Source: Nesterenkonia pannonica (lineage in GTDB: Bacteria; Actinomycetota; Actinomycetes; Actinomycetales; Micrococcaceae). Taken from it: a stretch of 64,000 nt of DNA. Position 1 is the stretch's first letter; each line of letters starts with the position of its first letter. Below are positions 1-64,000 of the stretch, piece by piece. The stretch covers positions 310,001 to 374,000 of the forward strand of contig NZ_CP080575.1 of NCBI RefSeq assembly GCF_019575955.1, in the 5' to 3' direction. Both the position numbers and the translations under genes were made by a program. The notes under the pieces were generated by a model. It did not search any database, was not told where the DNA came from, and saw only the letters and a list, made by a program, of their open reading frames with translations.

Positions 1-1
1 C

Positions 2-355
2 AGCGATTTGGGCTGCAATGAGCTCTTCGGCCCCGCCGTGATGGTGTTCAAGGCTAAGGATGAGGCGGACGCCCTGCGGATCGCCAACAGCACCCAGTAC
101 GGGCTGATGGCCTCGGTGTGGACCCAGGACATGGACCGCGGCCAGAAGTTTGCGGAGCAGATCGAGGCGGGTATGACGTTCGTCAACACCCATATGGACT
201 CCAGCCCGGAGTTCCCGTTCGGGGGCATCAAGAACTCCGGCTATGGTCGCGAGAACGCACAGTGGGCGCTGCGCGAGTTCACCAACGAGCGGCTGGTGCG
301 GCTGGCCGCTCACCCCACGGGGCGAGTGAGCTTCACACGGGTGAGTCCGGCATGA
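2..355 (+). CDS. Aldehyde dehydrogenase family protein, C-terminal part (5' end outside window)
   Basis: The reading frame is open from the window edge to a TGA, giving about 117 residues. They match the C-terminal end of NAD(P)-dependent aldehyde dehydrogenases: ELFGPAVMVFK, then a segment ending NSTQYGLMASVWT, then FPFGGIKNSGYGRE, the conserved glycine-rich C-terminal signature of the succinate-semialdehyde/betaine-aldehyde group. The catalytic Cys and Glu lie upstream of the window, so the substrate cannot be fixed. The gene ends 15 bp before the convergent ABC1-family gene. No frameshift was seen in this part. Confidence 0.9.
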   Translation, partial: SDLGCNELFGPAVMVFKAKDEADALRIANSTQYGLMASVWTQDMDRGQKFAEQIEAGMTFVNTHMDSSPEFPFGGIKNSGYGRENAQWALREFTNERLVRLAAHPTGRVSFTRVSPA

Positions 356-370
356 GGGCCGGGGCCGGGC

Positions 371-2057
371 TCACCGTCGGGGGATGGCGGCGTGCAGGAA
401 CGGTATGGCAGACACGCCGATGAGCGTGTAGCCGAGGGCGCTGCTCTCGGTGTGCAGCAGGGCCCCGGAGATCACCAGCCCGGTGAACAGCACGGCCGAG
501 ACGGCGCGTCGGCTGAGGCGCTCCACTCCGGGCCAGGCGGCGGTCCAGGTCGGGGGTGCGAACGGCGATGCGGCCGTCGTCGAGCCGTTCGGCGAGCGCG
601 TTGAGCCTGCCGGGCAGGCGCAGGGCTGCGGCGGCTTCGGCTGCCTGCCGCGCGGTGTCCTGCAGGGCGGGGCCGCGCTGCTCGCGGATGAGCTGCTGGG
701 CGTAGGGCTCGATGGAGTCCCAGAGGTTGAAGCGGGTGTCGAGAGTGCTGCACACCCCGGAGATCAGGGACACGGTTCTCAGGGTCAGCAGGAAGTTCTC
801 GGGCAGCTGGAAGGGCAGTGAGCGCACCAGCTCCCGAACTCTCGGGCGAAGTCGCGGTATTCGCGGGGTCGACTTCTTTGAGCTCGGCGAACCCCATGCC
901 CCCGAAGCGCGCGAAGAGCTCTGTCATGGCGCGCTCGAGCTCCGCGGTGTCCGCGGAGGGCAGGAGCACTCCTACGTCTTGGATGCCGTCGACGAGGCTC
1001 TTTCCGTCCCGCGATGCGGCGGCGATGAATACTCGCCGCAGCCCGTTGCGGAGGGTGTCGGGTATCTCGCCCATCATCCCGAAGTCGATGAACGTCAGAT
1101 GCCAGGCAGGCGGCGTCTCGCCCTCGGCGCTCAGGCCTGCCGGCGGGGGCCGGGTGTGACGAAGATGTTGCCGGGGTGCGGGTCGGCGTGGAAGAACCCG
1201 TAGACGAACAGCTGGTCAAACATGACGTCGGCGAACTGGGCGGCGACCTCGGAGGGGTCGATGCCTGCCTGTCGGAGCCCGTCGACGTCGTTGATCTTGA
1301 TGGCGGTGACGTCTTCGAGGGTCAGCACGCGTCGGGTGGAGCGTTCCCACAGCACCTGCGGCACTGAGACGCGGGGTCCTCGGCGAAGTTCGCGGCGAAC
1401 CGTTCGGCGTTGGCAGCTTCCTGGAGGTAGTCGATCTCTTCGAGGCTGGTGGCGGCGAACTCTTCGACGAGGGCGGGTGCGTCGACCCTGCTGCTGACCA
1501 GTCGGATGTGGGAGAGCCACCGGCCGACTCGTCGCAGGGCGGCGAGGTCCACGTCGACGATGTCGCCGATGCCGGGTCGCTGGATCTTCACGACGGCGTG
1601 TGCGAAGCCGCCGAGTTCGGCGTCCTCATCCGTGGGCTGAGCGCGGTGGGCCTGGCCGAGGACGCCGAGGCCACGGGGGCCGGATCGACCCACGAGTAGG
1701 CCTGGTCGAGCGTCGTTCCGAGTTCGGCCTCGGCGACGGCTCTGATGTGGGCGAATGCGACGGGGCTGACTTCGTCCTGCAGCCCTTCGAGCTCTTTGGT
1801 GATCTCGGGCGGGAGCACGTCAGGCGTGAGGAGAGGAACTGTCCGACTTTGATCATGAGCCCGCCGAGGTCCACGGCGAGGCGGTGGAACCGTTGGGCGA
1901 GGCGCTGCATGCGCCGGGATCGGTTGATCGCGGAGATGCGGGCCAGGCCGATGCGCGGCAGGAACAGCTCGAACCACCACAGCTGGGCGAGGTGGAACGC
2001 GGCGAAGCGCAGGATGCGGCGGTATCGGGTGCGCAGCGGCTTAGCCGCGGCGGTCAC
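371..2057 (-). CDS. ABC1/AarF (UbiB-like) atypical protein kinase
   Basis: Joining several frames gives a protein of about 560 residues of the ABC1/ADCK/UbiB family, atypical kinases usually tied to isoprenoid-quinone or lipid metabolism at the membrane. Visible hallmarks in order are the family KxGQ motif (MIKVGQFLSSR), the VVKIQRPGI lysine strand, the catalytic loop HADPHPGNIF, and the metal-binding FIDFGMMGEI. The C-terminus has two hydrophobic stretches (SAVLFTGLVISGALL and GYTLIGVSAIPFL), as in family members with a membrane tail. The GTG start at 2057 lies 49 bp after the padR stop, so the two are probably co-transcribed. About five one-base errors break the frame (near 1830, 1650, 1370, 1150 and 840); I read them as sequencing errors because every segment remains conserved. 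Confidence 0.88.
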
Positions 2058-2105
2058 TCGGCGCCCTGCAGGTGGCGGTGCGCGTGAGCGGCTGGGGCCA
2101 CAGGC

Positions 2106-2681
2106 TCAGTCCTGCGCGAGGATGGCGTAGAGCCTGCGTCGCACTTGGTCGATCTCCTGCTCCGCCTGACGGATCTGCTCGGGGGTGCCGGAGCGTCCCA
2201 CCTGGGCGAGTGCCTGGGCCAGGTCCATTCCGGTCTTGGACAGGGCGCGCACGGCTGGGCCGCGGTGCTCGGTTCCTTCCCACTGGGGCGGCCATTCCTC
2301 GGAGGCGGCTGCGGCTTCGCGCCCCTCCTCGGTGAGCGAGTAGGTCTTGCGTCCGCCGTCGGTCTCGGAGTGGATGAGGCCTTCGTCGGCGAGCAGCTGG
2401 AGTGTGGGGTACACCGAGCCGGGGCTGGGCTTCCAAGCTCCGCCGCTGCGCTGCTCGATCTCATGGATGATCTGGTAGCCGTGCATGGATCGCTCGGCGA
2501 GCAGTGAGAGCACCGCCAGGCGCACGTCGCCGCGGTTGGCTCAGGGTGCCGACTTCTGCTTGAACGTGCTCCGAAGGTTGTCCAGCGCCTCCCAGATGTC
2601 ACCTGCGGGGCCGCCTGGGCCTGGGCGGCGGTCTCCGAACATGTGCCGGGAGTGCGAGCTGCCTGCTGATGAATCGTGCAT
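2106..2681 (-). CDS. PadR-family transcriptional regulator
   Basis: The core segment RRGDVRLAVLSLLAER, then MHGYQIIHEIEQRSGG and PSPGSVYPTLQLLADEGLI, is the PadR winged helix-turn-helix. A coiled C-terminal arm of the PadR_C type follows and ends RRRLYAILAQD. The N-terminus is in another frame and begins MHDSSAGSSHSRHMFG, with the Gly/Pro-rich leader typical of actinobacterial PadR proteins. One base error near 2540 joins the two parts. Upstream of the start lies a CGATATATCG palindrome, which would suit autoregulation. The gene precedes the ABC1-family gene in what looks like a two-gene operon. Confidence 0.85.
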
Positions 2682-2729
2682 CACGAACCTCCTGTGCGCC
2701 TCGCCCGCGGTGAGCGTGGCCTGCGTCAA

Positions 2730-2739
2730 CGATATATCG
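2730..2739. promoter_or_regulatory. Candidate PadR operator (CGATATATCG palindrome)
   Basis: This perfect 10-bp palindrome lies 49 bp upstream of the padR start. On the minus strand it is followed directly by TTGACG, a plausible -35 element, so a bound repressor would overlap the promoter. PadR proteins often bind AT-rich dyads. It also overlaps the last codons of the upstream dehalogenase gene by position only. A related palindrome occurs at 18043-18054. Confidence 0.45.
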
Positions 2740-2743
2740 GCAG

Positions 2744-3416
2744 TCACGAGAATGCGAGGGCTGAGGAGAGCTCCACCAGGTCTGAGGCTTCGATCTCCGG
2801 GGTGCGGAAGGAGGACGGGTGCGCGGCTTCGGTCCGGTTGATCCAGGCCGTGCGGAGCCCGCTGCGGCGGCCCCGTGAATGTCCCACGGGTGGACGGCAA
2901 CCAGCATGACGTCACCGGGCTGCTGCTGGGTCTGGTGCACGGCGTAGCGGTAGGCCTCGCGCGTAAGCTTCCACAGGGAGCGTCCTGGACGCTGAGGCAC
3001 TGCGAAAAGCGTGTCCGGATCGCAAGCTCTGTCCAGCAGGGACTCTGCGATGGCGGAGGAGCCGTTGCTGAGTGTGACCAGCTCAGCGGCGCGGCTGAGG
3101 GCGGTGACACCGGGCGCGACATCCGGATGCAGGCCCAGACCTTTGAAGGCGTCCAGGAGTTGTACGACTTTAGTCGAATGGTCTGCGTTCCCCAAGGTCG
3201 CACGCAGGTGACGGTGCAGCCCGTCCTGCGCGATCGTGACGAAGTCGGGGTTGTCTCCCGTGCTGGTCAGCGCGAACCCGTCGCGCAGCACCTCCGCGAA
3301 CCACAGCGGTGCCCCTCAGCCGACAGTCCGACCGCTTCGAAGGCGTCAGCCAGCGGACTCATATCGGAGAGTGTCTCGTTGACGTCGAAGAGGACGACGG
3401 AGGGAACGGCGGTCAT
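2744..3416 (-). CDS. Haloacid dehalogenase type II family hydrolase (HAD superfamily)
   Basis: The protein starts MTAVPSVVLFDVNETLSD, HAD motif I with the nucleophile Asp in FDVNETL. Motif II follows as LVTLSNGSS, and later DVMLVAVHPWDIHGAAAAG, which matches motif IV of type II 2-haloacid dehalogenases. This class hydrolyses short 2-haloalkanoic acids in the cytoplasm, but many members have other or unknown substrates. Length after correction is about 224 residues, normal for the family. Base errors near 3310, 3000 and 2840 split the frame. It lies 8 bp downstream of the alkylhydroperoxidase-like gene in the same direction, so the two are probably one operon. Confidence 0.85.
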
Positions 3417-3424
3417 GGCGATTC

Positions 3425-3966
3425 CTAGAGGGCAGGTGCTTCGGGGAGGTCGAGTTCGGTCTTGACCATGTGGTTGAAGTAGTTGGTGTAGAGGTTCAGG
3501 GTCAGGTGGCTGGAGAGTTCGGTGAGCTCCTCGGGGTCCATCCGGCATCGAGGGCTGCCTGCCAGGCGTCGTCGTCGATGGTGCCCTTGTCTGCGGCTGC
3601 CTGGCGGGCCGCGTTCAGGAGTGCGGCGAGCTTGGGGTCGAAGTCGACGTCGCCGCGGCGGATGGCCACGGTCTGCTCCTCGCTGAGCCCGGCGGCTTTG
3701 GCGCCTTGGGTGTGTGCGGCTTGGCAGTAGGTGCAGTCATCGACGGTGCCGACGGCAAGGGCGATGGCTTCTTGGGTCTGTGCGTCGAAGGTGCCGTAGT
3801 CCTCGATGGCCTGCTGGATGGCGATGTAGGTCTGCAGCGCTACAGGTGAGGCGGCCATGGCTCCGTGGATGTTCAGGACTTTGCCGAACTTCTGCTCCAG
3901 GGTTTTCAGCTGGTCCTGGACGCTTTGGGGTGCGGACTCGACGGTGTGCACAGCGACTCTGCTCAT
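3425..3966 (-). CDS. Carboxymuconolactone decarboxylase / AhpD-like family protein
   Basis: The protein has about 180 residues. It carries the AhpD redox signature DDCTYCQAAH (CxxC with a following His), typical of peroxidase-related CMD-domain proteins that act on peroxides through a cysteine pair. The C-terminal end, in a second frame after an error near 3540, reads HLTLNLYTNYFNHMVKTELD, which matches the conserved end of this subfamily and its N-x-Y-T-N-Y-F-N-H motif. The ATG at 3966 follows a purine-rich site. It is the first gene of a likely two-gene unit with the dehalogenase. Confidence 0.88.
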
Positions 3967-4074
3967 GGTGATGCCTCTCTGGCGGGGTGACGTGAGGGCG
4001 ACGCTCAGCTTGCGTGCGGAGCTCTTTGCCGCCTGATGCCACCGTAGACCCGCTTGCAAGGGCGCTTCCGGTGC

Positions 4075-4562
4075 TCAGAGGAGGTCTGGGATGTGGTGTG
4101 CGGTTTCTGCGCGGGCCCTGTTGGTGGACCTGACTTGGAGGTAGGCGCCTGTTGCAGCGGCCACTCCCATGACCGCACGCGGGGCGGGCACGCGAAGCGT
4201 CCTGAGCGTCTTCTCCGCTGCAGCGTCGAACCAGAAGCAGAAGCGAGCCCCAGGTAGGTCGCAGTGCCGGCGGTGAGGGCGTAGGCCGTTCTGGCGGCGG
4301 GGGTCAGTTCGGGCAGCTCCGTGGTGTCGAGGGGCTCACCCTGCCACGCGCTGAGCTTGTGCAGAACCCATGTGGTCGCACCGGGGGCAGCGGCCATGGC
4401 TGCCACGCTCGCCGTCGGCCCCCAGATCAGCGTGCGTCGCAGCCACTGCGGGTACGTGCGGGCGGGGATGACGGAGAGCGGGCCGATCACCGCCGCTTGA
4501 GTCCATGGGTCCTGTGCCAGACGGCGACCAACGCTGCTCAGGACGGCAGATGCGGTGGGCAT
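4075..4562 (-). CDS. Hypothetical small membrane protein
   Basis: Translation from the ATG at 4562 gives about 162 residues when a frame change near 4235 is allowed. It has hydrophobic stretches around WTQAAVIGPLSVIPA and GPTASVAAMAAAPGATTW, and a final RAVMGVAAATGAYLQ segment. I do not recognise a family. Coding character is supported by uniform third-position G/C and by the tight divergent spacing to the PhzF gene. Function is unknown. Confidence 0.5.
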
Positions 4563-4624
4563 GCCCCCACTCTAAGAGAGTCGGTGACTCAGCGGCGCGT
4601 CTGCTGCTGAAATATGGTGGGAGC

Positions 4625-5484
4625 ATGAGGCGATTTCGGCAGGTTGACGTGTTCGGCCAGGAGCCCTGCACCGGCAATCCCGTGGCGGTGGTTCTCGATG
4701 CTGAGGGCTTGATGATGAGGCGCTCCGCCGGTTCTCGGTGTGGTCCAACCTCTCCGGAGTGCACGTTCGTCCTGCCGCCTACGGACCCCGGCGCGGACTA
4801 CCGGGTGCGCATATTCAGCCTCAGCACCGAGCTGCCGTTCGCCGGGCACCCGACTCTGGGAACCGCGCGCGCCTGGCTGGACAGCCGGCGGCAGCTGCGA
4901 CGCCCGGGGTTGTGGTGCAGGAGTGCGGTGCCGGGCTGGTGCCGGTCCGCATCGAGTATGACCGGCTGGCCTTCTGCGCACCCGACCGCCTGCGATCAGG
5001 ACCCGTGGAAGCTGAGCTGTTGGACACTCTGACGCAGATCCTCGGAGTGGAGCGCGAGCGCGTTGTCGATGCGGAGTGGCTGGACAACGGGCCGGGCTGG
5101 GTCGGTGTTCTGCTGGACCACGCTGATGCTGTGCTCGCCCTGCGGCCAGAGGCTTCGCCCGCTGGGGGCCATGGGCTGTCGGTGTGGTCGGGGCCCACGC
5201 TGCTGACGCGGACACTGCGTATGAGGTCGGGCGTTCTTCACCGAGGACGACGGCCTGCTGCGTGAGGACCCGGTGACCGGCAGCCTCAATGCTGCGGCCG
5301 CCCAATGGCTGGTGGGCAGCGGTCGTGCCGCGACTCCCTACGTGGCCGCTCAGGGCACTGCGATGGGACGTCTCGGCCGTGTCCACGTCGGCGGCGACGA
5401 TGAGGGATCTGGATCAGCGGACGTGCCGACGTCGTCCTTTCGGGGCGCGCAGCTTTGTCGCAGAGCGGTCCCTCGCCGGCCTGA
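4625..5484 (+). CDS. PhzF-family isomerase/epimerase
   Basis: The start MRRFRQVDVFGQEPCTGNPV is the conserved N-terminus of the PhzF/diaminopimelate-epimerase-like fold. SNLSECTFVLPP contains the Glu that acts as general acid/base in PhzF. Later motifs are LSTELPFAGHPTLGTA and DPVTGSLNAAAAQWL. Many members have unknown substrates, so a role in phenazine synthesis is not implied; no other phenazine genes are present. Frames change near 4715, 4895, 5190 and 5405. The corrected product is about 285 residues, the usual size. Confidence 0.85.
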
Positions 5485-5553
5485 TCTGCTGCCGCGGGGC
5501 TTCCTTCGGAGTTCTCCGATTCGGGCTGCTGCATCCGGTAGCCTCGCGGCGCA

Positions 5554-6120
5554 TCATGCCTGCCGATCGTCTTTGCCGACCGCCCGGGCCTGTTGTCTTG
5601 CCTCGTGTGCAGTCGCGGCTTTCCCGGGCCGCCTTGAAACGATCCTGCCGGCCATCGAGAGCAGGGCGATCGCAGCGAGCACGGCTGCCAGAATGCCGTA
5701 CACCACGGTGTGGTCAGGGGTTGGCTGCATATTCCTGATAGGCGCTCCCAGAAGGATGCGAAGAGTTGCGTCGGCAGTCCAGAACGCAAGGAGTGATGCA
5801 AGGGCGCTAAGCCAGGAGAAATGGATCGCGCTTTGAGGCGCCGAGCGTCAGCAGTCCAACGACTATGGGGAAGATCGGCCCAAAACTGTCGAGAGCGGGA
5901 TGAACGCGCCTGCAGCTGTCGCCGCGAGTGCCGCCCATCCGTAGTAAGCGGACTTCTCGGTGGATCGCAGCGCGCACCAGACCACTGCTAGCGCAAGAGG
6001 GAACGCAAAAACGGAGATCAGTTCGAAGCTCGGGGACATGAGCGGAAAGTCCATGACGGCCGATATGAGCGCGCAGAGAGAGCTCAGCAGGAGCACGCTG
6101 CACCTGTGGATGGCTGACAC
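5554..6120 (-). CDS. Hypothetical integral membrane protein
   Basis: The GTG start at 6120 is preceded by GGGAGGA at good spacing. The joined product of about 190 residues has roughly five hydrophobic helices, among them CSVLLLSSLCALISAVM, LISVFAFPLALAVVWCAL and VVYGILAAVLAAIALLSMA, and a basic tail. The family is not recognised. The frame breaks at 5806-5812, where GCTAAGC stands (GCTTAGC on the coding strand). Restoring GCCGGC joins LLA to GALASLLAFW without any other change, so the stop there is probably not real. Confidence 0.6.
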
Positions 6121-6292
6121 TGTCGATTTCCTCCCGTATGCGGAGAGCTTCGTGCAGGTAAGTCCTGTTCGGCACTCAACGCCCACCCTACGGGTCTCGG
6201 TCGACGCGCAGCGCGGGGCAACGTGCATGCAACCTCTGAGTCCCTAGTGTGAGGCACATCACCTACAAGAAATTTATGACGAGGGAGTCGCC

Positions 6293-7329
6293 ATGAGCAC
6301 CATGAACGCAGCAGTCGTCGAAGACTTCGGCAGAGAGCTGTCCGTCACCGAGTATCCCGTTCCCGAGCCTGCCTCTCATCAGGCGCTGGTGAGAGTCATC
6401 GCCTCAGGCGTCTGTCACACCGACCTCCACGCCCGCGACGGCGACTGGCCGGTGAAGCCTACGCCGCCCTTCATTCCGGGGCATGAGGGTGTCGGCGTCG
6501 TCGAGAAGGTCGGCAGCGACGTGACCAACGTTGCTGTTGGGGACATGGTCGGAAACGCGTGGCTGTGGTCGGCCTGCGGCTCCTGCGAATACTGCCGCAC
6601 CGGCTGGGAGACCCTCTGCGAGCAGCAGTCCAACGGCGGGTATTCGATCGATGGATCGTTCGGCGAGTACATGCTCGTCGACGCCCGCTATGCCGCGCTG
6701 ATCCCCAAAGGTGCTGATCCGCACGAGATCGCACCGGTGCTGTGCGCAGGCGTGACCGTCTACAAGGGGCTGAAGCTGACCGGGGTGCGCCCGGGCCAGT
6801 GGGTGGCGATCTCCGGGATCGGCGGTCTTGGTCATATCGCCGTCCAGTATGCGGTGGCGATGGGCATGCGCGTCATCGCAGTGGACATCGCTGATGACAA
6901 GCTGGCGCTGGCGAAGAAGCACGGCGCTGAGATCACTCTCAACGCGAAGGGTGTGGACCCGGCGCATGAGATTCAGCAGCAGGTCGGAGGGACCCACGGG
7001 GTCCTGGTGACTGCAGTGCACCCGAGCGCTTTCGGGCAGGCGATCAGCATGACCCGGCGCGGCGGAACGATCGTCTTCAACGGCTTGCCTCCGGGGACTT
7101 CCCTGCGCCCATCTTCGACATCGTGCTGAAGGGGCTCACCATCCGCGGCTCCATCGTCGGGACGCGCCAGGACATGGTCGAAGCCCTTGAGTTCTACGAG
7201 CGCGGACTCATCCACCCGACGTACTCGAAGCGCCCGCTGAGCGACATCAACGCGGTCTTCGATGAGATGCACCACGGCAAGATCGACGGTCGAGTGGTCA
7301 TCGACTACTCCTACGCCGATGCGCAGTAG
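6293..7329 (+). CDS. adhP: Zinc-dependent alcohol dehydrogenase (AdhP/AdhA type)
   Basis: The product is a medium-chain dehydrogenase of about 345 residues that interconverts alcohols and aldehydes with NAD. The catalytic zinc region is GVCHTDLHARDGDWP plus PGHEGVG. The structural zinc site is the four-cysteine stretch SACGSCEYCRTGWETLC. The nucleotide-binding turn is SGIGGLGHIAVQYA, and VDIADDKL supplies the NAD-selecting Asp. It closely resembles AdhP/AdhT. One missing G in a G-run near 7097 breaks the frame between the segment ending GGTIVFNGLPPG and APIFDIVLKGLTIRGSIVGT. Start chosen at ATG 6293 after a purine-rich AGGGAG. Confidence 0.93.
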
Positions 7330-7342
7330 CCCGGCCTCAGCG

Positions 7343-7681
7343 CTAGGGGCCTGAGATCACCGTCGCCAGAACCAGCACCGCCGGTAGGCAGATCACGCCG
7401 AGCGCAGCGGAGGCGAGAGCCCACCTGGCCCGGTCCTGACTCCTCACCGCGCGGTCGAACCATGCAGCGGCCGCGTAAGCGAGGAGCAGTGCTGGCGGGA
7501 GAAGCAGGAGAATCGCGCCCAGGCGAAGATTGCTTCCACCGACGTATGGGTCACCGATGGTGGTGAACAGCAGCAGGACCGTGACGACGACGGCCAGCGT
7601 CATCAGGGCGACTGCTGCTGCCGGCACTCTTCGCGGGTGCTCTCGAGGTTCATGGGAACTCTGCACACGGTCTTCATACAT
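7343..7681 (-). CDS. Hypothetical three-helix membrane protein
   Basis: The product has 112 residues, with a charged N-terminus and three hydrophobic segments (ALMTLAVVVTVLLLFTTIG, GAILLLLPPALLLAYAAAAWF and ALGVICLPAVLVLATVI). No family was recognised. It lies between the convergent adhP gene and the symporter gene, 43 bp downstream of the latter. Its frame is intact. The function is unknown. Confidence 0.55.
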   Translation of the reverse strand: MYEDRVQSSHEPREHPRRVPAAAVALMTLAVVVTVLLLFTTIGDPYVGGSNLRLGAILLLLPPALLLAYAAAAWFDRAVRSQDRARWALASAALGVICLPAVLVLATVISGP

Positions 7682-7723
7682 CAGATATGCAGTGACCTCA
7701 GATAAGGCGCGGTCATCCTCAGC

Positions 7724-9159
7724 TCAGACTGTCGACGCCTCCCTTTCCGCGGCGGTGCTGTCCTCCAGTGCAGGAGCAGGCTTGGTGGCCAGGAGATGAG
7801 CACCAGGGCTGCCACAGCGACGGGGAACGCCACGACTACGGAGTTGACGCCTTCGCCGAAGACTTCCCACAGGACCGTCACGATGCCGCCGGTGATCATT
7901 GAGGCTGCGGCGTAGGCGGCGCTGACTCGTTTCCAGAAGAGCGCGGCGAGGACTGCAGGGGTCACCGCGGCGCCGTACATGGTGTAGGCGTACATCTGCA
8001 GGTCCAGCAGGGTGGGGAAGAACTGGACGAGGATGTACGCGCAGATCGCGATGCCGATGACGGCGAGCCTGGCGGTGAGGACCTGCCTGCCGGGGGCTGA
8101 CGCTTCGTGCCGGGCCCTATCGCGGAAGATCAGGTCGTAGACGATGTTCCCCGAGCAGGTCAGCAGGTACGAGGAGCCGGTCGTGACGATGAGGGCCAGT
8201 GCGGTGACGAGGATGACGGCGCCCACCAGCTCCGGGGTGAATCCGCCCGCAGCCAGGCCGAGGACTGCCATGTCCGGCTCGGACCCCGGGTTCACGATCG
8301 TTGCGGAGGAGGCCAGCAGGATGATGGGGATGATCATGGTCAGGCCGCCGAGGAAGAACAGGAGAGCGGCGCGCTGGGCGGTCTTCGGGCTCTTCGCGGC
8401 CGAGAGTCGCTGGTGCATGTTCTGGTCGCCCAGGCAGAGCAGGAAGAGGGGAGGAAGTAGCCCAGGATCTGCAGCGGAGTCAGCGGCCCGGTGAGCGTGC
8501 TGAGGGCGGGGTCGAGCCGGTCGACGTAGCTTCCGAAGCCGCCGATGTCCTGGACGAAGACGAAGCCGACCGCGGCGACGAGACCGACGATGATGATGAT
8601 CGCGGAGAGGAAGTCCGTCAGGCCACGGACTTCAGTCCATGCGGCGAGGAGCCAGGAACGTGATGAGCAGAACGGCCACCACTGCGCCCTGGGTCTGGCT
8701 CAGAGGAGTGATGAGGCTGAAGATGTAGTAAGCGCCTGTGAACTGTGTAGCGGCGATGCCCATGAAGGCGACCAGGACGATGAGCGTCCCGATGGTCCCG
8801 GTGTTCCTGCCGAAGCGGGTGCGCAGCAGCTGCGGCACCGTGTGGAAGGACTTGCGGCGGATCTTCTGCGCGAGGAAGCCGAGCGTCAGTGCGCCCAGCA
8901 GTGTGCCCAGGAAGAAGAAGATGCTTACCAGCGGGCCATTCTGGAAGACGAAGCTGGCGCCGCCGATGATGGAGCCGGAGCCGACGAACGTCGTGAGCAG
9001 GGTGCCCGCAAGGACCCAGGCGGGGAGCGACTGTCCGGCGAGGACGAAATCTGTGCCCGTCTTGATCTTGGCTCGCTTTCCGAGCCAGGCGGCGAATGCC
9101 ACCATGAGCAGCAGGTAGCAGATGAGGACGACGATGTTGGTCACGGTGCGGTGCTCCAT
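7724..9159 (-). CDS. Sodium:solute symporter family (SSS/SSF) transporter
   Basis: The product has about 475 residues and many transmembrane helices. It starts MEHRTVTNIVVLICYLLLMV. The family features visible are FVLAGQSLPAWVLAGTLLTT, then GSGSIIGGASFVFQ, and later LLCLGDQNMHQRLSAAKSP, a typical SSF segment. It imports a solute with sodium, and the substrate is not readable from sequence. The divergent-side neighbours, an RpiR regulator and an amidohydrolase, suggest a small organic nitrogen compound or peptide-like substrate. Frames change near 8640 and 7785. A TGCAA-N6-TTGCA site lies 56 bp upstream of the start. Confidence 0.88.
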
Positions 9160-9214
9160 CCGGGCGGTGAGTGTGACGTGGAACTCATCAATAGTGACGG
9201 CCCACAGTCAGCAT

Positions 9215-9230
9215 TGCAACATTCATTGCA
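9215..9230. promoter_or_regulatory. Candidate RpiR operator, copy 1
   Basis: The 16-bp inverted repeat TGCAA-CATTCA-TTGCA lies just upstream of the symporter start. The same architecture (TGCAA, six bases, TTGCA) recurs at 10131-10146, next to the start of the RpiR gene and ahead of the amidohydrolase. Two copies in the two promoter regions of one locus point to the local RpiR regulator as the binding protein. Confidence 0.6.
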
Positions 9231-9285
9231 TTACCGTCGTGTTTCGCCGCCGCCCTGCCCGTCAGGTGCGCAGGTGGCCGTCGTG

Positions 9286-10127
9286 TCACTCCACGACGAC
9301 GCCTACCCGCTTCCACATCTCATCGGCCTCGCGCAGGCTGGCCTCAGCCCCGGCGCGATCCTGCTCGGCAACGCCCATCAGGAGCGCCTGAATCACCGCA
9401 GTGGCGGGAATGGTCGAGGGCAGGTAGCGCGCGGACTCACTGGGCACGGTGATGGCCACATCGGATCGTTGGACCACCGGCGTGGAGCGGTCGGCGATGG
9501 CCAGGAGCGGGACTCCGCGCTCGGCTGCCATGATCGCCAGCTGGTTGATGGCCTCGGTGGTCTTCCAGATGTTGAATGTGATGACGAGGTCGTCGGCCTT
9601 CAGCTGCCGCACTGCTGTCATCTGCGCGGAGACTGCCCCGGTCTGCAGCGAAACGTCGCAGCCGAGCAGCTGCGCCCCGTGGGCGAGCTGGGCGGCGGGC
9701 CCTGCGAAGATTCCGGTGGCCAGCACCACGGTGCGCTTCGACCGGCGGATGAGTTCGGCGGCGGCCTCGATGACGCTCTCATCGAGGGTCGTGCTGAGCG
9801 ACTCCAGTGCGCGCACGTCCTCCATGATCGACGCGAGCCCCTTCACGCCTGAGCCCGAGGCGCTGAGGATTCGGTCGGCGGTGAGCGTGGCGAGGTACCT
9901 TCCCCGATAGTCCAGCACCAGGTCCGGCCACCCTGAGAATCCGAGGAACTGCGCCGTTCGCGTCACCGTTGCGATGTTGACCCCGGCGACGTCGGCAAGC
10001 TGCTGGGTGGTGGCGAAGGCGCAGAGCTCGGGGTCGGCTCGGAGGAGCTCCACCACCCGGCCCAGCGCTGGCGAGGGGCGCGGCCTTCGACCAGCTTGTC
10101 CACCCAGGTGGAGACACTCTGACTCAT
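9286..10127 (-). CDS. RpiR-family transcriptional regulator (HTH-RpiR plus SIS domain)
   Basis: The product has about 280 residues. The N-terminal HTH reads CAFATTQQLADVAGVN and TVTRTAQFLGFSGWPDL, the classic RpiR segment. The C-terminal sugar-isomerase (SIS) fold runs from VVLATGIFAGPAAQLA to MAAERGVPLLAIADRS and would bind the effector. The true start is ATG 10127 (MSQSVSTWVDKLVEG), with a base error near 10075 before the HTH. It sits between the symporter, which lies downstream in the same direction, and the divergent amidohydrolase, and both flanking promoter regions carry the same palindrome. It is probably the local repressor. Confidence 0.88.
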
Positions 10128-10130
10128 GCT

Positions 10131-10146
10131 TGCAAAGTCCTTTGCA
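10131..10146. promoter_or_regulatory. Candidate RpiR operator, copy 2
   Basis: TGCAAAG-TC-CTTTGCA is a perfect 16-bp inverted repeat. It lies 3 bp upstream of the RpiR start on the minus strand and about 65 bp upstream of the divergent amidohydrolase. It has the same half-sites and spacing as the copy at 9215-9230. Confidence 0.65.
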
Positions 10147-10211
10147 TGTCGTTACGTTGATCACACCGCGCGATGATGATCTGCGGAGTCTGAACCAACT
10201 GAGGGAGTCTG

Positions 10212-11444
10212 ATGCAGCTCGACCATTCCCACCGTGCGATCACCAACGTGCGCCTGCTCGATCCTGAGACCGAGACGATCTCCGAGCCGACGACGCTTCG
10301 GATGTCCGACGATCGTATCGTCTCGATCGGTGGGACGGCCGAGTCCGGCGACGAGGCTCTGGATGCTTAAACGGGCGCATCGCGATGCCGGGCCTGATCG
10401 ACTGCCACGTGCATGTGCTGGCCAATACGGCGGACCTGGGGCGGCTCGGCGATGAGTCTCCCTCGTATCTTGCGATCACAGCCATGAACTCCATGCAGGA
10501 CGCGCTGGGCAGAGGCTTCACCACGCTGCGCGACGCTGGCGGTGCCGACTTCGGCCTTGCCCGTGCGGCGGAGGAGGGCCTGTTCCCGGCACCGAGGCTG
10601 TTCTACGGCGGCAAGGCGATCTCGCAGACCGGGGGCCACGCGGATATGCGCGCACCGGGAGGCTCGGTCATGGACTCGCATCAGTGCTGCCCTCACATGG
10701 GCGTCGTATGCGATGGGGTGTCGGAGGTGCGTCGGGCAGCGCGCCATCAGCTGCGCACCGGCGCGGATCACATCAAGCTCATGCTCTCGGGCGGCGTGGC
10801 CTCCCCGACTGACCGGGTGGACTCCACGCAATTCTCCGATGAGGAGATTCGGGCTGCGGTGGAGGAGGCCGAGGCTGCGAACCGCTACGCGCTGGGCCAT
10901 GCCTACACGGCGAAGGCCATCAACCGTGGGCTGCGGCTCGGTGTGCGCTCCATTGAGCACGGAAATCTTCTCGATGAGGAGAGCGTGCAGCTGTTCCGAG
11001 AATTCGACGCGTTCCTCGTCCCCACCCTCGTGACCTACGAGCGGCTCAAGGAGGACGGTGCGGCCAACAGGCTGCCCCAGGAGAGTCAGGACAAGGTCGA
11101 CAACGTTCTTCACGCTTAAGCATGGAGGCGCTGCGTCTGGCGGACGAGGGCGGCGTCAATATTGCTTATGGCTCTGACCTGTTGGGTGGCATGCGGGGCT
11201 GGCAGAGCCACGAGTTCTCAATCCGAGCACGTGTGCAGTCACCCGGCTCGATCCTGCGCTCGGCGACCACTACGGCCGCGAAGCTGCTGCAGAGCGAGGG
11301 GACCTCGGAGTCATCGCGGAGGGCGCCTACGCGGACCTTGTCCTTCTGGACCGGAACCCTCTCGAGGATGTCACAGTGCTGAGCGAGCCGGAGACGGCCA
11401 TCAGCCACGTGTTCAGCCGCGGCGGGCTCCTCATCGGTCGCTGA
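10212..11444 (+). CDS. Metal-dependent amidohydrolase (imidazolonepropionase-like)
   Basis: The product has about 410 residues of the amidohydrolase superfamily. Metal and active-site motifs in order are MPGLIDCHVHV (HxH), DHIKLMLSGG (the Lys that is often carbamylated), GHAYTAKAI, SIEHGNLLD and IAYGSDLLGG (catalytic Asp). This subgroup includes Xaa-Arg/Xaa-Lys dipeptidases and other amide hydrolases. The start is ATG 10212 after GAGGGAG. The reading frame is broken at 10365-10372 (GCTTAAAC) and at 11114-11121 (GCTTAAGC). Both are explained by the GCCGGC-type corruption, and the second restores LHAGMEALR. A further base is missing near 11303. Confidence 0.85.
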
Positions 11445-11538
11445 TTGCTGGTTTCGCTTGGCGGACGCGCAGCGGGAGCGTCACCGCGACCTGCCTAGGT
11501 GCATACGCTGGCCTGCTTAGCGGAGGTCGTATCTGCAT

Positions 11539-11910
11539 TTAGGCGTGATCCCCAATGAGATATGTCCGCACCTCTCTGATCTTCGCTGCTTTGGAGGTGC
11601 TCGCGAACCTGAACACGTGGCTGAAGGCGATTCGGCCCGAAGCGGTCTCCACGTAGCCGTCGCAGGACGCGAGTAAGCCGTGGGTAATGATCGACATGAC
11701 GTCTAGGGAACTTGCCGGGGAGTATGGGCAAGATAAGTCGGACGCAGGTTGGTTACCGTTCTGCACTCGGCCCACGAGCTTCCAATCGACATCGTCCGTC
11801 AGCCACGCTGCTACCGCGTCACTATCCCCCTGTGCCCATGCGGTGACGAAGTCGCCGACTATTGAGATCCGGGGCGAATTGCCGCAGTCGGCGGGGAGCG
11901 TCGTCTTCAT
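11539..11910 (-). CDS. SnoaL/NTF2-like fold protein
   Basis: The product has about 123 residues and starts MKTTLPADCGNSPR. The order IVGDFVTAWAQGDSDAVAAW, then LTDDVDWKLVG, then a region ending FSHVFRFASTSKAAKI fits a SnoaL-like cone fold, which is used by small hydrolases, isomerases and many proteins of unknown role. I chose the internal ATG at 11910 because sequence upstream of it does not look coding. There is no clear operon partner. The frame is intact. The specific function is unknown. Confidence 0.6.
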   Translation of the reverse strand: MKTTLPADCGNSPRISIVGDFVTAWAQGDSDAVAAWLTDDVDWKLVGRVQNGNQPASDLSCPYSPASSLDVMSIITHGLLASCDGYVETASGRIAFSHVFRFASTSKAAKIREVRTYLIGDHA

Positions 11911-12170
11911 ACTCAACCTTGGTTTTGGGGAGACAGTGTGACCGGAAGTTCTCGTCAGGCTTCGAGTCTGATGAGGATGCTGTGGGAATTCCAAATGAGT
12001 TCTACATTTCTGCAGGCTGCCTGCGGTGCAGTCTGACACCGCAGTTACGCGAAAACCTGTCTTTTGAAGCCCAGGATATCCAGATTACTTCATTGACGTG
12101 ATCCGAATCACATTTTAGCCTCATTGGTGTGCGCGCGCCTGTTCGCACAGAGGCTGACAAAGGAAACCGT
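11911..12170. other. Intergenic region between two divergent genes
   Basis: These 260 bp have lower G+C than the surroundings and no supportable gene. The stretch around 12093-12117 (TTGACG, then a TTTTAG-like box) could be a promoter for the secreted esterase. A good ribosome site (AAAGGAAAC) precedes its ATG at 12171. Confidence 0.4.
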
Positions 12171-13450
12171 ATGACTCACAGTCACACCCCTGGGGTTGCA
12201 GGAAGGCAGAGCACGGCGAGTAGTCGTCGCCATGTTCGTCGCATTGTTCGGAACTGCGCTCGTTGCGCCTGGGGCACATGCCACCAATGACCCTGCTCCC
12301 AGCTCGGGCGTCGAGGTCATCTCGGACATTGCGTACACCGACCCTGTCCCCGAAAGCACCAGAGGGAATCTGCTGGATCTCTACCTTCCGGAGGACACCG
12401 ACGGGGAGCCGACGCCTCTGGTGATCTGGTCCTCGGGCTCAGCGTGGATGGCTGACAACGGCAAAGACGGAGCCGCAGCAATCGCCGAGGTGTTCAATGA
12501 CAAGGGCTTCGCAGTGGCTGGGGTCAGCGTGCGATCGAGCTTCCAGGTCAATTTCCGGGTCAGCTGCACGACGTTCGCGCCGCCATCAGGTGGCTGCGAA
12601 GCAACGCTGACGAGCACAACATTGATCAGGACCGAATGGCGATCATGGGCGACTCATCAGGAGGCTGGGTAGCCGCGATCAGCAAGCACCACCAGCAGCA
12701 CCGACCAGCTTCCCGGTGGTAAGCGACCGACAGGATCTCCAGTGCTGTCCAAGCCGCCGTCCCCTTCTTCCCACCGGTCGATCTTCTTCGCCTCGACGAG
12801 CAGACCGATGAGCAGCACGAAACCTACGACCTCCCATTCGATCCGCCCTTCGTGCACGACGCCCCCGACTCCCCGGCATCGATGATCATCGGGTGCCCCA
12901 TCCAGACATGCCCGGAGGAAGCGGCCCAGGTCAACCCGCTCACCTATGTCACCGGTGACGAGCCCCGATGCACATCTTCCACGGCACACACGACTCCGTC
13001 CTGCCGCCAGGGTCCTCCCAGACACTTTTCGAAGGGCTGATCGCCGCAGGGTCTGAGGCGACATACACCCTCGTCGACGGAGCTGGCCACACCGTCAGCG
13101 ACATCATCAACGCCGACTCCTATGAAGTGTTCCGCGCCAACCCCGGCGGCCAGATCGTGACAGGTCAGGAGCCCGCCCCGACCTGGGACAACATCGAGCA
13201 GTTCATCCGGTCTGCCTTCGGCGACGCTCCGGGCGAGGCCCCAGGGAACTCCGGCAACGCACCAGGCAGGAGCGGTGAAGCCCCGGGCAACTCGGGCAAC
13301 GCACCGGGCAGGAGCGGCGAAGCCCCGGGAACTCCGGCAATGCACCGGGAAGAACTGGGAGGCCCGGGCAACTCCGGCAATGCTCCGGGAGGACCGGGAG
13401 CACCTCCGGGGCGCTGGTTCTGGTTCCGTAGGGCCGCTGCGTCCGACTAA
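12171..13450 (+). CDS. Secreted alpha/beta-hydrolase (esterase/lipase type) with repetitive C-terminus
   Basis: A signal peptide is visible (MFVALFGTALVAPGAHA). An alpha/beta-hydrolase of the BD-FAE type follows: NLLDLYLPED, LVIWSSGSAWM, and the nucleophile elbow MGDSSGGW. Near the end, PMHIFHGTHDSVLPPGSS holds the acid and DGAGHTV the His. After the catalytic domain comes a Gly/Pro/Asn tail built from near-repeats of GNSGNAPGRSGEAPG. I chose ATG 12171, which has a good ribosome site; one base error before the signal peptide is then needed. Further frame changes lie near 12545, 12670, 12730, 12960 and 13345. Confidence 0.78.
13225..13415 (+). repeat. Tandem Gly/Pro-rich coding repeats
   Basis: The 3' end of the esterase gene consists of about four imperfect copies of a 42-48 bp unit encoding APGNSGNAPGRSGE-like sequence. 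Copies differ mainly at third positions. Such tails usually act as flexible or wall-spanning linkers. Repeats like this can vary in copy number. Confidence 0.7.
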
Positions 13451-13943
13451 GCCTGGGCGCTTCTCTCGTCCAGGGCGACCGATTCGAGCAGAGGCTGGGT
13501 TCTGGTGGGCATCACCTCCACCAGGGACATGGCGGTGCTCGTTCGCTCCACGCCCTCGATGGCCAGCATCCGGTTGGCGATCTCGTGCAGGTCCGCAGGG
13601 TTCCTCGCCGCAACCTTGACGTGCAGGTCAGCGTCGCCGGTCGTCGCATGCATCTCGATGATCTCGGGGATCGTGCGCACCTGCTCGATGGCGCTTTCGC
13701 TGGCTGACTGGCTGATCGCCACAGAGATGAACGCGATCAGGGGCAGCCCGAGCGCCTCAGTTCTGACGCGCTGGCTGAATGGGCCGAGGCTTCCGTCGGT
13801 CAGCAGCCTGCGCAGTCGGGCGTGGGCAGTGTTCCGCGCGACCCCGAGCTCACGAGACAGGGACAGAACGGTCGCCTGCGGGTCCCGGTCCAGAGCCAGC
13901 AAGATCTTGGCATCAAGGAGTCAATGGTGTGCATACTGCGCAT
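13447..13943 (-). CDS. Lrp/AsnC-family transcriptional regulator
   Basis: The product has about 165 residues. The N-terminus MRSMHTIDSLDAKILLALDR leads into LSLSRELGVARNTAHARLRRL, the Lrp winged HTH. The C-terminal RAM domain reads EIIEMHATTGDADLHVKVAA and the ligand-binding loop is regular. A single base error near 13908 splits the N-terminus. The gene is divergent from the aminotransferase gene, with 90 bp between the starts, so it probably controls that gene in response to an amino acid. Confidence 0.88.
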
Positions 13944-14033
13944 TTTGTCACCCGTGGAGCCGAAAAGCACCTGATCTGTCCTGCGTCCGAGGCCTGTGTT
14001 GCGCACAACGCTGGGGTGGTTGAACATCCTTGC

Positions 14034-15129
14034 ATGCCCAGTGCGTCCCACCTTCCCAGTGCTCCTCGTGTGCGGCCCGTCGTCGACGGTCTGCCTGCCT
14101 ACGTTGCTGGCCGCAGTGCCCAGACGGCGCTCACGGCTGCGCTCGCATCGAACGAAAGTCACTTCCCGCCCCTGCCGTCGGTGACCAGCCTCATGGAGAC
14201 AGAGACCTCACGGATCCATCGCTACCCGGACATGGCCTCCGCAGACCTTAGAGAGGCGATCGCCGCCCACGTAGACGTATCGGCTGAGGAGGTGGCCGTC
14301 GGCCCGGGCAGCTCGGGGGTGCTGCAGCAGATCCTGTCCGCTGTCTGCGACCCAGGCCACGAGGTGGTCTTCGCGTGGAGGTCCTTCGAGGCGTACCCGA
14401 TCCTGGCGGCGGTTGCCGGGGCCGAGCCGGTGCGCGTGCCGCTGCTCCCCGATGAGCAGCATGATCTCGATGCGATGGCCGCAGCGGTCACCGAGCAGAC
14501 GCGGGTCCTCCTCCTCTGCTCGCCCAACAACCCGACCGGCGTCCCCCTCGACGCTGAGCGGACGGAAGATCTCCTCAGCAGGGTGCCTCCGCATGTGCTG
14601 GTCGTGATCGACGAGGCCTACGTGGAGTTCAGGAGGAGGCCGGTGCGGTGGATGCCCTGGAGCTCTATCGCCGCTATCCGAACGTCTGCGTGCTGAGGAC
14701 CTTCTCGAAGGCCTACGGACTGGCCGGGCTGCGCGTCGGCTATGCCATTGCCCGAGCACCGCTCGCTGAGGGACTGCGCAGGACCGCGATTCCCTTCGGC
14801 GTGAACCGGATGGCGCAGACAGCGGCCGCAGCCTCACTGGCAGCCCACGACGAGATGCGCGCCCGCACTGCCGAAGTGCGAGCCGAGCGCACACGGATGA
14901 TCGCTGCCCTGCGCGGGGCCGGATGGATCCTCCCGGAGAGCCAGGCGAACTTCGTCTGGCTCCGCTGCGGGACGAGACCCGGGAGGCCATCCTGTCTGCT
15001 CTGGCGGATGCTGACATCCTCGCCCGCGGCTACAAGGACGACGGAGTCCGCATCACGTTGGCTGACCGTGACACCAACGATCGGGTGCTTGCAGTCCTGA
15101 CCGAGCGCGAAAGGTTCGGCAGGCAGTGA
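14034..15129 (+). CDS. HisC-like PLP-dependent aminotransferase
   Basis: The product has about 365 residues of aminotransferase class I/II, histidinol-phosphate aminotransferase type. The motifs are [14 protein letters not shown] near the start, [18 protein letters not shown], the cofactor-contacting [37 protein letters not shown], and the PLP Lys in [17 protein letters not shown]. Because it stands next to an Lrp regulator and not in a his operon, an aromatic or other amino-acid substrate is as likely as histidinol phosphate. Frame changes near 14635 and 14975 are single-base errors. It overlaps the yitT start by 4 bp (GTGA). Confidence 0.88.
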
Positions 15130-15782
15130 GCAGCGCACCGACATCGCAGAGCCCGTCGGCCGACGCCCCCGCCCGCCCGTCGGATTCGGCGCCTCGGCAC
15201 TCGGCGGTCGAGAACATCCTGGGCATCATTACCGGATGCTTCGTCGTCTCCCTGGGCCTGTTTCTGCTGAAGTCATGCCAGGCCGTAACCGGCGGCACCG
15301 CTGGGTTGGCTCTGCTGCTCAGCTATTCCATCGATGTCCCCTTTGGGGTCATCTTCATCGCCGTGAACTCCCCGTTCTTCGTGCTGGCGGTGTGGAAGAA
15401 GGGTGGGACTTCACGCTGCGCACCATCGGCGCGGTGGTGCTGGTGTCGGTGCTCGAGCCCGTTCACTCCGCCGTCATCGGCGAGATCACCATTGCGCCGC
15501 TCTACGGGGTCCTGGGAGGGAACCTGCTGACAGGGGTCGGACTGCTCATTCTGTTCCGCCACAAGGCCAGCCTCGGAGGCTTCAACATCCTGGTGCTCAT
15601 CCTCCAGGAACGCTTCAACTGGCGCGCCAAGCTACGTGCAGATGGGACTCGACGTCACGATTGTTCTGGCGGCACTCACCGTCGTCTCCCCGATGATGGT
15701 GGTGCTCTCCGCGCTGGGCGCAGCGGTGATGAATCTGACCCTGGCGCTGAATCACCGCTCCGGACGGTACTTGGTGTCGTAG
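15126..15782 (+). CDS. YitT-family membrane protein
   Basis: The product has about 215 residues with five hydrophobic helices: NILGIITGCFVVSLGLFLLK, GGTAGLALLLSYSI, IAVNSPFFVLAVW, and then a GNLLTGVGLLILFRHKASLGG signature typical of YitT/DUF161 proteins. The function of the family is unclear. It is translationally coupled to the aminotransferase. The frame breaks near 15402, and again at 15626-15632 where GCCAAGC stands. Replacing that with GCCGGC gives NWRAGYVQMGLDV and opens the frame to the TAG. Its end overlaps the convergent WYL gene by about 30 bp. Confidence 0.8.
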
Positions 15783-16479
15783 TCCGGCTGGCCGTGGACG
15801 GCTCTGGCATCCGTCGGCGGCTCCCCGACCTCGTCCACGGTGTGGCCTGTGCACGGTGTGCTGGTGACGCTGGCACGCTCGATGCGCGACACAGCGAACC
15901 AGCGGATGGCCTCGCGTGCGCGACACCATCCGACGAGGTGCCACTGGCCGTTCCTGGAGGCGAACAGCACCGGCTCGACGTCGCGGTCGGTCGTGGTGCT
16001 TAAGCCTGTGAGGTGTAGCGGATGCGGACGACGCGCTGCTCGGCCATCGCCTCCTCCACTGCTGACCTGATCGCCCGGGAGCCGGAGGGCGGCGCGCTGA
16101 CCCACACGCGGTAGGCGAGTTCCTCGGCTCGCGCCCGTGTCCGAGGATCGAGCACATCCAGGATCTTCTGCACTCCTGCCGCGGCCGAGTCGGAGTAGGG
16201 AGCATCACGCGCTGCGGAGACAGCGGCCATCAGCGCCACGGCCTGCGGGGCGGAGAGGCTGACCGGCGGCAAGGACGAGTAAGCAGCCAGGCCGTACCCG
16301 CCGCCGGGGCCGGGGCGGGACCAGATGGGGGCGCCGCTGCGATCCAGGGCTTCGAGGTCCCGTTTGACGGTGCGCACGGAGACGTCGAATTCGCGTGCCA
16401 GCCGCTCGGCCGAGCAGCCCCGTGACCCGCTGCGCCGCAGCATCTCCGACAGGGCATGAAGCCGCTCCGCCCGCTTCAT
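15752..16479 (-). CDS. HTH-11/WYL-domain transcriptional regulator
   Basis: The product has about 240 residues, starting MKRAERLHALSEMLRRSGS. A DeoR-like HTH follows (AERLAREFDVSVRTVKRDLE, then APIWSRPGPGGGYGLA). The C-terminal WYL domain begins near VVRIRYTSQA and continues as WHLVGWCRAREAIRWF. The two parts are separated by a false stop at 15998-16005, where GCTTAAGC stands for an expected GCCGGC (QA then GTTTDRDVEP). It is divergent from the alpha/beta-hydrolase gene and probably regulates it. Confidence 0.85.
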
Positions 16480-16552
16480 CCTCCTGCACTCCGCAGATTC
16501 ATGACACAAATAGTGACATACAGCTGTCCGGAGCAACCCCAAAGCTAGCTGT

Positions 16553-17292
16553 ATGACACCTTCACACAGCACCCCGCCCATCATTCTCGTCGCAGGCCAC
16601 TGGCTCGGAGCGTGGGCCTGGGATGAGGTCCTCGACCACCTGGGCCCCGATCGTGACCGGACGGTCGCGGTGACGCTCCGGGACTGGACCCGGATGATCC
16701 TGAGCGGTCGACCAGGACTCTTGAGGATCAGGCGTCCGCGATCCACCACGTCCTCATCCAGAGCGGAGACCCGGAGGGGCGAGGTTCGGTGCTCGTCGCT
16801 CACAGCGGTGCGAACGCCCCGGTCAGTCTGGTCCTGGACCGGCACCCTGATCTGGTTCGTCGGGTGGTGTGGGTCGATTCCGGTCCGATGGCGCCGGGGA
16901 CCGCGTTCGCCCCAGACCTTCCTCCGGAGCTGAAGGAGCTTCCGCTGCCCTCGTTCGATGAGCTCGAGCAGCAGGCGAGTCTGGAAGGCGTGAGCGAAGC
17001 GGCGCGTGACCGGTTCCGCGCCAAGGCGGTGCCGGAGCCCGGTCCTGTGATGCGCTCGACCGTTGAGCTGACGAACGACGCTCGCTGGGCCGTGCCCACC
17101 ACGCTGGTGTGCTGCTCGATCTCAGGCGCGCAGGTGCAGGAGATGGCCGAGGGAGGGCATCCGATGTTCGCCGAGGTGGCGAACCTCGAGGATCTGGAGG
17201 TCGTAGACCTCCCGACGGGCCACTGGCCCATGTGGAGCCGTGCGGCCGACCTGGCGCGGATCGTCCGAGCGGCAGCCTCAGCCCCCAGCTGA
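16553..17292 (+). CDS. Alpha/beta-fold hydrolase
   Basis: The product has about 245 residues. It shows the oxyanion-region start PIILVAGHWLGAWAWDEV, a nucleophile region SVLVAHSGANAP (Ser in GHSG-like VAHSGA), and the catalytic His in PTGHWPMWS. Such proteins hydrolyse esters, amides or lactones; the substrate is unknown. Frame errors near 16690 and 16720 separate the first 40 residues from the rest. It shares a 73-bp divergent promoter region with the WYL regulator. Confidence 0.8.
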
Positions 17293-17323
17293 GCCGGATA
17301 GGCACAGGCTGGCGCCGCGCAGG

Positions 17324-17552
17324 GTTAAGCGGGCGACGTGCCGGGCGGGCTGGGCTCTCGGCGCAGCAGATCCCCGGGTTCGCAGTCGAGGGCCTCGCAG
17401 AGTGCCTCCAAGGTGGAGAACCGGATGGCCCGGGCGCGATTGTTCTTCAGGATCGAGATATTGGCAGGGTGATCCCCACCTTCTCGGCCAGTTCGCCCAC
17501 CGACATCTGACGTTCGGCGAGCATCACATCGATGGTGACCCTGATGGCCATC
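17324..17552 (-). CDS. Small XRE/Cro-type HTH regulator (YozG-like)
   Basis: The product has about 75 residues: MAIRVTIDVMLAERQMSVGE, then LAEKVGI, and after a base error near 17465, ANISILKNNRARAIRFSTLE and CEALDCEPGDLL. This is the short Cro-like repressor usually paired with a DUF2975 membrane protein, and that gene starts immediately upstream on the same strand, overlapping by 2 bp. The apparent stop lies in GGTTAAGC, which resembles the corrupted GCCGGC sites, so the true C-terminus may be a little longer. Confidence 0.75.
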
Positions 17553-18027
17553 AGACGACCGCCGCCAGTTCGCTGCGGTAGTCGATCGCCTGGACCAGCA
17601 GTCCGCGCATGACCGCAAGGAGCAGCAGCAGCGACACTCCGAGCGCTGCGGCGCCGCCGAGTCCGAGCAGCGCCGGCGGTCCGCCGACCTGGACGATGAA
17701 GATCAGGTGGACGAAGACCGCTGCTGCCAACGCGGTGCTGGCGCTCAGCGCAGCGATGATGATGTCCACCCACTTCAAGGCAGAGGCATCGAAGATGCGG
17801 TCTTTGGACACCATGGATGCCAGGCGCCATGTAGCCACCAGCCCGATCTGCACCCCGATGATCGCGACGATCGCCAGAATCGCGTAGGGCACGGTCAGCG
17901 GCGCGATCTCCGGGAACATCTCCCCGGCGCTCTGTGCGTTGATGGGAATCGCGGCTTGAACCATGAGGCTTCCGAGCAGCAGCAGACCAACAGCGGCCCG
18001 GAGCCCGATGGAGAACACAGTAGACAT
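17551..18027 (-). CDS. DUF2975 membrane protein
   Basis: The product has 158 residues and four predicted helices: GLRAAVGLLLLGSLMVQAAI, YAILAIVAIIGVQIGLVATW, WVDIIIAALSASTALAAAVF and GLGGAAALGVSLLLLLAVM. The order and the conserved loop SKDRIFDASALKWVDII match DUF2975. The family has no settled function. Coupled small XRE regulators are usual, as here. The frame is intact. A CGATATATATCG palindrome lies 15 bp upstream of the start. Confidence 0.85.
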   Translation of the reverse strand: MSTVFSIGLRAAVGLLLLGSLMVQAAIPINAQSAGEMFPEIAPLTVPYAILAIVAIIGVQIGLVATWRLASMVSKDRIFDASALKWVDIIIAALSASTALAAAVFVHLIFIVQVGGPPALLGLGGAAALGVSLLLLLAVMRGLLVQAIDYRSELAAVV

Positions 18028-18042
18028 GTGTTGAGTATCAAC

Positions 18043-18054
18043 CGATATATATCG
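18043..18054. promoter_or_regulatory. Palindrome CGATATATATCG in a divergent promoter region
   Basis: This perfect 12-bp AT-rich dyad sits between the DUF2975/HTH genes and the phosphatidylcholine synthase gene, 66 bp apart. It is a likely operator for the small HTH repressor. It resembles the padR-proximal palindrome at 2730-2739. Confidence 0.45.
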
Positions 18055-18093
18055 ATAGTCAATATGATCAGCATGAGGAACTAGGGTGAGGCC

Positions 18094-18843
18094 ATGTCAG
18101 GACCCCAATTCGGCCTTCGACGTCGCCTCAGTGCAATGTCGGTCCATGCCTACACGGCTGTGGGTGTGGTCCTCGCACTGCTGATGGTGCACATGTCCTA
18201 CGCAAGCGAAGTCGAGATCGTTCTGTGGCTGTTCCTCGCCGCCATGTTCATCGACGGCTCTGACGGCTTCCTGGCCCGCTACTTCCGGGTCAAGGAGGTG
18301 ACGCCGGGCTTCGACGGTGCGCTGCTGGACAACATCGTCGACTACATCACCTACGCCTTTGCGCCGATGGTGCTGCTGTGGAGCACCGGCTACCTGCCGG
18401 AGGGCTGGCTGGGCGGGGTGGTGGCCTCAGTGCCTCTGCTGGCGTCCTGCTTCCAGTTCTGCCGCAGCGATGCCAAGACCGACGACCACTTCTTCGTCGG
18501 GTTCCCCAGCTACTGGAACATCGCCGCGTTCTATCTCATCGTCCTCGGCGCAAGCGTGGCCACCACCACCACCGCACTGCTTGTCCTGACCGTGCTCGTC
18601 TTCGTCCCGATCAAGTACGTCTACCCGTCCCAGACGGAGACCGCATGGTGGCTGACGATGCCACTGACCGTCATCTGGTTCGGCCTCTACGCGCTGATCC
18701 TGGTGCAGTATCCGTCGCCGAGCCTGTGGCTCATCGCCCTGTCCGGCGGCTACGTCGTCTACTACACAGCCCTGAGCCTGCGGCTCACGCTGAAGCGGCG
18801 ACGTCAGGACAGGCGCGAGGCGATCTCAGCCAACGCTGCATAG
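18094..18843 (+). CDS. pcs: Phosphatidylcholine synthase-like CDP-alcohol phosphotransferase
   Basis: The product has 249 residues and about eight membrane segments. It carries the CDP-alcohol phosphotransferase motif in the Pcs version: FIDGSDGFLARYFRVKEVTP, followed by GFDGALLDNIVDY, with the Asp ladder intact. The stretch CQFCRSDAKTDDHFFVGFPS, ending in SYWNI, is characteristic of Pcs, which joins choline to CDP-diacylglycerol to make phosphatidylcholine in the membrane. The frame is fully open with no errors. Choline is also the precursor of glycine betaine, and an OpuC importer is present at 54-57 kb. The assignment rests on motifs; a related inositol or glycerol enzyme is less likely. 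Confidence 0.85.
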   Translation: MSGPQFGLRRRLSAMSVHAYTAVGVVLALLMVHMSYASEVEIVLWLFLAAMFIDGSDGFLARYFRVKEVTPGFDGALLDNIVDYITYAFAPMVLLWSTGYLPEGWLGGVVASVPLLASCFQFCRSDAKTDDHFFVGFPSYWNIAAFYLIVLGASVATTTTALLVLTVLVFVPIKYVYPSQTETAWWLTMPLTVIWFGLYALILVQYPSPSLWLIALSGGYVVYYTALSLRLTLKRRRQDRREAISANAA

Positions 18844-18867
18844 GGCTCCACCCTTCCGGATGAAACC

Positions 18868-19838
18868 CTATGAGGGAGCCTCTGGCAGCTCAGCCCCGTA
18901 CCAGTGGGTGATCAGCGCATGCGACATGGCAGATGCCCACGGCAGCGTGATGCGGTAGGCGACGAGCGCGTCTCGCAGCTCCTCACGGCTGAACCACTGG
19001 ACATCGCGGATTTCGTCCCGATCAGCTGCCGCGCCGGTCTCCCGGGTGTAGGCGAAGAATCCCAGCATGAGCGATCGCGGATACGGCCACGACTGGGACC
19101 CAAAGTACTCCACGCGTTCCACAGTGATGCCGGCTTCTTCGTGAACCTCCCGCACGACGGCGTTCTCCACCGATTCGCCCGCCTCGACGAAGCCCGCGAA
19201 GGTTGAATAGCGACGCGCCTCGCCCTTCATGGCTGACCCCAATAGCAGCCGATCCTGATCGTCGATGACGGCCGTGATGGCGGCGGGGTCTGTGCGCGGA
19301 AAGTGCGACGAGGCGCAGTGGACGCACTGACGAGACCATCCCGACGCGCCCGGCACGGTATGACCACCGCAGGATGGGCACAGGACGGCCGACCGATGCC
19401 AGGCAAACAGGGCCATTGCCTGCGCCACACACTCCGCCTCCCACGCGGGCAGAAGGTGGCCAGCGCTGAGAAGATCATCCCAGCGGCCTTGATGCGCCTG
19501 AATGTCCGCGGAGAACTCCTCATGGGGAACGGCCACCACATGGTTGGCGCGCCCCGCATCCGCGCTTAAGCACCGTCGTTGGTCAGCTCCCCCAAATAGA
19601 TGCTCCCCTCCGGGAGAGCTCCTGCGGGAGCGGCGAACAGCACTCGCAGTGCGCCGGCTGACGTCCCGTCCGGGCCAGGAGCGGACAGGGTCGGGACCTT
19701 GCCCTCTCGGAGCAGCAGAACGCGTGTGTGGGGCTGGTTCCACACCTCATCCAGCCAGTTCTCCGCCTTCCGACGATCGCCATGCCTTTCGACACGGGTG
19801 ACCTGTCCAGTCTGAAAAGATCCCTCAGTGGTGAGCAC
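18868..19838 (-). CDS. nudC: NADH pyrophosphatase NudC (NAD-decapping Nudix hydrolase)
   Basis: The product has about 320 residues. It has a zinc ribbon (LCPSCGG, later CVHCAS), a Nudix box GFVEAGESVENAVVREVHEE that continues AGI, and the NudC marker SQSWPYPRS. It hydrolyses NAD(H) and removes NAD caps from RNA. The N-terminal domain lies in a second frame and starts at GTG 19838. The break is at 19564-19571, where GCTTAAGC stands; GCCGGC restores NDGAGADAGRANHV. It is convergent with the pcs gene. Confidence 0.9.
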
Positions 19839-19871
19839 CGGATGACGCTAGCCGCCGCACCTTGAGGTTGC

Positions 19872-22458
19872 CTAGTCGGTGCTTCTCACAGATCGTCTGT
19901 GCCGAGAAGCCGCCACCGTCAGAGCTACGCCCGCGAAGACGACCATTCCTGCCGCGACGATGAGCGGCAGAGCTCAGATGCGCCCGTCTGGGCGATGGCT
20001 GCAGGCACACCTCGCGTGACTGGATCGCCCCCGTCGTGGGGTGGGCAGCCGCGCCCTGGTGCTCGGCGGCTGTGCTGCCGTCTGCCGGGTCAGGATATTC
20101 CGCTGCTGCAGCGGCGAAGCCTCAGACTCGTGCTCCTGAGAAGGGGTCCCATCGTCGCAGAGGACTCTGTGACGTCGGGCTCGGAGCTGGGGTCTATTTT
20201 GTTCGGGAGCGTGTGGCGCCTCCGGCCGAGTCCTCGGCCTGGGTTTCGTCCCGTGATTCCTCTGGGCTGATGCTCGGCGTCGCGGCAGGTTCCGCCGACG
20301 GTGTCGTTGTCGTCGGCTCCTCTGCGGATGTCGGAGACGCGGCGGGCCCCTCGGAGGCGGCAGGTGCTGAGGGAAGCGTCAGGCGTCGCGGTGCTGGGCG
20401 CGTCCCCACTGTCAGTGCTGGGTGGCAAGGGAGACGACGCTGTGGGCGCAGTCGTCGGTGAGGGGTCTGGGGTTTGGGAGACCTCGGGGGTGGGTGATCC
20501 CGCAGGAGCCGGGCTCGTCGCGGAGTCTGCAGGTTCTTCTGTTGCTGGTGCAGACGGCTCAGTCGGCTCAGCGGATTCGGTGGATTCCGGCAGCTCAGTG
20601 GGCTCGACCGCACCCGGTTCGGTGGGCTCAGGTGACACCGTGGGCTCGACCGATTCAGTCTCACTGGGTTCTGTGGGTTCAGGAACGTCAGTGGGCTCAG
20701 TCGCGCTCGTCTCAGTCGGCTCCGGCGTCTCGGGTGGCTCCGGCGATGCGGTCGGGGTCGGTGCGGCGCTGGGAGCCGGTGTCTCAGTGGGCGACGGAGT
20801 GGCCGTGTCCGACGGGGTGGGCTCCTCCTCCGGTTCGGCTGGTTCGATCACGCCGCTGCCCCGAACTGATGCAGTGGCGATGTGAACCGCCGCGGCCATC
20901 TCGTCGGAAGACGGCTCTGTATTGAGCGACCTCGGCGCGGGGTCCGGATCCTGAAGTTCGGGAACTCGACCGTCAGGGCGCGAGCTGTCGAGAAATCGTC
21001 AGTGCTGGCCCCTGGGTCGTGTGGGAGGCGCTGACCGCGACGGTCTGAGCCATGACATCTGTGATCGGCTCAGCGATGTGCTCCGCGACGGAGAAATCCG
21101 TCTCGAGGTAGGCGATCAGATCCATCAGCACAGCGCTCTCCGCTTCACAGCGTGCACTGTAGGCCTCCCGGATCTCTTCTTCCGACCTGAGTTCGGACCA
21201 GCTGGAGGGCTCGTTCTGCAAGTCGATGAGGGCCTCCCAGCTCGGCCTGTCTGTCACCTCGATGTGGGTGGCACACCTCTCAGCTCCCTGTGCGCCGGGA
21301 TCTGTGGTGATGCGGGCGACGAGCGATCCGTTCTGGGTAATGGTGTGCTCGGTGCGGCGGTCAGCTGCGAAGCTTGTCAGCTGCTCGCGGGCGAACTGGT
21401 CCACAGACTCCGTCAGGATGTCTGCGACGGCGCTGCCGGACGGCATGCCCAGGATATGTTCACCGGGGACCTGGTCTGACCCAATGTCTGCGGGAGGCTG
21501 GGGAACGTTGATCTGCGCCTGGCCTGAGCTGAAGTCAATGCTGGCGTCATCAGTGGCGAACGTGGACTCGAAATCTGGCGGATCCTGGTCAGGCTGTTCT
21601 ATGTCGAACCCGTCGGTTCCCCAAGGAGCCCATTGGATGATCGGAGGCTCATCCGGGGCTCTACGTTGGCCTCCGCCACCTGAAGGGAAGCCATCATGAC
21701 GGAGGAAAGGAGCGGGCTCTTAAGTTCGACCTGGACGTTCTCCAGCGAGCTCTCCAGCTGAGGACCGTCCTCGTCCAGAACAGCGGAGGAGCTGACCGCC
21801 TCGATGCCCAGCCGAAGCTCGCTCACCACCTGCTCATGAGTGTCCGTCTGAACGAGCCACCACGGAGCATCCCACCCGTGGGGCTCATCGAAAGGTTCGG
21901 TGTAAGCCTGGGCGTCGGGATCCTCGATCGAGAGCAGCTCGATGGGGTCATCGTCGCCCGGGGAGGAAGGTGCTCGCCGATGCGATTGCCCGGGGACATC
22001 ATCAGTCGTGAGGTGACATCCACTTCTACCGCGGGAGCCCCAGGGTCGGACTCGGACGGTGCGATGCCCATGGCGGTGGCCAGTGCGTACCCGTTCTCTT
22101 CGGTCAGTGCGCGCTCCTCGCCAGGCCCCACCCGGACATAGCCCTCTGGTCCTAGGATCGGATGACCGTCGTCAATCGTGGCCGATGCCCACTGTGAATC
22201 GCCGGGGACCACGGTGCGGGAGTCATCACCCGGGCTCTCGCGCGACGTCCCTGCGTCGAGTTCCTCGGAGTACTCCGCAGAGCCGCTTTCGACCGCGACC
22301 CACTGGCTGTGCGCGTGCGCCCAAGGCTGCGGGTCTTCGTCGGCGGATGAGGTCGGCACCGGAGCTGCGGCCGAGAACGTCGCCGAGGCTGTCAGCGTGC
22401 TCAGGGCCACGGCCGCGGCAGACGCCGCTGTCCAGCCACGAGACCAGCGGCCCGTCAT
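19872..22458 (-). CDS. Sortase-anchored surface protein with Pro/Thr/Glu-rich stalk
   Basis: Joining frames gives one protein of about 860 residues. It starts MTGRWSRGWTAASAAAVALS with a signal peptide ending near ATFSAAAP (an in-frame GTG at 22470 is an alternative). A folded ectodomain follows to about 20900 with no family I recognise; it contains many Asp/Glu and four Cys. Then comes a stalk of about 150 residues made of PEPTE/PSETE-like repeats. The C-terminus has IAQTGA, a hydrophobic helix (LIVAAGMVVFAGVALTVAA) and a basic end (RHRRS), the layout of a sortase substrate with an actinobacterial LAxTG-type signal. Frame errors lie near 21980, 21640, 20985, 20350, 20150 and 19970. Confidence 0.65.
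20420..20860 (-). repeat. Low-complexity Pro/Thr/Glu/Ser stalk repeats
   Basis: This stretch encodes repeated EPTE, SPEPTEP and TPSPTETP-type units within the surface protein. It is read on the minus strand and shows strong short-period repetition in DNA, such as TCAGTGGGCTC-like units on the plus strand. It is a likely wall-spanning stalk and a potential site of length variation. Confidence 0.75.
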
Positions 22459-22694
22459 GAATCCTTGCACTGTGTCTGCACCTCTCCGCCGCGGCCGGTC
22501 ATTCCGACAAGCAGACAATACAGGTTTTGAAGAGGAAAAATTCGGCAAACACACAGTTTCGGGAATTGTCTGCAGAATCGCGAAGGCCGTCTCGGGACGA
22601 TCGCCCGGGATTGGGTTTTGCGCTTAAGGCATTGTCGTGCGGCGAGCTCCTATTGTGACGCGGCGCCTGCTGCGGGAGGTCCACCTGACGTAGC

Positions 22695-23684
22695 ATGGCC
22701 AGCATGGGCCCCGCCGCCGTCAGCGACCCGACGCCACCGGGCCAGGAAGCTGGCGAGACCAGGCACATGCGACAGTCAGAAGCAGCCGTTTCACGAGGCG
22801 GAAGGGACTCCACCGTCGAATCTCATGCGGGCGCACAGCCCGTCCTGCAGCGCATGGTGCACATTTCGCGGCCCGTTCTGTGGGTCAACACCATCGGTCC
22901 CGTGGTCCTGGCCATGTGGCTGGCCGGTCACCTGTGGGACTGGGGTGCCCTGGCGCTGCTCCTCTGGCTGACGCTGCCGTTCAACCTTCTCATCTACGGC
23001 GTCAACGACATCTTCGACCAAGACACGGACGCGCTGAACCCGCGCAAGGGCACCCTCGAAGGGGCCCGCATCGTGTCGGGCGAGGTGCGGCCGATCTGGG
23101 TGGGCGTCCTGGTCACCAACATCCCGTTCCTGGCGTACTTCCTGTGGACGCTTCCCGCTGATGCGCTGCTGTGGATGGGGCTCTACCTGCTCATCTTCAT
23201 CTTCTACTCCGCACCGCCCCTGCGGTTCAAGGCCCGTGCCTACCTGGACTCCCTCAGCAACGCCGCCTATGCCTTTCCGATGGTGTTCGTGCCCATGGCG
23301 CTGGGAACCAGCCCGGTCTGGGCGGCTGCTCTGGCACTGATGGCATGGAGCGCGGCCAAGCACACTTTCGACGCAGTCCAGGACATCGATGAGGACGAGG
23401 CCGCCGGCATTGTCACCACGGCCGTTCGGCTGGGCGTGCGCGGAGTGGTGCTCTGGAGCGGCATCTGGTGGGCGGTGTCCACCGTCGGCTTTGCGCTGGT
23501 CAACCTTCCGGTGGCGGTGGTGAACGCGCTCATCAGCGGGTGGCTGCTCTACAGGCTGTTCCGATCTCCCTCCGTCGACACCGCCCACGGCCTCTACCGA
23601 TACTCCATTGCCTTTCCCTACGTGGCAGGGGCAGTGGCGGGCGTTCAGCTGGCTGCCGCGCTCCTTCTGGGGTGGTACCCATGA
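22695..23684 (+). CDS. crtEb: UbiA-family prenyltransferase (lycopene elongase type)
   Basis: The product has up to 329 residues and eight or nine helices. The first prenyl-diphosphate motif is YGVNDIFDQDTDALNPRKG (NDxxDxxxD), the second VQDIDEDEAAGI (DxxxDE-like). The phrase ISRPVLWVNTIGPVVLAMWL is typical of carotenoid-type UbiA enzymes such as lycopene elongase, which adds C5 units to lycopene on the way to C50 carotenoids. It is translationally coupled (ATGA) to a CrtI-type oxidoreductase, which supports that reading. The start could be a later ATG, because the first 50 residues are not family-like. The frame is intact. Confidence 0.8.
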   Translation: MASMGPAAVSDPTPPGQEAGETRHMRQSEAAVSRGGRDSTVESHAGAQPVLQRMVHISRPVLWVNTIGPVVLAMWLAGHLWDWGALALLLWLTLPFNLLIYGVNDIFDQDTDALNPRKGTLEGARIVSGEVRPIWVGVLVTNIPFLAYFLWTLPADALLWMGLYLLIFIFYSAPPLRFKARAYLDSLSNAAYAFPMVFVPMALGTSPVWAAALALMAWSAAKHTFDAVQDIDEDEAAGIVTTAVRLGVRGVVLWSGIWWAVSTVGFALVNLPVAVVNALISGWLLYRLFRSPSVDTAHGLYRYSIAFPYVAGAVAGVQLAAALLLGWYP

Positions 23685-25116
23685 GCCGCATCGCAGTGAT
23701 CGGCGGGGAGTGGGCGGCCTCACGGCAGCGTTGCTCTCCGCCTGGGCGGGGCATTCGGTCACCCTGCTGGAAGCAGCTCCCACCCTGGGCGGCAAAAGCC
23801 ACCGGATCGAGGTGGGCGGCCAGCGCGTCGACACCGGACCATCCCTGTTCACCTTTCCGGCCGTGTGGCAGGAGCTGCTGCGCCGCCTGGACAGCTCCAG
23901 CGGGAACACGGCCGCGCCTACTGAGGAGACCGCGGGGCTGCATCTTGAACAGCTGACGGAGGTGGGTCAGTACTACTTCCGCGGGCAGGCCTGTTCCCTT
24001 CCGGTCCCGCCGGGGCACCCTGGCACCCCGCGTGGGAGCGGTTCGTGGAGATGCACGGGCCGATCGGCCCCGACGTCACCCAACTGCTGACCACTGCGGT
24101 CATGGATCCCGCCGCGCGTCCTTCACTGGCCCGCCTAGGGAGCCTGTACGGGCGTCGGCTGACCACCCGCAGCTACCTCGACAGTCTCACCTGGATGCCC
24201 GAGGGCCTCCGCGAGGTGATCGCCATCCACACGCTCAATGCGGGGTGGGCCCATCCCGCACGCCAGCCCTCTACGCCAGCATGCCAAGCGGTGATGGCCG
24301 AAGAGGGAGTGTGGGTGCCGCAGGGCGGCATATATGAACTCATACGAGCCCTGGAGCGGCTGGCGCGTGCCGCGGGGTGGATATCCGGCTCGACGAGCCG
24401 GTCCTGCGCGTGAAGCGCGGCGAGGTGGAGACCGCGCAGCAGGTGCACCGGGCGGATGCCGTGGTCAGCGGCCTGGATGCTCACCGCCTCGGGGGCTGCT
24501 GAACGATCGCGCACCGCGTCCGCCGCGGAAGCTGTCCTGCTCAGCGATTGCGGTGTACTCCTCGCTCAAGCGGCCCCTGCCGGAGGGCATGCCGCGGCAC
24601 AGTGTGGTGCTGCCCGACGACCCGTCGGAGCTCTACGCAAGCTTGGAGGCTCAGCGTGAGCCCGACCAGACCATGGCGTTCCTGAACTACTATCCGCAGT
24701 CGGATCCCGGTCCGAATACTGCGGATACGCTCGCGGTGCTGCTGACCTCGCCCTCGAACGGACGGCGCTACGACCTGGACAGCGAATTCGTCGACCGGGA
24801 GCTCCGGCGCGTGTGGAGCACGGTGGGACTGCCCGAAGGGTTCGACGCGTTTGCCGCAGAGACGACCATCTTGGACCCGGAGCACTTCAGCCGCGCCGGG
24901 TCCTCCGGGGCGCCCTCTATGGGCCGATTCGGCCTCTGTGGATGAGCGGGCCCATGCATCGTCCCTCGCATCGCAGCCTGACGAGGCCGTGGCTGTGGCG
25001 CGTCGGCGCCTCAGTCCACCCTGGAGGCGGCCTGCTTAACCGTGATGGGCGGGGCCATGATCACAACGCACGGGCTGCTCCGCGCACTGGGTCCGGCTGA
25101 GCGCACCGGCCGCTGA
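23681..25116 (+). CDS. CrtI-family carotenoid desaturase/oxidoreductase
   Basis: The product has about 475 residues of FAD-dependent phytoene-desaturase-like protein. The N-terminus is [19 protein letters not shown] after correcting one missing G, with the dinucleotide-binding fold. [20 protein letters not shown] is the conserved second region, and the C-terminal FAD motif is VHPGGGLP, then [15 protein letters not shown]. Substrate could be an acyclic C40/C50 carotenoid (CrtI or CrtD type); the coupled prenyltransferase favours the latter. There are at least eight frame errors. The one at 25034-25040 (GCTTAAC) becomes LPAVMGG when GCCGGC is restored. Confidence 0.82.
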
Positions 25117-25180
25117 GGCCGCGCCCTGACGCGGGGCATGTGAGACGGCGATTTTATGCGCAGCGGCAGGTGCTTTTGGG

Positions 25181-26284
25181 CTATTTGTTCCGCCCGCGGG
25201 CGGCAACGCGCCACCGGTCGATGATGGCGCCACCGGCTGTCACGGTGACTTCATCGACGAGGTTCATCGCAAGACACACGTGGTTGGGAATGACCCGCAG
25301 GCGCTCACCCAATGCGGGCAGGGTCACGTCGGGTGGCCATACGACGGTGGCATGATGCTCCGAGAGCGCAGTGATGCGGGCGTCGAGGTGGTCCATCACC
25401 CTGCCGAAGCCCGTTGCCCACGCTGGTCGGTCGCTGCCCAGAATCTTGCTGCCCGCATCGAGGACCGCTCGTCGCGGCATGCCGTGCGTGCCCTCATGCT
25501 TAGGCTGACAACTGTGGCCGCGACGGTGAGCGCAATGTCCTCCGGCGTGCACCGTTCCAACTCAAGCTGCTGGGCGTCACCGAACACATAAACACCGGGT
25601 CTGACCTCTGTGACGAGGAGGGGCCCGTCAGGGTGGCCGTGGGCGTGGACCCTCCGCTGAGACGCTCCACATGGAACCCCGCGTTGGTGAGCAGGTTCGA
25701 GGCTGCGGCGAGAGCGGCCTCCTCCTGCTCTGCAGCCTTGATCGGCATACCGGGCGCGTAGCTGTGGCCGGGGAACGTGAAGATGCCCGCCACGTGCAGC
25801 CCGGCGGCCGCGGCTGATTCGGCAACGGCAACGGCGGCTTCCGGCGCGATCCCGCTTCGATGGTGGCCGCTGTCGATCTCCAAAAGGACGTCCATCTGGT
25901 AAGCGTCGGCTCCCATGGACTGCGCCATCATCTCCGCTGCCTCTGGGAGTCCACTCCGACAGCAAGGCGGATGTCGGCGTGCAGCAGACGTCGCAGTCGT
26001 TCGGCCTTCTGAGGTCCGACCCACAAGGGATACGCGATGAACACGTCGTCTGCGCCGTGCTCCGCGAAGACTTCGGCTTCTCCAACGGTTGCGACGGTGA
26101 GGCCGACAGCCCCGGCTGAACGCTGCAGGGCTGCTATCTCCGGCACCTTGTGCGTCTTGGCGTGAGGCCGAAGATCCAGCCCTTTGGTGCGGACCGTGGC
26201 GGCCATACGGTCGATATTGCGCACCAGCACGTCCCTGTCGATCAGGATTTCTGGTGTGTCGATGCTTTCAGGGATCAGGTGCAT
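25181..26284 (-). CDS. D-threonine aldolase / D-serine dehydratase-like PLP enzyme
   Basis: The product has about 365 residues of alanine-racemase-like fold III. It starts [20 protein letters not shown], with the PLP lysine in [17 protein letters not shown] and the zinc ligands in [14 protein letters not shown] (HxC). These residues define the eukaryotic-type D-serine dehydratase and low-specificity D-threonine aldolase group. Frame errors lie near 25945 and 25670. At 25498-25505 the minus strand reads GCCTAAGC; restoring GCCGGC gives [20 protein letters not shown] in one frame. It is divergent from pyc. Confidence 0.85.
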
Positions 26285-26472
26285 GCGGTTCCTTCCCTCT
26301 GCGTCGGCCGCAGCCTGTCAGCGGCTGCCTGGTCGGAGTCTAACGGCGAGATTCCACGTCCTCAGAGGATCAGCCGACGGCCCCGGCATCGTTGACCACT
26401 CCCGCCCGGTACTATCACCCCAACGTCGCCACAATGACGTGGCGGCGCCACCATGTAAGGGAGACCGCAGTC

Positions 26473-29400
26473 ATGTTCTCGAAGATCCTTGTCGCCAATC
26501 GCGGAGAGATCGCCATCCGGGCCCTGCGCGCCGGCGTCGAACTCGGGGCTCGCACCGTCGCCGTGTATCCGCACGAGGACCGGAACTCCTTCCACCGCCA
26601 GAAGTCTGACGAGGCCTACCGGATCGGCGAAGAGGGCCACGCGGTTCGCGCCTACCTGAACATCGAGGAGATCATCCGCGTCGCCAAGGACGCCGAGGTG
26701 GACGCCATCTACCCCGGCTACGGCTTCCTCTCCGAGAACCCCGACCTGGCCCGCGCCTGCGAAGCCGCCGGCATCACATTCATCGGCCCGCCCGCCGACG
26801 TCCTGGAGTCGACCGGCGACAAGGTCAAAGCTCTCCGGGCCGCCAAGGAAGCCGGAGTGCCGGTCCTGCAGAGCTCCGAACCCTCCACCGACACCGAAGA
26901 GCTGACCTGCGCCGCCGAGGAGATCGGCTTCCCCATCTTCGTCAAAGCTGTCGTAAGCGGCGGCGGTCGCGGCATGCGCCGGGTGGACACCCGCGAAGAC
27001 CTCGCGGAAGCGCTGCGCTCGGCCATGCATGAGGCCGAGACCGCGTTCGGCAACGCCACCGTCTTCCTCGAGCAGGCCGTCATCCGCCCCCGCCACATCG
27101 AGGTCCAGATTCTCGCCGACGCAGAGGGCAATGTGGTCCACCTCTTCGAGCGCGACTGCTCGCTGCAGCGCCGCTACCAGAAGGTCGTGGAGATCGCTCC
27201 CGCCCCCAGCTGGATGAGGGCATCCGGCAGGCGCTGCACCGGGACGCCGTCGCCTTCGCCAAGGCCATGGACTACCGCAATGCTTAAGCACTGTGGAGTT
27301 CCTCGTGGACACCGCCGGGGAGCGCGCCGGGCAGCACGTGTTCATCGAGATGAACCCGCGCATCCAGGTCGAGCACACGGTCACCGAGGAGATCACCGAC
27401 ATCGACCTGGTCGCCGCCCAGATGCGCATCGCCGCAGGGGAGACCCTCGAGGACCTCGACATCCGCCAGGAGGATCTGCGCGTCCGCGGGTCCGCCATGC
27501 AGTGCCGGATCACCACCGAAGACCCGCCAATGACTTCCGCCCCGACATCGGCACGGTCACCGTCTACCGTTCCGTAAGCGGCTCCGGCATTCGGCTCGAC
27601 GGCGGCACGATCTACACCGGCGCAGAGATCAGCCCGCACTTCGACTCGATGCTGGTGAAGCTCACTGCCCGCGGGCGCGACCACCAGACCGCCATCGCCC
27701 GGGCCCGCCGCGCTCTCTCGGAGTTCCGCATCCGCGGCGTCGCCACCAACATCCCGTTCCTGCTCAACGTGCTGGACTCAGAGGAGTTCATCGCCGGGGA
27801 CGTGGCCACTGACTTCATCGACGCCCACCCCGAGCTGGCCACGATCAACCGCTCCCAGGACCGCGGCTCCAAAGCCCTGCAGTACCTGGCGGACATCACG
27901 GTCAACCAGCCCCACGGCCCGCGGGTCGAAGGCATCGATCCGCGGGACAAGCTTCCGCGCTTCCCCGGGGACAAGACCGACGAACCGGACCGGAGCCCGT
28001 TCGACGGCCCCTCAGATCACCCCAAGCCGGATGGGTGGCGCCAGGTGCTCCTCGCCGAGGGTCCGGAGGGCTTCGCCAAGAGGCTGCGTGAGCAGACCGC
28101 CCTCGCCGTCACCGACACCACCTTCCGCGATGCCCACCAGTCGCTGCTCGCCACCCGGGTGCGCACCCGTGACCTGCTGGCGGCCGCCCCGCCGTCGCGC
28201 ACGTGACCCCGGGGCTGCTCTCGGCGGAGGCCTGGGGCGGCGCCACCTACGACGTCGCGCTGCGGTTCCTCTCTGAGGATCCCTGGGATCGGCTGCGTCT
28301 GCTGCGCGCGGAGCTGCCGAACATCCCGATCCAGATGCTGCTGCGCGGGCGCAACACCGTGGGATACACGCCCTACCCCTTGAGGTGACCGACGCCTTCG
28401 TCGCTGAGGCGGCCGCCACGGGGTGGACATCTTCCGGATCTTCGACGCGCTCAATGATGCGGACCAGATCATCCCGGCCATCGAGGCGGTCCGCAGGACC
28501 GGCACCGCGGTGGCCGAGGCCGCCCTCTGCTACACCGGCAACCTCTCCGATCCGGACGAGGACCTCTACACCCTGGACTACTACCTCGGCCTGGCCGAGC
28601 AGCTGGTCGACGCAAGCGCTCACATCCTCGCGATCAAGGATATGGTAGGCCTCCTGCGGCCTGCCGCCGCGAAGACCCTGGTCACCGCGCTGCGGGAGCG
28701 CTTCGAGGTGCCCGTGCACCTGCACACCCATGACACCGCGGCGGGCAGCTGGCTACGCTGCTGGCTGCCGCAGAGGCCGGAGTCGACGCCGTGGACGTGG
28801 CGGTGGCCTCCATGGCCGCGACCACGTCCCAGCCGCCTGCCTCCGCGCTGGTCGCCGCTCTGGAGCACACCGAGCGCGACACGGGGCTCGGCCTGGAAGC
28901 GGCCGCCTCGATGGAGCCCTACTGGGAGGCCGTGCGTTCGATCTACACGCCGTTCGAGTCGGGGCTCCCAGCCCCACCGGCCGGGTCTACCGGCACGAGA
29001 TCCCGGGAGGGCAGCTGTCCAACCTGCGCCAGCAGGCCATCGCCTTGGGCCTGGGGAGCGGTTCGAAAGCATCGAGGACATGTACCACGCGGCTGACACC
29101 ATGCTGGGGCGGTTGGTGAAGGTCACCCCGTCGTCGAAGGTGGTCGGCGACTTGGCGCTGCAGCTGGTCGGGATGGACGCGGATCCCGAAGAGTTCGAAG
29201 CCGACCCGCAGAGCTTCGACCTGCCCGATTCAGTGATCCAGTTCCTCGCCGGGCAGCTCGGGGATCCGCCCGGGGCTGGCCCGAGCCGTTCCGCACCAAG
29301 GCGCTGGAGGGCCGCACGGTCAAGCCTCTGGATCAGAAGCTCAGCGAAGAGGACTCGAAGGCGTTGGCCTCAGAGGACGCCGCGGAGCGGCGCCGCACCC

Positions 29401-29916
29401 TGAACCGGCTGCTGTTCCCGGGACCGACCAAGGACTTCGAGGACGCCCGGGAGAAGTACGGCGATGTCCAAGTGCTGCATACGCGTGACTTCCTCTACGG
29501 GATGCGCACCGGCTACGAGCACGTCATCTCCCTCGGCAAGGGTGTACGGCTGCTCGTCACGCTGCAGACCATCTCGGACCCTGATGCCAAGGGTATGCGG
29601 ACCGTCATGTGCACTCTCAACGGTCAGGCCCGCCAGGTCGGTGCCCGGGACGACTCCGTGGAGGCCACGGTCGCGGCGGCAGAGAAGGCGGACTCCTCCG
29701 ACCAGGGCCACGTGGCGGCCCCTTCGCCGGGGCGGTCACGCTGACGGTCGAGGAGGGGACACGGTTGAGGCTGGGCAGAACGTGGCCACCATCGAGGCGA
29801 TGAAGATGGAGGCCGGGATCACCGCCCACGTCGCAGGCACGGTGACGCGGGCGGTGATCAGCGGTGTGCAGCGGGTCGACGCCGGTGACCTGCTCCTCGT
29901 CGTCAGTGAGAGCTGA
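26473..29916 (+). CDS. pyc: Pyruvate carboxylase
   Basis: The product has about 1,135 residues, the normal length. It adds bicarbonate to pyruvate to make oxaloacetate in the cytoplasm. The order is biotin carboxylase ([23 protein letters not shown]-grasp [29 protein letters not shown]), carboxyltransferase ([35 protein letters not shown]), the PYC/OADA region, and the biotinyl end with EAMKMEA. About ten single-base deletions break the frame, mostly in C or G runs. Corrupted GCCGGC sites are at 26953, 27282, 27574, 28612 and 28645; they change VAGGGGRG, YRNAGTVEF, YRSAGGSG, VDAGAH and KDMAGLL. I regard the gene as intact. Confidence 0.95.
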
Positions 29917-29933
29917 GGAGCCTGACTCTCGGC

Positions 29934-30715
29934 TCACGTGTCGGGAGGCGCGGACGTCCCGTCATGCCGGCCCTCGAGGGCGGACCGCACCGTGTCCAGG
30001 ACGGCCCGCTGGCCGGAGCTGAGGTAGTCCGTCGTGTGCTGGCTGAACCACGCGTCCGGCGGGGCAGGGAGCTCGGGCGCGTCCTGGGCGGCGAGTTCAG
30101 CCACGACAGGCAGGAACAGCTCAGTGATCTGCTCAGCGAGAGCCATGATCTCTTCACGCGACGCCTCGTCGTCAAGGTCCGCCCACGCTGTCATCGCAGC
30201 CGCGGCGGTCGAGGCCCGGTGCGGGTGGCTGAGCAGCTCATAGATCGCGGTCAGGTAGCCCTGGCCCTGGCTGCCCATCAGATGCATCAGCAGCAGAGTG
30301 TGGTCGCGATCGACGGATGCTGCGCTTCCCGTCAGGCCAGAGCGGAGCAGGAGATGGTGGAATGACGCGATCTGAGGGGGAAGATCCGGCAGCGCCTCGT
30401 ACTGTCTGAGATGAGCGAGAAGCTCTCGCTGGTGAGTGAGACGGTCGATCTGCGATGCGAACTCTGCGTCCAGGGCGTCGAACACCTCAGCGGGCGGCGG
30501 TTCGGTTCCCTCGAGCATGGTGGAGATCTGCGGCAGTGAGAATCCCAGATCGGCCAGGCGGCGAATGCGGAGGACTGTGACCAGCGCATGGGTGCCGTAG
30601 TCCCGGTATCCGTTGCTTGACCGCTCCGGCTCCTCCAGCAGGCCGATCTGGTGGTAGTGCCGCAGTGCCCGCACGGTGATGCTTAAGCCAGGCTGGCGAG
30701 TTCGCTGCTACGCAT
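29934..30715 (-). CDS. MerR-family transcriptional regulator
   Basis: The product has about 260 residues. The MerR HTH starts MRSSELASLAG-ITVRALRH and continues YHQIGLLEEPERSSNGYRDY. The C-terminal part is long (about 140 residues after the dimer helix) and resembles TipA/MerR proteins with a putative ligand domain. The break at 30681-30688 (GCTTAAGC) is removed by GCCGGC, giving SLAGITVRAL. It overlaps the end of the MFS gene by 8 bp, so the two form an operon and the MerR protein probably controls the exporter. Confidence 0.88.
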
Positions 30716-31959
30716 CACGCATCATCTCTTGATCCTGTCGGGCGGGGGCGGGCTTCTCCAGGTTACGCATCGACCTGGCGCCCAGTGCCACCAACAGCCC
30801 GGTCGACCACAATGATGCGAGCAGCACGAGTGCTGTGTGAAGCCCCAAGAACTCCGTCATGATCCCGGCCAGGAAGATCCCCAGGGGTGAGGCTGCGGTG
30901 ACGAAGGTGTTCTGGGTGCCCAGGACCCGTCCGCGCTTGTCCTCGGGGATGCGTTCGATGGAGAGCACCCCACGAGGGCTCCGAAGAGCCCGACGGAGAA
31001 GCCGAGGACGAACGCCCCGGCGAAGAGCACCCACACCGACATCAGTGTGGCCACGATCGCCAGGCCGAGCACGCTGCCCAGCGAGCCCGTGACGAACCAT
31101 GCACGACGAGATCCTCGTGCTCCGGCAGCGGCGTAGATTCCTCCGCTTACCAGTGACCCGGCGGCGATGGCACTCATGACAAGACCAAGCAGACCTGGGC
31201 GATCGATCTCGGTGAAGTAGAGCGGAAGAATGATGCCTTGGAGCCCTCCGATGGCGATGACTGCCGAGGTGGTCAGGATCGTGGTGACGAGCACGAACCT
31301 GTTGCGGATCATCTCGGCCCACCCTTCTCGCAGCTGCGCCCAGACGCGGCGGACTGGGGCCCCGCTCGTCGTGGTTGTTCGGTCGAGTGCTCCCACGCGG
31401 TGGGGAATCAGCAGGGTCAGCAGCGCCGCGTGCCAGTGAGGTGCTGGCTGTGACCCACAGGGCTGTGGTGCCGTCCCACGTGGTGAGCATGAATCCGGCG
31501 GCTGCGGGGCCGACGAGGATCGCGACTGCGCCGAGGGCTTCGCGGGTTCCTGTGATGCGTTCCGCAGAGATCCCGCCGCTGCGGATGACGGCGGGGAGCA
31601 GTGCTTCGCGTGCGGTGATCCCTGGCACGTCTCCGATGGCGCCGATGATTCCGAACAGGACGAACCAGCCGACAGAGAGCCCGGTGATCATGTCGATGAC
31701 GGGGAGGGCGCCCATGGCGAGGGCGGAGATGAGGTCGGTGAGGACTGATGAGGTGCGTCGGTTGATCCGGTCGATGACGAGGCCCATGAAGATGCTTAGC
31801 GAGGACGGCGGGGATGATCGTGGCGGCTGCGATGGTGCCCGCTGCGAGGGCGCTTCCGGTGGTCTGCAGGACGATCAGCGGCAGCACGATGGCGGCGATG
31901 GAGTTCCCCAGCGCGGAGAGTGTGTAGGAGGCCAGGTACGCGGCGGGGAGGAATCTCAT
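30708..31959 (-). CDS. MFS transporter (exporter-like, 12 helices)
   Basis: The product has about 415 residues with a typical MFS fold: MRFLPAAYLASYTLSALGNS, the loop FMGLVIDRINRRTSSVLTDL (motif A region) and, later, RGRVLGTQNTFVTAASPLG. It resembles macrolide/drug-efflux type MFS proteins. The partner is the overlapping MerR gene. Frame errors lie near 31440 and 30975. At 31794-31800 the coding strand reads GCTAAGC, where GCCGGC gives AVLAGIFMGLV. At 31145-31150 it reads GTAAGC, where GCCGGC gives SLAGGIYA. Confidence 0.85.
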
Positions 31960-31969
31960 GGGATGAGCT

Positions 31970-31996
31970 AAAACTATGACGCCGCGTCGGGGTCAA
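31970..31996 (-). promoter_or_regulatory. Possible MerR-type promoter ahead of the MFS-MerR operon
   Basis: On the minus strand a TTGACC box is followed by a dyad with arms TGAC and GTCA around CCCGACGCGGC, then an AT-rich TAGTTTTAG just before the ATG. An inverted repeat inside the spacer is the arrangement MerR activators use. The -10 box is weak and its spacing is uncertain. Confidence 0.35.
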
Positions 31997-32199
31997 CAGG
32001 ATCGGTCCGGCAGAGGAATCAGCGACAGCAGCGCCGTGAGAGCGGAGACGCCGAGAACGATCCCGGCCTAGCCTCACCTGTTCCGATCGTGACGCAGACC
32101 GTTTCCCTGGGTTCCCGGCCGCTCTACCTGTCTAAGGTCATCCTCCGACCGGAGGCGGGACCGCTCGAAATCAGTCACACCGCGAGGCTCGGGCAGCTG

Positions 32200-33177
32200 T
32201 CAGCGTGACGTTCGGCTGAAGGCGTGGCTGCCGGATCGCAGGTGATCATGGAGCTGACGCGCCACACCGGCCATCACAGCCTCAGCTCCGGGTTGGACAG
32301 ATGCGGCCACGCGAGATTCCGTCAGCGCCGCAACAGCGATGACTGATCCGTCGGCGTGCTCTACGGCACCGATCTCATGGCGCAGGTTGAGCTGAGTCCC
32401 GGTCTTCGACGACCACCGGCTCGCATCGGAGGCGAAGTCGGGCGCCAGCCGGTGCCGGTGCACATTCGCGCTCATCAGGTTGCGAAGACGTTCCGCGACC
32501 CAGGGCTCGATTGGTGAGCGGCCCCGTGAGAGGCGGGTCTCTGTGGGCGAGAGGGCCGTCCAGACGACGTCGAGCAGATCCACCAGGCCACGTGCGGTGC
32601 CGGCATTCGTCCGGCTGAGATCGAACTGCTCCAGCCGGTGGCCACCGCCGGAGGTGCTTCTCTCGATTGCCAGGGAGTGCGCGAGGTCAGTGTCATGGGG
32701 TGCCAGCGTCTCCGCGGGCGTCTGGGTCAGTGCGGTGAGGGTGTCACGCACGATGATGGAGCTGAGATCCCATTGCGCGAGGAGGGCGCTCACCTCGGCT
32801 GGAGGGATCAGCTGGAACAGGGCATCAGCTGCCGCGTTGTCGCTGAGCGTGACTGCGAGCAGGAGCGCGTCTTCGACTGCGATGTCAGCGACATGCTGAA
32901 AGCGAGTGATTCCTGTGGGACCAGCCGTCGAGATGCGCCCCGGTGGGATCTGAAGTCTGCTGGCCGGATCGAGTGCTCCACGCCGAATGTTCTCCAGAAC
33001 AGCCAGTGCGAGCGGCACTTTCACCAGCGACGCCAACGGCATCACCCGGTCGGCGTCTATGCTGATCTCCTCACCGGTGGCGAGGTCCTCACAAGGTAGG
33101 AGCCGACCAATCCCGCCTGTTCGAGTTGGTCGCGCAGATCATCGATCAGTTCCGCGAGAGCGGGTTCATCGTTCATA
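32200..33177 (-). CDS. Class A beta-lactamase-related serine hydrolase
   Basis: The product has about 325 residues. Active-site motifs are PLASLVKVPLA (SxxK), TLSDNAAAD (SDN) and SSKTGTQLNLRHEIG (KTG). No signal peptide is visible: the protein begins MNDEPALAELIDDLRDQLEQ, so it may be cytoplasmic or serve as a peptidase/esterase rather than a secreted lactamase. The start ATG at 33177 overlaps the TGA of the upstream LysR gene by 4 bp (ATGA). One frame error lies near 33090. Confidence 0.8.
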
Positions 33178-34084
33178 GCCATCCTGTGCATATACGTCCT
33201 GGATCGGGGAGCTCGTGCGATCAGCTCAAGAGCGCAGCCGATGGGTGTGTGCAGCGTTGCGGCGAGCTCTGCGGCGTCGCTTCCCGATACGCCTCGCAGG
33301 GCGTAGGAGCGTTTGAAGCCGGAGAGGGCGATGGCCCGCCAGTGGAGCCGAACTCGTCCGCCTGCTGCGCGGAGCACACCAGCATGTCATCCCCGCCGTA
33401 GGTCTCGGTGAGCGCATTGGTCAGGGTCGTTGCGATCTGCACCTGAGTCGGAGCCAGGCCTAAGCCGCGTCGCGAAGGTGGAGAAGGCGGTCACGGACCG
33501 TCGGCACATCATCCTCAGGCTGCAGCCATAGGCGGCGGGCCACCCTGCAGGCTTGTGCCGTCGGCCCCTGAGCGTATCGAGATGCAGGGGTGGGTGCCTT
33601 CATTCCGCACCGTGGCCACCCCAGCGGAACCGTCCAGTTCGCTTCGTCCTCCGCAACCGCAATGATCGCGGTCTCGACATCGTGGGTGCGCAGCTGCTCG
33701 ACCCGCTCAGTGGCTCGGCCTGAGACAGGTGCAGCACCACGTCTGCTTCTCTGCCCGCCCTGCCGAGCTCTGCGAGGTCCCTGACCGCGCACGCGCTCGG
33801 GACCGCACACCGCAGGGGTGTCGCGCGGGCCTGAGCCGCGTCGCGTCGCAACGCGTCAGCACGTTCCACGAGCCGACGCGTCCGCGGCAGCAGTCTGGCC
33901 CCGAACGGCGTCAGCGTGGCACGACGGCCTGAGCGATCAATCAGCCGAGCTCCGAGCTCATGCTCCAGTGCGGCGACTCGTCTGCTCGCCACCGATTGGG
34001 GATTTGTGCCGCAGAGGCACCGATCGTGAAGCTGCCCATGTCACTGACGCTGACGAACGCGCGACAAGCGCCCAAGAAGTCCAC
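33174..34084 (-). CDS. LysR-family transcriptional regulator
   Basis: The product has about 300 residues. The HTH reads FLGACRAFVSVSDMGSFTIG, then AALEHELGARLIDRSGR and LTPFGARLL. The effector domain continues through TAIIAVAEDEANWTVPLG. The frame breaks near 33995, 33730, 33610 and 33345, and at 33458-33465, where the minus strand has GCTTAGGC and GCCGGC restores RDAAGLAPTQ. It is coupled to the serine hydrolase downstream and divergent from the class A beta-lactamase at 34214, with a 130-bp intergenic region. This layout recalls ampR-ampC. Confidence 0.82.
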
Positions 34085-34213
34085 CCGCTCATGCTATGCC
34101 GATTCAGCATCATCATGACGATCTCGTGCTTGGACTGCATAGACAGCGGTTCTGCACTCTAGGGACACCACTCATTCAGACCCGACGATCAGCGCACCGC
34201 GCAAGGAGATTGC

Positions 34214-35122
34214 ATGCACTCGACCCACCGCCGGGGCCTCAGAGCCCTCGGCTTGACCCTCCCTCTGGTGCTGCTCACCGCAGCATGCTCTGCCGCTGAG
34301 CCGGACACTGCACCCTCAGCGCCTCCGTCTCCCGAAGAGTCGGCCGTCGCGGGGAGCTTCGAGGAGCTTGAGTCGCGCTATGACGCCCGGCTTGGCGTCT
34401 ACGCGGTGGATACAGGCACCGGCGAAGAAGTGACCTGGCGCGATGGGGAGCGGTTCGCGTACGCCTCCACGATCAAGGCCATCGCCGCGGGTGCGCTCCT
34501 TGATCAGGTGGGCCTCGAGGGGCTCGAGACTGAAGTCCCGATCCAGGAGAGCGATATGGTGCCTCACGCCCCCGTCACCGAGAACCATGTCGGTCAGACG
34601 CTCACGCTCGGGAGATCGCCGAGGCCGCAGTGACCGTGAGTGACAACCCAGCGGCGAACTACCTCTTCGACGAGTTCGGCGGCCCCGCCGAGTTCGATGC
34701 TGCCCTGGAGGAGCTAGGCGACGACGTCACAGAGGTGGTGCGCCGTGAGCCTGATCTCAACGAAGCGACTCCCGGTGATGACCGAGACACCACCACGCCC
34801 CGTGCGATCTCAGAGAACCTGCGGGAGTACCTCTTCGGCACGACCTTGAATGACGAGGAGAAGTCTCAGCTCCGCCAGTGGATGATCGACAGCGAAACCG
34901 GAGACACCCTGATCCGCGCTGATCTTCCCTCGGAGTGGACCATCGGAGACAAATCTGGAGGCGGGGGCTACGGGAGCCGGGGCAATATCGCGGCGATCTG
35001 GTTAGGCCGAAGGTGATCCCATCGTGATCGCGGTCCTGTCCTCACGTGACGAGCCGGACGCTGAGCACGATGACCGGCTCATCGCTGAAGCAGCCGAGGC
35101 GGCTGTCTCCGACCTTCGCTGA
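34214..35122 (+). CDS. bla: Class A beta-lactamase, lipoprotein
   Basis: The product has about 300 residues. A signal peptide ends with the lipobox LTAACS, so it is a membrane-anchored lipoprotein. Catalytic motifs are AYASTIKAI (S70-x-x-K73), TVSDNPAAN (SDN, 130-132), RREPDLNEATPG (E166 with xxLN), and DKSGGGGYGSRG, where the usual KTG is KSG. It is expected to hydrolyse beta-lactams in the wall space. The frame breaks near 34613, and at 35000-35007 where GGTTAGGCC stands; restoring GGCCGGCC gives AIWPAEGDPIVIAVLSS. Divergent from the LysR gene. Confidence 0.9.
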
Positions 35123-35250
35123 CGCACGAATCTCATACTCCAGGAGGAGAGAAGAAGTCCTACTCAGGGGTGTTCCTCGGCGTCTGCCCTCTCATAGCCT
35201 CGATGCAGTCAGTAGTTGCACGGCCCTGCATACGCGTTGAGGAGAATGAG

Positions 35251-35710
35251 ATGACCGAAACAATGAACCATGCGGACACGGGTCTGAAAGCCGTGCGGCA
35301 AGGCACGATCGGCGAGGTCGATCGGTGCTGTTGGACTGGCTCTTGGTCTGGTGCTCAGCGGCTGCGGGTTCTTCGAGGAATCACGCGCGGTGACCTACGA
35401 GGTCGAGGCCGTGTCAGGGGATGCCGGTGCCGAGAACATGCGGGTCGAATACCTCGGGCGTGAGTCCGGATTGACCGGGCAGGAGACGGTGGGGGCCACC
35501 GTGACGGACACGTCAGATTCGGCGCAGTTCGAGACGCTGGCTCGGGTCGATGATGAGGTGTCGGTCTCCGTGTCTGGTGTCCCCGGCGCCGTCCTGAGGT
35601 GTGCCGTGATCATTGATGACTCGGAGACGCTGGTGGAGGCGGAGTCGAGCGCTTCTGGTGAAAGTGTGGAGTGCAGCGCCACCGTTCCTGCCCAGGAAGG
35701 TCAGGGGTGA
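35251..35710 (+). CDS. Small lipoprotein, MmpS-like
   Basis: The product has about 152 residues. The N-terminus in one frame (MTETMNHADTGLKAVRQGTI) joins a lipobox in another (LALGLVLSGCGFF). The mature part (YEVEAVSGDAGAENMRVEYL, and VPGAVLRCAVIIDD near the end, then VECSATV) has the spacing and paired cysteines of MmpS/actinobacterial beta-sandwich lipoproteins. No MmpL partner is adjacent. It is coupled to the next gene by a GTGA overlap. Confidence 0.6.
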
Positions 35711-36766
35711 CACTGGCCTGGCTATGGTGGGCCCTGCTCCTGGTGGGGCTCGGGGCAGCAGGCTGGGGTGGGTCAGGTACTTCCGCGACGGTCGCCGCCT
35801 GGGAGCGTTCGTCCTGGGCACGTTCGGGGCGCTGGCCGCACTGGTTGCTGGGGATTCCTCGCCCTGGAGCACGGCCACCCGGGAGTGCTCCAGGGCATGG
35901 GCCTCGCTGCGTTGGTGATTCTCGTGGCGGGAAATGTTCTCGGCTACCCGGCTCTGACCGTGATCCTCCTGTGGAGCGGGGTGACCGTGCTGCGCCGGGA
36001 GAGCCGCTCGCTCGGCAACGCCTTGGCTCTGCTCGGCGGGGCGGCGCTGGTTGTTCTGCCCGCCGCATTGCGATGGCTGGAGCCCACGGGTGTTGTGCGT
36101 GACGATGCGGAGTACTTGAGCCGCTATGGGCTGCACCTGGCAGCAACGCTCTTCGTGGGGTACTTCGGGTTCTGCTTCTCGGTCTTCCTGGTCGCCTCGC
36201 TCCTCTATCGGTGGCGACCGGTCAGGCTCACTCCCGAGGCGGTCGTCGTGCTCGGGGCCGGGCTGGTCAACGATCAGGTCCCGCCGCTGCTGGCGGGCCG
36301 ATTGGATCAGGGATGGGAAGCGCAGCGCCGATACGGTGCGCCGCTGCTGATCACCAGCGGAGGCCAGGGCGACGACGAGCCGGTCCCAGAGGGCAGGGCG
36401 ATGCGTGACTACCTCATCGACCGGGGAGCTGAGCCGGACAGGGTCATCGCGGAGACGGCTTCGAGAAATACTGCGGAGAACCTCGAGCTCTCCCGCGCCC
36501 TGCTGTCTGACCCGCATGCCCCGGTGTTGGTGGTGACCAGCAGCTATCACGTGTTCCGGGCCGCTCTCCTGACTCGACAGCTGGGCATGAGAGCTCATGT
36601 GATCGGGTCAGGGACAGCCTGGTACTTCCTCCCCAGCGCAGTGATTCGTGAGTTCATCGGGATCCTGCGTGACCAGCTGCGATTCCATGTTGCAGCTGTG
36701 GGGGCCATCCTCGCGGTCAGTGTCATGGCCGTTGCGTTTGTCGCGGCCATGGCTGCACCTCAATGA
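35707..36766 (+). CDS. YdcF/SanA (DUF218) family membrane protein
   Basis: The product has about 350 residues: an N-terminal block of several helices, then the DUF218 domain EAVVVLGAGLVNDQVPPLLA, TSGGQGDDEPVPEGRAMRDY, ASRNTAENLELSRALL and LVVTSSYHVFRAALLTRQLG. The acidic and Arg residues that define the family (GRAM, T-EN, SSYH-R) are present. Members such as ElyC/SanA affect envelope integrity. Frame errors lie near 35765 and 35855. The GTG start overlaps the lipoprotein stop. Confidence 0.85.
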
Positions 36767-36803
36767 CCGATCGTTCCTACGGGCGATCTCAGCCGCCTTC
36801 GCC

Positions 36804-37025
36804 TCACACGAATCGCATAATGCGCTTCTGCATGTCGAGGCTTGGGTAGAGGTCACCCTTCACGCGCTGAAGGAGCACCTGCACGTACTCGGGCACCTCG
36901 TCCGGGGCCAGCATTGATTCGACCATATTGAGCTGTGTGACAGACGGGTAAGGCTCTTGCCCGATTCTGGTCAGCAGGTCTTGGACAAGTGTCGAACGCA
37001 GGTCGGTCAGCTCGTCGGTCGCCAT
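36804..37025 (-). CDS. Hypothetical 73-residue protein
   Basis: The small acidic protein begins MATDELTDLRSTLVQDLLTR and is mostly helical. A ribosome site (GAGGAG) precedes the ATG. Codon use is like the neighbours and the frame is intact. I recognise no family. It stands alone between YdcF and DUF2235 genes. Confidence 0.5.
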   Translation of the reverse strand: MATDELTDLRSTLVQDLLTRIGQEPYPSVTQLNMVESMLAPDEVPEYVQVLLQRVKGDLYPSLDMQKRIMRFV

Positions 37026-37120
37026 GACGGTCTCCTCAATGCTCGAAGATTATGATCTCTGTCACGTTTCATGCTAAATGCGCTGAGGAGCGCCGTCGAG
37101 GTCCTATGCCTCGAGGCGCC

Positions 37121-38219
37121 TCATCCGGCTCTTCCGGCAGCGGTTTCCTGCACCCAGGACGACAGGTTCGGGTTGTTCGGTTGGTAGGGAGGCTCCTCGG
37201 GGCCCCACCGGGACAAGATAGAACTGTCGAGTGTTTCCCGACGGTCGTGCGAACCGGCCGCAGGTAGGGCTCGTTGCCGGGCAGAAATCGGCCCAGCCCT
37301 CCGAGGAAACGGCTGAAGGAGCCTCGGATCGGTCCGCGCCATTCATCTCCTGCCAGAGGCGATGTCGGCGGTCTGATCTCCAGTCCGGCAGCTGAGGCGC
37401 GCTCGGCAATCCACTCCCGGGAGAGCGCGGAGAGAGTATTCGTGTCGTCGGTCGAGGTGCCGTCCTTGAAGGTGCCGCCACCGATGTTGGAGTGGGAGCC
37501 GATGAACCAGCGCTGTTCGATCGTGGGGGTGCCATGGCTGCTCGGCGTGGGCACCCGGTCCAGAGCGTGGGCGCGAACTGCTTACGGTGTTCATCGACCG
37601 CGACCGCGTGACAGGCGTGGTCAACCAGGCCACTCAGCGCAGTGTCGTGGAACTGATAGCGCCTGCGGGAGAGAGCCCGTCCGATGCCGCCGGGAATGCC
37701 GAGGCGCCCCACCGTGTCGAAGACCCCGATGAACGCGATGCGCACCAGCCGGGATCGTTCAAGAATCAGGCGGTCTTCAGCGGTCACGGGTGGTGCTTCG
37801 CCGTTCTGCATTTCTCGGAGCCCTGGGGTGTCTTTGGTTCGCTGGTAACGAGCGAAGACTTCTTTCGCGGACATGTCCGACGGGTCAACAAGCCCGCATT
37901 TGGCTATCATTCCGGCGAGACTGCGGGCGGAGAAGGCGCCGCGGCTGTACCCGAGAAGGCAGATGCGATCGTCCTCGGAGTGGTGGTGCTCGGCGATGAA
38001 GCGGTAGGAATCTGTGATGTCGTCTTCGAGGCCGTGACCGAGGGCTCCACCGGTGAGGCGGCTCCATACGCCGCCGCTTGTGCCCACTCCGGGGTTGTAG
38101 TGGACTCTCTGCGCCGCCGCGAGACTGGCTTCAGGGGTCAGGCGTTCCCAGAGCTGCGCGATGTTGGTGCCATCTTCGCGGTCTCTCCATGTGCCATCGA
38201 GCAGGACCGCGATGTTCAT
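37121..38219 (-). CDS. DUF2235 family (T6SS phospholipase-like alpha/beta hydrolase)
   Basis: The product has about 365 residues. It starts MNIAVLLDGTWRDREDGTNI, the DUF2235 N-terminus, with the nucleophile elbow LLGYSRGAFSARSLAGMI and a further conserved segment FIGVFDTVGRLGIP. IGSHSNIGGG near the end matches the family His/Asp region. The family includes type VI lipase effectors, but in Gram-positive actinobacteria the role is unknown. Frame errors lie near 37565 and 37245. Confidence 0.85.
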
Positions 38220-38239
38220 GACTGTTCCCTGAAGAGTTG

Positions 38240-38964
38240 ATGCTGATGCGGGAAGTCTAGTTCCGGGACCCCATCAGGCCGGTCTGGCGAAGCGTCTCAA
38301 CTGGCTTCGTGCTGGAGTGCTGGGTGCTGGGTGCTAACGACGGCATCGTATCTGTCGCTGCGATCGTGGTCGGCGTCGCCGGGGCATCAGCGACGACCGG
38401 TCCTGTTCTGACCGCTGGAGTCGCTGGTCTGGTTGGCGGTGCTGTCTCGATGGCACTGGGGAGTATGTCTCGGTGAGCAGCCAAAGCGACAGCGAACGGG
38501 CGCTGATCGTGAAGGAACGCCGAGAGCTCGCAGAGATGCCTCAGGAAGAGCTTGACGAACTCGCCAGCCTTTACCGCAGGCAAGGACTCAGCGGAGACAC
38601 GGCACGACAGGTTGCGGAGGAGCTGACCAAGCACGACGCGTTGACGGCTCACCTCTCGGCCGAGCTGCATATTGATCAGAACGACGTCGTGAACCCCTGG
38701 CACGCGGCGGCAGCCTCGGCAGCAGCCTTCACGGTGGGCGCGCTCCTGCCGCTTGTGGCGATTCTGCTGCCGCCTGATGCTTGGCGGGTACCAGTGACCT
38801 TCCTCGCCGTCCTGCTGGCATTGACGCTGACGGGCCTGGTCTCCGCACAGATCGGAGGCAGCTCCCGGGCAAGAGCCGTTCTGCGCCTGGTCGTCGGTGG
38901 AGCTCTCGCATTGGGTGTCACATATGTGGCCGGGCTGCTTCTAGGTGCCTCAGGGGCGGTGTGA
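38240..38964 (+). CDS. VIT1/CCC1-family transporter (iron/manganese type)
   Basis: The product has about 235 residues. The signature RLNWLRAGVLGANDGIVSVA is present with a 7-bp duplication (tgctggg twice) inserted at about 38320-38333, which breaks the frame. Downstream follow VVGVAGASATTGPVL, then GAVSMALGEYVSVSSQSDSE, and cytoplasmic helices rich in Glu (KERRELAEMPQEELDE), which in this family bind metal. Two C-terminal helix pairs complete it. The start is uncertain, because one base error follows the ATG at 38240. It lies 134 bp upstream of the heliorhodopsin gene in the same direction. Confidence 0.82.
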
Positions 38965-39098
38965 TGGGCAGCGGCTGCGGCAGCTTGTGGCCAACGGGGC
39001 TTTGATCTGAGATATCAGTGGTCCGGTCCCGGACGCCTCAGTCTCATGGGTCGAAGTGCCCTATACGACGCCGCTGGACCGGTGAAACACTCGTGCAC

Positions 39099-39944
39099 AT
39101 GGGCACTTACCCTTTAGAACTGAACACCGCGTCGGTGAACGTGCCGTCACAGGCAGCGAAGAGGCTGCGGATATTCAACGCTGTGATCGGTCTGCTGCAT
39201 CTGGTCTCCGGCTCAGCCATGCTCGCTCTCAGCAATGACTTTGCCCTGCCTGTCTCCACCTTCGCTCTCAACGGTCCGCCAGGGACGCCGGTCTCGCAAG
39301 GCACCCTGAATCTGGTGTTCGAACTTCCCCTCGGAATCGCGGCAGCATCCTTTCTCTTCCTTTCCGCCCTTTTCCACTTCCTCATCATTTCCCCGTGGGG
39401 CTTTCGCCGCTACATAGGTGAGCTGTCTAAGGGTCGAAACCGTTTCCGCTGGGTGGAGTACAGCCTGTCCTCGACGCTCATGATTGTCCTCATCAGCCTC
39501 CTGCTTGGTATCTCCGACATTGCGGCCCTCATCGGTGTGGGCTTCGCCAATGTCGCCATGATCCTCTTCGGATGGCTGATGGAAATGGCAAACAACGGAC
39601 TGATGCACGAGAAGAACGGGCGCTCGGCTCGTGGTGAGCGAGCATGGTGGACGCCCTTCTGGTTCGGGTGCATTGCCGGAGCTGCCCCGTGGTTGGCAGC
39701 CGCAGCCTACTTGATCATCAACGTCGGCATTGAGGGTGGCGAAGGTCCGCCCGGCTTCGTCTACGGAATCATCGTGTCGCTGTTCGTGCTCTTCAACATC
39801 TTTGCCGTCAACCAGTGGCTCCAATACAAACAGCTGGGCCGATGGAAGGACTACCTCACGGGAGAGCGCACGTACATCGTGCTCAGCCTTGTCGCCAAGA
39901 GCCTGCTGGCGTGGCAGGTGTTCGCGAACGTTCTGGTGGGCTGA
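39099..39944 (+). CDS. Heliorhodopsin
   Basis: The product has about 282 residues, seven helices and an uninterrupted frame. Family marks are the helix-3 phrase FRWVEYSLSSTLMIVLISLL, a NVAMILFGWLMEMANNG helix, and the retinal Schiff-base lysine in LSLVAKSLLAWQVFANVLVG at the C-terminal helix. These differ from type I rhodopsins (no DxxxT/K ion-pump triad) and match heliorhodopsins, which have the N-terminus inside the cell and whose function is debated. The ATG at 39099 gives MGTYPLELNTASV; an in-frame GTG lies 5 bp earlier only in another frame. Neighbours are a VIT-family transporter upstream and a convergent ABC exporter. Confidence 0.92.
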   Translation: MGTYPLELNTASVNVPSQAAKRLRIFNAVIGLLHLVSGSAMLALSNDFALPVSTFALNGPPGTPVSQGTLNLVFELPLGIAAASFLFLSALFHFLIISPWGFRRYIGELSKGRNRFRWVEYSLSSTLMIVLISLLLGISDIAALIGVGFANVAMILFGWLMEMANNGLMHEKNGRSARGERAWWTPFWFGCIAGAAPWLAAAAYLIINVGIEGGEGPPGFVYGIIVSLFVLFNIFAVNQWLQYKQLGRWKDYLTGERTYIVLSLVAKSLLAWQVFANVLVG

Positions 39945-40064
39945 CCAGGGAAATATGCCGCGTTCTCGACGCGTACGCGCCGACTGGCAGAGGTATCAGG
40001 GCCATGCACCAGAGCATCCGCTGCAGGATCCCTCGGATCCTGTCAGGCGGGGCAGGGGTGGGCA

Positions 40065-41926
40065 TTATGAGTCCTCGGTGGCGAACTGGGTTCGGTAGAG
40101 CTCGGCATAGCGTCCGTCGGCCGCGAGAAGCTCGACGTGTGTGCCGCGTTCCACGATCTGACCTGCCTCGACCACGAGGATCGCATCGGCGGCGCGGACG
40201 GTGGAGAGCCGATGAGCGATCACCAATGCGGTTCGTCCCACGAGCGCTTCGGTCAGCGCGGCCTGCACCGCGGCCTCGGAGGTGGAGTCCAACGCGGCGG
40301 TGGCCTCATCGAGGATGACCACCTGCGGCTGTGCAAGCAGCAGGCGGGCCAGTGTCATCCGTTGGCGCTCGCCGCCGGAGAGCCGGTAGCCGCGTTCCCC
40401 GACCACGGTGTCCAGTCCATCGGGCATTGACTGGATCACTGATTCCAGCTTGGCTCGACGTATGGCGTCCCTGATCTGCGCGTCGGTGGCTTCCGGGCCG
40501 GCAGTGTGAGGTTGGCTCGGACAGTGTCGTGGAAGAGGTGGCCGTCCTGGGTGACCACACCTATGGAGGCGCGCAGCGACGCGAAAGTCGTCTCGCGCAC
40601 GTCCACCCCAGCCAGGCGCACCGCGCCGGAGTCCACGTCGTAGAGCCGCGCCAGCAGGGCGGCGATGGTGGACTTACCGGCTCCTGAGGAACCGACGATC
40701 GCGACAGTCTGTCCAGGCTCCACCCGCAGATTGATGCCGTGCAGCACCTGCTCGCCGCCACGCTGGTCCAGAGTGGCGACTTCCTCCAGTGAGGCCAGCG
40801 AGACCTTCTCAGCGGAGGGGTAGGAGAAGGTGACCTCCTCGAACTCCACGGATGCAGGGCCCGCTAAGCACTGGCTTGGCGTCCTCCTTTTCCGTGATCA
40901 GCGGTTCAAGGTCCAGCACCTCGAAGACCCGTTCAAAGCTGACCACCGCACTCATCACTTCTACTCGGGCGCTGGCCAAGGACGTCAAAGGAGCGTAGAG
41001 CCGGGTGAGCAGCAGGGCCAGGGAGACGACGGCTCCGGCCTGGAGTTCTCCCACGATGGCGTAGACGCCGCCTAGGCCATAGACCAGCGCGAGTGCCAGT
41101 GCGGAGACCAGGGTCAGCGCCGTGATGAAGGTGGACTGCAGCATCGCGGTCTTTACCCCGATGTCCTGGACCCGTTGGGCGCGCTTCTCGAATTCGGCGG
41201 ACTCCTCCTCAGGGCGGCCGAAAAGCTTGATCAGGGTGGCGCCTGGGGCGGAGAAGCGTTCGGTCATTTGGTCGCCCATGGCGGCGTTGTGGTTCGCCGC
41301 CTCACGCTGAAGCCCGGCCAGCCGACTGCCCATCCGACGGGCGGGAACCACGAAGATCGGCAGAAGCACGAGAGCCAGCAGGGTGACCTGCCAGGACAGT
41401 GAGAGCATCGCGATGAGGGTGAGGACGACCATCACCAGGTTGCCCACGACCCCGGAGAGGGTGCCGCTGAAGGCGCGCTGCGCGCCGATGACGTCGTTGT
41501 TCAGTCGACTCACCAGGGCGCCGGTGCGGGTACGGGTGAAGAAGGCGATCGGCATCTTCTGCACGTGGTCGAATACTGCGGTGCGCAGATCCAGGATCAG
41601 GCCCTCGCCGATCCGCGAGGAGAGCCAGCGCCCGAGGATGCTGAACCCTGCGTCGGCGACGGCGATGAGCGCGATCAGCGCGGCCAGTCCGACGACGACG
41701 TCCACGTCGGCCGAGCCCGTGATCGCATTGATGACCTGTCCAGCCAGCAGCGGAGTGGTCACCGCGAGCGCGGCGGTGACCACCGAGAGGATCAGGAACC
41801 AGATCAGTCGGACGCGGTGGGGCGTGCAAACCGCCCGATGCGAGTCAGCGTCTCCCGATTGAACGGCCGGTAGTCCTGCTTCGCATGGGTGATGCTGTAC
41901 AGCGAGCTCCGTGCCGCGCCTTCCAT
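40065..41926 (-). CDS. ABC transporter, fused permease and ATPase (multidrug/lipid exporter type)
   Basis: The product has about 620 residues. The N-terminus MEGAARSSLYSITHAKQDYR leads to a six-helix exporter domain (FARPHRVRLIWFLILSVVTA onward). The ATPase has VAIVGSSGAGKSTIAALLAR (Walker A), VTQDGHLFHDTVRANL (Q loop), GYRLSGGERQRMTLARLLLA (signature) and VVILDEATAALDS (Walker B). It is a half-transporter that should dimerise. Frame errors lie near 41830 and 40495, and at 40863-40869, where GCTAAGC (GCTTAGC on the coding strand) replaces GCCGGC and hides KPVPAGPASVEFEEV. It is convergent with the heliorhodopsin gene. Confidence 0.9.
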
Positions 41927-42587
41927 GCTCACGCACAAACCCCAAGTTCTCCACTGATGCCGCAGTGGCTGTTGTGGTGTCGCCCCAAGCTGGAAGTCGA
42001 AGCACCCTGTCCTGCGCGGCCTTCGCCTTCAACACATCCTTCTCATGGTCCTCGCCCATCATAAGCACCGGCGTCGCACTCGCGGCGTGATTGGAGCTGT
42101 CATCTATCGGTGCGGCAGAGCCTCTGTTGTTCGACTCTTCCTCATTGGTGGCGCACGGGAGACGACGTTCATAGACTCCGCCGACTGTGGTTGATGTGAT
42201 CAGGACAAGGTCGGTGAGATGCGACATCTTGGTCTAGCTTCCCGCCGAACTTGTCACGCGCTCGAGCCGCTGACGTGGGGCTGTGACATCTTCCTGAGAC
42301 ACGCTCTGTCTCACTAACTTGTCATAATCCTCAAAAGAATGTCTTTACTGGGTCTCTCGGTCCTGTGCGGGTACATGATCTTGCCATTGAGAGGGTCCTG
42401 TTATCAGCTCCGTACTTAGGGCACGAAACTCGCTAGTGTGATGCGAAGTGGCTGGAGCTGGCTGAACTGTCTGTGTGCGCTGAGCGGCTGTCGCCTTAGC
42501 GAACTGATAATCGCCGCTCGCGGTTTAAGGGGACCTTCTGTCAGAGGGCGTAGCGGGAAATATTGGGCTATTGCCCTTCCAGGGCTG
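41927..42587. other. Left boundary region of the accessory island, no supported gene
   Basis: G+C falls here. An open minus-strand stretch (42227 down to the ABC gene) begins MSHLTDLVLITSTTVGGVYE but has no family resemblance and runs out of frame into the ABC start, so I do not call it. The remainder holds scattered AT-rich DNA and, at 42524-42537, one copy of the TTTAAG-GGGACCTT repeat that recurs at the other edge of the island. Confidence 0.5.
42524..42537 (+). repeat. Island-edge repeat TTTAAGGGGACCTT, copy 1
   Basis: This repeat matches two sites at 46280-46295 and 46332-46347 (TTTAAGCGGGACCTTT and CTTAAGTGGAACCTAC). All three have the same orientation and flank the low-G+C island. They may be transposase-binding sites. 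Confidence 0.5.
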
Positions 42588-43306
42588 CTAGTGTTCGGCG
42601 ATCTTCGACTTCAGGTAGTCCACGTAGCCAGCCCGTAGCCCCTGCGCACTCTTGGTCTCGAGCCCCTCTGGATTGCTTGGACGTACTTCTCCAGTTGTGC
42701 AGGATTGCCGCCGGTCCATCCGTGGGCGATGGCCCAGCCTGCTAACGTCGGACCGTCCAGTGCATAGCCCGCGTCGTGCAGCGCCAATAGCATCGAGACA
42801 ACGTCGTCTTTCTCGGAGCCCGCGGCGATCGTGTTGTTGTGATTGATCCTCAGGGTGAGGCTCTTCATCCCTTCCTCTACCACTGGGTCAAGCGCTTGCG
42901 TCTGTTCCTGCCATGCGCTTGTGTCGCCCAGAAGCTCTGGCTGTTCCGCGCTCACCCACGGTTGCAGCCTTTTCTCGTCCCACGAGATTACGCACAGAGC
43001 TCTGATTTGGTTGCCATTAAACCGCAGGAATTTGGCTATGTCGTTGGGATCCGCCCACGCCATCAACACAGGCCCGGGGTCACCTAGGTATGCCCCGCCG
43101 CGTGCCGTGATGTGGTTGACGCTGTGGTGACTAGAGACGAACTGCTCGAGCAGCTTGTTGTTCCCGAGATTGCCTTTCAAATGCGTCCACACGGTCAGGT
43201 GGTCCCCGTCCTTCATGTGATCGATGCACCACTGAAAGCCCGAACGTAGACCCTCATTGTCTGCACTGGTGACTGCGGTCGGGTAATCGGCCTCGTGGTG
43301 GAACAT
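42588..43306 (-). CDS. Hypothetical protein in accessory island
   Basis: The product has about 239 residues and begins MFHHEADYPTAVTSADNEGL. The central part (HLTVWTHLKGNLGNNKLLEQ; VLMAWADPNDIAKFLR) looks like an alpha/beta fold. A base error near 42660 separates the last 25 residues (LETKSAQGLRAGYVDYLKSK). No family is recognised. Codon use is less G/C-biased than in core genes. It is followed in the island by another orphan in the same direction, upstream at 44183. Its role is unknown; defence or element maintenance is possible. Confidence 0.6.
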
Positions 43307-43551
43307 GTGTCTCTTTCCGATGGAGGGTGTCGGGGCGGCTTATCTGAGACGGTTTATAGAAAACGTTATACCCGGCACCGGTACCCGATGTCGATCGTTT
43401 CTATTCCAAGAGGGCAAACTGGCGTGACAGAAATTAAAGCTACAGTTGGACGTATCAGTAGGCGAAAAGCATGCTTGTTTTGTAGCGGCAACCGCATGCG
43501 AGCAAGGGGTAGCACCCCAGGTCGCAACAATTCATTGTGGCAGCACGACAG

Positions 43552-44183
43552 TCATGCCGCCTTGTCGAAAATTAGTTTCTGAGTTTCGAGGTGGCGACGC
43601 AAGTCAATCACTACGTCGTCATCAGCGGTCTTGCTGAAATTCTCAGTCTTGTGCAGGTCGACGGGGTTAGCCTTGGCAAGTTCACTGGTGTACTCGAAGA
43701 CGATCTTCGTTATCATCGCAAGCTGATCGGGCGAGAACTCCACAGTCGTGGCGTTCTCCTGACCGTATGCGATTACTGCGTCGAGGTCGGTGACGAGGCG
43801 GTCGATGTTGTCTGGATCGAGGCTGCCGGTCTGAATCGCGTCCAGGTATTCCTCGAGTGATAGCTGGTACTTTCGCACGCACTCAGGAATGTCGAGTTCG
43901 GCTTCGTTCCTGTGCTTGCGGGAGATGACTGCCACTGCGCCATGGCCGCTATCACCCCTCCTGCCCCTAGCCCCGCAATGATCCAAGGGTTCTTTAGGCT
44001 GAGTGCGGTGCTGTTCACTGCCTTCTCCACGACTTTCTCGGATAAAGCAGTCTCTTGGAGGTAAGTCACGACCCGACCAGCCGTGTCGCGTACTACGCCG
44101 CCGTATCGAATGAAGTCGCCACTCACTAGGCCATTTGCAATTTCAGGTGGAATCTCAAATGCGGGTTGAATAATCATGGCCAA
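43552..44183 (-). CDS. Hypothetical protein with one central membrane segment
   Basis: The product has about 210 residues. The N-terminal part (MAMIIQPAFEIPPEIANGLV, then FIRYGGVVRDTAGRVVTYL) precedes a glycine-rich hydrophobic segment (WIIAGLGAGGVIAA). After a base error near 43945, a helical acidic C-terminal region follows (ECVRKYQLSLEEYLDAIQTG; LVTDLDAVIAYGQENATTVE). I do not know the family. It lies 245 bp upstream of the other orphan on the same strand. Confidence 0.6.
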
Positions 44184-44497
44184 CCTTCAAAGTTGCGTCT
44201 AAAGATTCTATGGGCGTGTTTCCAGCGTGTTCAACGCTTATCTAACCCTGAGACTTCGGCTAGAACAAGGAAAGGTCGGGACCGCGTGGGTCGGACCTGC
44301 CAAGAGTCAGGTCTGGTCTGCGTGAGGCACGCGGTGGAATATTCGATGGCGGTGAACCAGGCCCTGGCTGCCATCCATGCTCGGGCATCGAAGAAGTTGG
44401 GCCTCGCGGTCACGATCGTCTTAAGGAGGAATGGTATTCCTCCAAGCTGCCCAGGTCCCAAGTCCTGTGTTCGGCGAGTGTCGTGCACAATGTACTT
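44184..44497. other. Intergenic region in the island with a hairpin
   Basis: No gene was seen in these 314 bp between the divergent hypothetical protein and the DUF3644 gene. The notable item is a perfect hairpin at 44425-44443, about 55 bp before the DUF3644 start. Confidence 0.45.
44425..44443 (+). promoter_or_regulatory. Perfect hairpin GGAGGAAT-GGT-ATTCCTCC
   Basis: This inverted repeat has 8-bp arms and a 3-base loop, in the leader of the DUF3644 gene. There is no T-run after it, so it is not a classic terminator. It could be an operator or an RNA element; the left arm would mask a GGAGGA sequence. Confidence 0.4.
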
Positions 44498-45211
44498 ATG
44501 AAGGCGACCGCCAAGACGCTGCAAAGCAAGGCGCTGTCGTCTATTCGGATAGCGATGACTGCCTTCAATAGCCCGGAAGACCATGGTCGGACCACCGTTG
44601 TGCTCCTTCACCTGCAACATGCGTTCGAGATGCTTCTCAAAGCCGCGCTCATTCAAGGTGGGACCAAAGTATTCGATAAGAAATCAGGTCGCAGCATCGG
44701 TTTCGAAGCCGCGATAAACCGGTCATGCCAGCTGTCAGGCTTCAAGGTAACCCAGGACGAGGCCGGGACGCTTCGAGCCGTCGACGCACTCCGGGACGAT
44801 GAGCAGCACTGGTTCAACGAGGTCTCCGAAGGCTTGCTCTACCTCCATGCCCGAGCTGCCGTCACTCTATTCGACGAGTTGCTATTTCGAGCCTTCAACG
44901 AGCGATTAGCCGACCATCTTCCCAATCGCGTGCTCCCGGTGTCGACGGAGGCACCTCAAGACATCCTCACTCTTGTGGATCGCGAGTACGCCAACATTGC
45001 CGAACTGCTCAAGCCTGGTCGCCGGGCTCGCGGCGAAGCGCGCGCCAAGATCCGCACACTCCTAGCGCTTGAGGCCCACGTCGCCGAAGACACGAAAGTC
45101 AGTGACTCCGACGTGAATCGCGTCGAGAAGGGGATCAAAGCCAGCAGGACCCGTGAGCAGGTCTTTCCTAAGCTGAACCCCTCACAGCTGATATCAGTGG
45201 CGAGGGTCTGA
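44498..45211 (+). CDS. DUF3644 domain protein
   Basis: The product has 237 residues, starting MKATAKTLQSKALSSIRIAM. The DUF3644 hallmark is visible: LLHLQHAFEMLLKAALIQGG followed by KVFDKKSGRSIGFEAAINRS. A long helical C-terminus has many Arg/Lys. The family is of unknown function and frequent in accessory DNA. Its stop overlaps the next start (TGATG), so the two are one unit. The frame is intact. Confidence 0.8.
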   Translation: MKATAKTLQSKALSSIRIAMTAFNSPEDHGRTTVVLLHLQHAFEMLLKAALIQGGTKVFDKKSGRSIGFEAAINRSCQLSGFKVTQDEAGTLRAVDALRDDEQHWFNEVSEGLLYLHARAAVTLFDELLFRAFNERLADHLPNRVLPVSTEAPQDILTLVDREYANIAELLKPGRRARGEARAKIRTLLALEAHVAEDTKVSDSDVNRVEKGIKASRTREQVFPKLNPSQLISVARV

Positions 45212-45620
45212 TGGTGAAGGTCAAGATTGTCAAGCACGATGAGGCTCTGCCGGTGCGTCTAGTGCGTGACGGCGACGGGGGCGAGTTAGTGGACGCCGCA
45301 GCCGTGCGAGAAGTGGATCTTCAGAAGAAGTATCACTGGTCGCCGTTCGACCTGGCTGACAAGCTGCGTATCACGCGCCCGAGGGCCACTGCCCTCAGGG
45401 AACACCTAAACATCGACGAAGACTCGGACTGTAGACACATGTTCGAGTTCGGGTCGCAGAAGCACCCCGTTACTCCGACAATGCCTTGACGCGCATGCGG
45501 AATGCCATCGAGAACGAAGACATGGATGCAATCTGGGAGGCCCACCGCCCAGGCCCTCGCTCAAGAACTCGTCCCTCATGCCGCCAACCGAGCTGCGCGA
45601 ATGCGAAGGTGTCTCAATAG
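45211..45620 (+). CDS. DUF3644-coupled protein with possible HTH
   Basis: The product has about 135 residues, starting MVKVKIVKHDEALPVRLVRD. A helix-turn-helix-like stretch is DLADKLRITRPRATALREHL. A base error near 45472 joins HMFEFGSQKHP to RYSDNALTRMRNAIE. It is translationally coupled to the DUF3644 gene and probably acts with it. The C-terminal end (TAG at 45618) is uncertain. Confidence 0.6.
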
Positions 45621-45989
45621 CTGGCTGGAAGCAGATCCATCAACAACCGTGATCCGTCTGGCCCGATTACCGCCACGTCTCCAGAGATTGCGATTGGCTC
45701 GGTGCGGAGTGCGTTCGAACATTTCCAAGAACTACAACTAGCCTGGGCGAGCTAGATCGGACGTCGCCTATCAGTCCGGCAGATCCGTCAATGATGCGCC
45801 GTAGATATAATCCTAAGTTGCCCTCCCGCGGACTGACCTCACGGGGTGGCGAATTTTGGTTGGCCTCAATCCCTCGCAAGGCTGCGGATGTGCTTTGATA
45901 GACACGCAACTCCCCTACGCCGCGCCCCAACGCATGAGCTTCAGCGGCCCGTGCTGACCAGGGTAGATGGGGGCGTTCATAAAGCCGCT
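45621..45989. other. Apparently non-coding stretch of the island
   Basis: All frames are open for short distances only and none resembles a known protein. Its place between the DUF3644 module and the TnsA-like remnant suggests decayed element DNA. Confidence 0.4.
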
Positions 45990-46257
45990 CAGACCTCCGC
46001 AGAACCGTGCGCTTGTACATCTAATGCTCGGTCCGCCAACCACGCGAGCTCCAGCTCCACCAGACTTTGGTGGACCAGGGTCCGGTCGTTAGACGATGCC
46101 CAAAAAGCCCTGGGTAGTTCCTCTGTCCTCGATAGCTCGGCGGAATCCGTATGGGCAGTCCCGCTGCGAGCAAGTAAGCACGTGTTAGTTTCCCCGTCGT
46201 CGTGACTTCTTCGTAAGCGGCGGTGCAGTATCGCAAGTAGGCCTCACGCATGCCCAC
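45990..46257 (-). pseudogene. TnsA-like transposase endonuclease subunit, truncated remnant
   Basis: After a base change in an A-run near 46105, the frame gives about 88 residues. The part RIPPSYRGQRNYPGLFWASS followed by SLVELELAWLADRALDV resembles the N-terminus of actinobacterial TnsA-like heteromeric transposase subunits (pattern F-PSYRGQRN-PG, then a SxLE-D segment with the first catalytic acid). The rest of the catalytic domain is missing before the TGA, and no TnsB or TnsC is present. It sits at the inner side of the right-edge repeats and reads into the island. Confidence 0.5.
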
Positions 46258-46279
46258 GCTTCAATGTCGCCCACTGTCA

Positions 46280-46347
46280 TTTAAGCGGGACCTTTGGCAC
46301 GCCCCTGACAGAAATCTGGGATTACTGACGACTTAAGTGGAACCTAC
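46280..46347 (+). repeat. Island-edge repeats, copies 2 and 3
   Basis: TTTAAGCGGGACCTTT (46280-46295) and CTTAAGTGGAACCTAC (46332-46347) are spaced 52 bp apart. They match the copy at 42524 in 12 or so positions and in orientation. Arrays of related sites near element ends are typical for Tn7-like transposase binding. Confidence 0.5.
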
Positions 46348-46403
46348 ATCTGCAGATCCAGCACGCTCTCCGGCATGGCGGAATAAACCTGCAGTACCCT
46401 AAG

Positions 46404-46422
46404 TTGAGTGTCAGTGACTCAA
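46404..46422. promoter_or_regulatory. HAIR element (HspR binding site) ahead of clpB
   Basis: TTGAGT-GTCAGTG-ACTCAA is a perfect inverted repeat with a 7-base spacer, the consensus of the HspR-associated inverted repeat of actinobacteria. It lies 47 bp upstream of the clpB start, so clpB is probably repressed by HspR and induced by heat. Confidence 0.85.
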
Positions 46423-46468
46423 GTTTCACTCGTCGTTGTCGACATGACTGAAAGGGGGCCGCAAGGCC

Positions 46469-49074
46469 ATGGACGTTGACAAGCTCACCGAAAAGTCCCG
46501 CGAGGCCGTATCGGCCGCCATCTCCTACGCCGAACAGGTGAAGAACCCCGGGTTGAGCCCGCCCACCTGCTCAAAGCACTCATGGACACCCCCGAGTCCC
46601 TCGCCGTCCAAGTGCTCCGAGCCGCAGGCGGGGACCCGGAAGCAGTCAGCAGGAACGCCTCCGACCTCATCAGCAAGCTCCCCCAGCTCGGCAACGCCGC
46701 CTCCACCCAGGGCAGCCCCGGCTTCGCAGCCGTGCTGAACGCCGCCCAGCGCAACGCTGGCAACGCAGGCCACACCTACACCTCCGCCGAGCACCTCCTG
46801 CACGCCCTCGCCACCGAAGCCCAGGACACCGCAGAGGCCATCCGCCGCGGCGGAGCCACCCCCAAGACATACTCAAGGCCGCAGAGAATATCCGTGCTTA
46901 CCAGCCAGGAGACAGTGTGAACCCAGAAGCCACCTCCGAAGCGCTCTCCAAATACGGCACCGACCTCACCGCCCTCGCCAAAGAGCGCAAACTCGACCCC
47001 GTCATCGGCCGAGACTCCGAAATCCGCCGCGTCGTCCAGGTGCTCTCCCGGCGCACCAAGAACAACCCCGTGCTCATCGGCGACCCCGGCGTCGGCAAGA
47101 CCGCCGTCGTCGAAGGCCTCGCCCAGCGCATCGAGCAGGGCGACGTGCCCAACGCGCTCAAAGGCAAGACCCTCATCAGCCTCGACCTCGGCGCCATGGT
47201 CGCTTACTCCAAATACCGCGGCGAATTCGAAGAGCGCCTCAAAGCAGTGCTCGACGAGATCAAAGCCGCCGACGGTCAGATCATCAGCTTCATCGACGAG
47301 ATCCACACCGTCGTCGGCGCAGGCGGAACCTCCGACGGTTCCATGGACGCAAGCAACATGCTCAAGCCCATGCTCGCCCGCGGCGAGCTGCGGCTCATCG
47401 GCGCCACCACCCTCGACGAATACCGCGAGAACATCGAAACCGACGCCGCCCTGGAACGCCGGTTCCAACAGGTGTACGTCGGCGAGCCCACCGTGGAAGA
47501 CACGGTGGCCATCCTGCGCGGCATCAAAGAGAAGTACGAAGCCCACCACGGCGTCGAAATCGCCGACGCCGCGCTGATCTCCGCAGCCACCCTCTCCGAC
47601 CGGTACATCACCGCCCGGCAGCTGCCTGACAAAGCCATCGACCTCGTCGACGAGGCCGCTTCCCGCCTGAAGATGGAGATCGACTCCAACCCCGTCGAGA
47701 TCGACGAGCTCGACCGTGCCGTCAAGCGGCTCAAGGCCGAAGAGGAATGGCTCGAGAAGGAAGCCGACGACGCCTCCAAAGAACGCCTCGAAGTCCTCCG
47801 GGCAGAGCTCGCCGACAAGACCGAGAAGCTCGCGGAGCTCCAAGCCCGGTGGGAGGCCGAGCGGGCCACCCACGTCAGCGCCGGTGAGCTGCGCGCCAAG
47901 CGCGACGAGCTCAAATCCGCCGAGGAGCGGGCAGAGCGCGAAGGCAACCTCGCCGAACTCGGACGCATCCGCTACGGCGAAATCCCCGAGCTGGAGAAGC
48001 AGCTCGAAGCCGCCGAGGCCGCCGAGCAGTCCGCCGACAAGCAGGACCGCATGGTGCCCGAACGCGTCGACTCCGACGCCATCGCCGAAGTCATCTCCGC
48101 ATGGACCGGCATCCCCGCCGGACGCCTGTTGGCCGGAGAGACCGAGAAGCTGCTCGCCATGGAGGAGCAGATCGGCTCCCGGCTCATCGGGCAGAAGCGC
48201 GCCGTCACCGCCGTCGCCGACGCAGTCCGCCGCGCCCGCACCGGCGTGGCCGACCCCGACCGGCCCACCGGCTCCTTCCTGTTCCTCGGCCCCACCGGCG
48301 TCGGCAAGACCGAGCTGGCCAAAGCGCTCGCCGAATTCCTCTTCGAGGACGAGCGCTCCATGGTCCGCATCGACATGTCCGAATACGCCGAGAAGCACTC
48401 CACCGCACGGCTTGTCGGAGCGCCCCTGGCTACGTCGGCTACGACGAAGGCGGCCAGCTCACCGAAGCCGTCCGCCGCCGCGCCTACTCGGTGGTGCTGC
48501 TCGACGAGGTCGAAAAGGCCCACCCCGAGGTGTTCGACATCCTCCTGCAGGTCCTCGACGACGGACGCCTCACCGACGGACAGGGACGCACCGTCGACTT
48601 CCGCAACACGGTGCTCATCCTCACCTCCAACCTGGGCAGCCAGTACCTCGTCGACCAGACCACCGACGAGGCCACCAAGCGCGAACAGGTGATGAGCGTG
48701 GTGAACAGCGCCTTCAAGCCCGAGTTCCTCAACCGGCTCGACGACACCGTCCTGTTCGACCCGCTCGGCATGGAGCAGCTGACCTCCATCGTCGACATCC
48801 AGATCAGGTCCCTGCAGGAGCGGCTGGCCTCACGGCGCCTCACCCTGCAGGTCACCTCCGCCGCCAAGGAATGGCTCGGCTTCACCGGCTACGACCCCGC
48901 CTACGGGGCACGGCCGCTGCGCCACTCATCCAACGGGAGATCGGCGACCAGCTCGCCAAGGCCCTGCTCAGCGGCGCGATCGTCGACGGCGACACCGTCG
49001 AGGTCGACCGCAACGAGCTGGCGCTGCAGGAAGGGTCATCGCACGGGCTCACCGTGCGAAGGGCCGACGGCTAA
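46469..49074 (+). CDS. clpB: ATP-dependent chaperone ClpB
   Basis: The product has about 870 residues. It is a ring-forming disaggregase that works with DnaK. Order: Clp N domain ([20 protein letters not shown]), NBD1 with [20 protein letters not shown], the coiled middle domain ([20 protein letters not shown] onward), NBD2 with [20 protein letters not shown], and the C-terminal domain. AAAGGGGG precedes the ATG. Frame errors lie near 46550, 46865, 48425 and 48930. Corrupted GCCGGC sites at 47202 (GCTTAC) and 47349 (GCAAGC) turn the near-invariant MVAGSKYRG into MVAYSKYRG and SMDAGNM into SMDASNM. Confidence 0.95.
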
Positions 49075-49758
49075 TCCTCGGCGTCGGCGTCGTCCGCCTC
49101 ATCGTCCCGCGGGTCAGCTGAGACGGACACGTCGGCCTCAGCATCCCCGTCCTCGTCCTCCTGCTCCTCCTCATCCAGCACAAAGTCGCCCGTCAGAGGG
49201 CCGTCATCACTGCGGGTGAGGAAGCAGGAGACCAGGCGGTCACCGTCGTCCCACGTGGACTCGGTCGGGTGCCACAGCCGCACCGCCAAGTCATGCTCAG
49301 CCTCGGCCGCCGTCTCCTCATCGAGGCGAAGGTCATCGTGGCACCACTCGTGCGCAGTGTCCGCCACCTCCACGTCACCCGGATAGGCGCCGTCGGAGAT
49401 GTTCTGCCGCAGCACCACCTGCACGTCATAGGGGCGCTCGCAGTCCACCACGTCAGCGGGCTCGTCCTCGTCCTCATAGCCGACCAGGCACCAGCCGGTC
49501 TCCCAGTCCTCGGCAGGAACGTCACGGGCGTGGACGCCGTCCGCCGCTCCTCCACCCAGTCCCAGCCCTCAGACTCCTCCTCAGCGGGCTCCCGAATGAC
49601 GAACCACCACAGCAGCCCCATGGTCAGAAGGACCACCAGGCCGTAACGATCAGGAAGGGAATCGCGTTGAGCTGAACCCCGTGCTCGGTCTGCGCGCGAC
49701 GCTCCCGGCGCGATGCCGCAGGAGTGCTCTCGGAGGGGCTTGGGGAGTCCTCAGTCAT
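49071..49758 (-). CDS. Septum formation-like membrane protein
   Basis: The product has about 225 residues. The N-terminus [20 protein letters not shown] is disordered. One helix follows ([14 protein letters not shown]). The outer domain has paired cysteines: [20 protein letters not shown], then CERPYDVQV, and EWCHDDL before VSCFLTRSD. This is the actinobacterial Septum_form pattern. The C-terminal tail is very acidic. Frame errors lie near 49650 and 49540. It is convergent with clpB, the stops overlapping by 4 bp. Confidence 0.7.
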
Positions 49759-49904
49759 CCAGGCGGAGCCTTCCGATCGGTGCGACGCAACGGGACGCCT
49801 CATGCTAACTTAGGGGCACGAAGCACATCATCTGAACAGTCAAGCCCGTGGTGAACCTTCCGACGTTCCGCTGCGGCATGAGTAGATGTTAAGGGGTCCC
49901 GCTC

Positions 49905-50102
49905 ATGGGGCGTGGCCGTCAGAAGGCTAAAGCAACCAAGCAGGCACGGGAGATCAAGTACTTCACCCCGGACACTGATCTGTCGGCTCTGGAGCGGGAG
50001 CTCGCACAGTCCCGCGGAGAGACCGAGGACTCCGGGATCGAGTCTGATGACGACCCCTACGCCGATGAGTTCGACGCCGATGACGCAGGGGACCAGCGCT
50101 GA
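49905..50102 (+). CDS. DUF3073 family protein
   Basis: The 65-residue protein MGRGRQKAKATKQAREIKYF, continuing SPxTDLSALERELA-like, is typical DUF3073: a basic N-terminus and an acidic end. The family is conserved in actinobacteria, often near purM/purF, and its role is unknown. The ATG follows AAGGGG. The frame is intact. Confidence 0.9.
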   Translation: MGRGRQKAKATKQAREIKYFTPDTDLSALERELAQSRGETEDSGIESDDDPYADEFDADDAGDQR

Positions 50103-50130
50103 CGCTGGCTCCCGGTTTTCACTCAGCAGG

Positions 50131-51088
50131 CTGAGCGCGCGCATGCCGCAGCCCTGAGGTCGATAGCCCGCATCGTCGAAGACTCAGCGGAGCCGCAGCC
50201 CCGGAAACGGCGAGAGTAAGCATTGCCGCGCTTCTCGGCGAGGGCTCAGTCCTCTGCGTCACCGGGGCGGGGGTCTCCACCGACTCCGGCATCCCCGACT
50301 ACCGGGGACCCGCCGGATCTCTGCACCGGCACCGGCCGATGACCTACCAGGAATTCCGGTACGACTCCGCATCCCGGCACCGCTATTGGGCCCGATCCTT
50401 CGTCGGCTGGCGGCACATGGGCGCCGCTGAGCCGAACCCCGCGCATCATTGCCTGGCCGCCTGGCAGCAGTCCGGCGTGCTCTCCGGGCTGGTCACCCAG
50501 AACGTCGACGGCCTGCACGACCAAGCCGCAGCAGCCCTGAGCATGCGCACCTCCGATGACCAGCCCAACCACGCCCAGCAGGCCATGAGCCGGGTCGTGG
50601 CACTGCACGGCAACCTCGACCAGGTCACCTGCCTGACCTGCGGCGGCATCGAAGACCGCCGCGCCCTGGACCTCAGGCTTGAGGACGCCAACCCCGGCTA
50701 CGCCGAAGCGGCCATGGTCGCCGCCGAGAACGTCAACCCAGACGGCGACGTCACCCTCGACCAGTCCTGGGTCCAAGAGTTCACCCTGGTGGGCTGCCAG
50801 ACGTGCGGCGCCGACACCCTGAAGCCCGACGTCGTCTACTTCGGCGAGAGCGTGCCCGAAGAGCGCAAAGCCGCCGTCGACGAGCTCGTGGCGCAGTCCT
50901 CAGCACTCCTCGTCGTGGGCAGCTCCATGGCGGTGATGAGCGGATTCTCCATCGCACTGAAGATGCACCGGGCGAACAAGCCCATCGCCGTCGTCAACGG
51001 AGGCCCCTCCCGCGCCGACGCCAAAGCCGACTTCCGCTGGCGCACCCGCATCGCCCCCGCACTTGAGGAGCTAAGCCGCACCCTCTGA
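50131..51088 (+). CDS. Sir2-family NAD-dependent protein deacylase
   Basis: The product has about 300 residues. Motifs: VTGAGVSTDSGIPDYRGPAG (NAD site), VTQNVDGLHDQA, the catalytic His in VALHGNLDQV, a zinc knuckle CLTCGG with CQTCGA, and VVGSSMAVMSG. It removes acyl groups from lysines using NAD. The true start is unresolved: no ATG/GTG is in frame before 50220. A GTAAGC string at 50216-50221, the shape of a corrupted GCCGGC, lies at the point where the upstream frame (ARIVEDSAEPQPRKRR) should join. The start given is the limit of the open frame. Confidence 0.88.
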
Positions 51089-51095
51089 CCGCTGC

Positions 51096-51446
51096 TTAGC
51101 CCGTGGGGGCAGGGAGCAGGCCGGTGCGGCAGTACTCCCTGTACTGCGCGTCGAAGGCGCGGACAGCAGTGGCCTGGACGATTCCCAGCGGCAGGATGAC
51201 GGCGGACGCAGCCAGTGCGAGGAGGGCCACCCAGTAGCTGGCCCCGTCGGAGGAGCTGCCGAGCACCGCATTCGTGAACGCGTTCGGCAGCGACATGCTC
51301 ATGCCGAAGGCCGCGACCAGCGGCAGCCACCAGGCGCGGCCGGGGTCACCGCGCAGCCAGTTCTGAGACTTCGGCCAGGGCTGGTCCGTCCTCACCTGAT
51401 ACTCCTGCTTGCTCAGCAGGCGGGCCTCCGGGGTCGGGTCCGTCAT
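51096..51446 (-). CDS. Hypothetical two-helix membrane protein
   Basis: The product has about 116 residues, MTDPTPEARLLSKQEYQVRT then WWLPLVAAFGMSMSLPNAF and YWVALLALAASAVILPLGIV. No family is recognised. The stop lies in GGGCTAAGC (minus strand), again like the corrupted motif, so the C-terminus may extend. It is convergent with the Sir2 gene. Confidence 0.55.
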   Translation of the reverse strand: MTDPTPEARLLSKQEYQVRTDQPWPKSQNWLRGDPGRAWWLPLVAAFGMSMSLPNAFTNAVLGSSSDGASYWVALLALAASAVILPLGIVQATAVRAFDAQYREYCRTGLLPAPTG

Positions 51447-51603
51447 CAGTGCATCACTCCTCCGCTCCCACACTATCGGCCAGCCGCATTGCCGTGCCTT
51501 ATTGAAGGATCTGCCCATAACCTTCAATAAGGCGGTTCCTTGTTGAAGGATGAGTGGGCGGCGTAAACGGCTGTGAGACGGGGCACAGGCCTCCCAAACT
51601 TAA

Positions 51604-51617
51604 CCGTACGTACGGTA
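51604..51617. promoter_or_regulatory. TetR-type operator ACCGTACGTACGGT
   Basis: This perfect 14-bp palindrome is centred about 30 bp upstream of the MFS start. The pattern with nested TACGTA is common for TetR-family operators. The TetR gene directly downstream of the exporter is the obvious binding partner. Confidence 0.65.
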
Positions 51618-51639
51618 CAGTTTGCGACTGTGGATGTGA

Positions 51640-53246
51640 TGAGGACGCTGACAGGGCGCAAGCGGGTGAGCACCGAAACCGGCCCCGTTCCCCGCGCCGA
51701 CCGGCGCGCCAGCGGCCCCTGCGCCCCTCCGCAGCCCCAGACACCAGCCTCACCCGCTGGCAGCGCTGGACCGTCCTGATCATCGTCTCCGCAGGGCTGC
51801 TGCTCGTGGCCCTGGACATGACGATCCTCTACACCGCCCTGCCCCGCCTGACCTCCGCGCTTGAGGCCAGCGCCTCTCAGCAGCTGTGGATCCTCAACAT
51901 CTATCCCCTCTTCATGGCCGGGCTGCTCCCCGGCTCCGGGGCGCTCGGCGACCGCTTCGGACACAAACGCACCTTCCAAGTCGGCATGGTCGTCTTCGGC
52001 GTCGCCTCCCTGACGGCCGCCTACTCCCCGAACCCCGAAGTGCTGATCGCCGCCCGCGCGCTGCTGGCCGCAGGCGGAGCGCTCATGCTCCCCGCCACCC
52101 TCGCCCTGATCCGCATCAGCTTCTCCAACGTGCGCGAGCGCAACATCGCCATCGCCGTGTGGGCCTCCACGTTCATGGTCGCCATGGCCATGGGGCCCAT
52201 CGTCTCCGGGGTGCTGCTGGAGTTCTTCTGGTGGGGATCGGTGTTCCTCATCAACCTGCCCATCGTGGCGGCCGCATCGGTTGCGATGATCCTGGTGGGC
52301 CCCGCAACGTCTACGACGCCTCACGCCGGTGGGATGCGATCTCCTCAGCCCAAGCCCTTGTCGGCATGGGGGCGGCAGTGCTGGCCATCAAGACCTGGGC
52401 CGAAGCGCCCATCGACTACCCGTGGCCATCGTCTCCACAGCAGTGGGTGCGGTGGTGCTGACCCTCTTCGCCAGACGGCAGGTGCGACTGGCCCGCACCG
52501 CCGAGCCGCTCATCGACTTCGGGATGTTCCGGAACCGCGGATTCACCGGCGGCGTCATCGGCGCCGGGCTCGCCACCTTCATCACCGCAGGGGTCCAGCT
52601 TGCCGTCGCCCAGCGCTACCAGCTGCTCGAAGGCTTCAGCCCGCTGGAGGCTGGGCTGCTCGTTACTGCGCTCGCCGCAGGCTCCGCGCCCTTCTCCATC
52701 GTCGGCGGGGCCCTGCTGCAGCGCATCGGCCTGCTCGTCCTCATCGGCGGGGGCATGGGCGTCGCCGCCCTGGGAACCATCGGCGCCACCGTCTCCGCCT
52801 TCCAGGACTCGCTGCCCGGGCTGGTGGTCTCCTGGTGATCGCCGGGGCCGGCATGGGCTGCTCCATCTCCGTGGCCTCCACCGCCATCATGGGCAACGTG
52901 CCCCCGCACCGGTAAGCATGGCCGCGTCCACCGAAGAGGTCTCCTACGAGTTCGGCAACCTGCTCGGCGTCGCCCTCCTCGGAGCCCTGCTGACGCTGGT
53001 CTACACCCACACACTCATCCTTCCGCCCAGCGTCGAGGAGTACGCTTAAGCGCCTCACCGGCAGCCGCCATCGAAAGCGGCAACGCCGACGTCATCGCCG
53101 CCGCCTCCGCAGCCTTCGACACCGCCTACCTCAGCGTCCTCACCGCGCTCTCAGCCGTGATGATCATCGGCTCCGCAGCCGTGACAGCGTTCCTGTGGCC
53201 CTACAAGCCCGGCACCGAATCCCAGGCCTACCCGAACAATCACTAA
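51640..53246 (+). CDS. DHA2-family MFS multidrug exporter (14 helices)
   Basis: The product has about 530 residues. Family marks: WTVLIIVSAGLLLVALDMTI (motif D1 region, LDMTI), WILNIYPLFMAGLLPGSGAL and GDRFGHKRTFQVGMVVFG (motif A). It resembles QacA/SmvA proton-coupled exporters of cationic compounds. Frame errors lie near 51720, 52305, 52425 and 52835. At 52909 (CACCGGTAAGC) and 53044-53051 (GCTTAAGC), restoring GCCGGC gives PPHRAGMAAS and EEYAGASPAA. Start ATG 51640; GTG 51631 is an in-frame option. Confidence 0.88.
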
Positions 53247-53309
53247 GGTGGAGCAGCAGCACCGCCGGAGAGCCCGGCCCAGCAGCAGAAGACAGGGAAG
53301 CGAGGCAAC

Positions 53310-53879
53310 GTGCGGCAGTCCAAGCGTGAGCAGGCCCTGGAGGCAGCCACCCGAGTAGTCCAGCGCGACGGCGTCACCGCCCTGTCCTACGAGGCGGTCG
53401 CCGCCGAGGCCGGACTCACCAAAGGCGGCCTGGTCTACCACTTCCCCTCCCGCGAGGCGCTCCTGCGAGCGCTCCACGAGCACGTCTCAGGCGGCTGGGA
53501 GCGCTACATGGCCCAGCAGGTCAGCGACGACGCCAACCCCGCCCGCCCCGAGGAGCTCGACGCGCAGAGTAGGCTCGACGCTTACGTCCGCGGCTCAGCA
53601 TCACCCGCCGGGAACCCCGACCGCGCCGAGCTGCAGCTGATGCTCCAGGCCACCGAGGACCCCGAGTCCCAAGCCATATGGAACGCCGTGCACGAGCGAT
53701 GGGCGCCTCCGCTGCCCGAGGAGTCCGACGACCGAGCCGTCGACATGTTCCTCGCCCGGCTCGCCTCAGACGGCCTCTGGCTCTACGAAGCGCTCACGGA
53801 CGAGCAGCTGGAGCCCGCACTGCGGGAGACGCTTCTGGCCCGCATCATCCAGCGCGGACGAGGCGAAGCAGGCTCCTGA
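53310..53879 (+). CDS. TetR-family transcriptional regulator
   Basis: The product has 189 residues. The HTH is REQALEAATRVVQRDGVTAL, then EAVAAEAGLTKGGLVYHFPS. The C-terminal domain matches the TetR_C group found with DHA2 exporters (MLQATEDPESQAIWNAVHER). A GTG start follows GAAGCGAGGC. It lies 63 bp downstream of the exporter gene and likely represses it through the palindrome at 51604. The frame is intact. Confidence 0.9.
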   Translation: MRQSKREQALEAATRVVQRDGVTALSYEAVAAEAGLTKGGLVYHFPSREALLRALHEHVSGGWERYMAQQVSDDANPARPEELDAQSRLDAYVRGSASPAGNPDRAELQLMLQATEDPESQAIWNAVHERWAPPLPEESDDRAVDMFLARLASDGLWLYEALTDEQLEPALRETLLARIIQRGRGEAGS

Positions 53880-53989
53880 CCAGGGGGTCAGAAAAAGACA
53901 CATGGAGCGTAGGTTCAGGCTCAAGCTCATAGGATGGTCTGATCCGGCTCATGCCACGCACTGCACCCGCACCTCCGGAGGTACCGACC

Positions 53990-54947
53990 ATGAGCCAGCC
54001 GAACACCGCCCAGCGCGCCCGCCGAAGGCCCGCCGCGTGGATCTCCTCGCCGCAGTAAGCAGCCTCCTGCTCGGAGCCTGCGCCGACCCCACTGAGGAAG
54101 AGGCTGACGAGGGCCAGGAGGGTGAGGCCAGCGGCGCGGTCACCATCGGCTCCGCCGACTTCCCCGAGTCCGAAGTGGTGGCCTACCTCTACGCCCACGC
54201 CCTGGAGGACGCAAGCGTCGAGGTCAGCACCAGCATGAACATCGGCTCCCGGGAGGCCTACGTTCCGGCCCTGGAGGACGGGTCCATCGACCTCATCCCC
54301 GAATACACCGGCAACCTGCTCTTCTACCTCGACGAGGACTCCGAAGCGACCGACGCAGACAGCATCAACGATGAGCTCCCCGCAGCGCTGGAGGAGCGCG
54401 GCCTGGAGATGCTCACCCCGCCGAGGCGGAATCCACCGACGCCGTCGTCGTCACCTCAGAGACCGCCGAGGACTGGGACCTGACCACCATCGGCGACCTC
54501 GCCGACCAGTCCGAGGACGTCACCTTCGCCGGGCCGCCCGAGTTCCAGGAGCGCTCCGTGGGGATCCCCGGCCTGGAGGAGAACTATGGCCTGGAGATCT
54601 CCGAATTCACCCCCATCTCTGACGGAGGCGGCCCCGCCACCGTGGACGCCCTGGTCAGCGGCGACGTGACCGCTGCCAACATCTTCACCACCAGCCCTGC
54701 ACTGCCTGAGAATGACCTCGTCGTCCTCGAGGACCCCGAGAGCAACTTCCCTGCCCAGCAGGTGGTTCCCATCCTCAGCAGCGACTCCATGGACGAGGAC
54801 ATCGCCGAGACCCTCGACGCGGTCTCCGAGCTGCTGAGCACCGAGGAGCTCATCGAGCTCAACGACCGGGTCAGCGGCAGCGAGAACCAGGAGCCCTCCG
54901 ACGCGGCGCGCGACTGGCTCGAAGAGCAGGGGCTGATCGAGGGGTGA
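53990..54947 (+). CDS. opuCC: OpuC-type glycine betaine/choline substrate-binding lipoprotein
   Basis: The product has about 318 residues. GGAGG sits 9 bp before the ATG. The lipobox is LLLGACA. The mature protein follows the OpuAC/ProX plan: VTIGSADFPESEVVAYLYAH, SMNIGSREAYVPALEDGSID, LIPEYTGNLLFYL and ISDGGGPATVDAL. It captures osmolytes outside the membrane for the following ABC genes. GTAAGC at 54055 and GCAAGC at 54211 replace GCCGGC (LAAAGSLLLG; EDAGVEV). Frame errors lie near 54035 and 54422. Confidence 0.88.
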
Positions 54948-54996
54948 CCGTGCCAGGTGCGCTCGGCGCAGCGCGGCCGTCGAAGCGCGGCACGCT

Positions 54997-56041
54997 GTGA
55001 TCACCTTCCGCGGGGTCTCCAAGACCTACCCGGACGGCACCTCCGCGGTCGACGGCCTCAGCCTGACCGTGGAGGTAAGCAGCATGACCGTCTTCGTCGG
55101 CCCCTCCGGGTGCGGGAAGACCACCGCCATGCGGATGATCAACCGGATGATCGAGCCGACCGAGGGCACCATCGAGATCAACGGCTCCGACGCTGCTTAC
55201 CGCCGCCCGGCCCAGCTGCGGCAGGGCATCGGCTACGTGATGCAGCACGCCGGACTGCTGCCCCACCGCACCGTGGTCGACAACGTCGCCACCGTGCTGC
55301 GCCTCACCGGCCAGAGCCGCAAGGAGGCACGCGGCGCCTCCTACGAGATGCTCACCCGGGTGGGCCTGGACGAGTCCCTCGCCCGCCGGTACCCCTCGCA
55401 GCTCTCCGGGGGCAGCAGCAGCGCGTCGGCGTGGCCCGGGCGCTCGCCTCGGACCCGCCCATCCTGCTGATGGACGAACCCTTCAGCGCAGTGGACCCGC
55501 TGGTGCGCCAAGACCTCCAGCAGGAGCTGCTGCGCCTGCAGGACGAGCTGAAGAAGACCATCGTCTTCGTCACCCACGACATCGAAGAGGCCCTGCTCCT
55601 CGGAGACCGGATCGCCGTGTTCGGGCCCGGGGAGTGCTGCAGCAGCACGACAGCCCCGAACGGGTCCTCACCGCCCCCGCCAACGACTTCGTCTCCCGGT
55701 TCATGCGGCCGTGAGCGAGGCATCCGCTCGCTCGCCTTCGCCAGCGCCTCCCAGGTGCACATCACCCCCGCGGAGCCGCAGGGCGGGCGCGTGAGCCTCA
55801 AGGACGGATGGGCGCTGCTCGTGGACGACGCCGGACGCCCGAGGCGTGGGAGGCCCCGTCGCAGGAGAGGACCCCGGTCACCTCCACGCTCAGCGAGGAC
55901 GGCAGCCTGAGGTCAGCCGTCGACGCGGTGCTGTCCTCCCCGGCGCACACGGCACCGGTGACGGACAGCTCAGGCGCCCTCGTCGGCACGGTAAGCCGTG
56001 ATGACATCTTCGCAGCACTCGCCTCACGCTCCGGAAGCTGA
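54997..56041 (+). CDS. opuCA: OpuC-type ABC transporter ATP-binding protein with CBS region
   Basis: The product has about 350 residues. [20 protein letters not shown] (Walker A) and the phrase [10 protein letters not shown] are typical of OpuCA/ProV. The signature [19 protein letters not shown] is split by a base error near 55412. Walker B is [16 protein letters not shown]-terminal CBS-type segment ([13 protein letters not shown]) may sense ionic strength. GTAAGC at 55075 and GCTTAC at 55195 fit corrupted GCCGGC (TVEAGSMTVF). Further errors lie near 55640, 55715 and 55845. The start GTG is chosen by homology. Confidence 0.9.
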
Positions 56042-56047
56042 CCCGAC

Positions 56048-56688
56048 GTGAACTGGGCGCTCAACAACTTCTCCCGGCTCATGGAGCTCTTCTGGGAGCA
56101 CACCGTGCTCTCCACCATCCCCACCCTGCTGGGCCTGATCATCGCCGTGCCCCTGGGCCTGTTCCTCAACGATCGCCGCTACGGACGCCGCATCGCCGTC
56201 GCCCTGGCATCGATCGCCTTCACCATCCCCTCCTGGCGCTGTTCGTCACCATCCCCACCATCATCGGCACCCAGGTGCTGGACCCCATCAACGTGATCGC
56301 CGCGCTCACGCTCTACTCCGGCGCGCTGACCCTGCGCTCGGTGTTCGACTCGCTCGACGCGGTCAGCACCAGCGTCCGCGACTCCGCCCAGGCCAGCGGC
56401 TACTCGCAGTTGGGGAGGGCGCTCTTCGTGGACCTTCCCTGGCCGTCCCGGTGCTGACCGCCGGGCTGCGCGTCACCGCCGCCACAAACGTCTCCCTCGT
56501 CTCCGTGGGCGCCGTGATCGGCGTCGGCGGACTGGGCGAGCTGTTCACCTCCGGCTACCAGCGCAGCTACCCGGACCAGGTCTTCGTAAGCATCCTGGCG
56601 ATCATGGTGCTGGCCTTCATCATGGACCGGCTCATCGCCGTTGCTTAGGCTGGCTGCTCACCCCCTGGGAGCGTGCCCATGCTGGCTG
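56048..56688 (+). CDS. opuCB: OpuC-type ABC transporter permease
   Basis: The product has about 213 residues. It starts VNWALNNFSRLMELFWEHTV, with the permease signature SAQASGYSQLGRALFVDLP and VSVGAVIGVGGLGELFTSGY. It forms half of the membrane channel for osmolyte uptake. Frame errors lie near 56235 and 56445. GTAAGC at 56586 (VFAGILAIM expected) and GCTTAGGC at 56643 (VAGWLLTPWERAHAG expected) both decode as GCCGGC; the latter creates a false stop. It overlaps the next gene by 10 bp. Confidence 0.88.
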
Positions 56689-57350
56689 ACATGATCGCCT
56701 ACTTCGCCGACCCTGAGAACTGGTGGGGCGCCCAGGGGATTCCGGTGCGCGTCGGGAGCACCTCTGGTACTCCTTCATCGCCGTGGCCCTTGCGGCTCTG
56801 CTCGCATTCCCGGCAGGGGTATACGTCGGCCACACGGGACGTGGCCAGACGTTCATCGTCACCGTCGCCAACTCCTGCGCGCCATCCCCTCCCTGGGCCT
56901 GATGACCCTGCTGGTTCTGCTCATGGGGCTGGGGCTGCTGCCGCCGGTGCTTGCGCTGGTCACCCTCGCCATTCCGCCGCTGCTGGCGGGGGTATACTCC
57001 GGGATGCGCAGCGTGGACCGCGCCGTGGTCGACGCCGCATGGGCCATGGGCATGGCCCGCCATCAGGTGATCGGGGTGGAGCTGCGCAACGGGCTGCCCG
57101 GCATGGTCGCCGGACTGCGGGGGCCTCTCTGCAGGTCATCGCCACAGCGATGATCGCCGCCTACGTGAACCTCGGAGGCATCGGCCGGTACATCTTCGAC
57201 GGGCTGGCCCTCTACGACTACGGGCGCGTGCTCGTGGGGGCGGTGCTGGTGACGGGGCTCGCCCTCGCCGTCGACGGGGCGCTGGCCGTGGTGGTAACTG
57301 GCCCAGCCGGGGGCGAAGAAGTCCTCGGTCAGCCGGAGTAGGAGCCGGTG
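56679..57350 (+). CDS. opuCD: OpuC-type ABC transporter permease, second subunit
   Basis: The product has about 223 residues. It starts MLADMIAYFADPENWWGAQG and contains LRAIPSLGLMTLLVLLMGLG and AYVNLGGIGRYIFDGLALYD, the OpuCD pattern. It pairs with the preceding permease. Frame errors lie near 56757, 56878 and 57118. Near the end, GTGGTAACTGG is probably a corrupted GCCGGC; reading AVVAGWAQPG then KKSSVSRSRSR gives a basic tail ending at 57350 rather than the acidic one ending at 57341. The end overlaps purM, which is convergent. Confidence 0.85.
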
Positions 57351-58468
57351 AGCAGCACGGCTCCGCCGTCCACGCCCTTGGCGCCCTGAGTGAAGTCGTC
57401 GCCGGTGCGGTCGGAGGAGGATGCGTCGTATTCGGCGACCTCGCCCATTATCCACGCCGACTGCCCGGCAGTGGTCAGCTGGGCCACGGCCTCGTCCGCC
57501 TTCTCAGCGGCGACCACGGCGACCATGCCGACGCCCAGGTTCCAGGTGCGCTCCGCGTCGGCCTGAGGACGCCCCCAGCTCGGAGAGCACGGAGAACACC
57601 GGCGGAACCGACCAGGTCGCGCGGTCCACGCGCGCCATCAGCCCAGCAGGAAGCACCCGGGCGAGGTTCGCCGCCAGGCCGCCGCCGGTGACATGGCTGA
57701 AGCCGCGCACCGGCAGATTCTCAGGCAGCTCGCCCTGGGCCGGGTCCCCGTTGAGGACTCCACCAGATCAAGGCACGGTGCGGTGTACAGGCGGGTGGGC
57801 TCCAGCAGCTCCTCGCCCAGTGTGCGCCCGAACTCGGGAACCTCGCGTGAGAGCTCCCACTTCGCGTCGGCGACGATGCGGCGCACCAGCGAATAGCCGT
57901 TGGAGTGGATGCCGGAGGAGGCGATGCCGACCACCTTGTCGCCGGGGCGCACCCGCTCCGCGCCCAGCACAGCGGAGGCGTCGACTACGCCGGTGGCCGC
58001 ACCCGCGACGTCATACTCGTGCTCGCCCAGCAGGCCCGGGTGCTCGGCGGTCTCCCCGCCGACCAGTGCGGTGCCCGCCTCAGCGGCGGCCTTCGCCACA
58101 CCGGAGACGATCGCCGCGATGCGGGTGGGCTCCACCTTGCCGCAGGCGATGTAGTCCGTCATGAACAGCGGCTTGGCGCCCATGACGACGATGTCGTCGA
58201 CGACCATGCCCACCAGGTCGAAGCCGATCGAATCGTGGATGTCCATGGCCTGAGCGATGGCGACCTTGGTGCCCACCCCGTCGGTGGAGGTGGCCAGCAG
58301 AGGCTTGGGCAGCCGCTTGAGCTCCGAGGCGTCGAAGAGGCCCGCGAATGCGCCCACCCCGCCCATCACCTGAGGGCCGTGGGTGGCCTCCACATGGGCC
58401 TTCATCAGCTCGACGGCGCGGTCCCCGGCTTCGGTGTCCACACCGGAGGAGGCGTAGGTGGTGCTCAT
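57329..58468 (-). CDS. purM: Phosphoribosylformylglycinamidine cyclo-ligase
   Basis: The product has about 375 residues. It makes aminoimidazole ribotide in purine synthesis. Motifs: TYASSGVDTEAGDRAVELMK, LATSTDGVGTKVAIA, MVVDDIVVMGAKPLFMTDYI, LVGGETAEHPGL and GFSHVTGGGLAANLARVLP. The start ATG overlaps the purF stop (ATGA), so they are coupled. Frame errors lie near 57750, 57575 and 57560. It is convergent with opuCD. Confidence 0.93.
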
Positions 58469-60114
58469 CGGACGGGGACTTCCTCTCGAAGCGGCGGTTC
58501 GGTCTCGTCCAGCTCAAACTCGGAGTCCGGCCCCGGCTCGCACCCGGTCTGCGGGCGCTGGTACGGCATGCCAGGCAGCCGCGGCTGCTCCAGCAGCATC
58601 TTGCCCCGCCGATCCTCCGGAGGAAGCTCAATGGGGTACTCGCCGGTGAAGCAGGCGGTGCACAGGGTGGAGCGCGGCTGGCCGGTGGCTGCGATCATGC
58701 CCTCCTCGCTGATGTAGGCCAGCGAATCCGCGCCCACCGCCGCAGCGATCTCGTCCATGGTGGCCCCATTGGCGATCAGCTCAGCACGGGTCGCGAAGTC
58801 GATGCCGTAGAAGCAGGGCCATTTGATCGGCGGCGAGGAGATCTTCACATGCACCTCCGCGGCGCCCGCCTCCTTCAGCATCCCCACGATGGCCTTCTGG
58901 GTGTTGCCGCGGACGATCGAATCGTCCACCACCACCACCTTCTTGCCCGCCACCACATGGTCCATCACGTTGAGCTTCAGCCGGATGCCCAGCTGGCGCA
59001 GCGTCTGCGAAGGCTGGATGAACGTGCGCCCTACGTAGGAGTTCTTGATGAAGCCTTGGGCGAAGGGAAGCCCTGAAGCCTCCGCATAGCCCACAGCGGC
59101 CGGGGTGCCGGACTCCGGCACAGGGATCACGATGTCAGCGGAGTGCTGCTCCTCGCGCGCCAGCTGGCGGCCCATCTCCACGCGGGCCTCGTACACCGAG
59201 CGCCCATTGATGGTGGCGTCGGGGCGGGCCAGGTAGACGTACTCGAACGCGCAGCGCGCAGGAGCCGCCTCGGCGAACCGGTGGGACCGCACACCCTCAG
59301 CGTCGATCGCGATGAGCTCCCGGGCTCGATCTCCCGGATCACGGAGGCGCCCACTGTGGCCAGGGCGGACTGCTCGGAGGCGACCACCCACCCGCGGGAG
59401 AGCCCAGCACCAGCGGGCGCACGCCCTGAGGGTCGCGCGCCGCGTAGAGCGTGTTCTCGTCCATGAAGGCCAGGCAGAACGCGCCCTTCAGGCGCGGAAG
59501 CAGCGCCAGGATCTGCTGCTCCAGGGACTCGCCCGGCTCCTCCTTCAGCAGCGCGGTGACCAGGGCCGTATCGGTGGTGTTGCCCTGGGCGAGCTCCCCG
59601 AAGGTGCGCTCGCCGTGACGCTCCACCACCGCGTCCCGCAGCTCAGCAGAGTTGGTGAGGTTGCCGTTGTGGCCCAGAGCGACCGTCCCGTGAGGGTGGC
59701 GCCCAGAGTGGGCTGGGCGTTGGCCCAGTTGTTGGCCCCGGTGGTCGAGTAGCGGCAGTGGCCCACCGCGATGTGACCGGTCAGTGCCGAGAGGGTGGCC
59801 TCGTCGAACACCTGGGAGACCAGTCCCACATCCTTGTACACCTTGATGTGGTCGCCGTCGCTCGCTGCGATGCCCGCAGACTCCTGGCCGCGGTGCTGAA
59901 GGGCGTACAGGCCGTAGTAGGCGAGCTTGGAGACCTCCTCGCCGGGAGCCCATACGCCGAAGACGCCGCATTCGTCCTGCGGCAGAGGGTCTTCGTCGAG
60001 GAGGTTGAAGTTCAGCCGCGCGGTTGCATCAGGCACTGCGGGGGCCTCGTTTCCGTCGGAGGGAGCGTCAGGGTCGTCGTGGGGCACCCGGCCGTTGTCC
60101 GGCAGGCGCTCCAT
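58465..60114 (-). CDS. purF: Amidophosphoribosyltransferase
   Basis: The product has about 550 residues from the ATG used. It catalyses the first committed step of purine synthesis. The Ntn nucleophile is the Cys in QDECGVFGVWAPGEE. Then come LQHRGQESAGIAASDG and HCRYSTTGANNWANAQP, and the PRPP loop KKVVVVDDSIVRGNTQ. Cysteines near the end (CTACFTGEYP) may bind an iron-sulfur cluster. The present text runs in frame from an upstream two-helix membrane protein (start 60372) into purF without a stop, so the purF start is uncertain. Frame errors lie near 59695, 59395 and 59325. Confidence 0.9.
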
Positions 60115-60372
60115 GTCATACGTGGTGGCCCGACGGCGCATGATCTTCTCCGTGGCCAGGTAGGCGACAGCGGCCAGCATCAGGCAGGGCACGGTGTAGA
60201 ACATGGTGAAGGTGCCGATGGAGGCGCCTGTGGTGTAGTCCTCCGCCGGAGGAGTGACGGCGACGGTGATGACCGCAGCGGTGAATGCCACGACCGGTGC
60301 GCCGATCATGAAGGGGATGAGCTTGGGTGTGCTGCGCACACGCGCACGACCACGCGGCTCGTGTGAAGGCAT
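60115..60372 (-). CDS. Small two-helix membrane protein, fused in frame to purF in this text
   Basis: The start is MPSHEPRGRARVRSTPKLIP. Two helices follow (FMIGAPVVAFTAAVITVAV and MFYTVPCLMLAAVAYLA), then a basic RRR stretch and an acidic linker that leads directly into the PurF N-terminus. Similar small proteins occur alone in related genomes, from memory. A lost stop through an indel is as likely as a true fusion. The end coordinate is only the point where I start purF. Confidence 0.55.
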
Positions 60373-60449
60373 AGCCACCAGTCTACTGCTTTCCGCGTGT
60401 GCGGGCACAGGCGGCCGGGCCCTCAGGCATGGCCTAGGATTGGCGGTCG

Positions 60450-61366
60450 ATGAGCACCCCGCAGAATCCCCGCCCGGCGCCGCGCCCTGGCGCGCCCAGC
60501 TGGGGAGTGGGTCGAGTCCAGCCCCGTCCAGCGCCTCGTCATCGGCGTCATCCTCCTCAACGCGGTCGTCCTGGGCCTGGAGACCTCGCCCGATGTGATG
60601 GACGCCGTCGGCCGCTGCTGATCACCGTGGACGTCATCTGCCTGTCCATCTTCGTGATCGAGATCCTGCTGAAGCTCGTCGCCTTCGGCTGGAGGTTCTT
60701 CCGCGACCCCTGGAACGTCTTCGACTTCCTGGTCGTCGGAGCCGCCGTGGTTCCGGCCGGAGACGGATTCGAGGTGCTCCGCACCCTGCGCGTGCTCCGC
60801 GTCCTGCGCCTGATCTCCCAGCTGCCGCAGCTGCGCAAAGTGGTCGGTGCCCTGCTGGCCGCCATCCCGGGATCCTCTCCACCGGCATGCTGCTGGGCAT
60901 CATCTTCTACGTCGCCGCGGTCATGGCCACCACCTTCTTCCGCGAGACGCTCCCCGAATTCTTCGGCAGCTTCTGGGCCTCCCTGTTCAGCCTCTTCCAG
61001 ATCGCCACCCTGAGCTCCTGGGAGACCATCGTCCGGCCCGCCATGGACGAGCACGAATGGGCCTGGGCGTTCTTCATCCCCTTCATCATCCTCGCCGCGT
61101 TCACGGCGCTGAACCTCATCATCGCCGTCATCGTCGACGCCATGAACACCCTGCATGACATGCCCAGCGCCAAGAGCGCCATGGAGACCGTCAGCGTCAA
61201 CGGCGTGGAGGGCGGCGAGCAGTCCGCCGAGGAGCCTGCGGAACGCGGCAGCGCAGACGCTGGGCCGCGGCGCGACAACGAGGTCCTCTACGAGGAGATC
61301 AGGGCCCTGCGAGGCGAAGTCGCCGACCTCAGCGCGCTGCTCTCAGATCAGCGGAACAAGCCCTGA
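60450..61366 (+). CDS. Voltage-gated cation channel, bacterial NaChBac-like ion transport protein
   Basis: The product has about 305 residues, one six-helix domain. The S4 sensor has regularly spaced Arg: EVLRTLRVLRVLRLISQLPQ. The pore is FQIATLSSWETIVRPAMDEH, in the place of the TLESW filter of bacterial sodium channels. S6 is FFIPFIILAAFTALNLIIAV. A C-terminal acidic region and a coiled coil (LYEEIRALRGEVADLSALL) should support tetramer assembly. Frame errors lie near 60500, 60615 and 60875. The filter Glu is replaced by Ser, so ion selectivity is open. Confidence 0.85.
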
Positions 61367-61709
61367 CAGATCGGCCCGGGTGCCCGAGGCGCTGATGCCC
61401 CCGGCGGCGTAGGCCTCCTGCCAGGTGCTCAGGCCTGTGGCGAGCTCCATCCACGTCTGCGGGCTCATCTCCACCACATTCGGGGAGTGCCGCGCGTATG
61501 GGAGGGCCCTCCACGCACTGCGCGACGCCGAAGGGCGGCACTCGGACCTCCACGCTGCTGCCCGGAGCCCGCTCGGCCAGCTCCTCCAGCAGGTACCTGA
61601 CCGCCGTCGCCAGCGTGCGACGGTCCGTCGCGGCGCCCGCCTCCTGGGCCTGAGCCCAGCTGCGTGCCGCCGCAGATCCCTCCGCGGCCGAAATGCGGCG
61701 TCGTGCCAT
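61343..61709 (-). CDS. Sterol carrier family protein
   Basis: The product has about 123 residues, starting MARRRISAAEGSAAARSWAQ. Then come VEVRVPPFGAVQCVEGPPHT and VVEMSPQTWMELATGLSTW, matching the short actinobacterial sterol-carrier/SCP2-like protein found beside purF. The biochemical role is unknown. Frame errors lie near 61525 and 61495. It overlaps the channel gene convergently by 24 bp and lies 2 bp from the asparaginase stop. Confidence 0.75.
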
Positions 61710-61711
61710 CG

Positions 61712-62724
61712 CTACAGCACCGACGTGACGGCCTGGCTCAGCCGCACCGCGCCCACGGTCCGCTGATCAGCGCCGCCGACAATGGGCTTGAGGATCTTCT
61801 TCAGCACCGCAGAGAGCTGATCAAGATCCACCGCACCGACCGAGGCCAGCAGGCTGAGACCCACCAGATAGTTGGCCCGGTGGCTGCCGTCGAGCGTCTT
61901 GACCGCCGCGGCCGTCCCATCCGGAGCCGCGAGGACCAGAACGCCCTCTGCGCCGAGCTTCGAGATCAGCCCCAGCTCCTCCATCACCACCGTGTCCGCC
62001 TCGCGGCGGCCGTGCACCAGCCAGGGGTAGTCGAGCATCGCCTGAGCCACCGTGAACGCGTGCAGCTCCGCCCCGCGGTTGCGCTGCGCCCCGGCGACCT
62101 TCCCGATGCCGCGGGCCAGGCCGGTCAGGCTCATCGCCGGAGCCGGGGCGCCGCACCCGTCCGTGCCCACTGCGACGGGGCGCTCACCGGTGTACTCCTC
62201 GATGACCTCCATGACCGACAGCTGCAGCGGGTGGTCCGGGTCCAGGTAGGTGGCCAGGCGCGAGCCCTGCGTGCGCGCCGCAGCGAGGAAAGCCGGCATG
62301 CTTGCCGGAGCAGTTGTAGGCCAGCGGGGTGGCGTCCTTGCCCGCCTCCAGGTGCACCTTCAGATCCAGCGGCGCGGACGGCAGCGCCGGAGGGCACTGC
62401 AGATGCGACTCATCGAGCCCCTCCGCCTGCAGAGTCTGGGCCACCAGGTCCTGATGCTTCCGGGACCCCACATGGGAGCCGCAGGCGATCGCCACCGCCT
62501 CAGGGAGATCAGCGCACCCGCCCGCAGGGACGCGATCGCCTGCAGGGGCTTCAGCGTGGACCGGGGAACATGGTCCGCCCGGGTGCGCCCAAGGACTTGG
62601 CCACACTGCCGTCGGCGCTGACCAGCACCGCCGAACCCAGGTGCCTGGACTCGACCACCCCAGCCCGGGTCACGACGGCCAGCTCTGCGGACTCAGCGAC
62701 GGATGCCGTCTCGACTGTGCTCAT
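61712..62724 (-). CDS. Asparaginase (L-asparaginase II family, PF06089 type)
   Basis: The product has about 335 residues. It starts MSTVETASVAESAELAVVTR. Motifs: MFPRSTLKPLQAIASL, AIACGSHVGSRKHQD, LAYNCSGKHAGF and GTDGCGAPAPAMSLTGLARG, with Ser/Lys residues expected at the active site. It differs from the classical EcAII type. It probably releases ammonia from asparagine in the cytoplasm. Frame errors lie near 62585, 62500 and 62300. It is divergent from purD, with 35 bp between the starts. Confidence 0.88.
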
Positions 62725-62759
62725 AAGCCCTAAGCCTACTGACCGATAGTCTTGGGCCC

Positions 62760-64000
62760 ATGAAGGTTCTGGTGGTGGGCCCTGGCGGCCGAGAGCACGC
62801 ATTGGTCCGGGCCCTGCTGCGCGACCCCGCCGTGGAGACGGTGGAGGCCGCCCCGGCAACGCAGGCATCGCGCGCGACGTCGTCTGTAGGCTGGTGGACG
62901 CCCAGGACGGCGACGCCGTGGCGCAGCTGGCGCTCGACGGCGCGTTCGACCTGGTGGTGATCGGCCCCGAAGCGCCCCTGGCCGCAGGAGTCGCCGACGC
63001 AGTCCGCGCGGCAGGCATCCCCGCCTTCGGGCCCTCACGGGCCGCCGCCCAGCTTGAGGCCTCGAAGGCCTTCGCCAAAGAGATCATGTCCGCGGCAGGC
63101 GTGCCCACCGCTGAGGCGGTGCACGCGGCTAAGCCCGCAGGAGGCCGCAGAGGCTCTGGACCGCTTCGGCGCCCCGCACGTGGTCAGGACGACGGCCTCG
63201 CCGCTAAGCAAAGGCGTGGTGGTCACCGATGACCGCGAGGAGGCGCTGGCGCACGCCCAGGCCTGCTTCGAGGTCGGCGGAACGGTGGTGATCGAGGAGT
63301 TCCTCGACGGCCCCGAGGTCAGCCTCTTCGTCCTCTCCGACGGCGAAAGCCTGGTGCCGCTCACTCCTGCCCAGGACTTCAAGCGCATCTTCGACCACGA
63401 CGAGGGCCCCAACACCGGCGGCATGGGCGCCTACACCCCCTGGACTGGCTGGAGGGCTACACCGAGACCGACTCCTCCGGCACCGTCCGGGACTTCACCC
63501 AGATCGTGATGGATGCCGTGGCGGCTCCCACCGTTCAGGAGATGGCCCGCCGGGGCACCCGTTCGTCGGCGTGCTCTACTGCGGCCTCGCCGTCACCTCG
63601 CGCGGTGTGCGCGTGGTGGAGTTCAACGTCCGCTTCGGCGACCCCGAGACCCAGGCGGTCCTGGAGCGGCTCGAGACCAGGCTCGGCCAGCTGCTGCACG
63701 ACGCCGCAGTCGGCGCCCTGAACGCAGGCCCGGACGGGACTGGTAAGCCCCTGGCCTGGAAGCCCGGCGCCGCCGTCGACGTCGTCCTTGCCGCCGCGAA
63801 CTACCCGGAGACCCCGCAGAAGGGCGACCCCATTGAGGGGCTGGACCGAGCGGAGGCCCTGGAGGGCGTCTCTGTGCTTCATGCGGGCACCGCCGCCGAC
63901 GATGCTGGCCGCACTCTCACCATAAGCGGACGGGTGCTCGCCGTCGTCGGGAACGGCGCCAGCCTCGCCGAAGCGCGCGACCGCGCATACGCCGGAGTCG
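62760..64000 (+). CDS. purD: Phosphoribosylamine-glycine ligase, 3' end outside window
   Basis: The segment has about 413 residues. It starts MKVLVVGPGGREHALVRALL, with the ATP-grasp fold: VIGPEAPLAAGVADAV, SKAFAKEIMSAAGVPTAEAV, VVVTDDREEALAHAQACFEV, EGPNTGGMGAYTP and VEFNVRFGDPETQAVL. It joins glycine to phosphoribosylamine. Corrupted GCCGGC sites: 63128 and 63203 (GCTAAGC, expected HAAGPQEAAE and GLAAGKGVVV) and 63922 (ATAAGC, expected TAGGRVLAVV). Other base errors lie near 62853, 63188, 63440 and 63560. Confidence 0.92.

Follow-up and report, generated by a model that had tools for sequence, protein, structure and literature searches.

Site-specific alteration of GCCGGC in a Nesterenkonia pannonica assembly and its probable origin in methylation by a NaeI-type system

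In a 64,000-nucleotide stretch of the Nesterenkonia pannonica assembly (contig NZ_CP080575.1, positions 310,001 to 374,000; hereafter the window, with positions counted from its first letter), conserved genes carry odd, often A/T-rich strings at places where GCCGGC would be expected. This raises the question of whether the organism has lost this palindrome, or whether the palindrome is present and was misread, and if so, why. The original prediction was that a modified GCCGGC misled a nanopore-type basecaller and that the responsible enzyme is encoded in the genome, a reading which our analysis supports. All 27 strings listed in that prediction are found at their positions, including those given in gene orientation.

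Alteration of GCCGGC across the genome

Genome-wide, we count 686 copies of GCCGGC in 2.70 Mb vs 2,715 for the reversed control, i.e., a ratio of 0.25; in all 23 of the other same-genus genomes listed, GCCGGC lies above its control, with ratios of 1.10-1.46. Compared with the nearest relative, GCCGGC has the lowest retention of 1,798 hexamers, and 7 of 427 aligned GCCGGC sites of this relative are retained, vs 278 of 1,330 sites for six control palindromes. TAA/TTA-like strings are present at 84 of these 427 sites vs 20 of the 1,330 control sites, and the changes at aligned sites comprise one to three substitutions with up to two added bases. Within the window, 17 copies of GCCGGC were found where 124 are predicted from the nearest relative's sample, confirming an alteration beyond chance, and the control CGGCCG was found 60 times where 87 are predicted. 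Multiplying the genome's own control count by the genus ratio range and subtracting 686, we estimate that 2,300-3,300 altered strings are present genome-wide where GCCGGC would be expected.

Our k-mer scan showed barely any depletion of ACCGGC, GCCGGT and ACCGGT. The one-letter neighbours ACCGGC, GCCGGT and GCCGGA occur at counts close to those expected, and are retained in alignment at 73 of 211, 70 of 209 and 53 of 208 sites, respectively. The altered strings go with the complete six-letter motif, in agreement with the naming of GCCGGC as the affected sequence. The alteration is specific to GCCGGC, genome-wide, and dependent on the whole hexamer. About one fifth of GCCGGC sites are left intact, with survival varying with the flanking bases; this partial survival and its dependence on the flanks are a point against the explanation that we favour below.

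Besides GCCGGC, the systematic loss in this assembly concerns G/C homopolymers, with no C/G runs of six or more where approximately 96 are expected, a shortening that amounts to homopolymer truncation of the nanopore kind. These miscalled homopolymers indicate a sequencing process that is error-prone in G/C-rich DNA, as would be expected if the basecaller or assembler failed at GCCGGC through sequence context alone, without any modification. We regard such a failure as highly unlikely, since one-letter neighbours and other G/C palindromes are not similarly affected, and since a candidate for the enzyme expected for GCCGGC is present in the genome. Further composition differences between our sample and relative G013 (CCGCGG, 512 vs 698; GCGCGC, 420 vs 280) also count against our preferred explanation.

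Replacement strings and individual sites

Using counts predicted from the nearest relative's sample, and window counts covering both strands, we find that four groups of replacement strings are enriched, both in the window and in a 464 kb sample: GTAAGC/GCTTAC (27 vs 3.8 predicted in the window; 238 vs 28 expected in the sample), GCTTAAGC (6 vs 0; 35 vs 0), GCTAAGC/GCTTAGC (9 vs 0.5; 49 vs 3.5) and GCCTAAGC/GCTTAGGC (3 vs 0.5; 16 vs 3.5). The remaining forms that had been proposed do not show this: there is no clear bulk enrichment of GCAAGC (window 25 vs 21.4; sample 165 vs 155), GTAGGC (47 vs 40.3; 342 vs 292) or ATAAGC (6 vs 3.7; 30 vs 27), and no bulk enrichment of GCCAAGC (11 vs 14.1; 80 vs 102), so that individual sites of these forms require support from alignment. 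The named strings cover only about half of the GCCGGC missing from the 464 kb sample, and aligned sites give a better balance. Across 396 genomes of the order, the count of GCTTAAGC is highest here, at 165, followed by 92 (G276), 78 (G416) and 75 (G316); these three belong to one genus of another family and have genomes of approximately 1.5 Mb. A search of the window against Rfam gave no match at the gathering threshold.

The following sites, marked where they lie in the pyruvate carboxylase gene (pyc) or clpB, could be aligned with those of relatives:

26530..26535, intact GCCGGC with flanks C and G; 10 of 11 relatives also GCCGGC
26953..26958, GTAAGC, altered GCCGGC, pyc; 11 of 11 relatives GCCGGC
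27282..27289, GCTTAAGC, altered GCCGGC with two extra bases, pyc; 11 of 11 relatives GCCGGC
27574..27579, GTAAGC, altered GCCGGC, pyc; 10 of 11 relatives GCCGGC
28612..28617, GCAAGC, altered GCCGGC, pyc; 9 of 11 relatives GCCGGC
28645..28650, GTAGGC, weak candidate; 0 of 11 relatives GCCGGC (9 GCCGGA, 2 GCCGGG)
47202..47207, GCTTAC, altered GCCGGC, clpB; 4 of 10 relatives GCCGGC, the other 6 GCCGGA/T/G
47349..47354, GCAAGC, altered GCCGGC, clpB; 5 of 10 relatives GCCGGC

The expectation of Ala-Gly at altered sites is borne out by the solved homologues shown, which have Ala-Gly where the window encodes Val-Ser (26953), Ala-Tyr (47202) and Ala-Ser (47349). The relatives likewise uphold the assignment of GCAAGC at 28612 and 47349, and lend no support to that of GTAGGC at 28645.

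Outside these two genes, the following sites were assigned as probable altered GCCGGC from string enrichment (the sequence of relative G013 is given where its aligned stretch covers the site):

5806..5812, GCTAAGC, one extra base
11114..11121, GCTTAAGC
15998..16005, GCTTAAGC
19564..19571, GCTTAAGC
25498..25505, GCTTAGGC as read on the plus strand; G013 GTCGGC
30681..30688, GCTTAAGC
31794..31800, GCTTAGC
33458..33465, GCCTAAGC as read on the plus strand
40863..40869, GCTAAGC
53044..53051, GCTTAAGC; G013 ACGGGC
54055..54060, GTAAGC; G013 GCTGGC
55075..55080, GTAAGC; G013 GCGGGG
55195..55200, GCTTAC; gap in the G013 alignment
56586..56591, GTAAGC; G013 GCCGGA
56643..56650, GCTTAGGC as read on the plus strand; G013 GCAGGA
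63128..63134, GCTAAGC; G013 TCCGGC
63203..63209, GCTAAGC; G013 GCGGGC

Three further sites are weak candidates:

15626..15632, GCCAAGC; form without enrichment
54211..54216, GCAAGC; form without clear enrichment; G013 AGCGGG
63922..63927, ATAAGC; form without enrichment; G013 GCAGGC

The aligned stretch of G013 spans 13 of the 27 listed sites, and at these it has 2 exact GCCGGC, 9 sequences that differ by one or two letters and 2 that differ by more or are gapped, so that, apart from the sites in pyc and clpB, several are plausible candidates for altered GCCGGC.

A NaeI-type locus and the nature of the mark

The motif was noticed first, and a targeted search afterwards located a matching locus approximately 135 kb upstream of the window. 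The following genes are present:

contig 174,687-175,564, C5-cytosine methyltransferase (PF00145)
contig 175,748-176,548, NaeI-family endonuclease (PF09126), facing the methyltransferase gene
adjoining this pair, a Vsr gene

The presence of these three genes together in the genome agrees with the expectation of a modification enzyme. The PF09126 match to the NaeI gene is in four pieces (best E 2.1e-30), the first of which matches the solved NaeI structures 1ev7 and 1iaw (1ev7, E 1.7e-19 over 72 residues). The family is present in 2 of 30 genus genomes, i.e., this genome and G001, where the match is partial. Of 15 other NaeI loci, 10 have a relative of this methyltransferase, 50-74% identical, adjoining NaeI. 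The assembly breaks the frame of the methyltransferase gene once and that of the NaeI gene three times, and in the NaeI gene two of the three interruptions coincide with a stretch of four C; these breaks may be assembly errors. NaeI recognises GCC|GGC, and we predict the same specificity for the methyltransferase from its NaeI partner; since both frames are broken in the assembly, its predicted activity on GCCGGC follows from the footprint itself. The genome-wide footprint agrees with recognition of GCCGGC by this putative NaeI-type system. The NaeI site is given as the non-palindromic GCC|CCG in PMC4081073, which we take as a misprint.

We consider it very likely that methylation of GCCGGC by this NaeI-type system was misread by a nanopore-type basecaller during assembly. 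The C5-cytosine methyltransferase would place m5C in GCCGGC, and native DNA would have been read by an early nanopore-type basecaller untrained on methylation of this motif; at methylated sites, A/T-rich calls would then have replaced the central bases, giving for example GTAAGC, GCTTAC or GCTTAAGC, and the consensus would retain these miscalls. We infer the platform (nanopore), the mark (m5C) and the exact cytosine; the error pattern at aligned sites does not discriminate which cytosine carries the methyl group. A second C5 methyltransferase gene is present at contig 1,761,148-1,761,705. We considered it as a cause, and nothing points to it, since we recognised no second altered motif in the k-mer scan except homopolymers. 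Its presence nevertheless counts against our explanation.

A NaeI-family gene in the genome would also fit real avoidance, i.e., loss of GCCGGC by mutation under restriction from the organism's own NaeI, and 9 of 15 other NaeI carriers do have a GCCGGC/control ratio below 0.85. However, none of these carriers comes near 0.25 (n = 15, range 0.68-1.50), and G037, which has no NaeI match, has a ratio of 0.50, so mild depletion of GCCGGC is unspecific. Moreover, avoidance does not create A/T-rich strings with one or two extra bases where the genes of relatives retain GCCGGC, and we find it extremely improbable.

The size of the miscalls, and the training of current basecallers for some m5C reported in PMC10687267, could instead favour N4-methylcytosine, a phosphorothioate or an elaborated base in place of m5C. 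We hold this to be very doubtful, since the methyltransferase adjoining NaeI is of the C5 type and accompanied by Vsr, and since m5C at Dcm sites, on which the basecaller was untrained, is likewise reported as the dominant source of consensus errors (PMC6591954). The N6/N4 methyltransferase family PF01555 has no match in this genome, and 27 of 30 genus genomes carry one. It had been proposed to look for either a cytosine methyltransferase or a dnd-type system; the former was found, and DndC was matched in 0 of 30 genomes, in a search with a weak control (5 of 14 control genomes matched, all below the cut-off) and in which broken frames could conceal genes. An NgoMIV-family endonuclease was matched in 0 of 30 genomes, and equally in none of the control genomes, making this a weak search. 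There is a slight chance that GCCGGC carries a modification in place of plain m5C, or one on top of it; if true, this would account for the large, often lengthening miscalls.

Known systems and consequences for the genome

Consensus errors in nanopore assemblies have been described at Dcm CCWGG methylation in Klebsiella (PMC6591954) and at GCAGC/GCTGG methylation in Listeria (PMC10687267). There, as here, errors are concentrated at one motif together with homopolymer errors, and the basecallers were untrained on the motif, as we also propose for this assembly. Unlike those cases, the motif here is the palindrome GCCGGC, the host is a Nesterenkonia, and the altered forms are frequently longer than the motif by one or two bases; in addition, the cause in Klebsiella and Listeria was proven with reads or demodified DNA, whereas here it is deduced from the assembly and gene content. 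The locus resembles NaeI systems in having a PF09126 endonuclease adjoining a C5 methyltransferase, and differs in that both genes are in broken frames, Vsr is adjacent, and recognition of GCCGGC is predicted. The hexamer that we propose to be methylated here carries a methylated cytosine in Neisseria gonorrhoeae, through M.NgoAIV (PMC12871193), and in Aeromonas hydrophila NEB724 (PMC8565308); in the gonococcus, recent nanopore software called GCCGGC sites as 5mC and not as another sequence (PMC12871193). The kind of artefact is already known, and the Nesterenkonia host and the GCCGGC motif are a new instance of it.

In our reading, miscalls at GCCGGC make many genes of this organism appear broken that are probably intact. 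The altered GCCGGC and shortened homopolymers fit the 62% completeness of the assembly, and its apparent frameshifts, stop codons and pseudogenes are untrustworthy without other reads. Equally, misread sites that persist in a finished assembly can serve as pointers to a methylated motif.

Depletion of GCCGGC and the strings that replace it

The original prediction, that GCCGGC is corrupted across the window, proved right in substance, with hexamer-specific loss and replacement strings both observed. The genome, a single contig of 2,699,453 bases with a completeness rating of 62% in which the window occupies positions 310,001-374,000, contains 686 copies of GCCGGC versus 2,715 of the reversed control CGGCCG. 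Each of the 23 other listed genomes from this genus has more GCCGGC than CGGCCG (ratios from 1.10 in G009 to 1.46 in G015), and none of the 14 listed genomes from other families falls below 0.50, the value for G037. A 464 kb sample of this genome, consisting of the window and a further 400 kb (L091 to L110), was aligned with 400 kb of G013, which is its closest relative as judged from clpB (86% DNA identity), giving 50 alignment blocks with 277 kb of columns, mostly at 75-83% identity. Hexamers that occurred 60 times or more with good flanks numbered 1,798; of these, GCCGGC was the least conserved (1.5% vs a mean of 35%), followed by TCCCCC (2.2%). GCCGGC was kept at 7 of 427 aligned sites, each counted once and with 141 more left out for poor flanks, versus 278 of 1,330 sites for six other G/C palindromes (Fisher p ~7e-28). 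At these same sites we observe TAA/TTA-like strings in 84 of 427 GCCGGC sites vs 20 of 1,330 control sites (p ~4e-36), and longer strings in 21 of 427 vs 18 of 1,330 (p ~7e-5). The control rate predicts ~89 kept sites, so that ~82 are missing, and the odd strings are in excess by ~78, i.e., the two nearly balance.

Using the G013 counts, scaled, as the expectation for the sample, GCCGGC was present 121 times vs 890 expected. Several related hexamers were near expectation (ACCGGT 125 vs 133, ACCGGC 364 vs 401, GCCGGT 375 vs 397, TCCGGA 169 vs 194, GCCGGA 425 vs 435), and others showed a milder deficit (GCCGGG 460 vs 592, CCCGGG 281 vs 380, CCGCGG 512 vs 698). The whole hexamer is therefore required for the strong effect. 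A basecaller weakness at GCCGGC in unmodified DNA is hard to reconcile with the near-intact one-letter neighbours of the motif, or with the finding of a candidate for the expected enzyme, although the comparison genomes are of unstated sequencing platform. The flanking base governs survival: GGCCGGCC (0 vs 74 expected) and CGCCGGCC (9 vs 183) are almost lost, and CGCCGGCA (36 vs 115) and TGCCGGCA (6 vs 17) survive better.

Of the altered forms proposed originally, those enriched in the sample were GTAAGC/GCTTAC (238 vs 28 expected), GCTAAGC/GCTTAGC (49 vs 3.5), GCTTAAGC (35 vs 0) and GCCTAAGC/GCTTAGGC (16 vs 3.5). The examples with GCAAGC (165 vs 155), GTAGGC (342 vs 292), GCCAAGC (80 vs 102) and ATAAGC (30 vs 27) are weaker, because these forms are not clearly enriched in bulk. 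After this genome, the highest GCTTAAGC counts were found in three genomes of ~1.5 Mb from one genus of another family in the same order (G276, G316 and G416), with 92, 75 and 78 copies and 13, 15 and 19 of its reversed control.

Individual sites in the window

Sites in the window and the corresponding string in relatives
26953, pyruvate carboxylase gene: GCCGGC in 11 of 11 relatives compared
27282, pyruvate carboxylase gene: GCCGGC in 11 of 11 relatives compared
27574, pyruvate carboxylase gene: GCCGGC in 10 of 11 relatives compared
28612, pyruvate carboxylase gene: GCCGGC in 9 of 11 relatives compared
28645, pyruvate carboxylase gene: GCCGGA or GCCGGG in 11 of 11 relatives
47202, clpB: GCCGGC in 4 of 10 relatives
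47349, clpB: GCCGGC in 5 of 10 relatives

In the alignments inspected, solved homologues have Ala-Gly where the window encodes Val-Ser (26953), Ala-Tyr (47202) and Ala-Ser (47349). The G013 stretch spans 13 of the 27 sites listed in the original prediction, with exact GCCGGC at 2; this is unsurprising because a control palindrome is kept at ~1 site in 5 at such distance, and the comparison proves little for the other 11 covered sites. The remaining 14 lie outside this stretch; the comparison with relatives listed above includes 5 of these, all within the pyruvate carboxylase gene. By this gene (window 26400-29800), G021, G018 and G017 come closest (89%), with an identity of just 77% by clpB, whereas G013 gives no full match; the two genes have different histories, perhaps through transfer.

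A methyltransferase-NaeI-Vsr locus

Our search for C5-cytosine methyltransferases located a candidate for the modification enzyme that had been predicted, facing a NaeI-family gene and accompanied by Vsr.

Contig features of the locus
174,687-175,564: C5-cytosine methyltransferase gene, in two pieces; one frame break, near 175,364-175,370
175,748-176,548: NaeI-family gene, in four pieces, facing the methyltransferase; frame breaks near 176,324 and, in each case at a run of four C, near 176,013-176,037 and near 175,897
~176,646-177,083: Vsr mismatch endonuclease gene (TIGR00632)

Over 72 residues, the first of the four NaeI pieces matches solved structures of NaeI, 1ev7/1iaw (E 1.7e-19). NaeI recognizes GCCGGC, and the adjacent methyltransferase would, by virtue of this partner, have the same specificity. 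Homopolymer errors in the assembly may account for the breaks in both frames, and the methyltransferase must be active if its methylation is what causes the errors at GCCGGC.

Of 30 genus genomes, 2 gave a match to the NaeI family: G000 (the genome analyzed) and G001. Outside G000, in a sample of 396 genomes of the order, 15 NaeI loci over the cut-off were found in 14 genomes, a count that leaves out one sub-cut-off match. Within 1.5 kb flanks, 10 of these 15 loci have a methyltransferase 50-74% identical to the one facing NaeI in G000; at 2 there is a distant relative (31-32%), and at 3 the flanking stretch compared contained none. The G001 copy is a partial NaeI gene (C7 ~29,633-30,218, L152/L155; profile 3-140 of 288) that directly adjoins a facing methyltransferase represented by its first ~43 residues, with 84% identity to that at the G000 locus, and is probably a relic with its middle deleted; GCCGGC is not depleted in G001. 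G000 also contains a second C5 methyltransferase with a broken frame (contig 1,761,148-1,761,705; L144 ~8.7-9.7 kb), in surroundings that are phage-like by eye, one neighbour resembling a single-strand binding protein; none of the altered motifs was attributed to this enzyme.

Real avoidance of GCCGGC driven by restriction would agree with the GCCGGC/control ratio below 0.85 in 9 of 15 other NaeI carriers, but these 15, including G001 with only part of the gene, span 0.68-1.50 with none near 0.25, and avoidance would yield substitutions, not base-adding strings inside genes. N4-methylation or phosphorothioation could also provide a mark, but candidate enzymes were not found in G000, a negative limited by broken frames and weak controls. 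For example, the PF01555 methyltransferase, present in 27 of 30 genus genomes, had no match in G000, G013 or G004, and broken frames could hide it in G000. Of the modification systems originally suggested, a cytosine methyltransferase, of C5 type, was identified beside NaeI, and a search for DndC, with a weak control, gave no match.

Probable misreading of modified GCCGGC

The 464 kb sample contains no C or G runs of at least six (~96 expected), and runs of five are at under half of expectation. Such a shortage of long C/G runs is expected of early nanopore consensus sequence. In the same sample, TCCCCC/GGGGGA (46 vs 285) is hit harder than AGGGGG/CCCCCT (76 vs 222).

In published work, m5C at Dcm sites on which basecallers were untrained accounted for ~70% of consensus errors with those tested in 2019 (PMC6591954), and Listeria assemblies were degraded by lineage-specific modification at GCAGC and GCTGG (PMC10687267). 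GCCGGC is a validated motif in an m5C study of Aeromonas hydrophila NEB724 (PMC8565308), and recent nanopore software called 5mC at 32 of 33 GCCGGC sites in gonococcal pilE and pilS (PMC12871193). Whereas the gonococcal sites are called as 5mC, those of G000 are corrupted in the assembly, which suggests that an older basecalling model would be behind the corruption.

In the literature searched, which left most subscription papers outside, no description of this artefact at GCCGGC was found. Very probably, a genuine DNA modification left this site-specific sequencing artefact as its footprint. Artefacts of this kind are known; what is new is the instance, with its host, its motif and its NaeI-Vsr locus.
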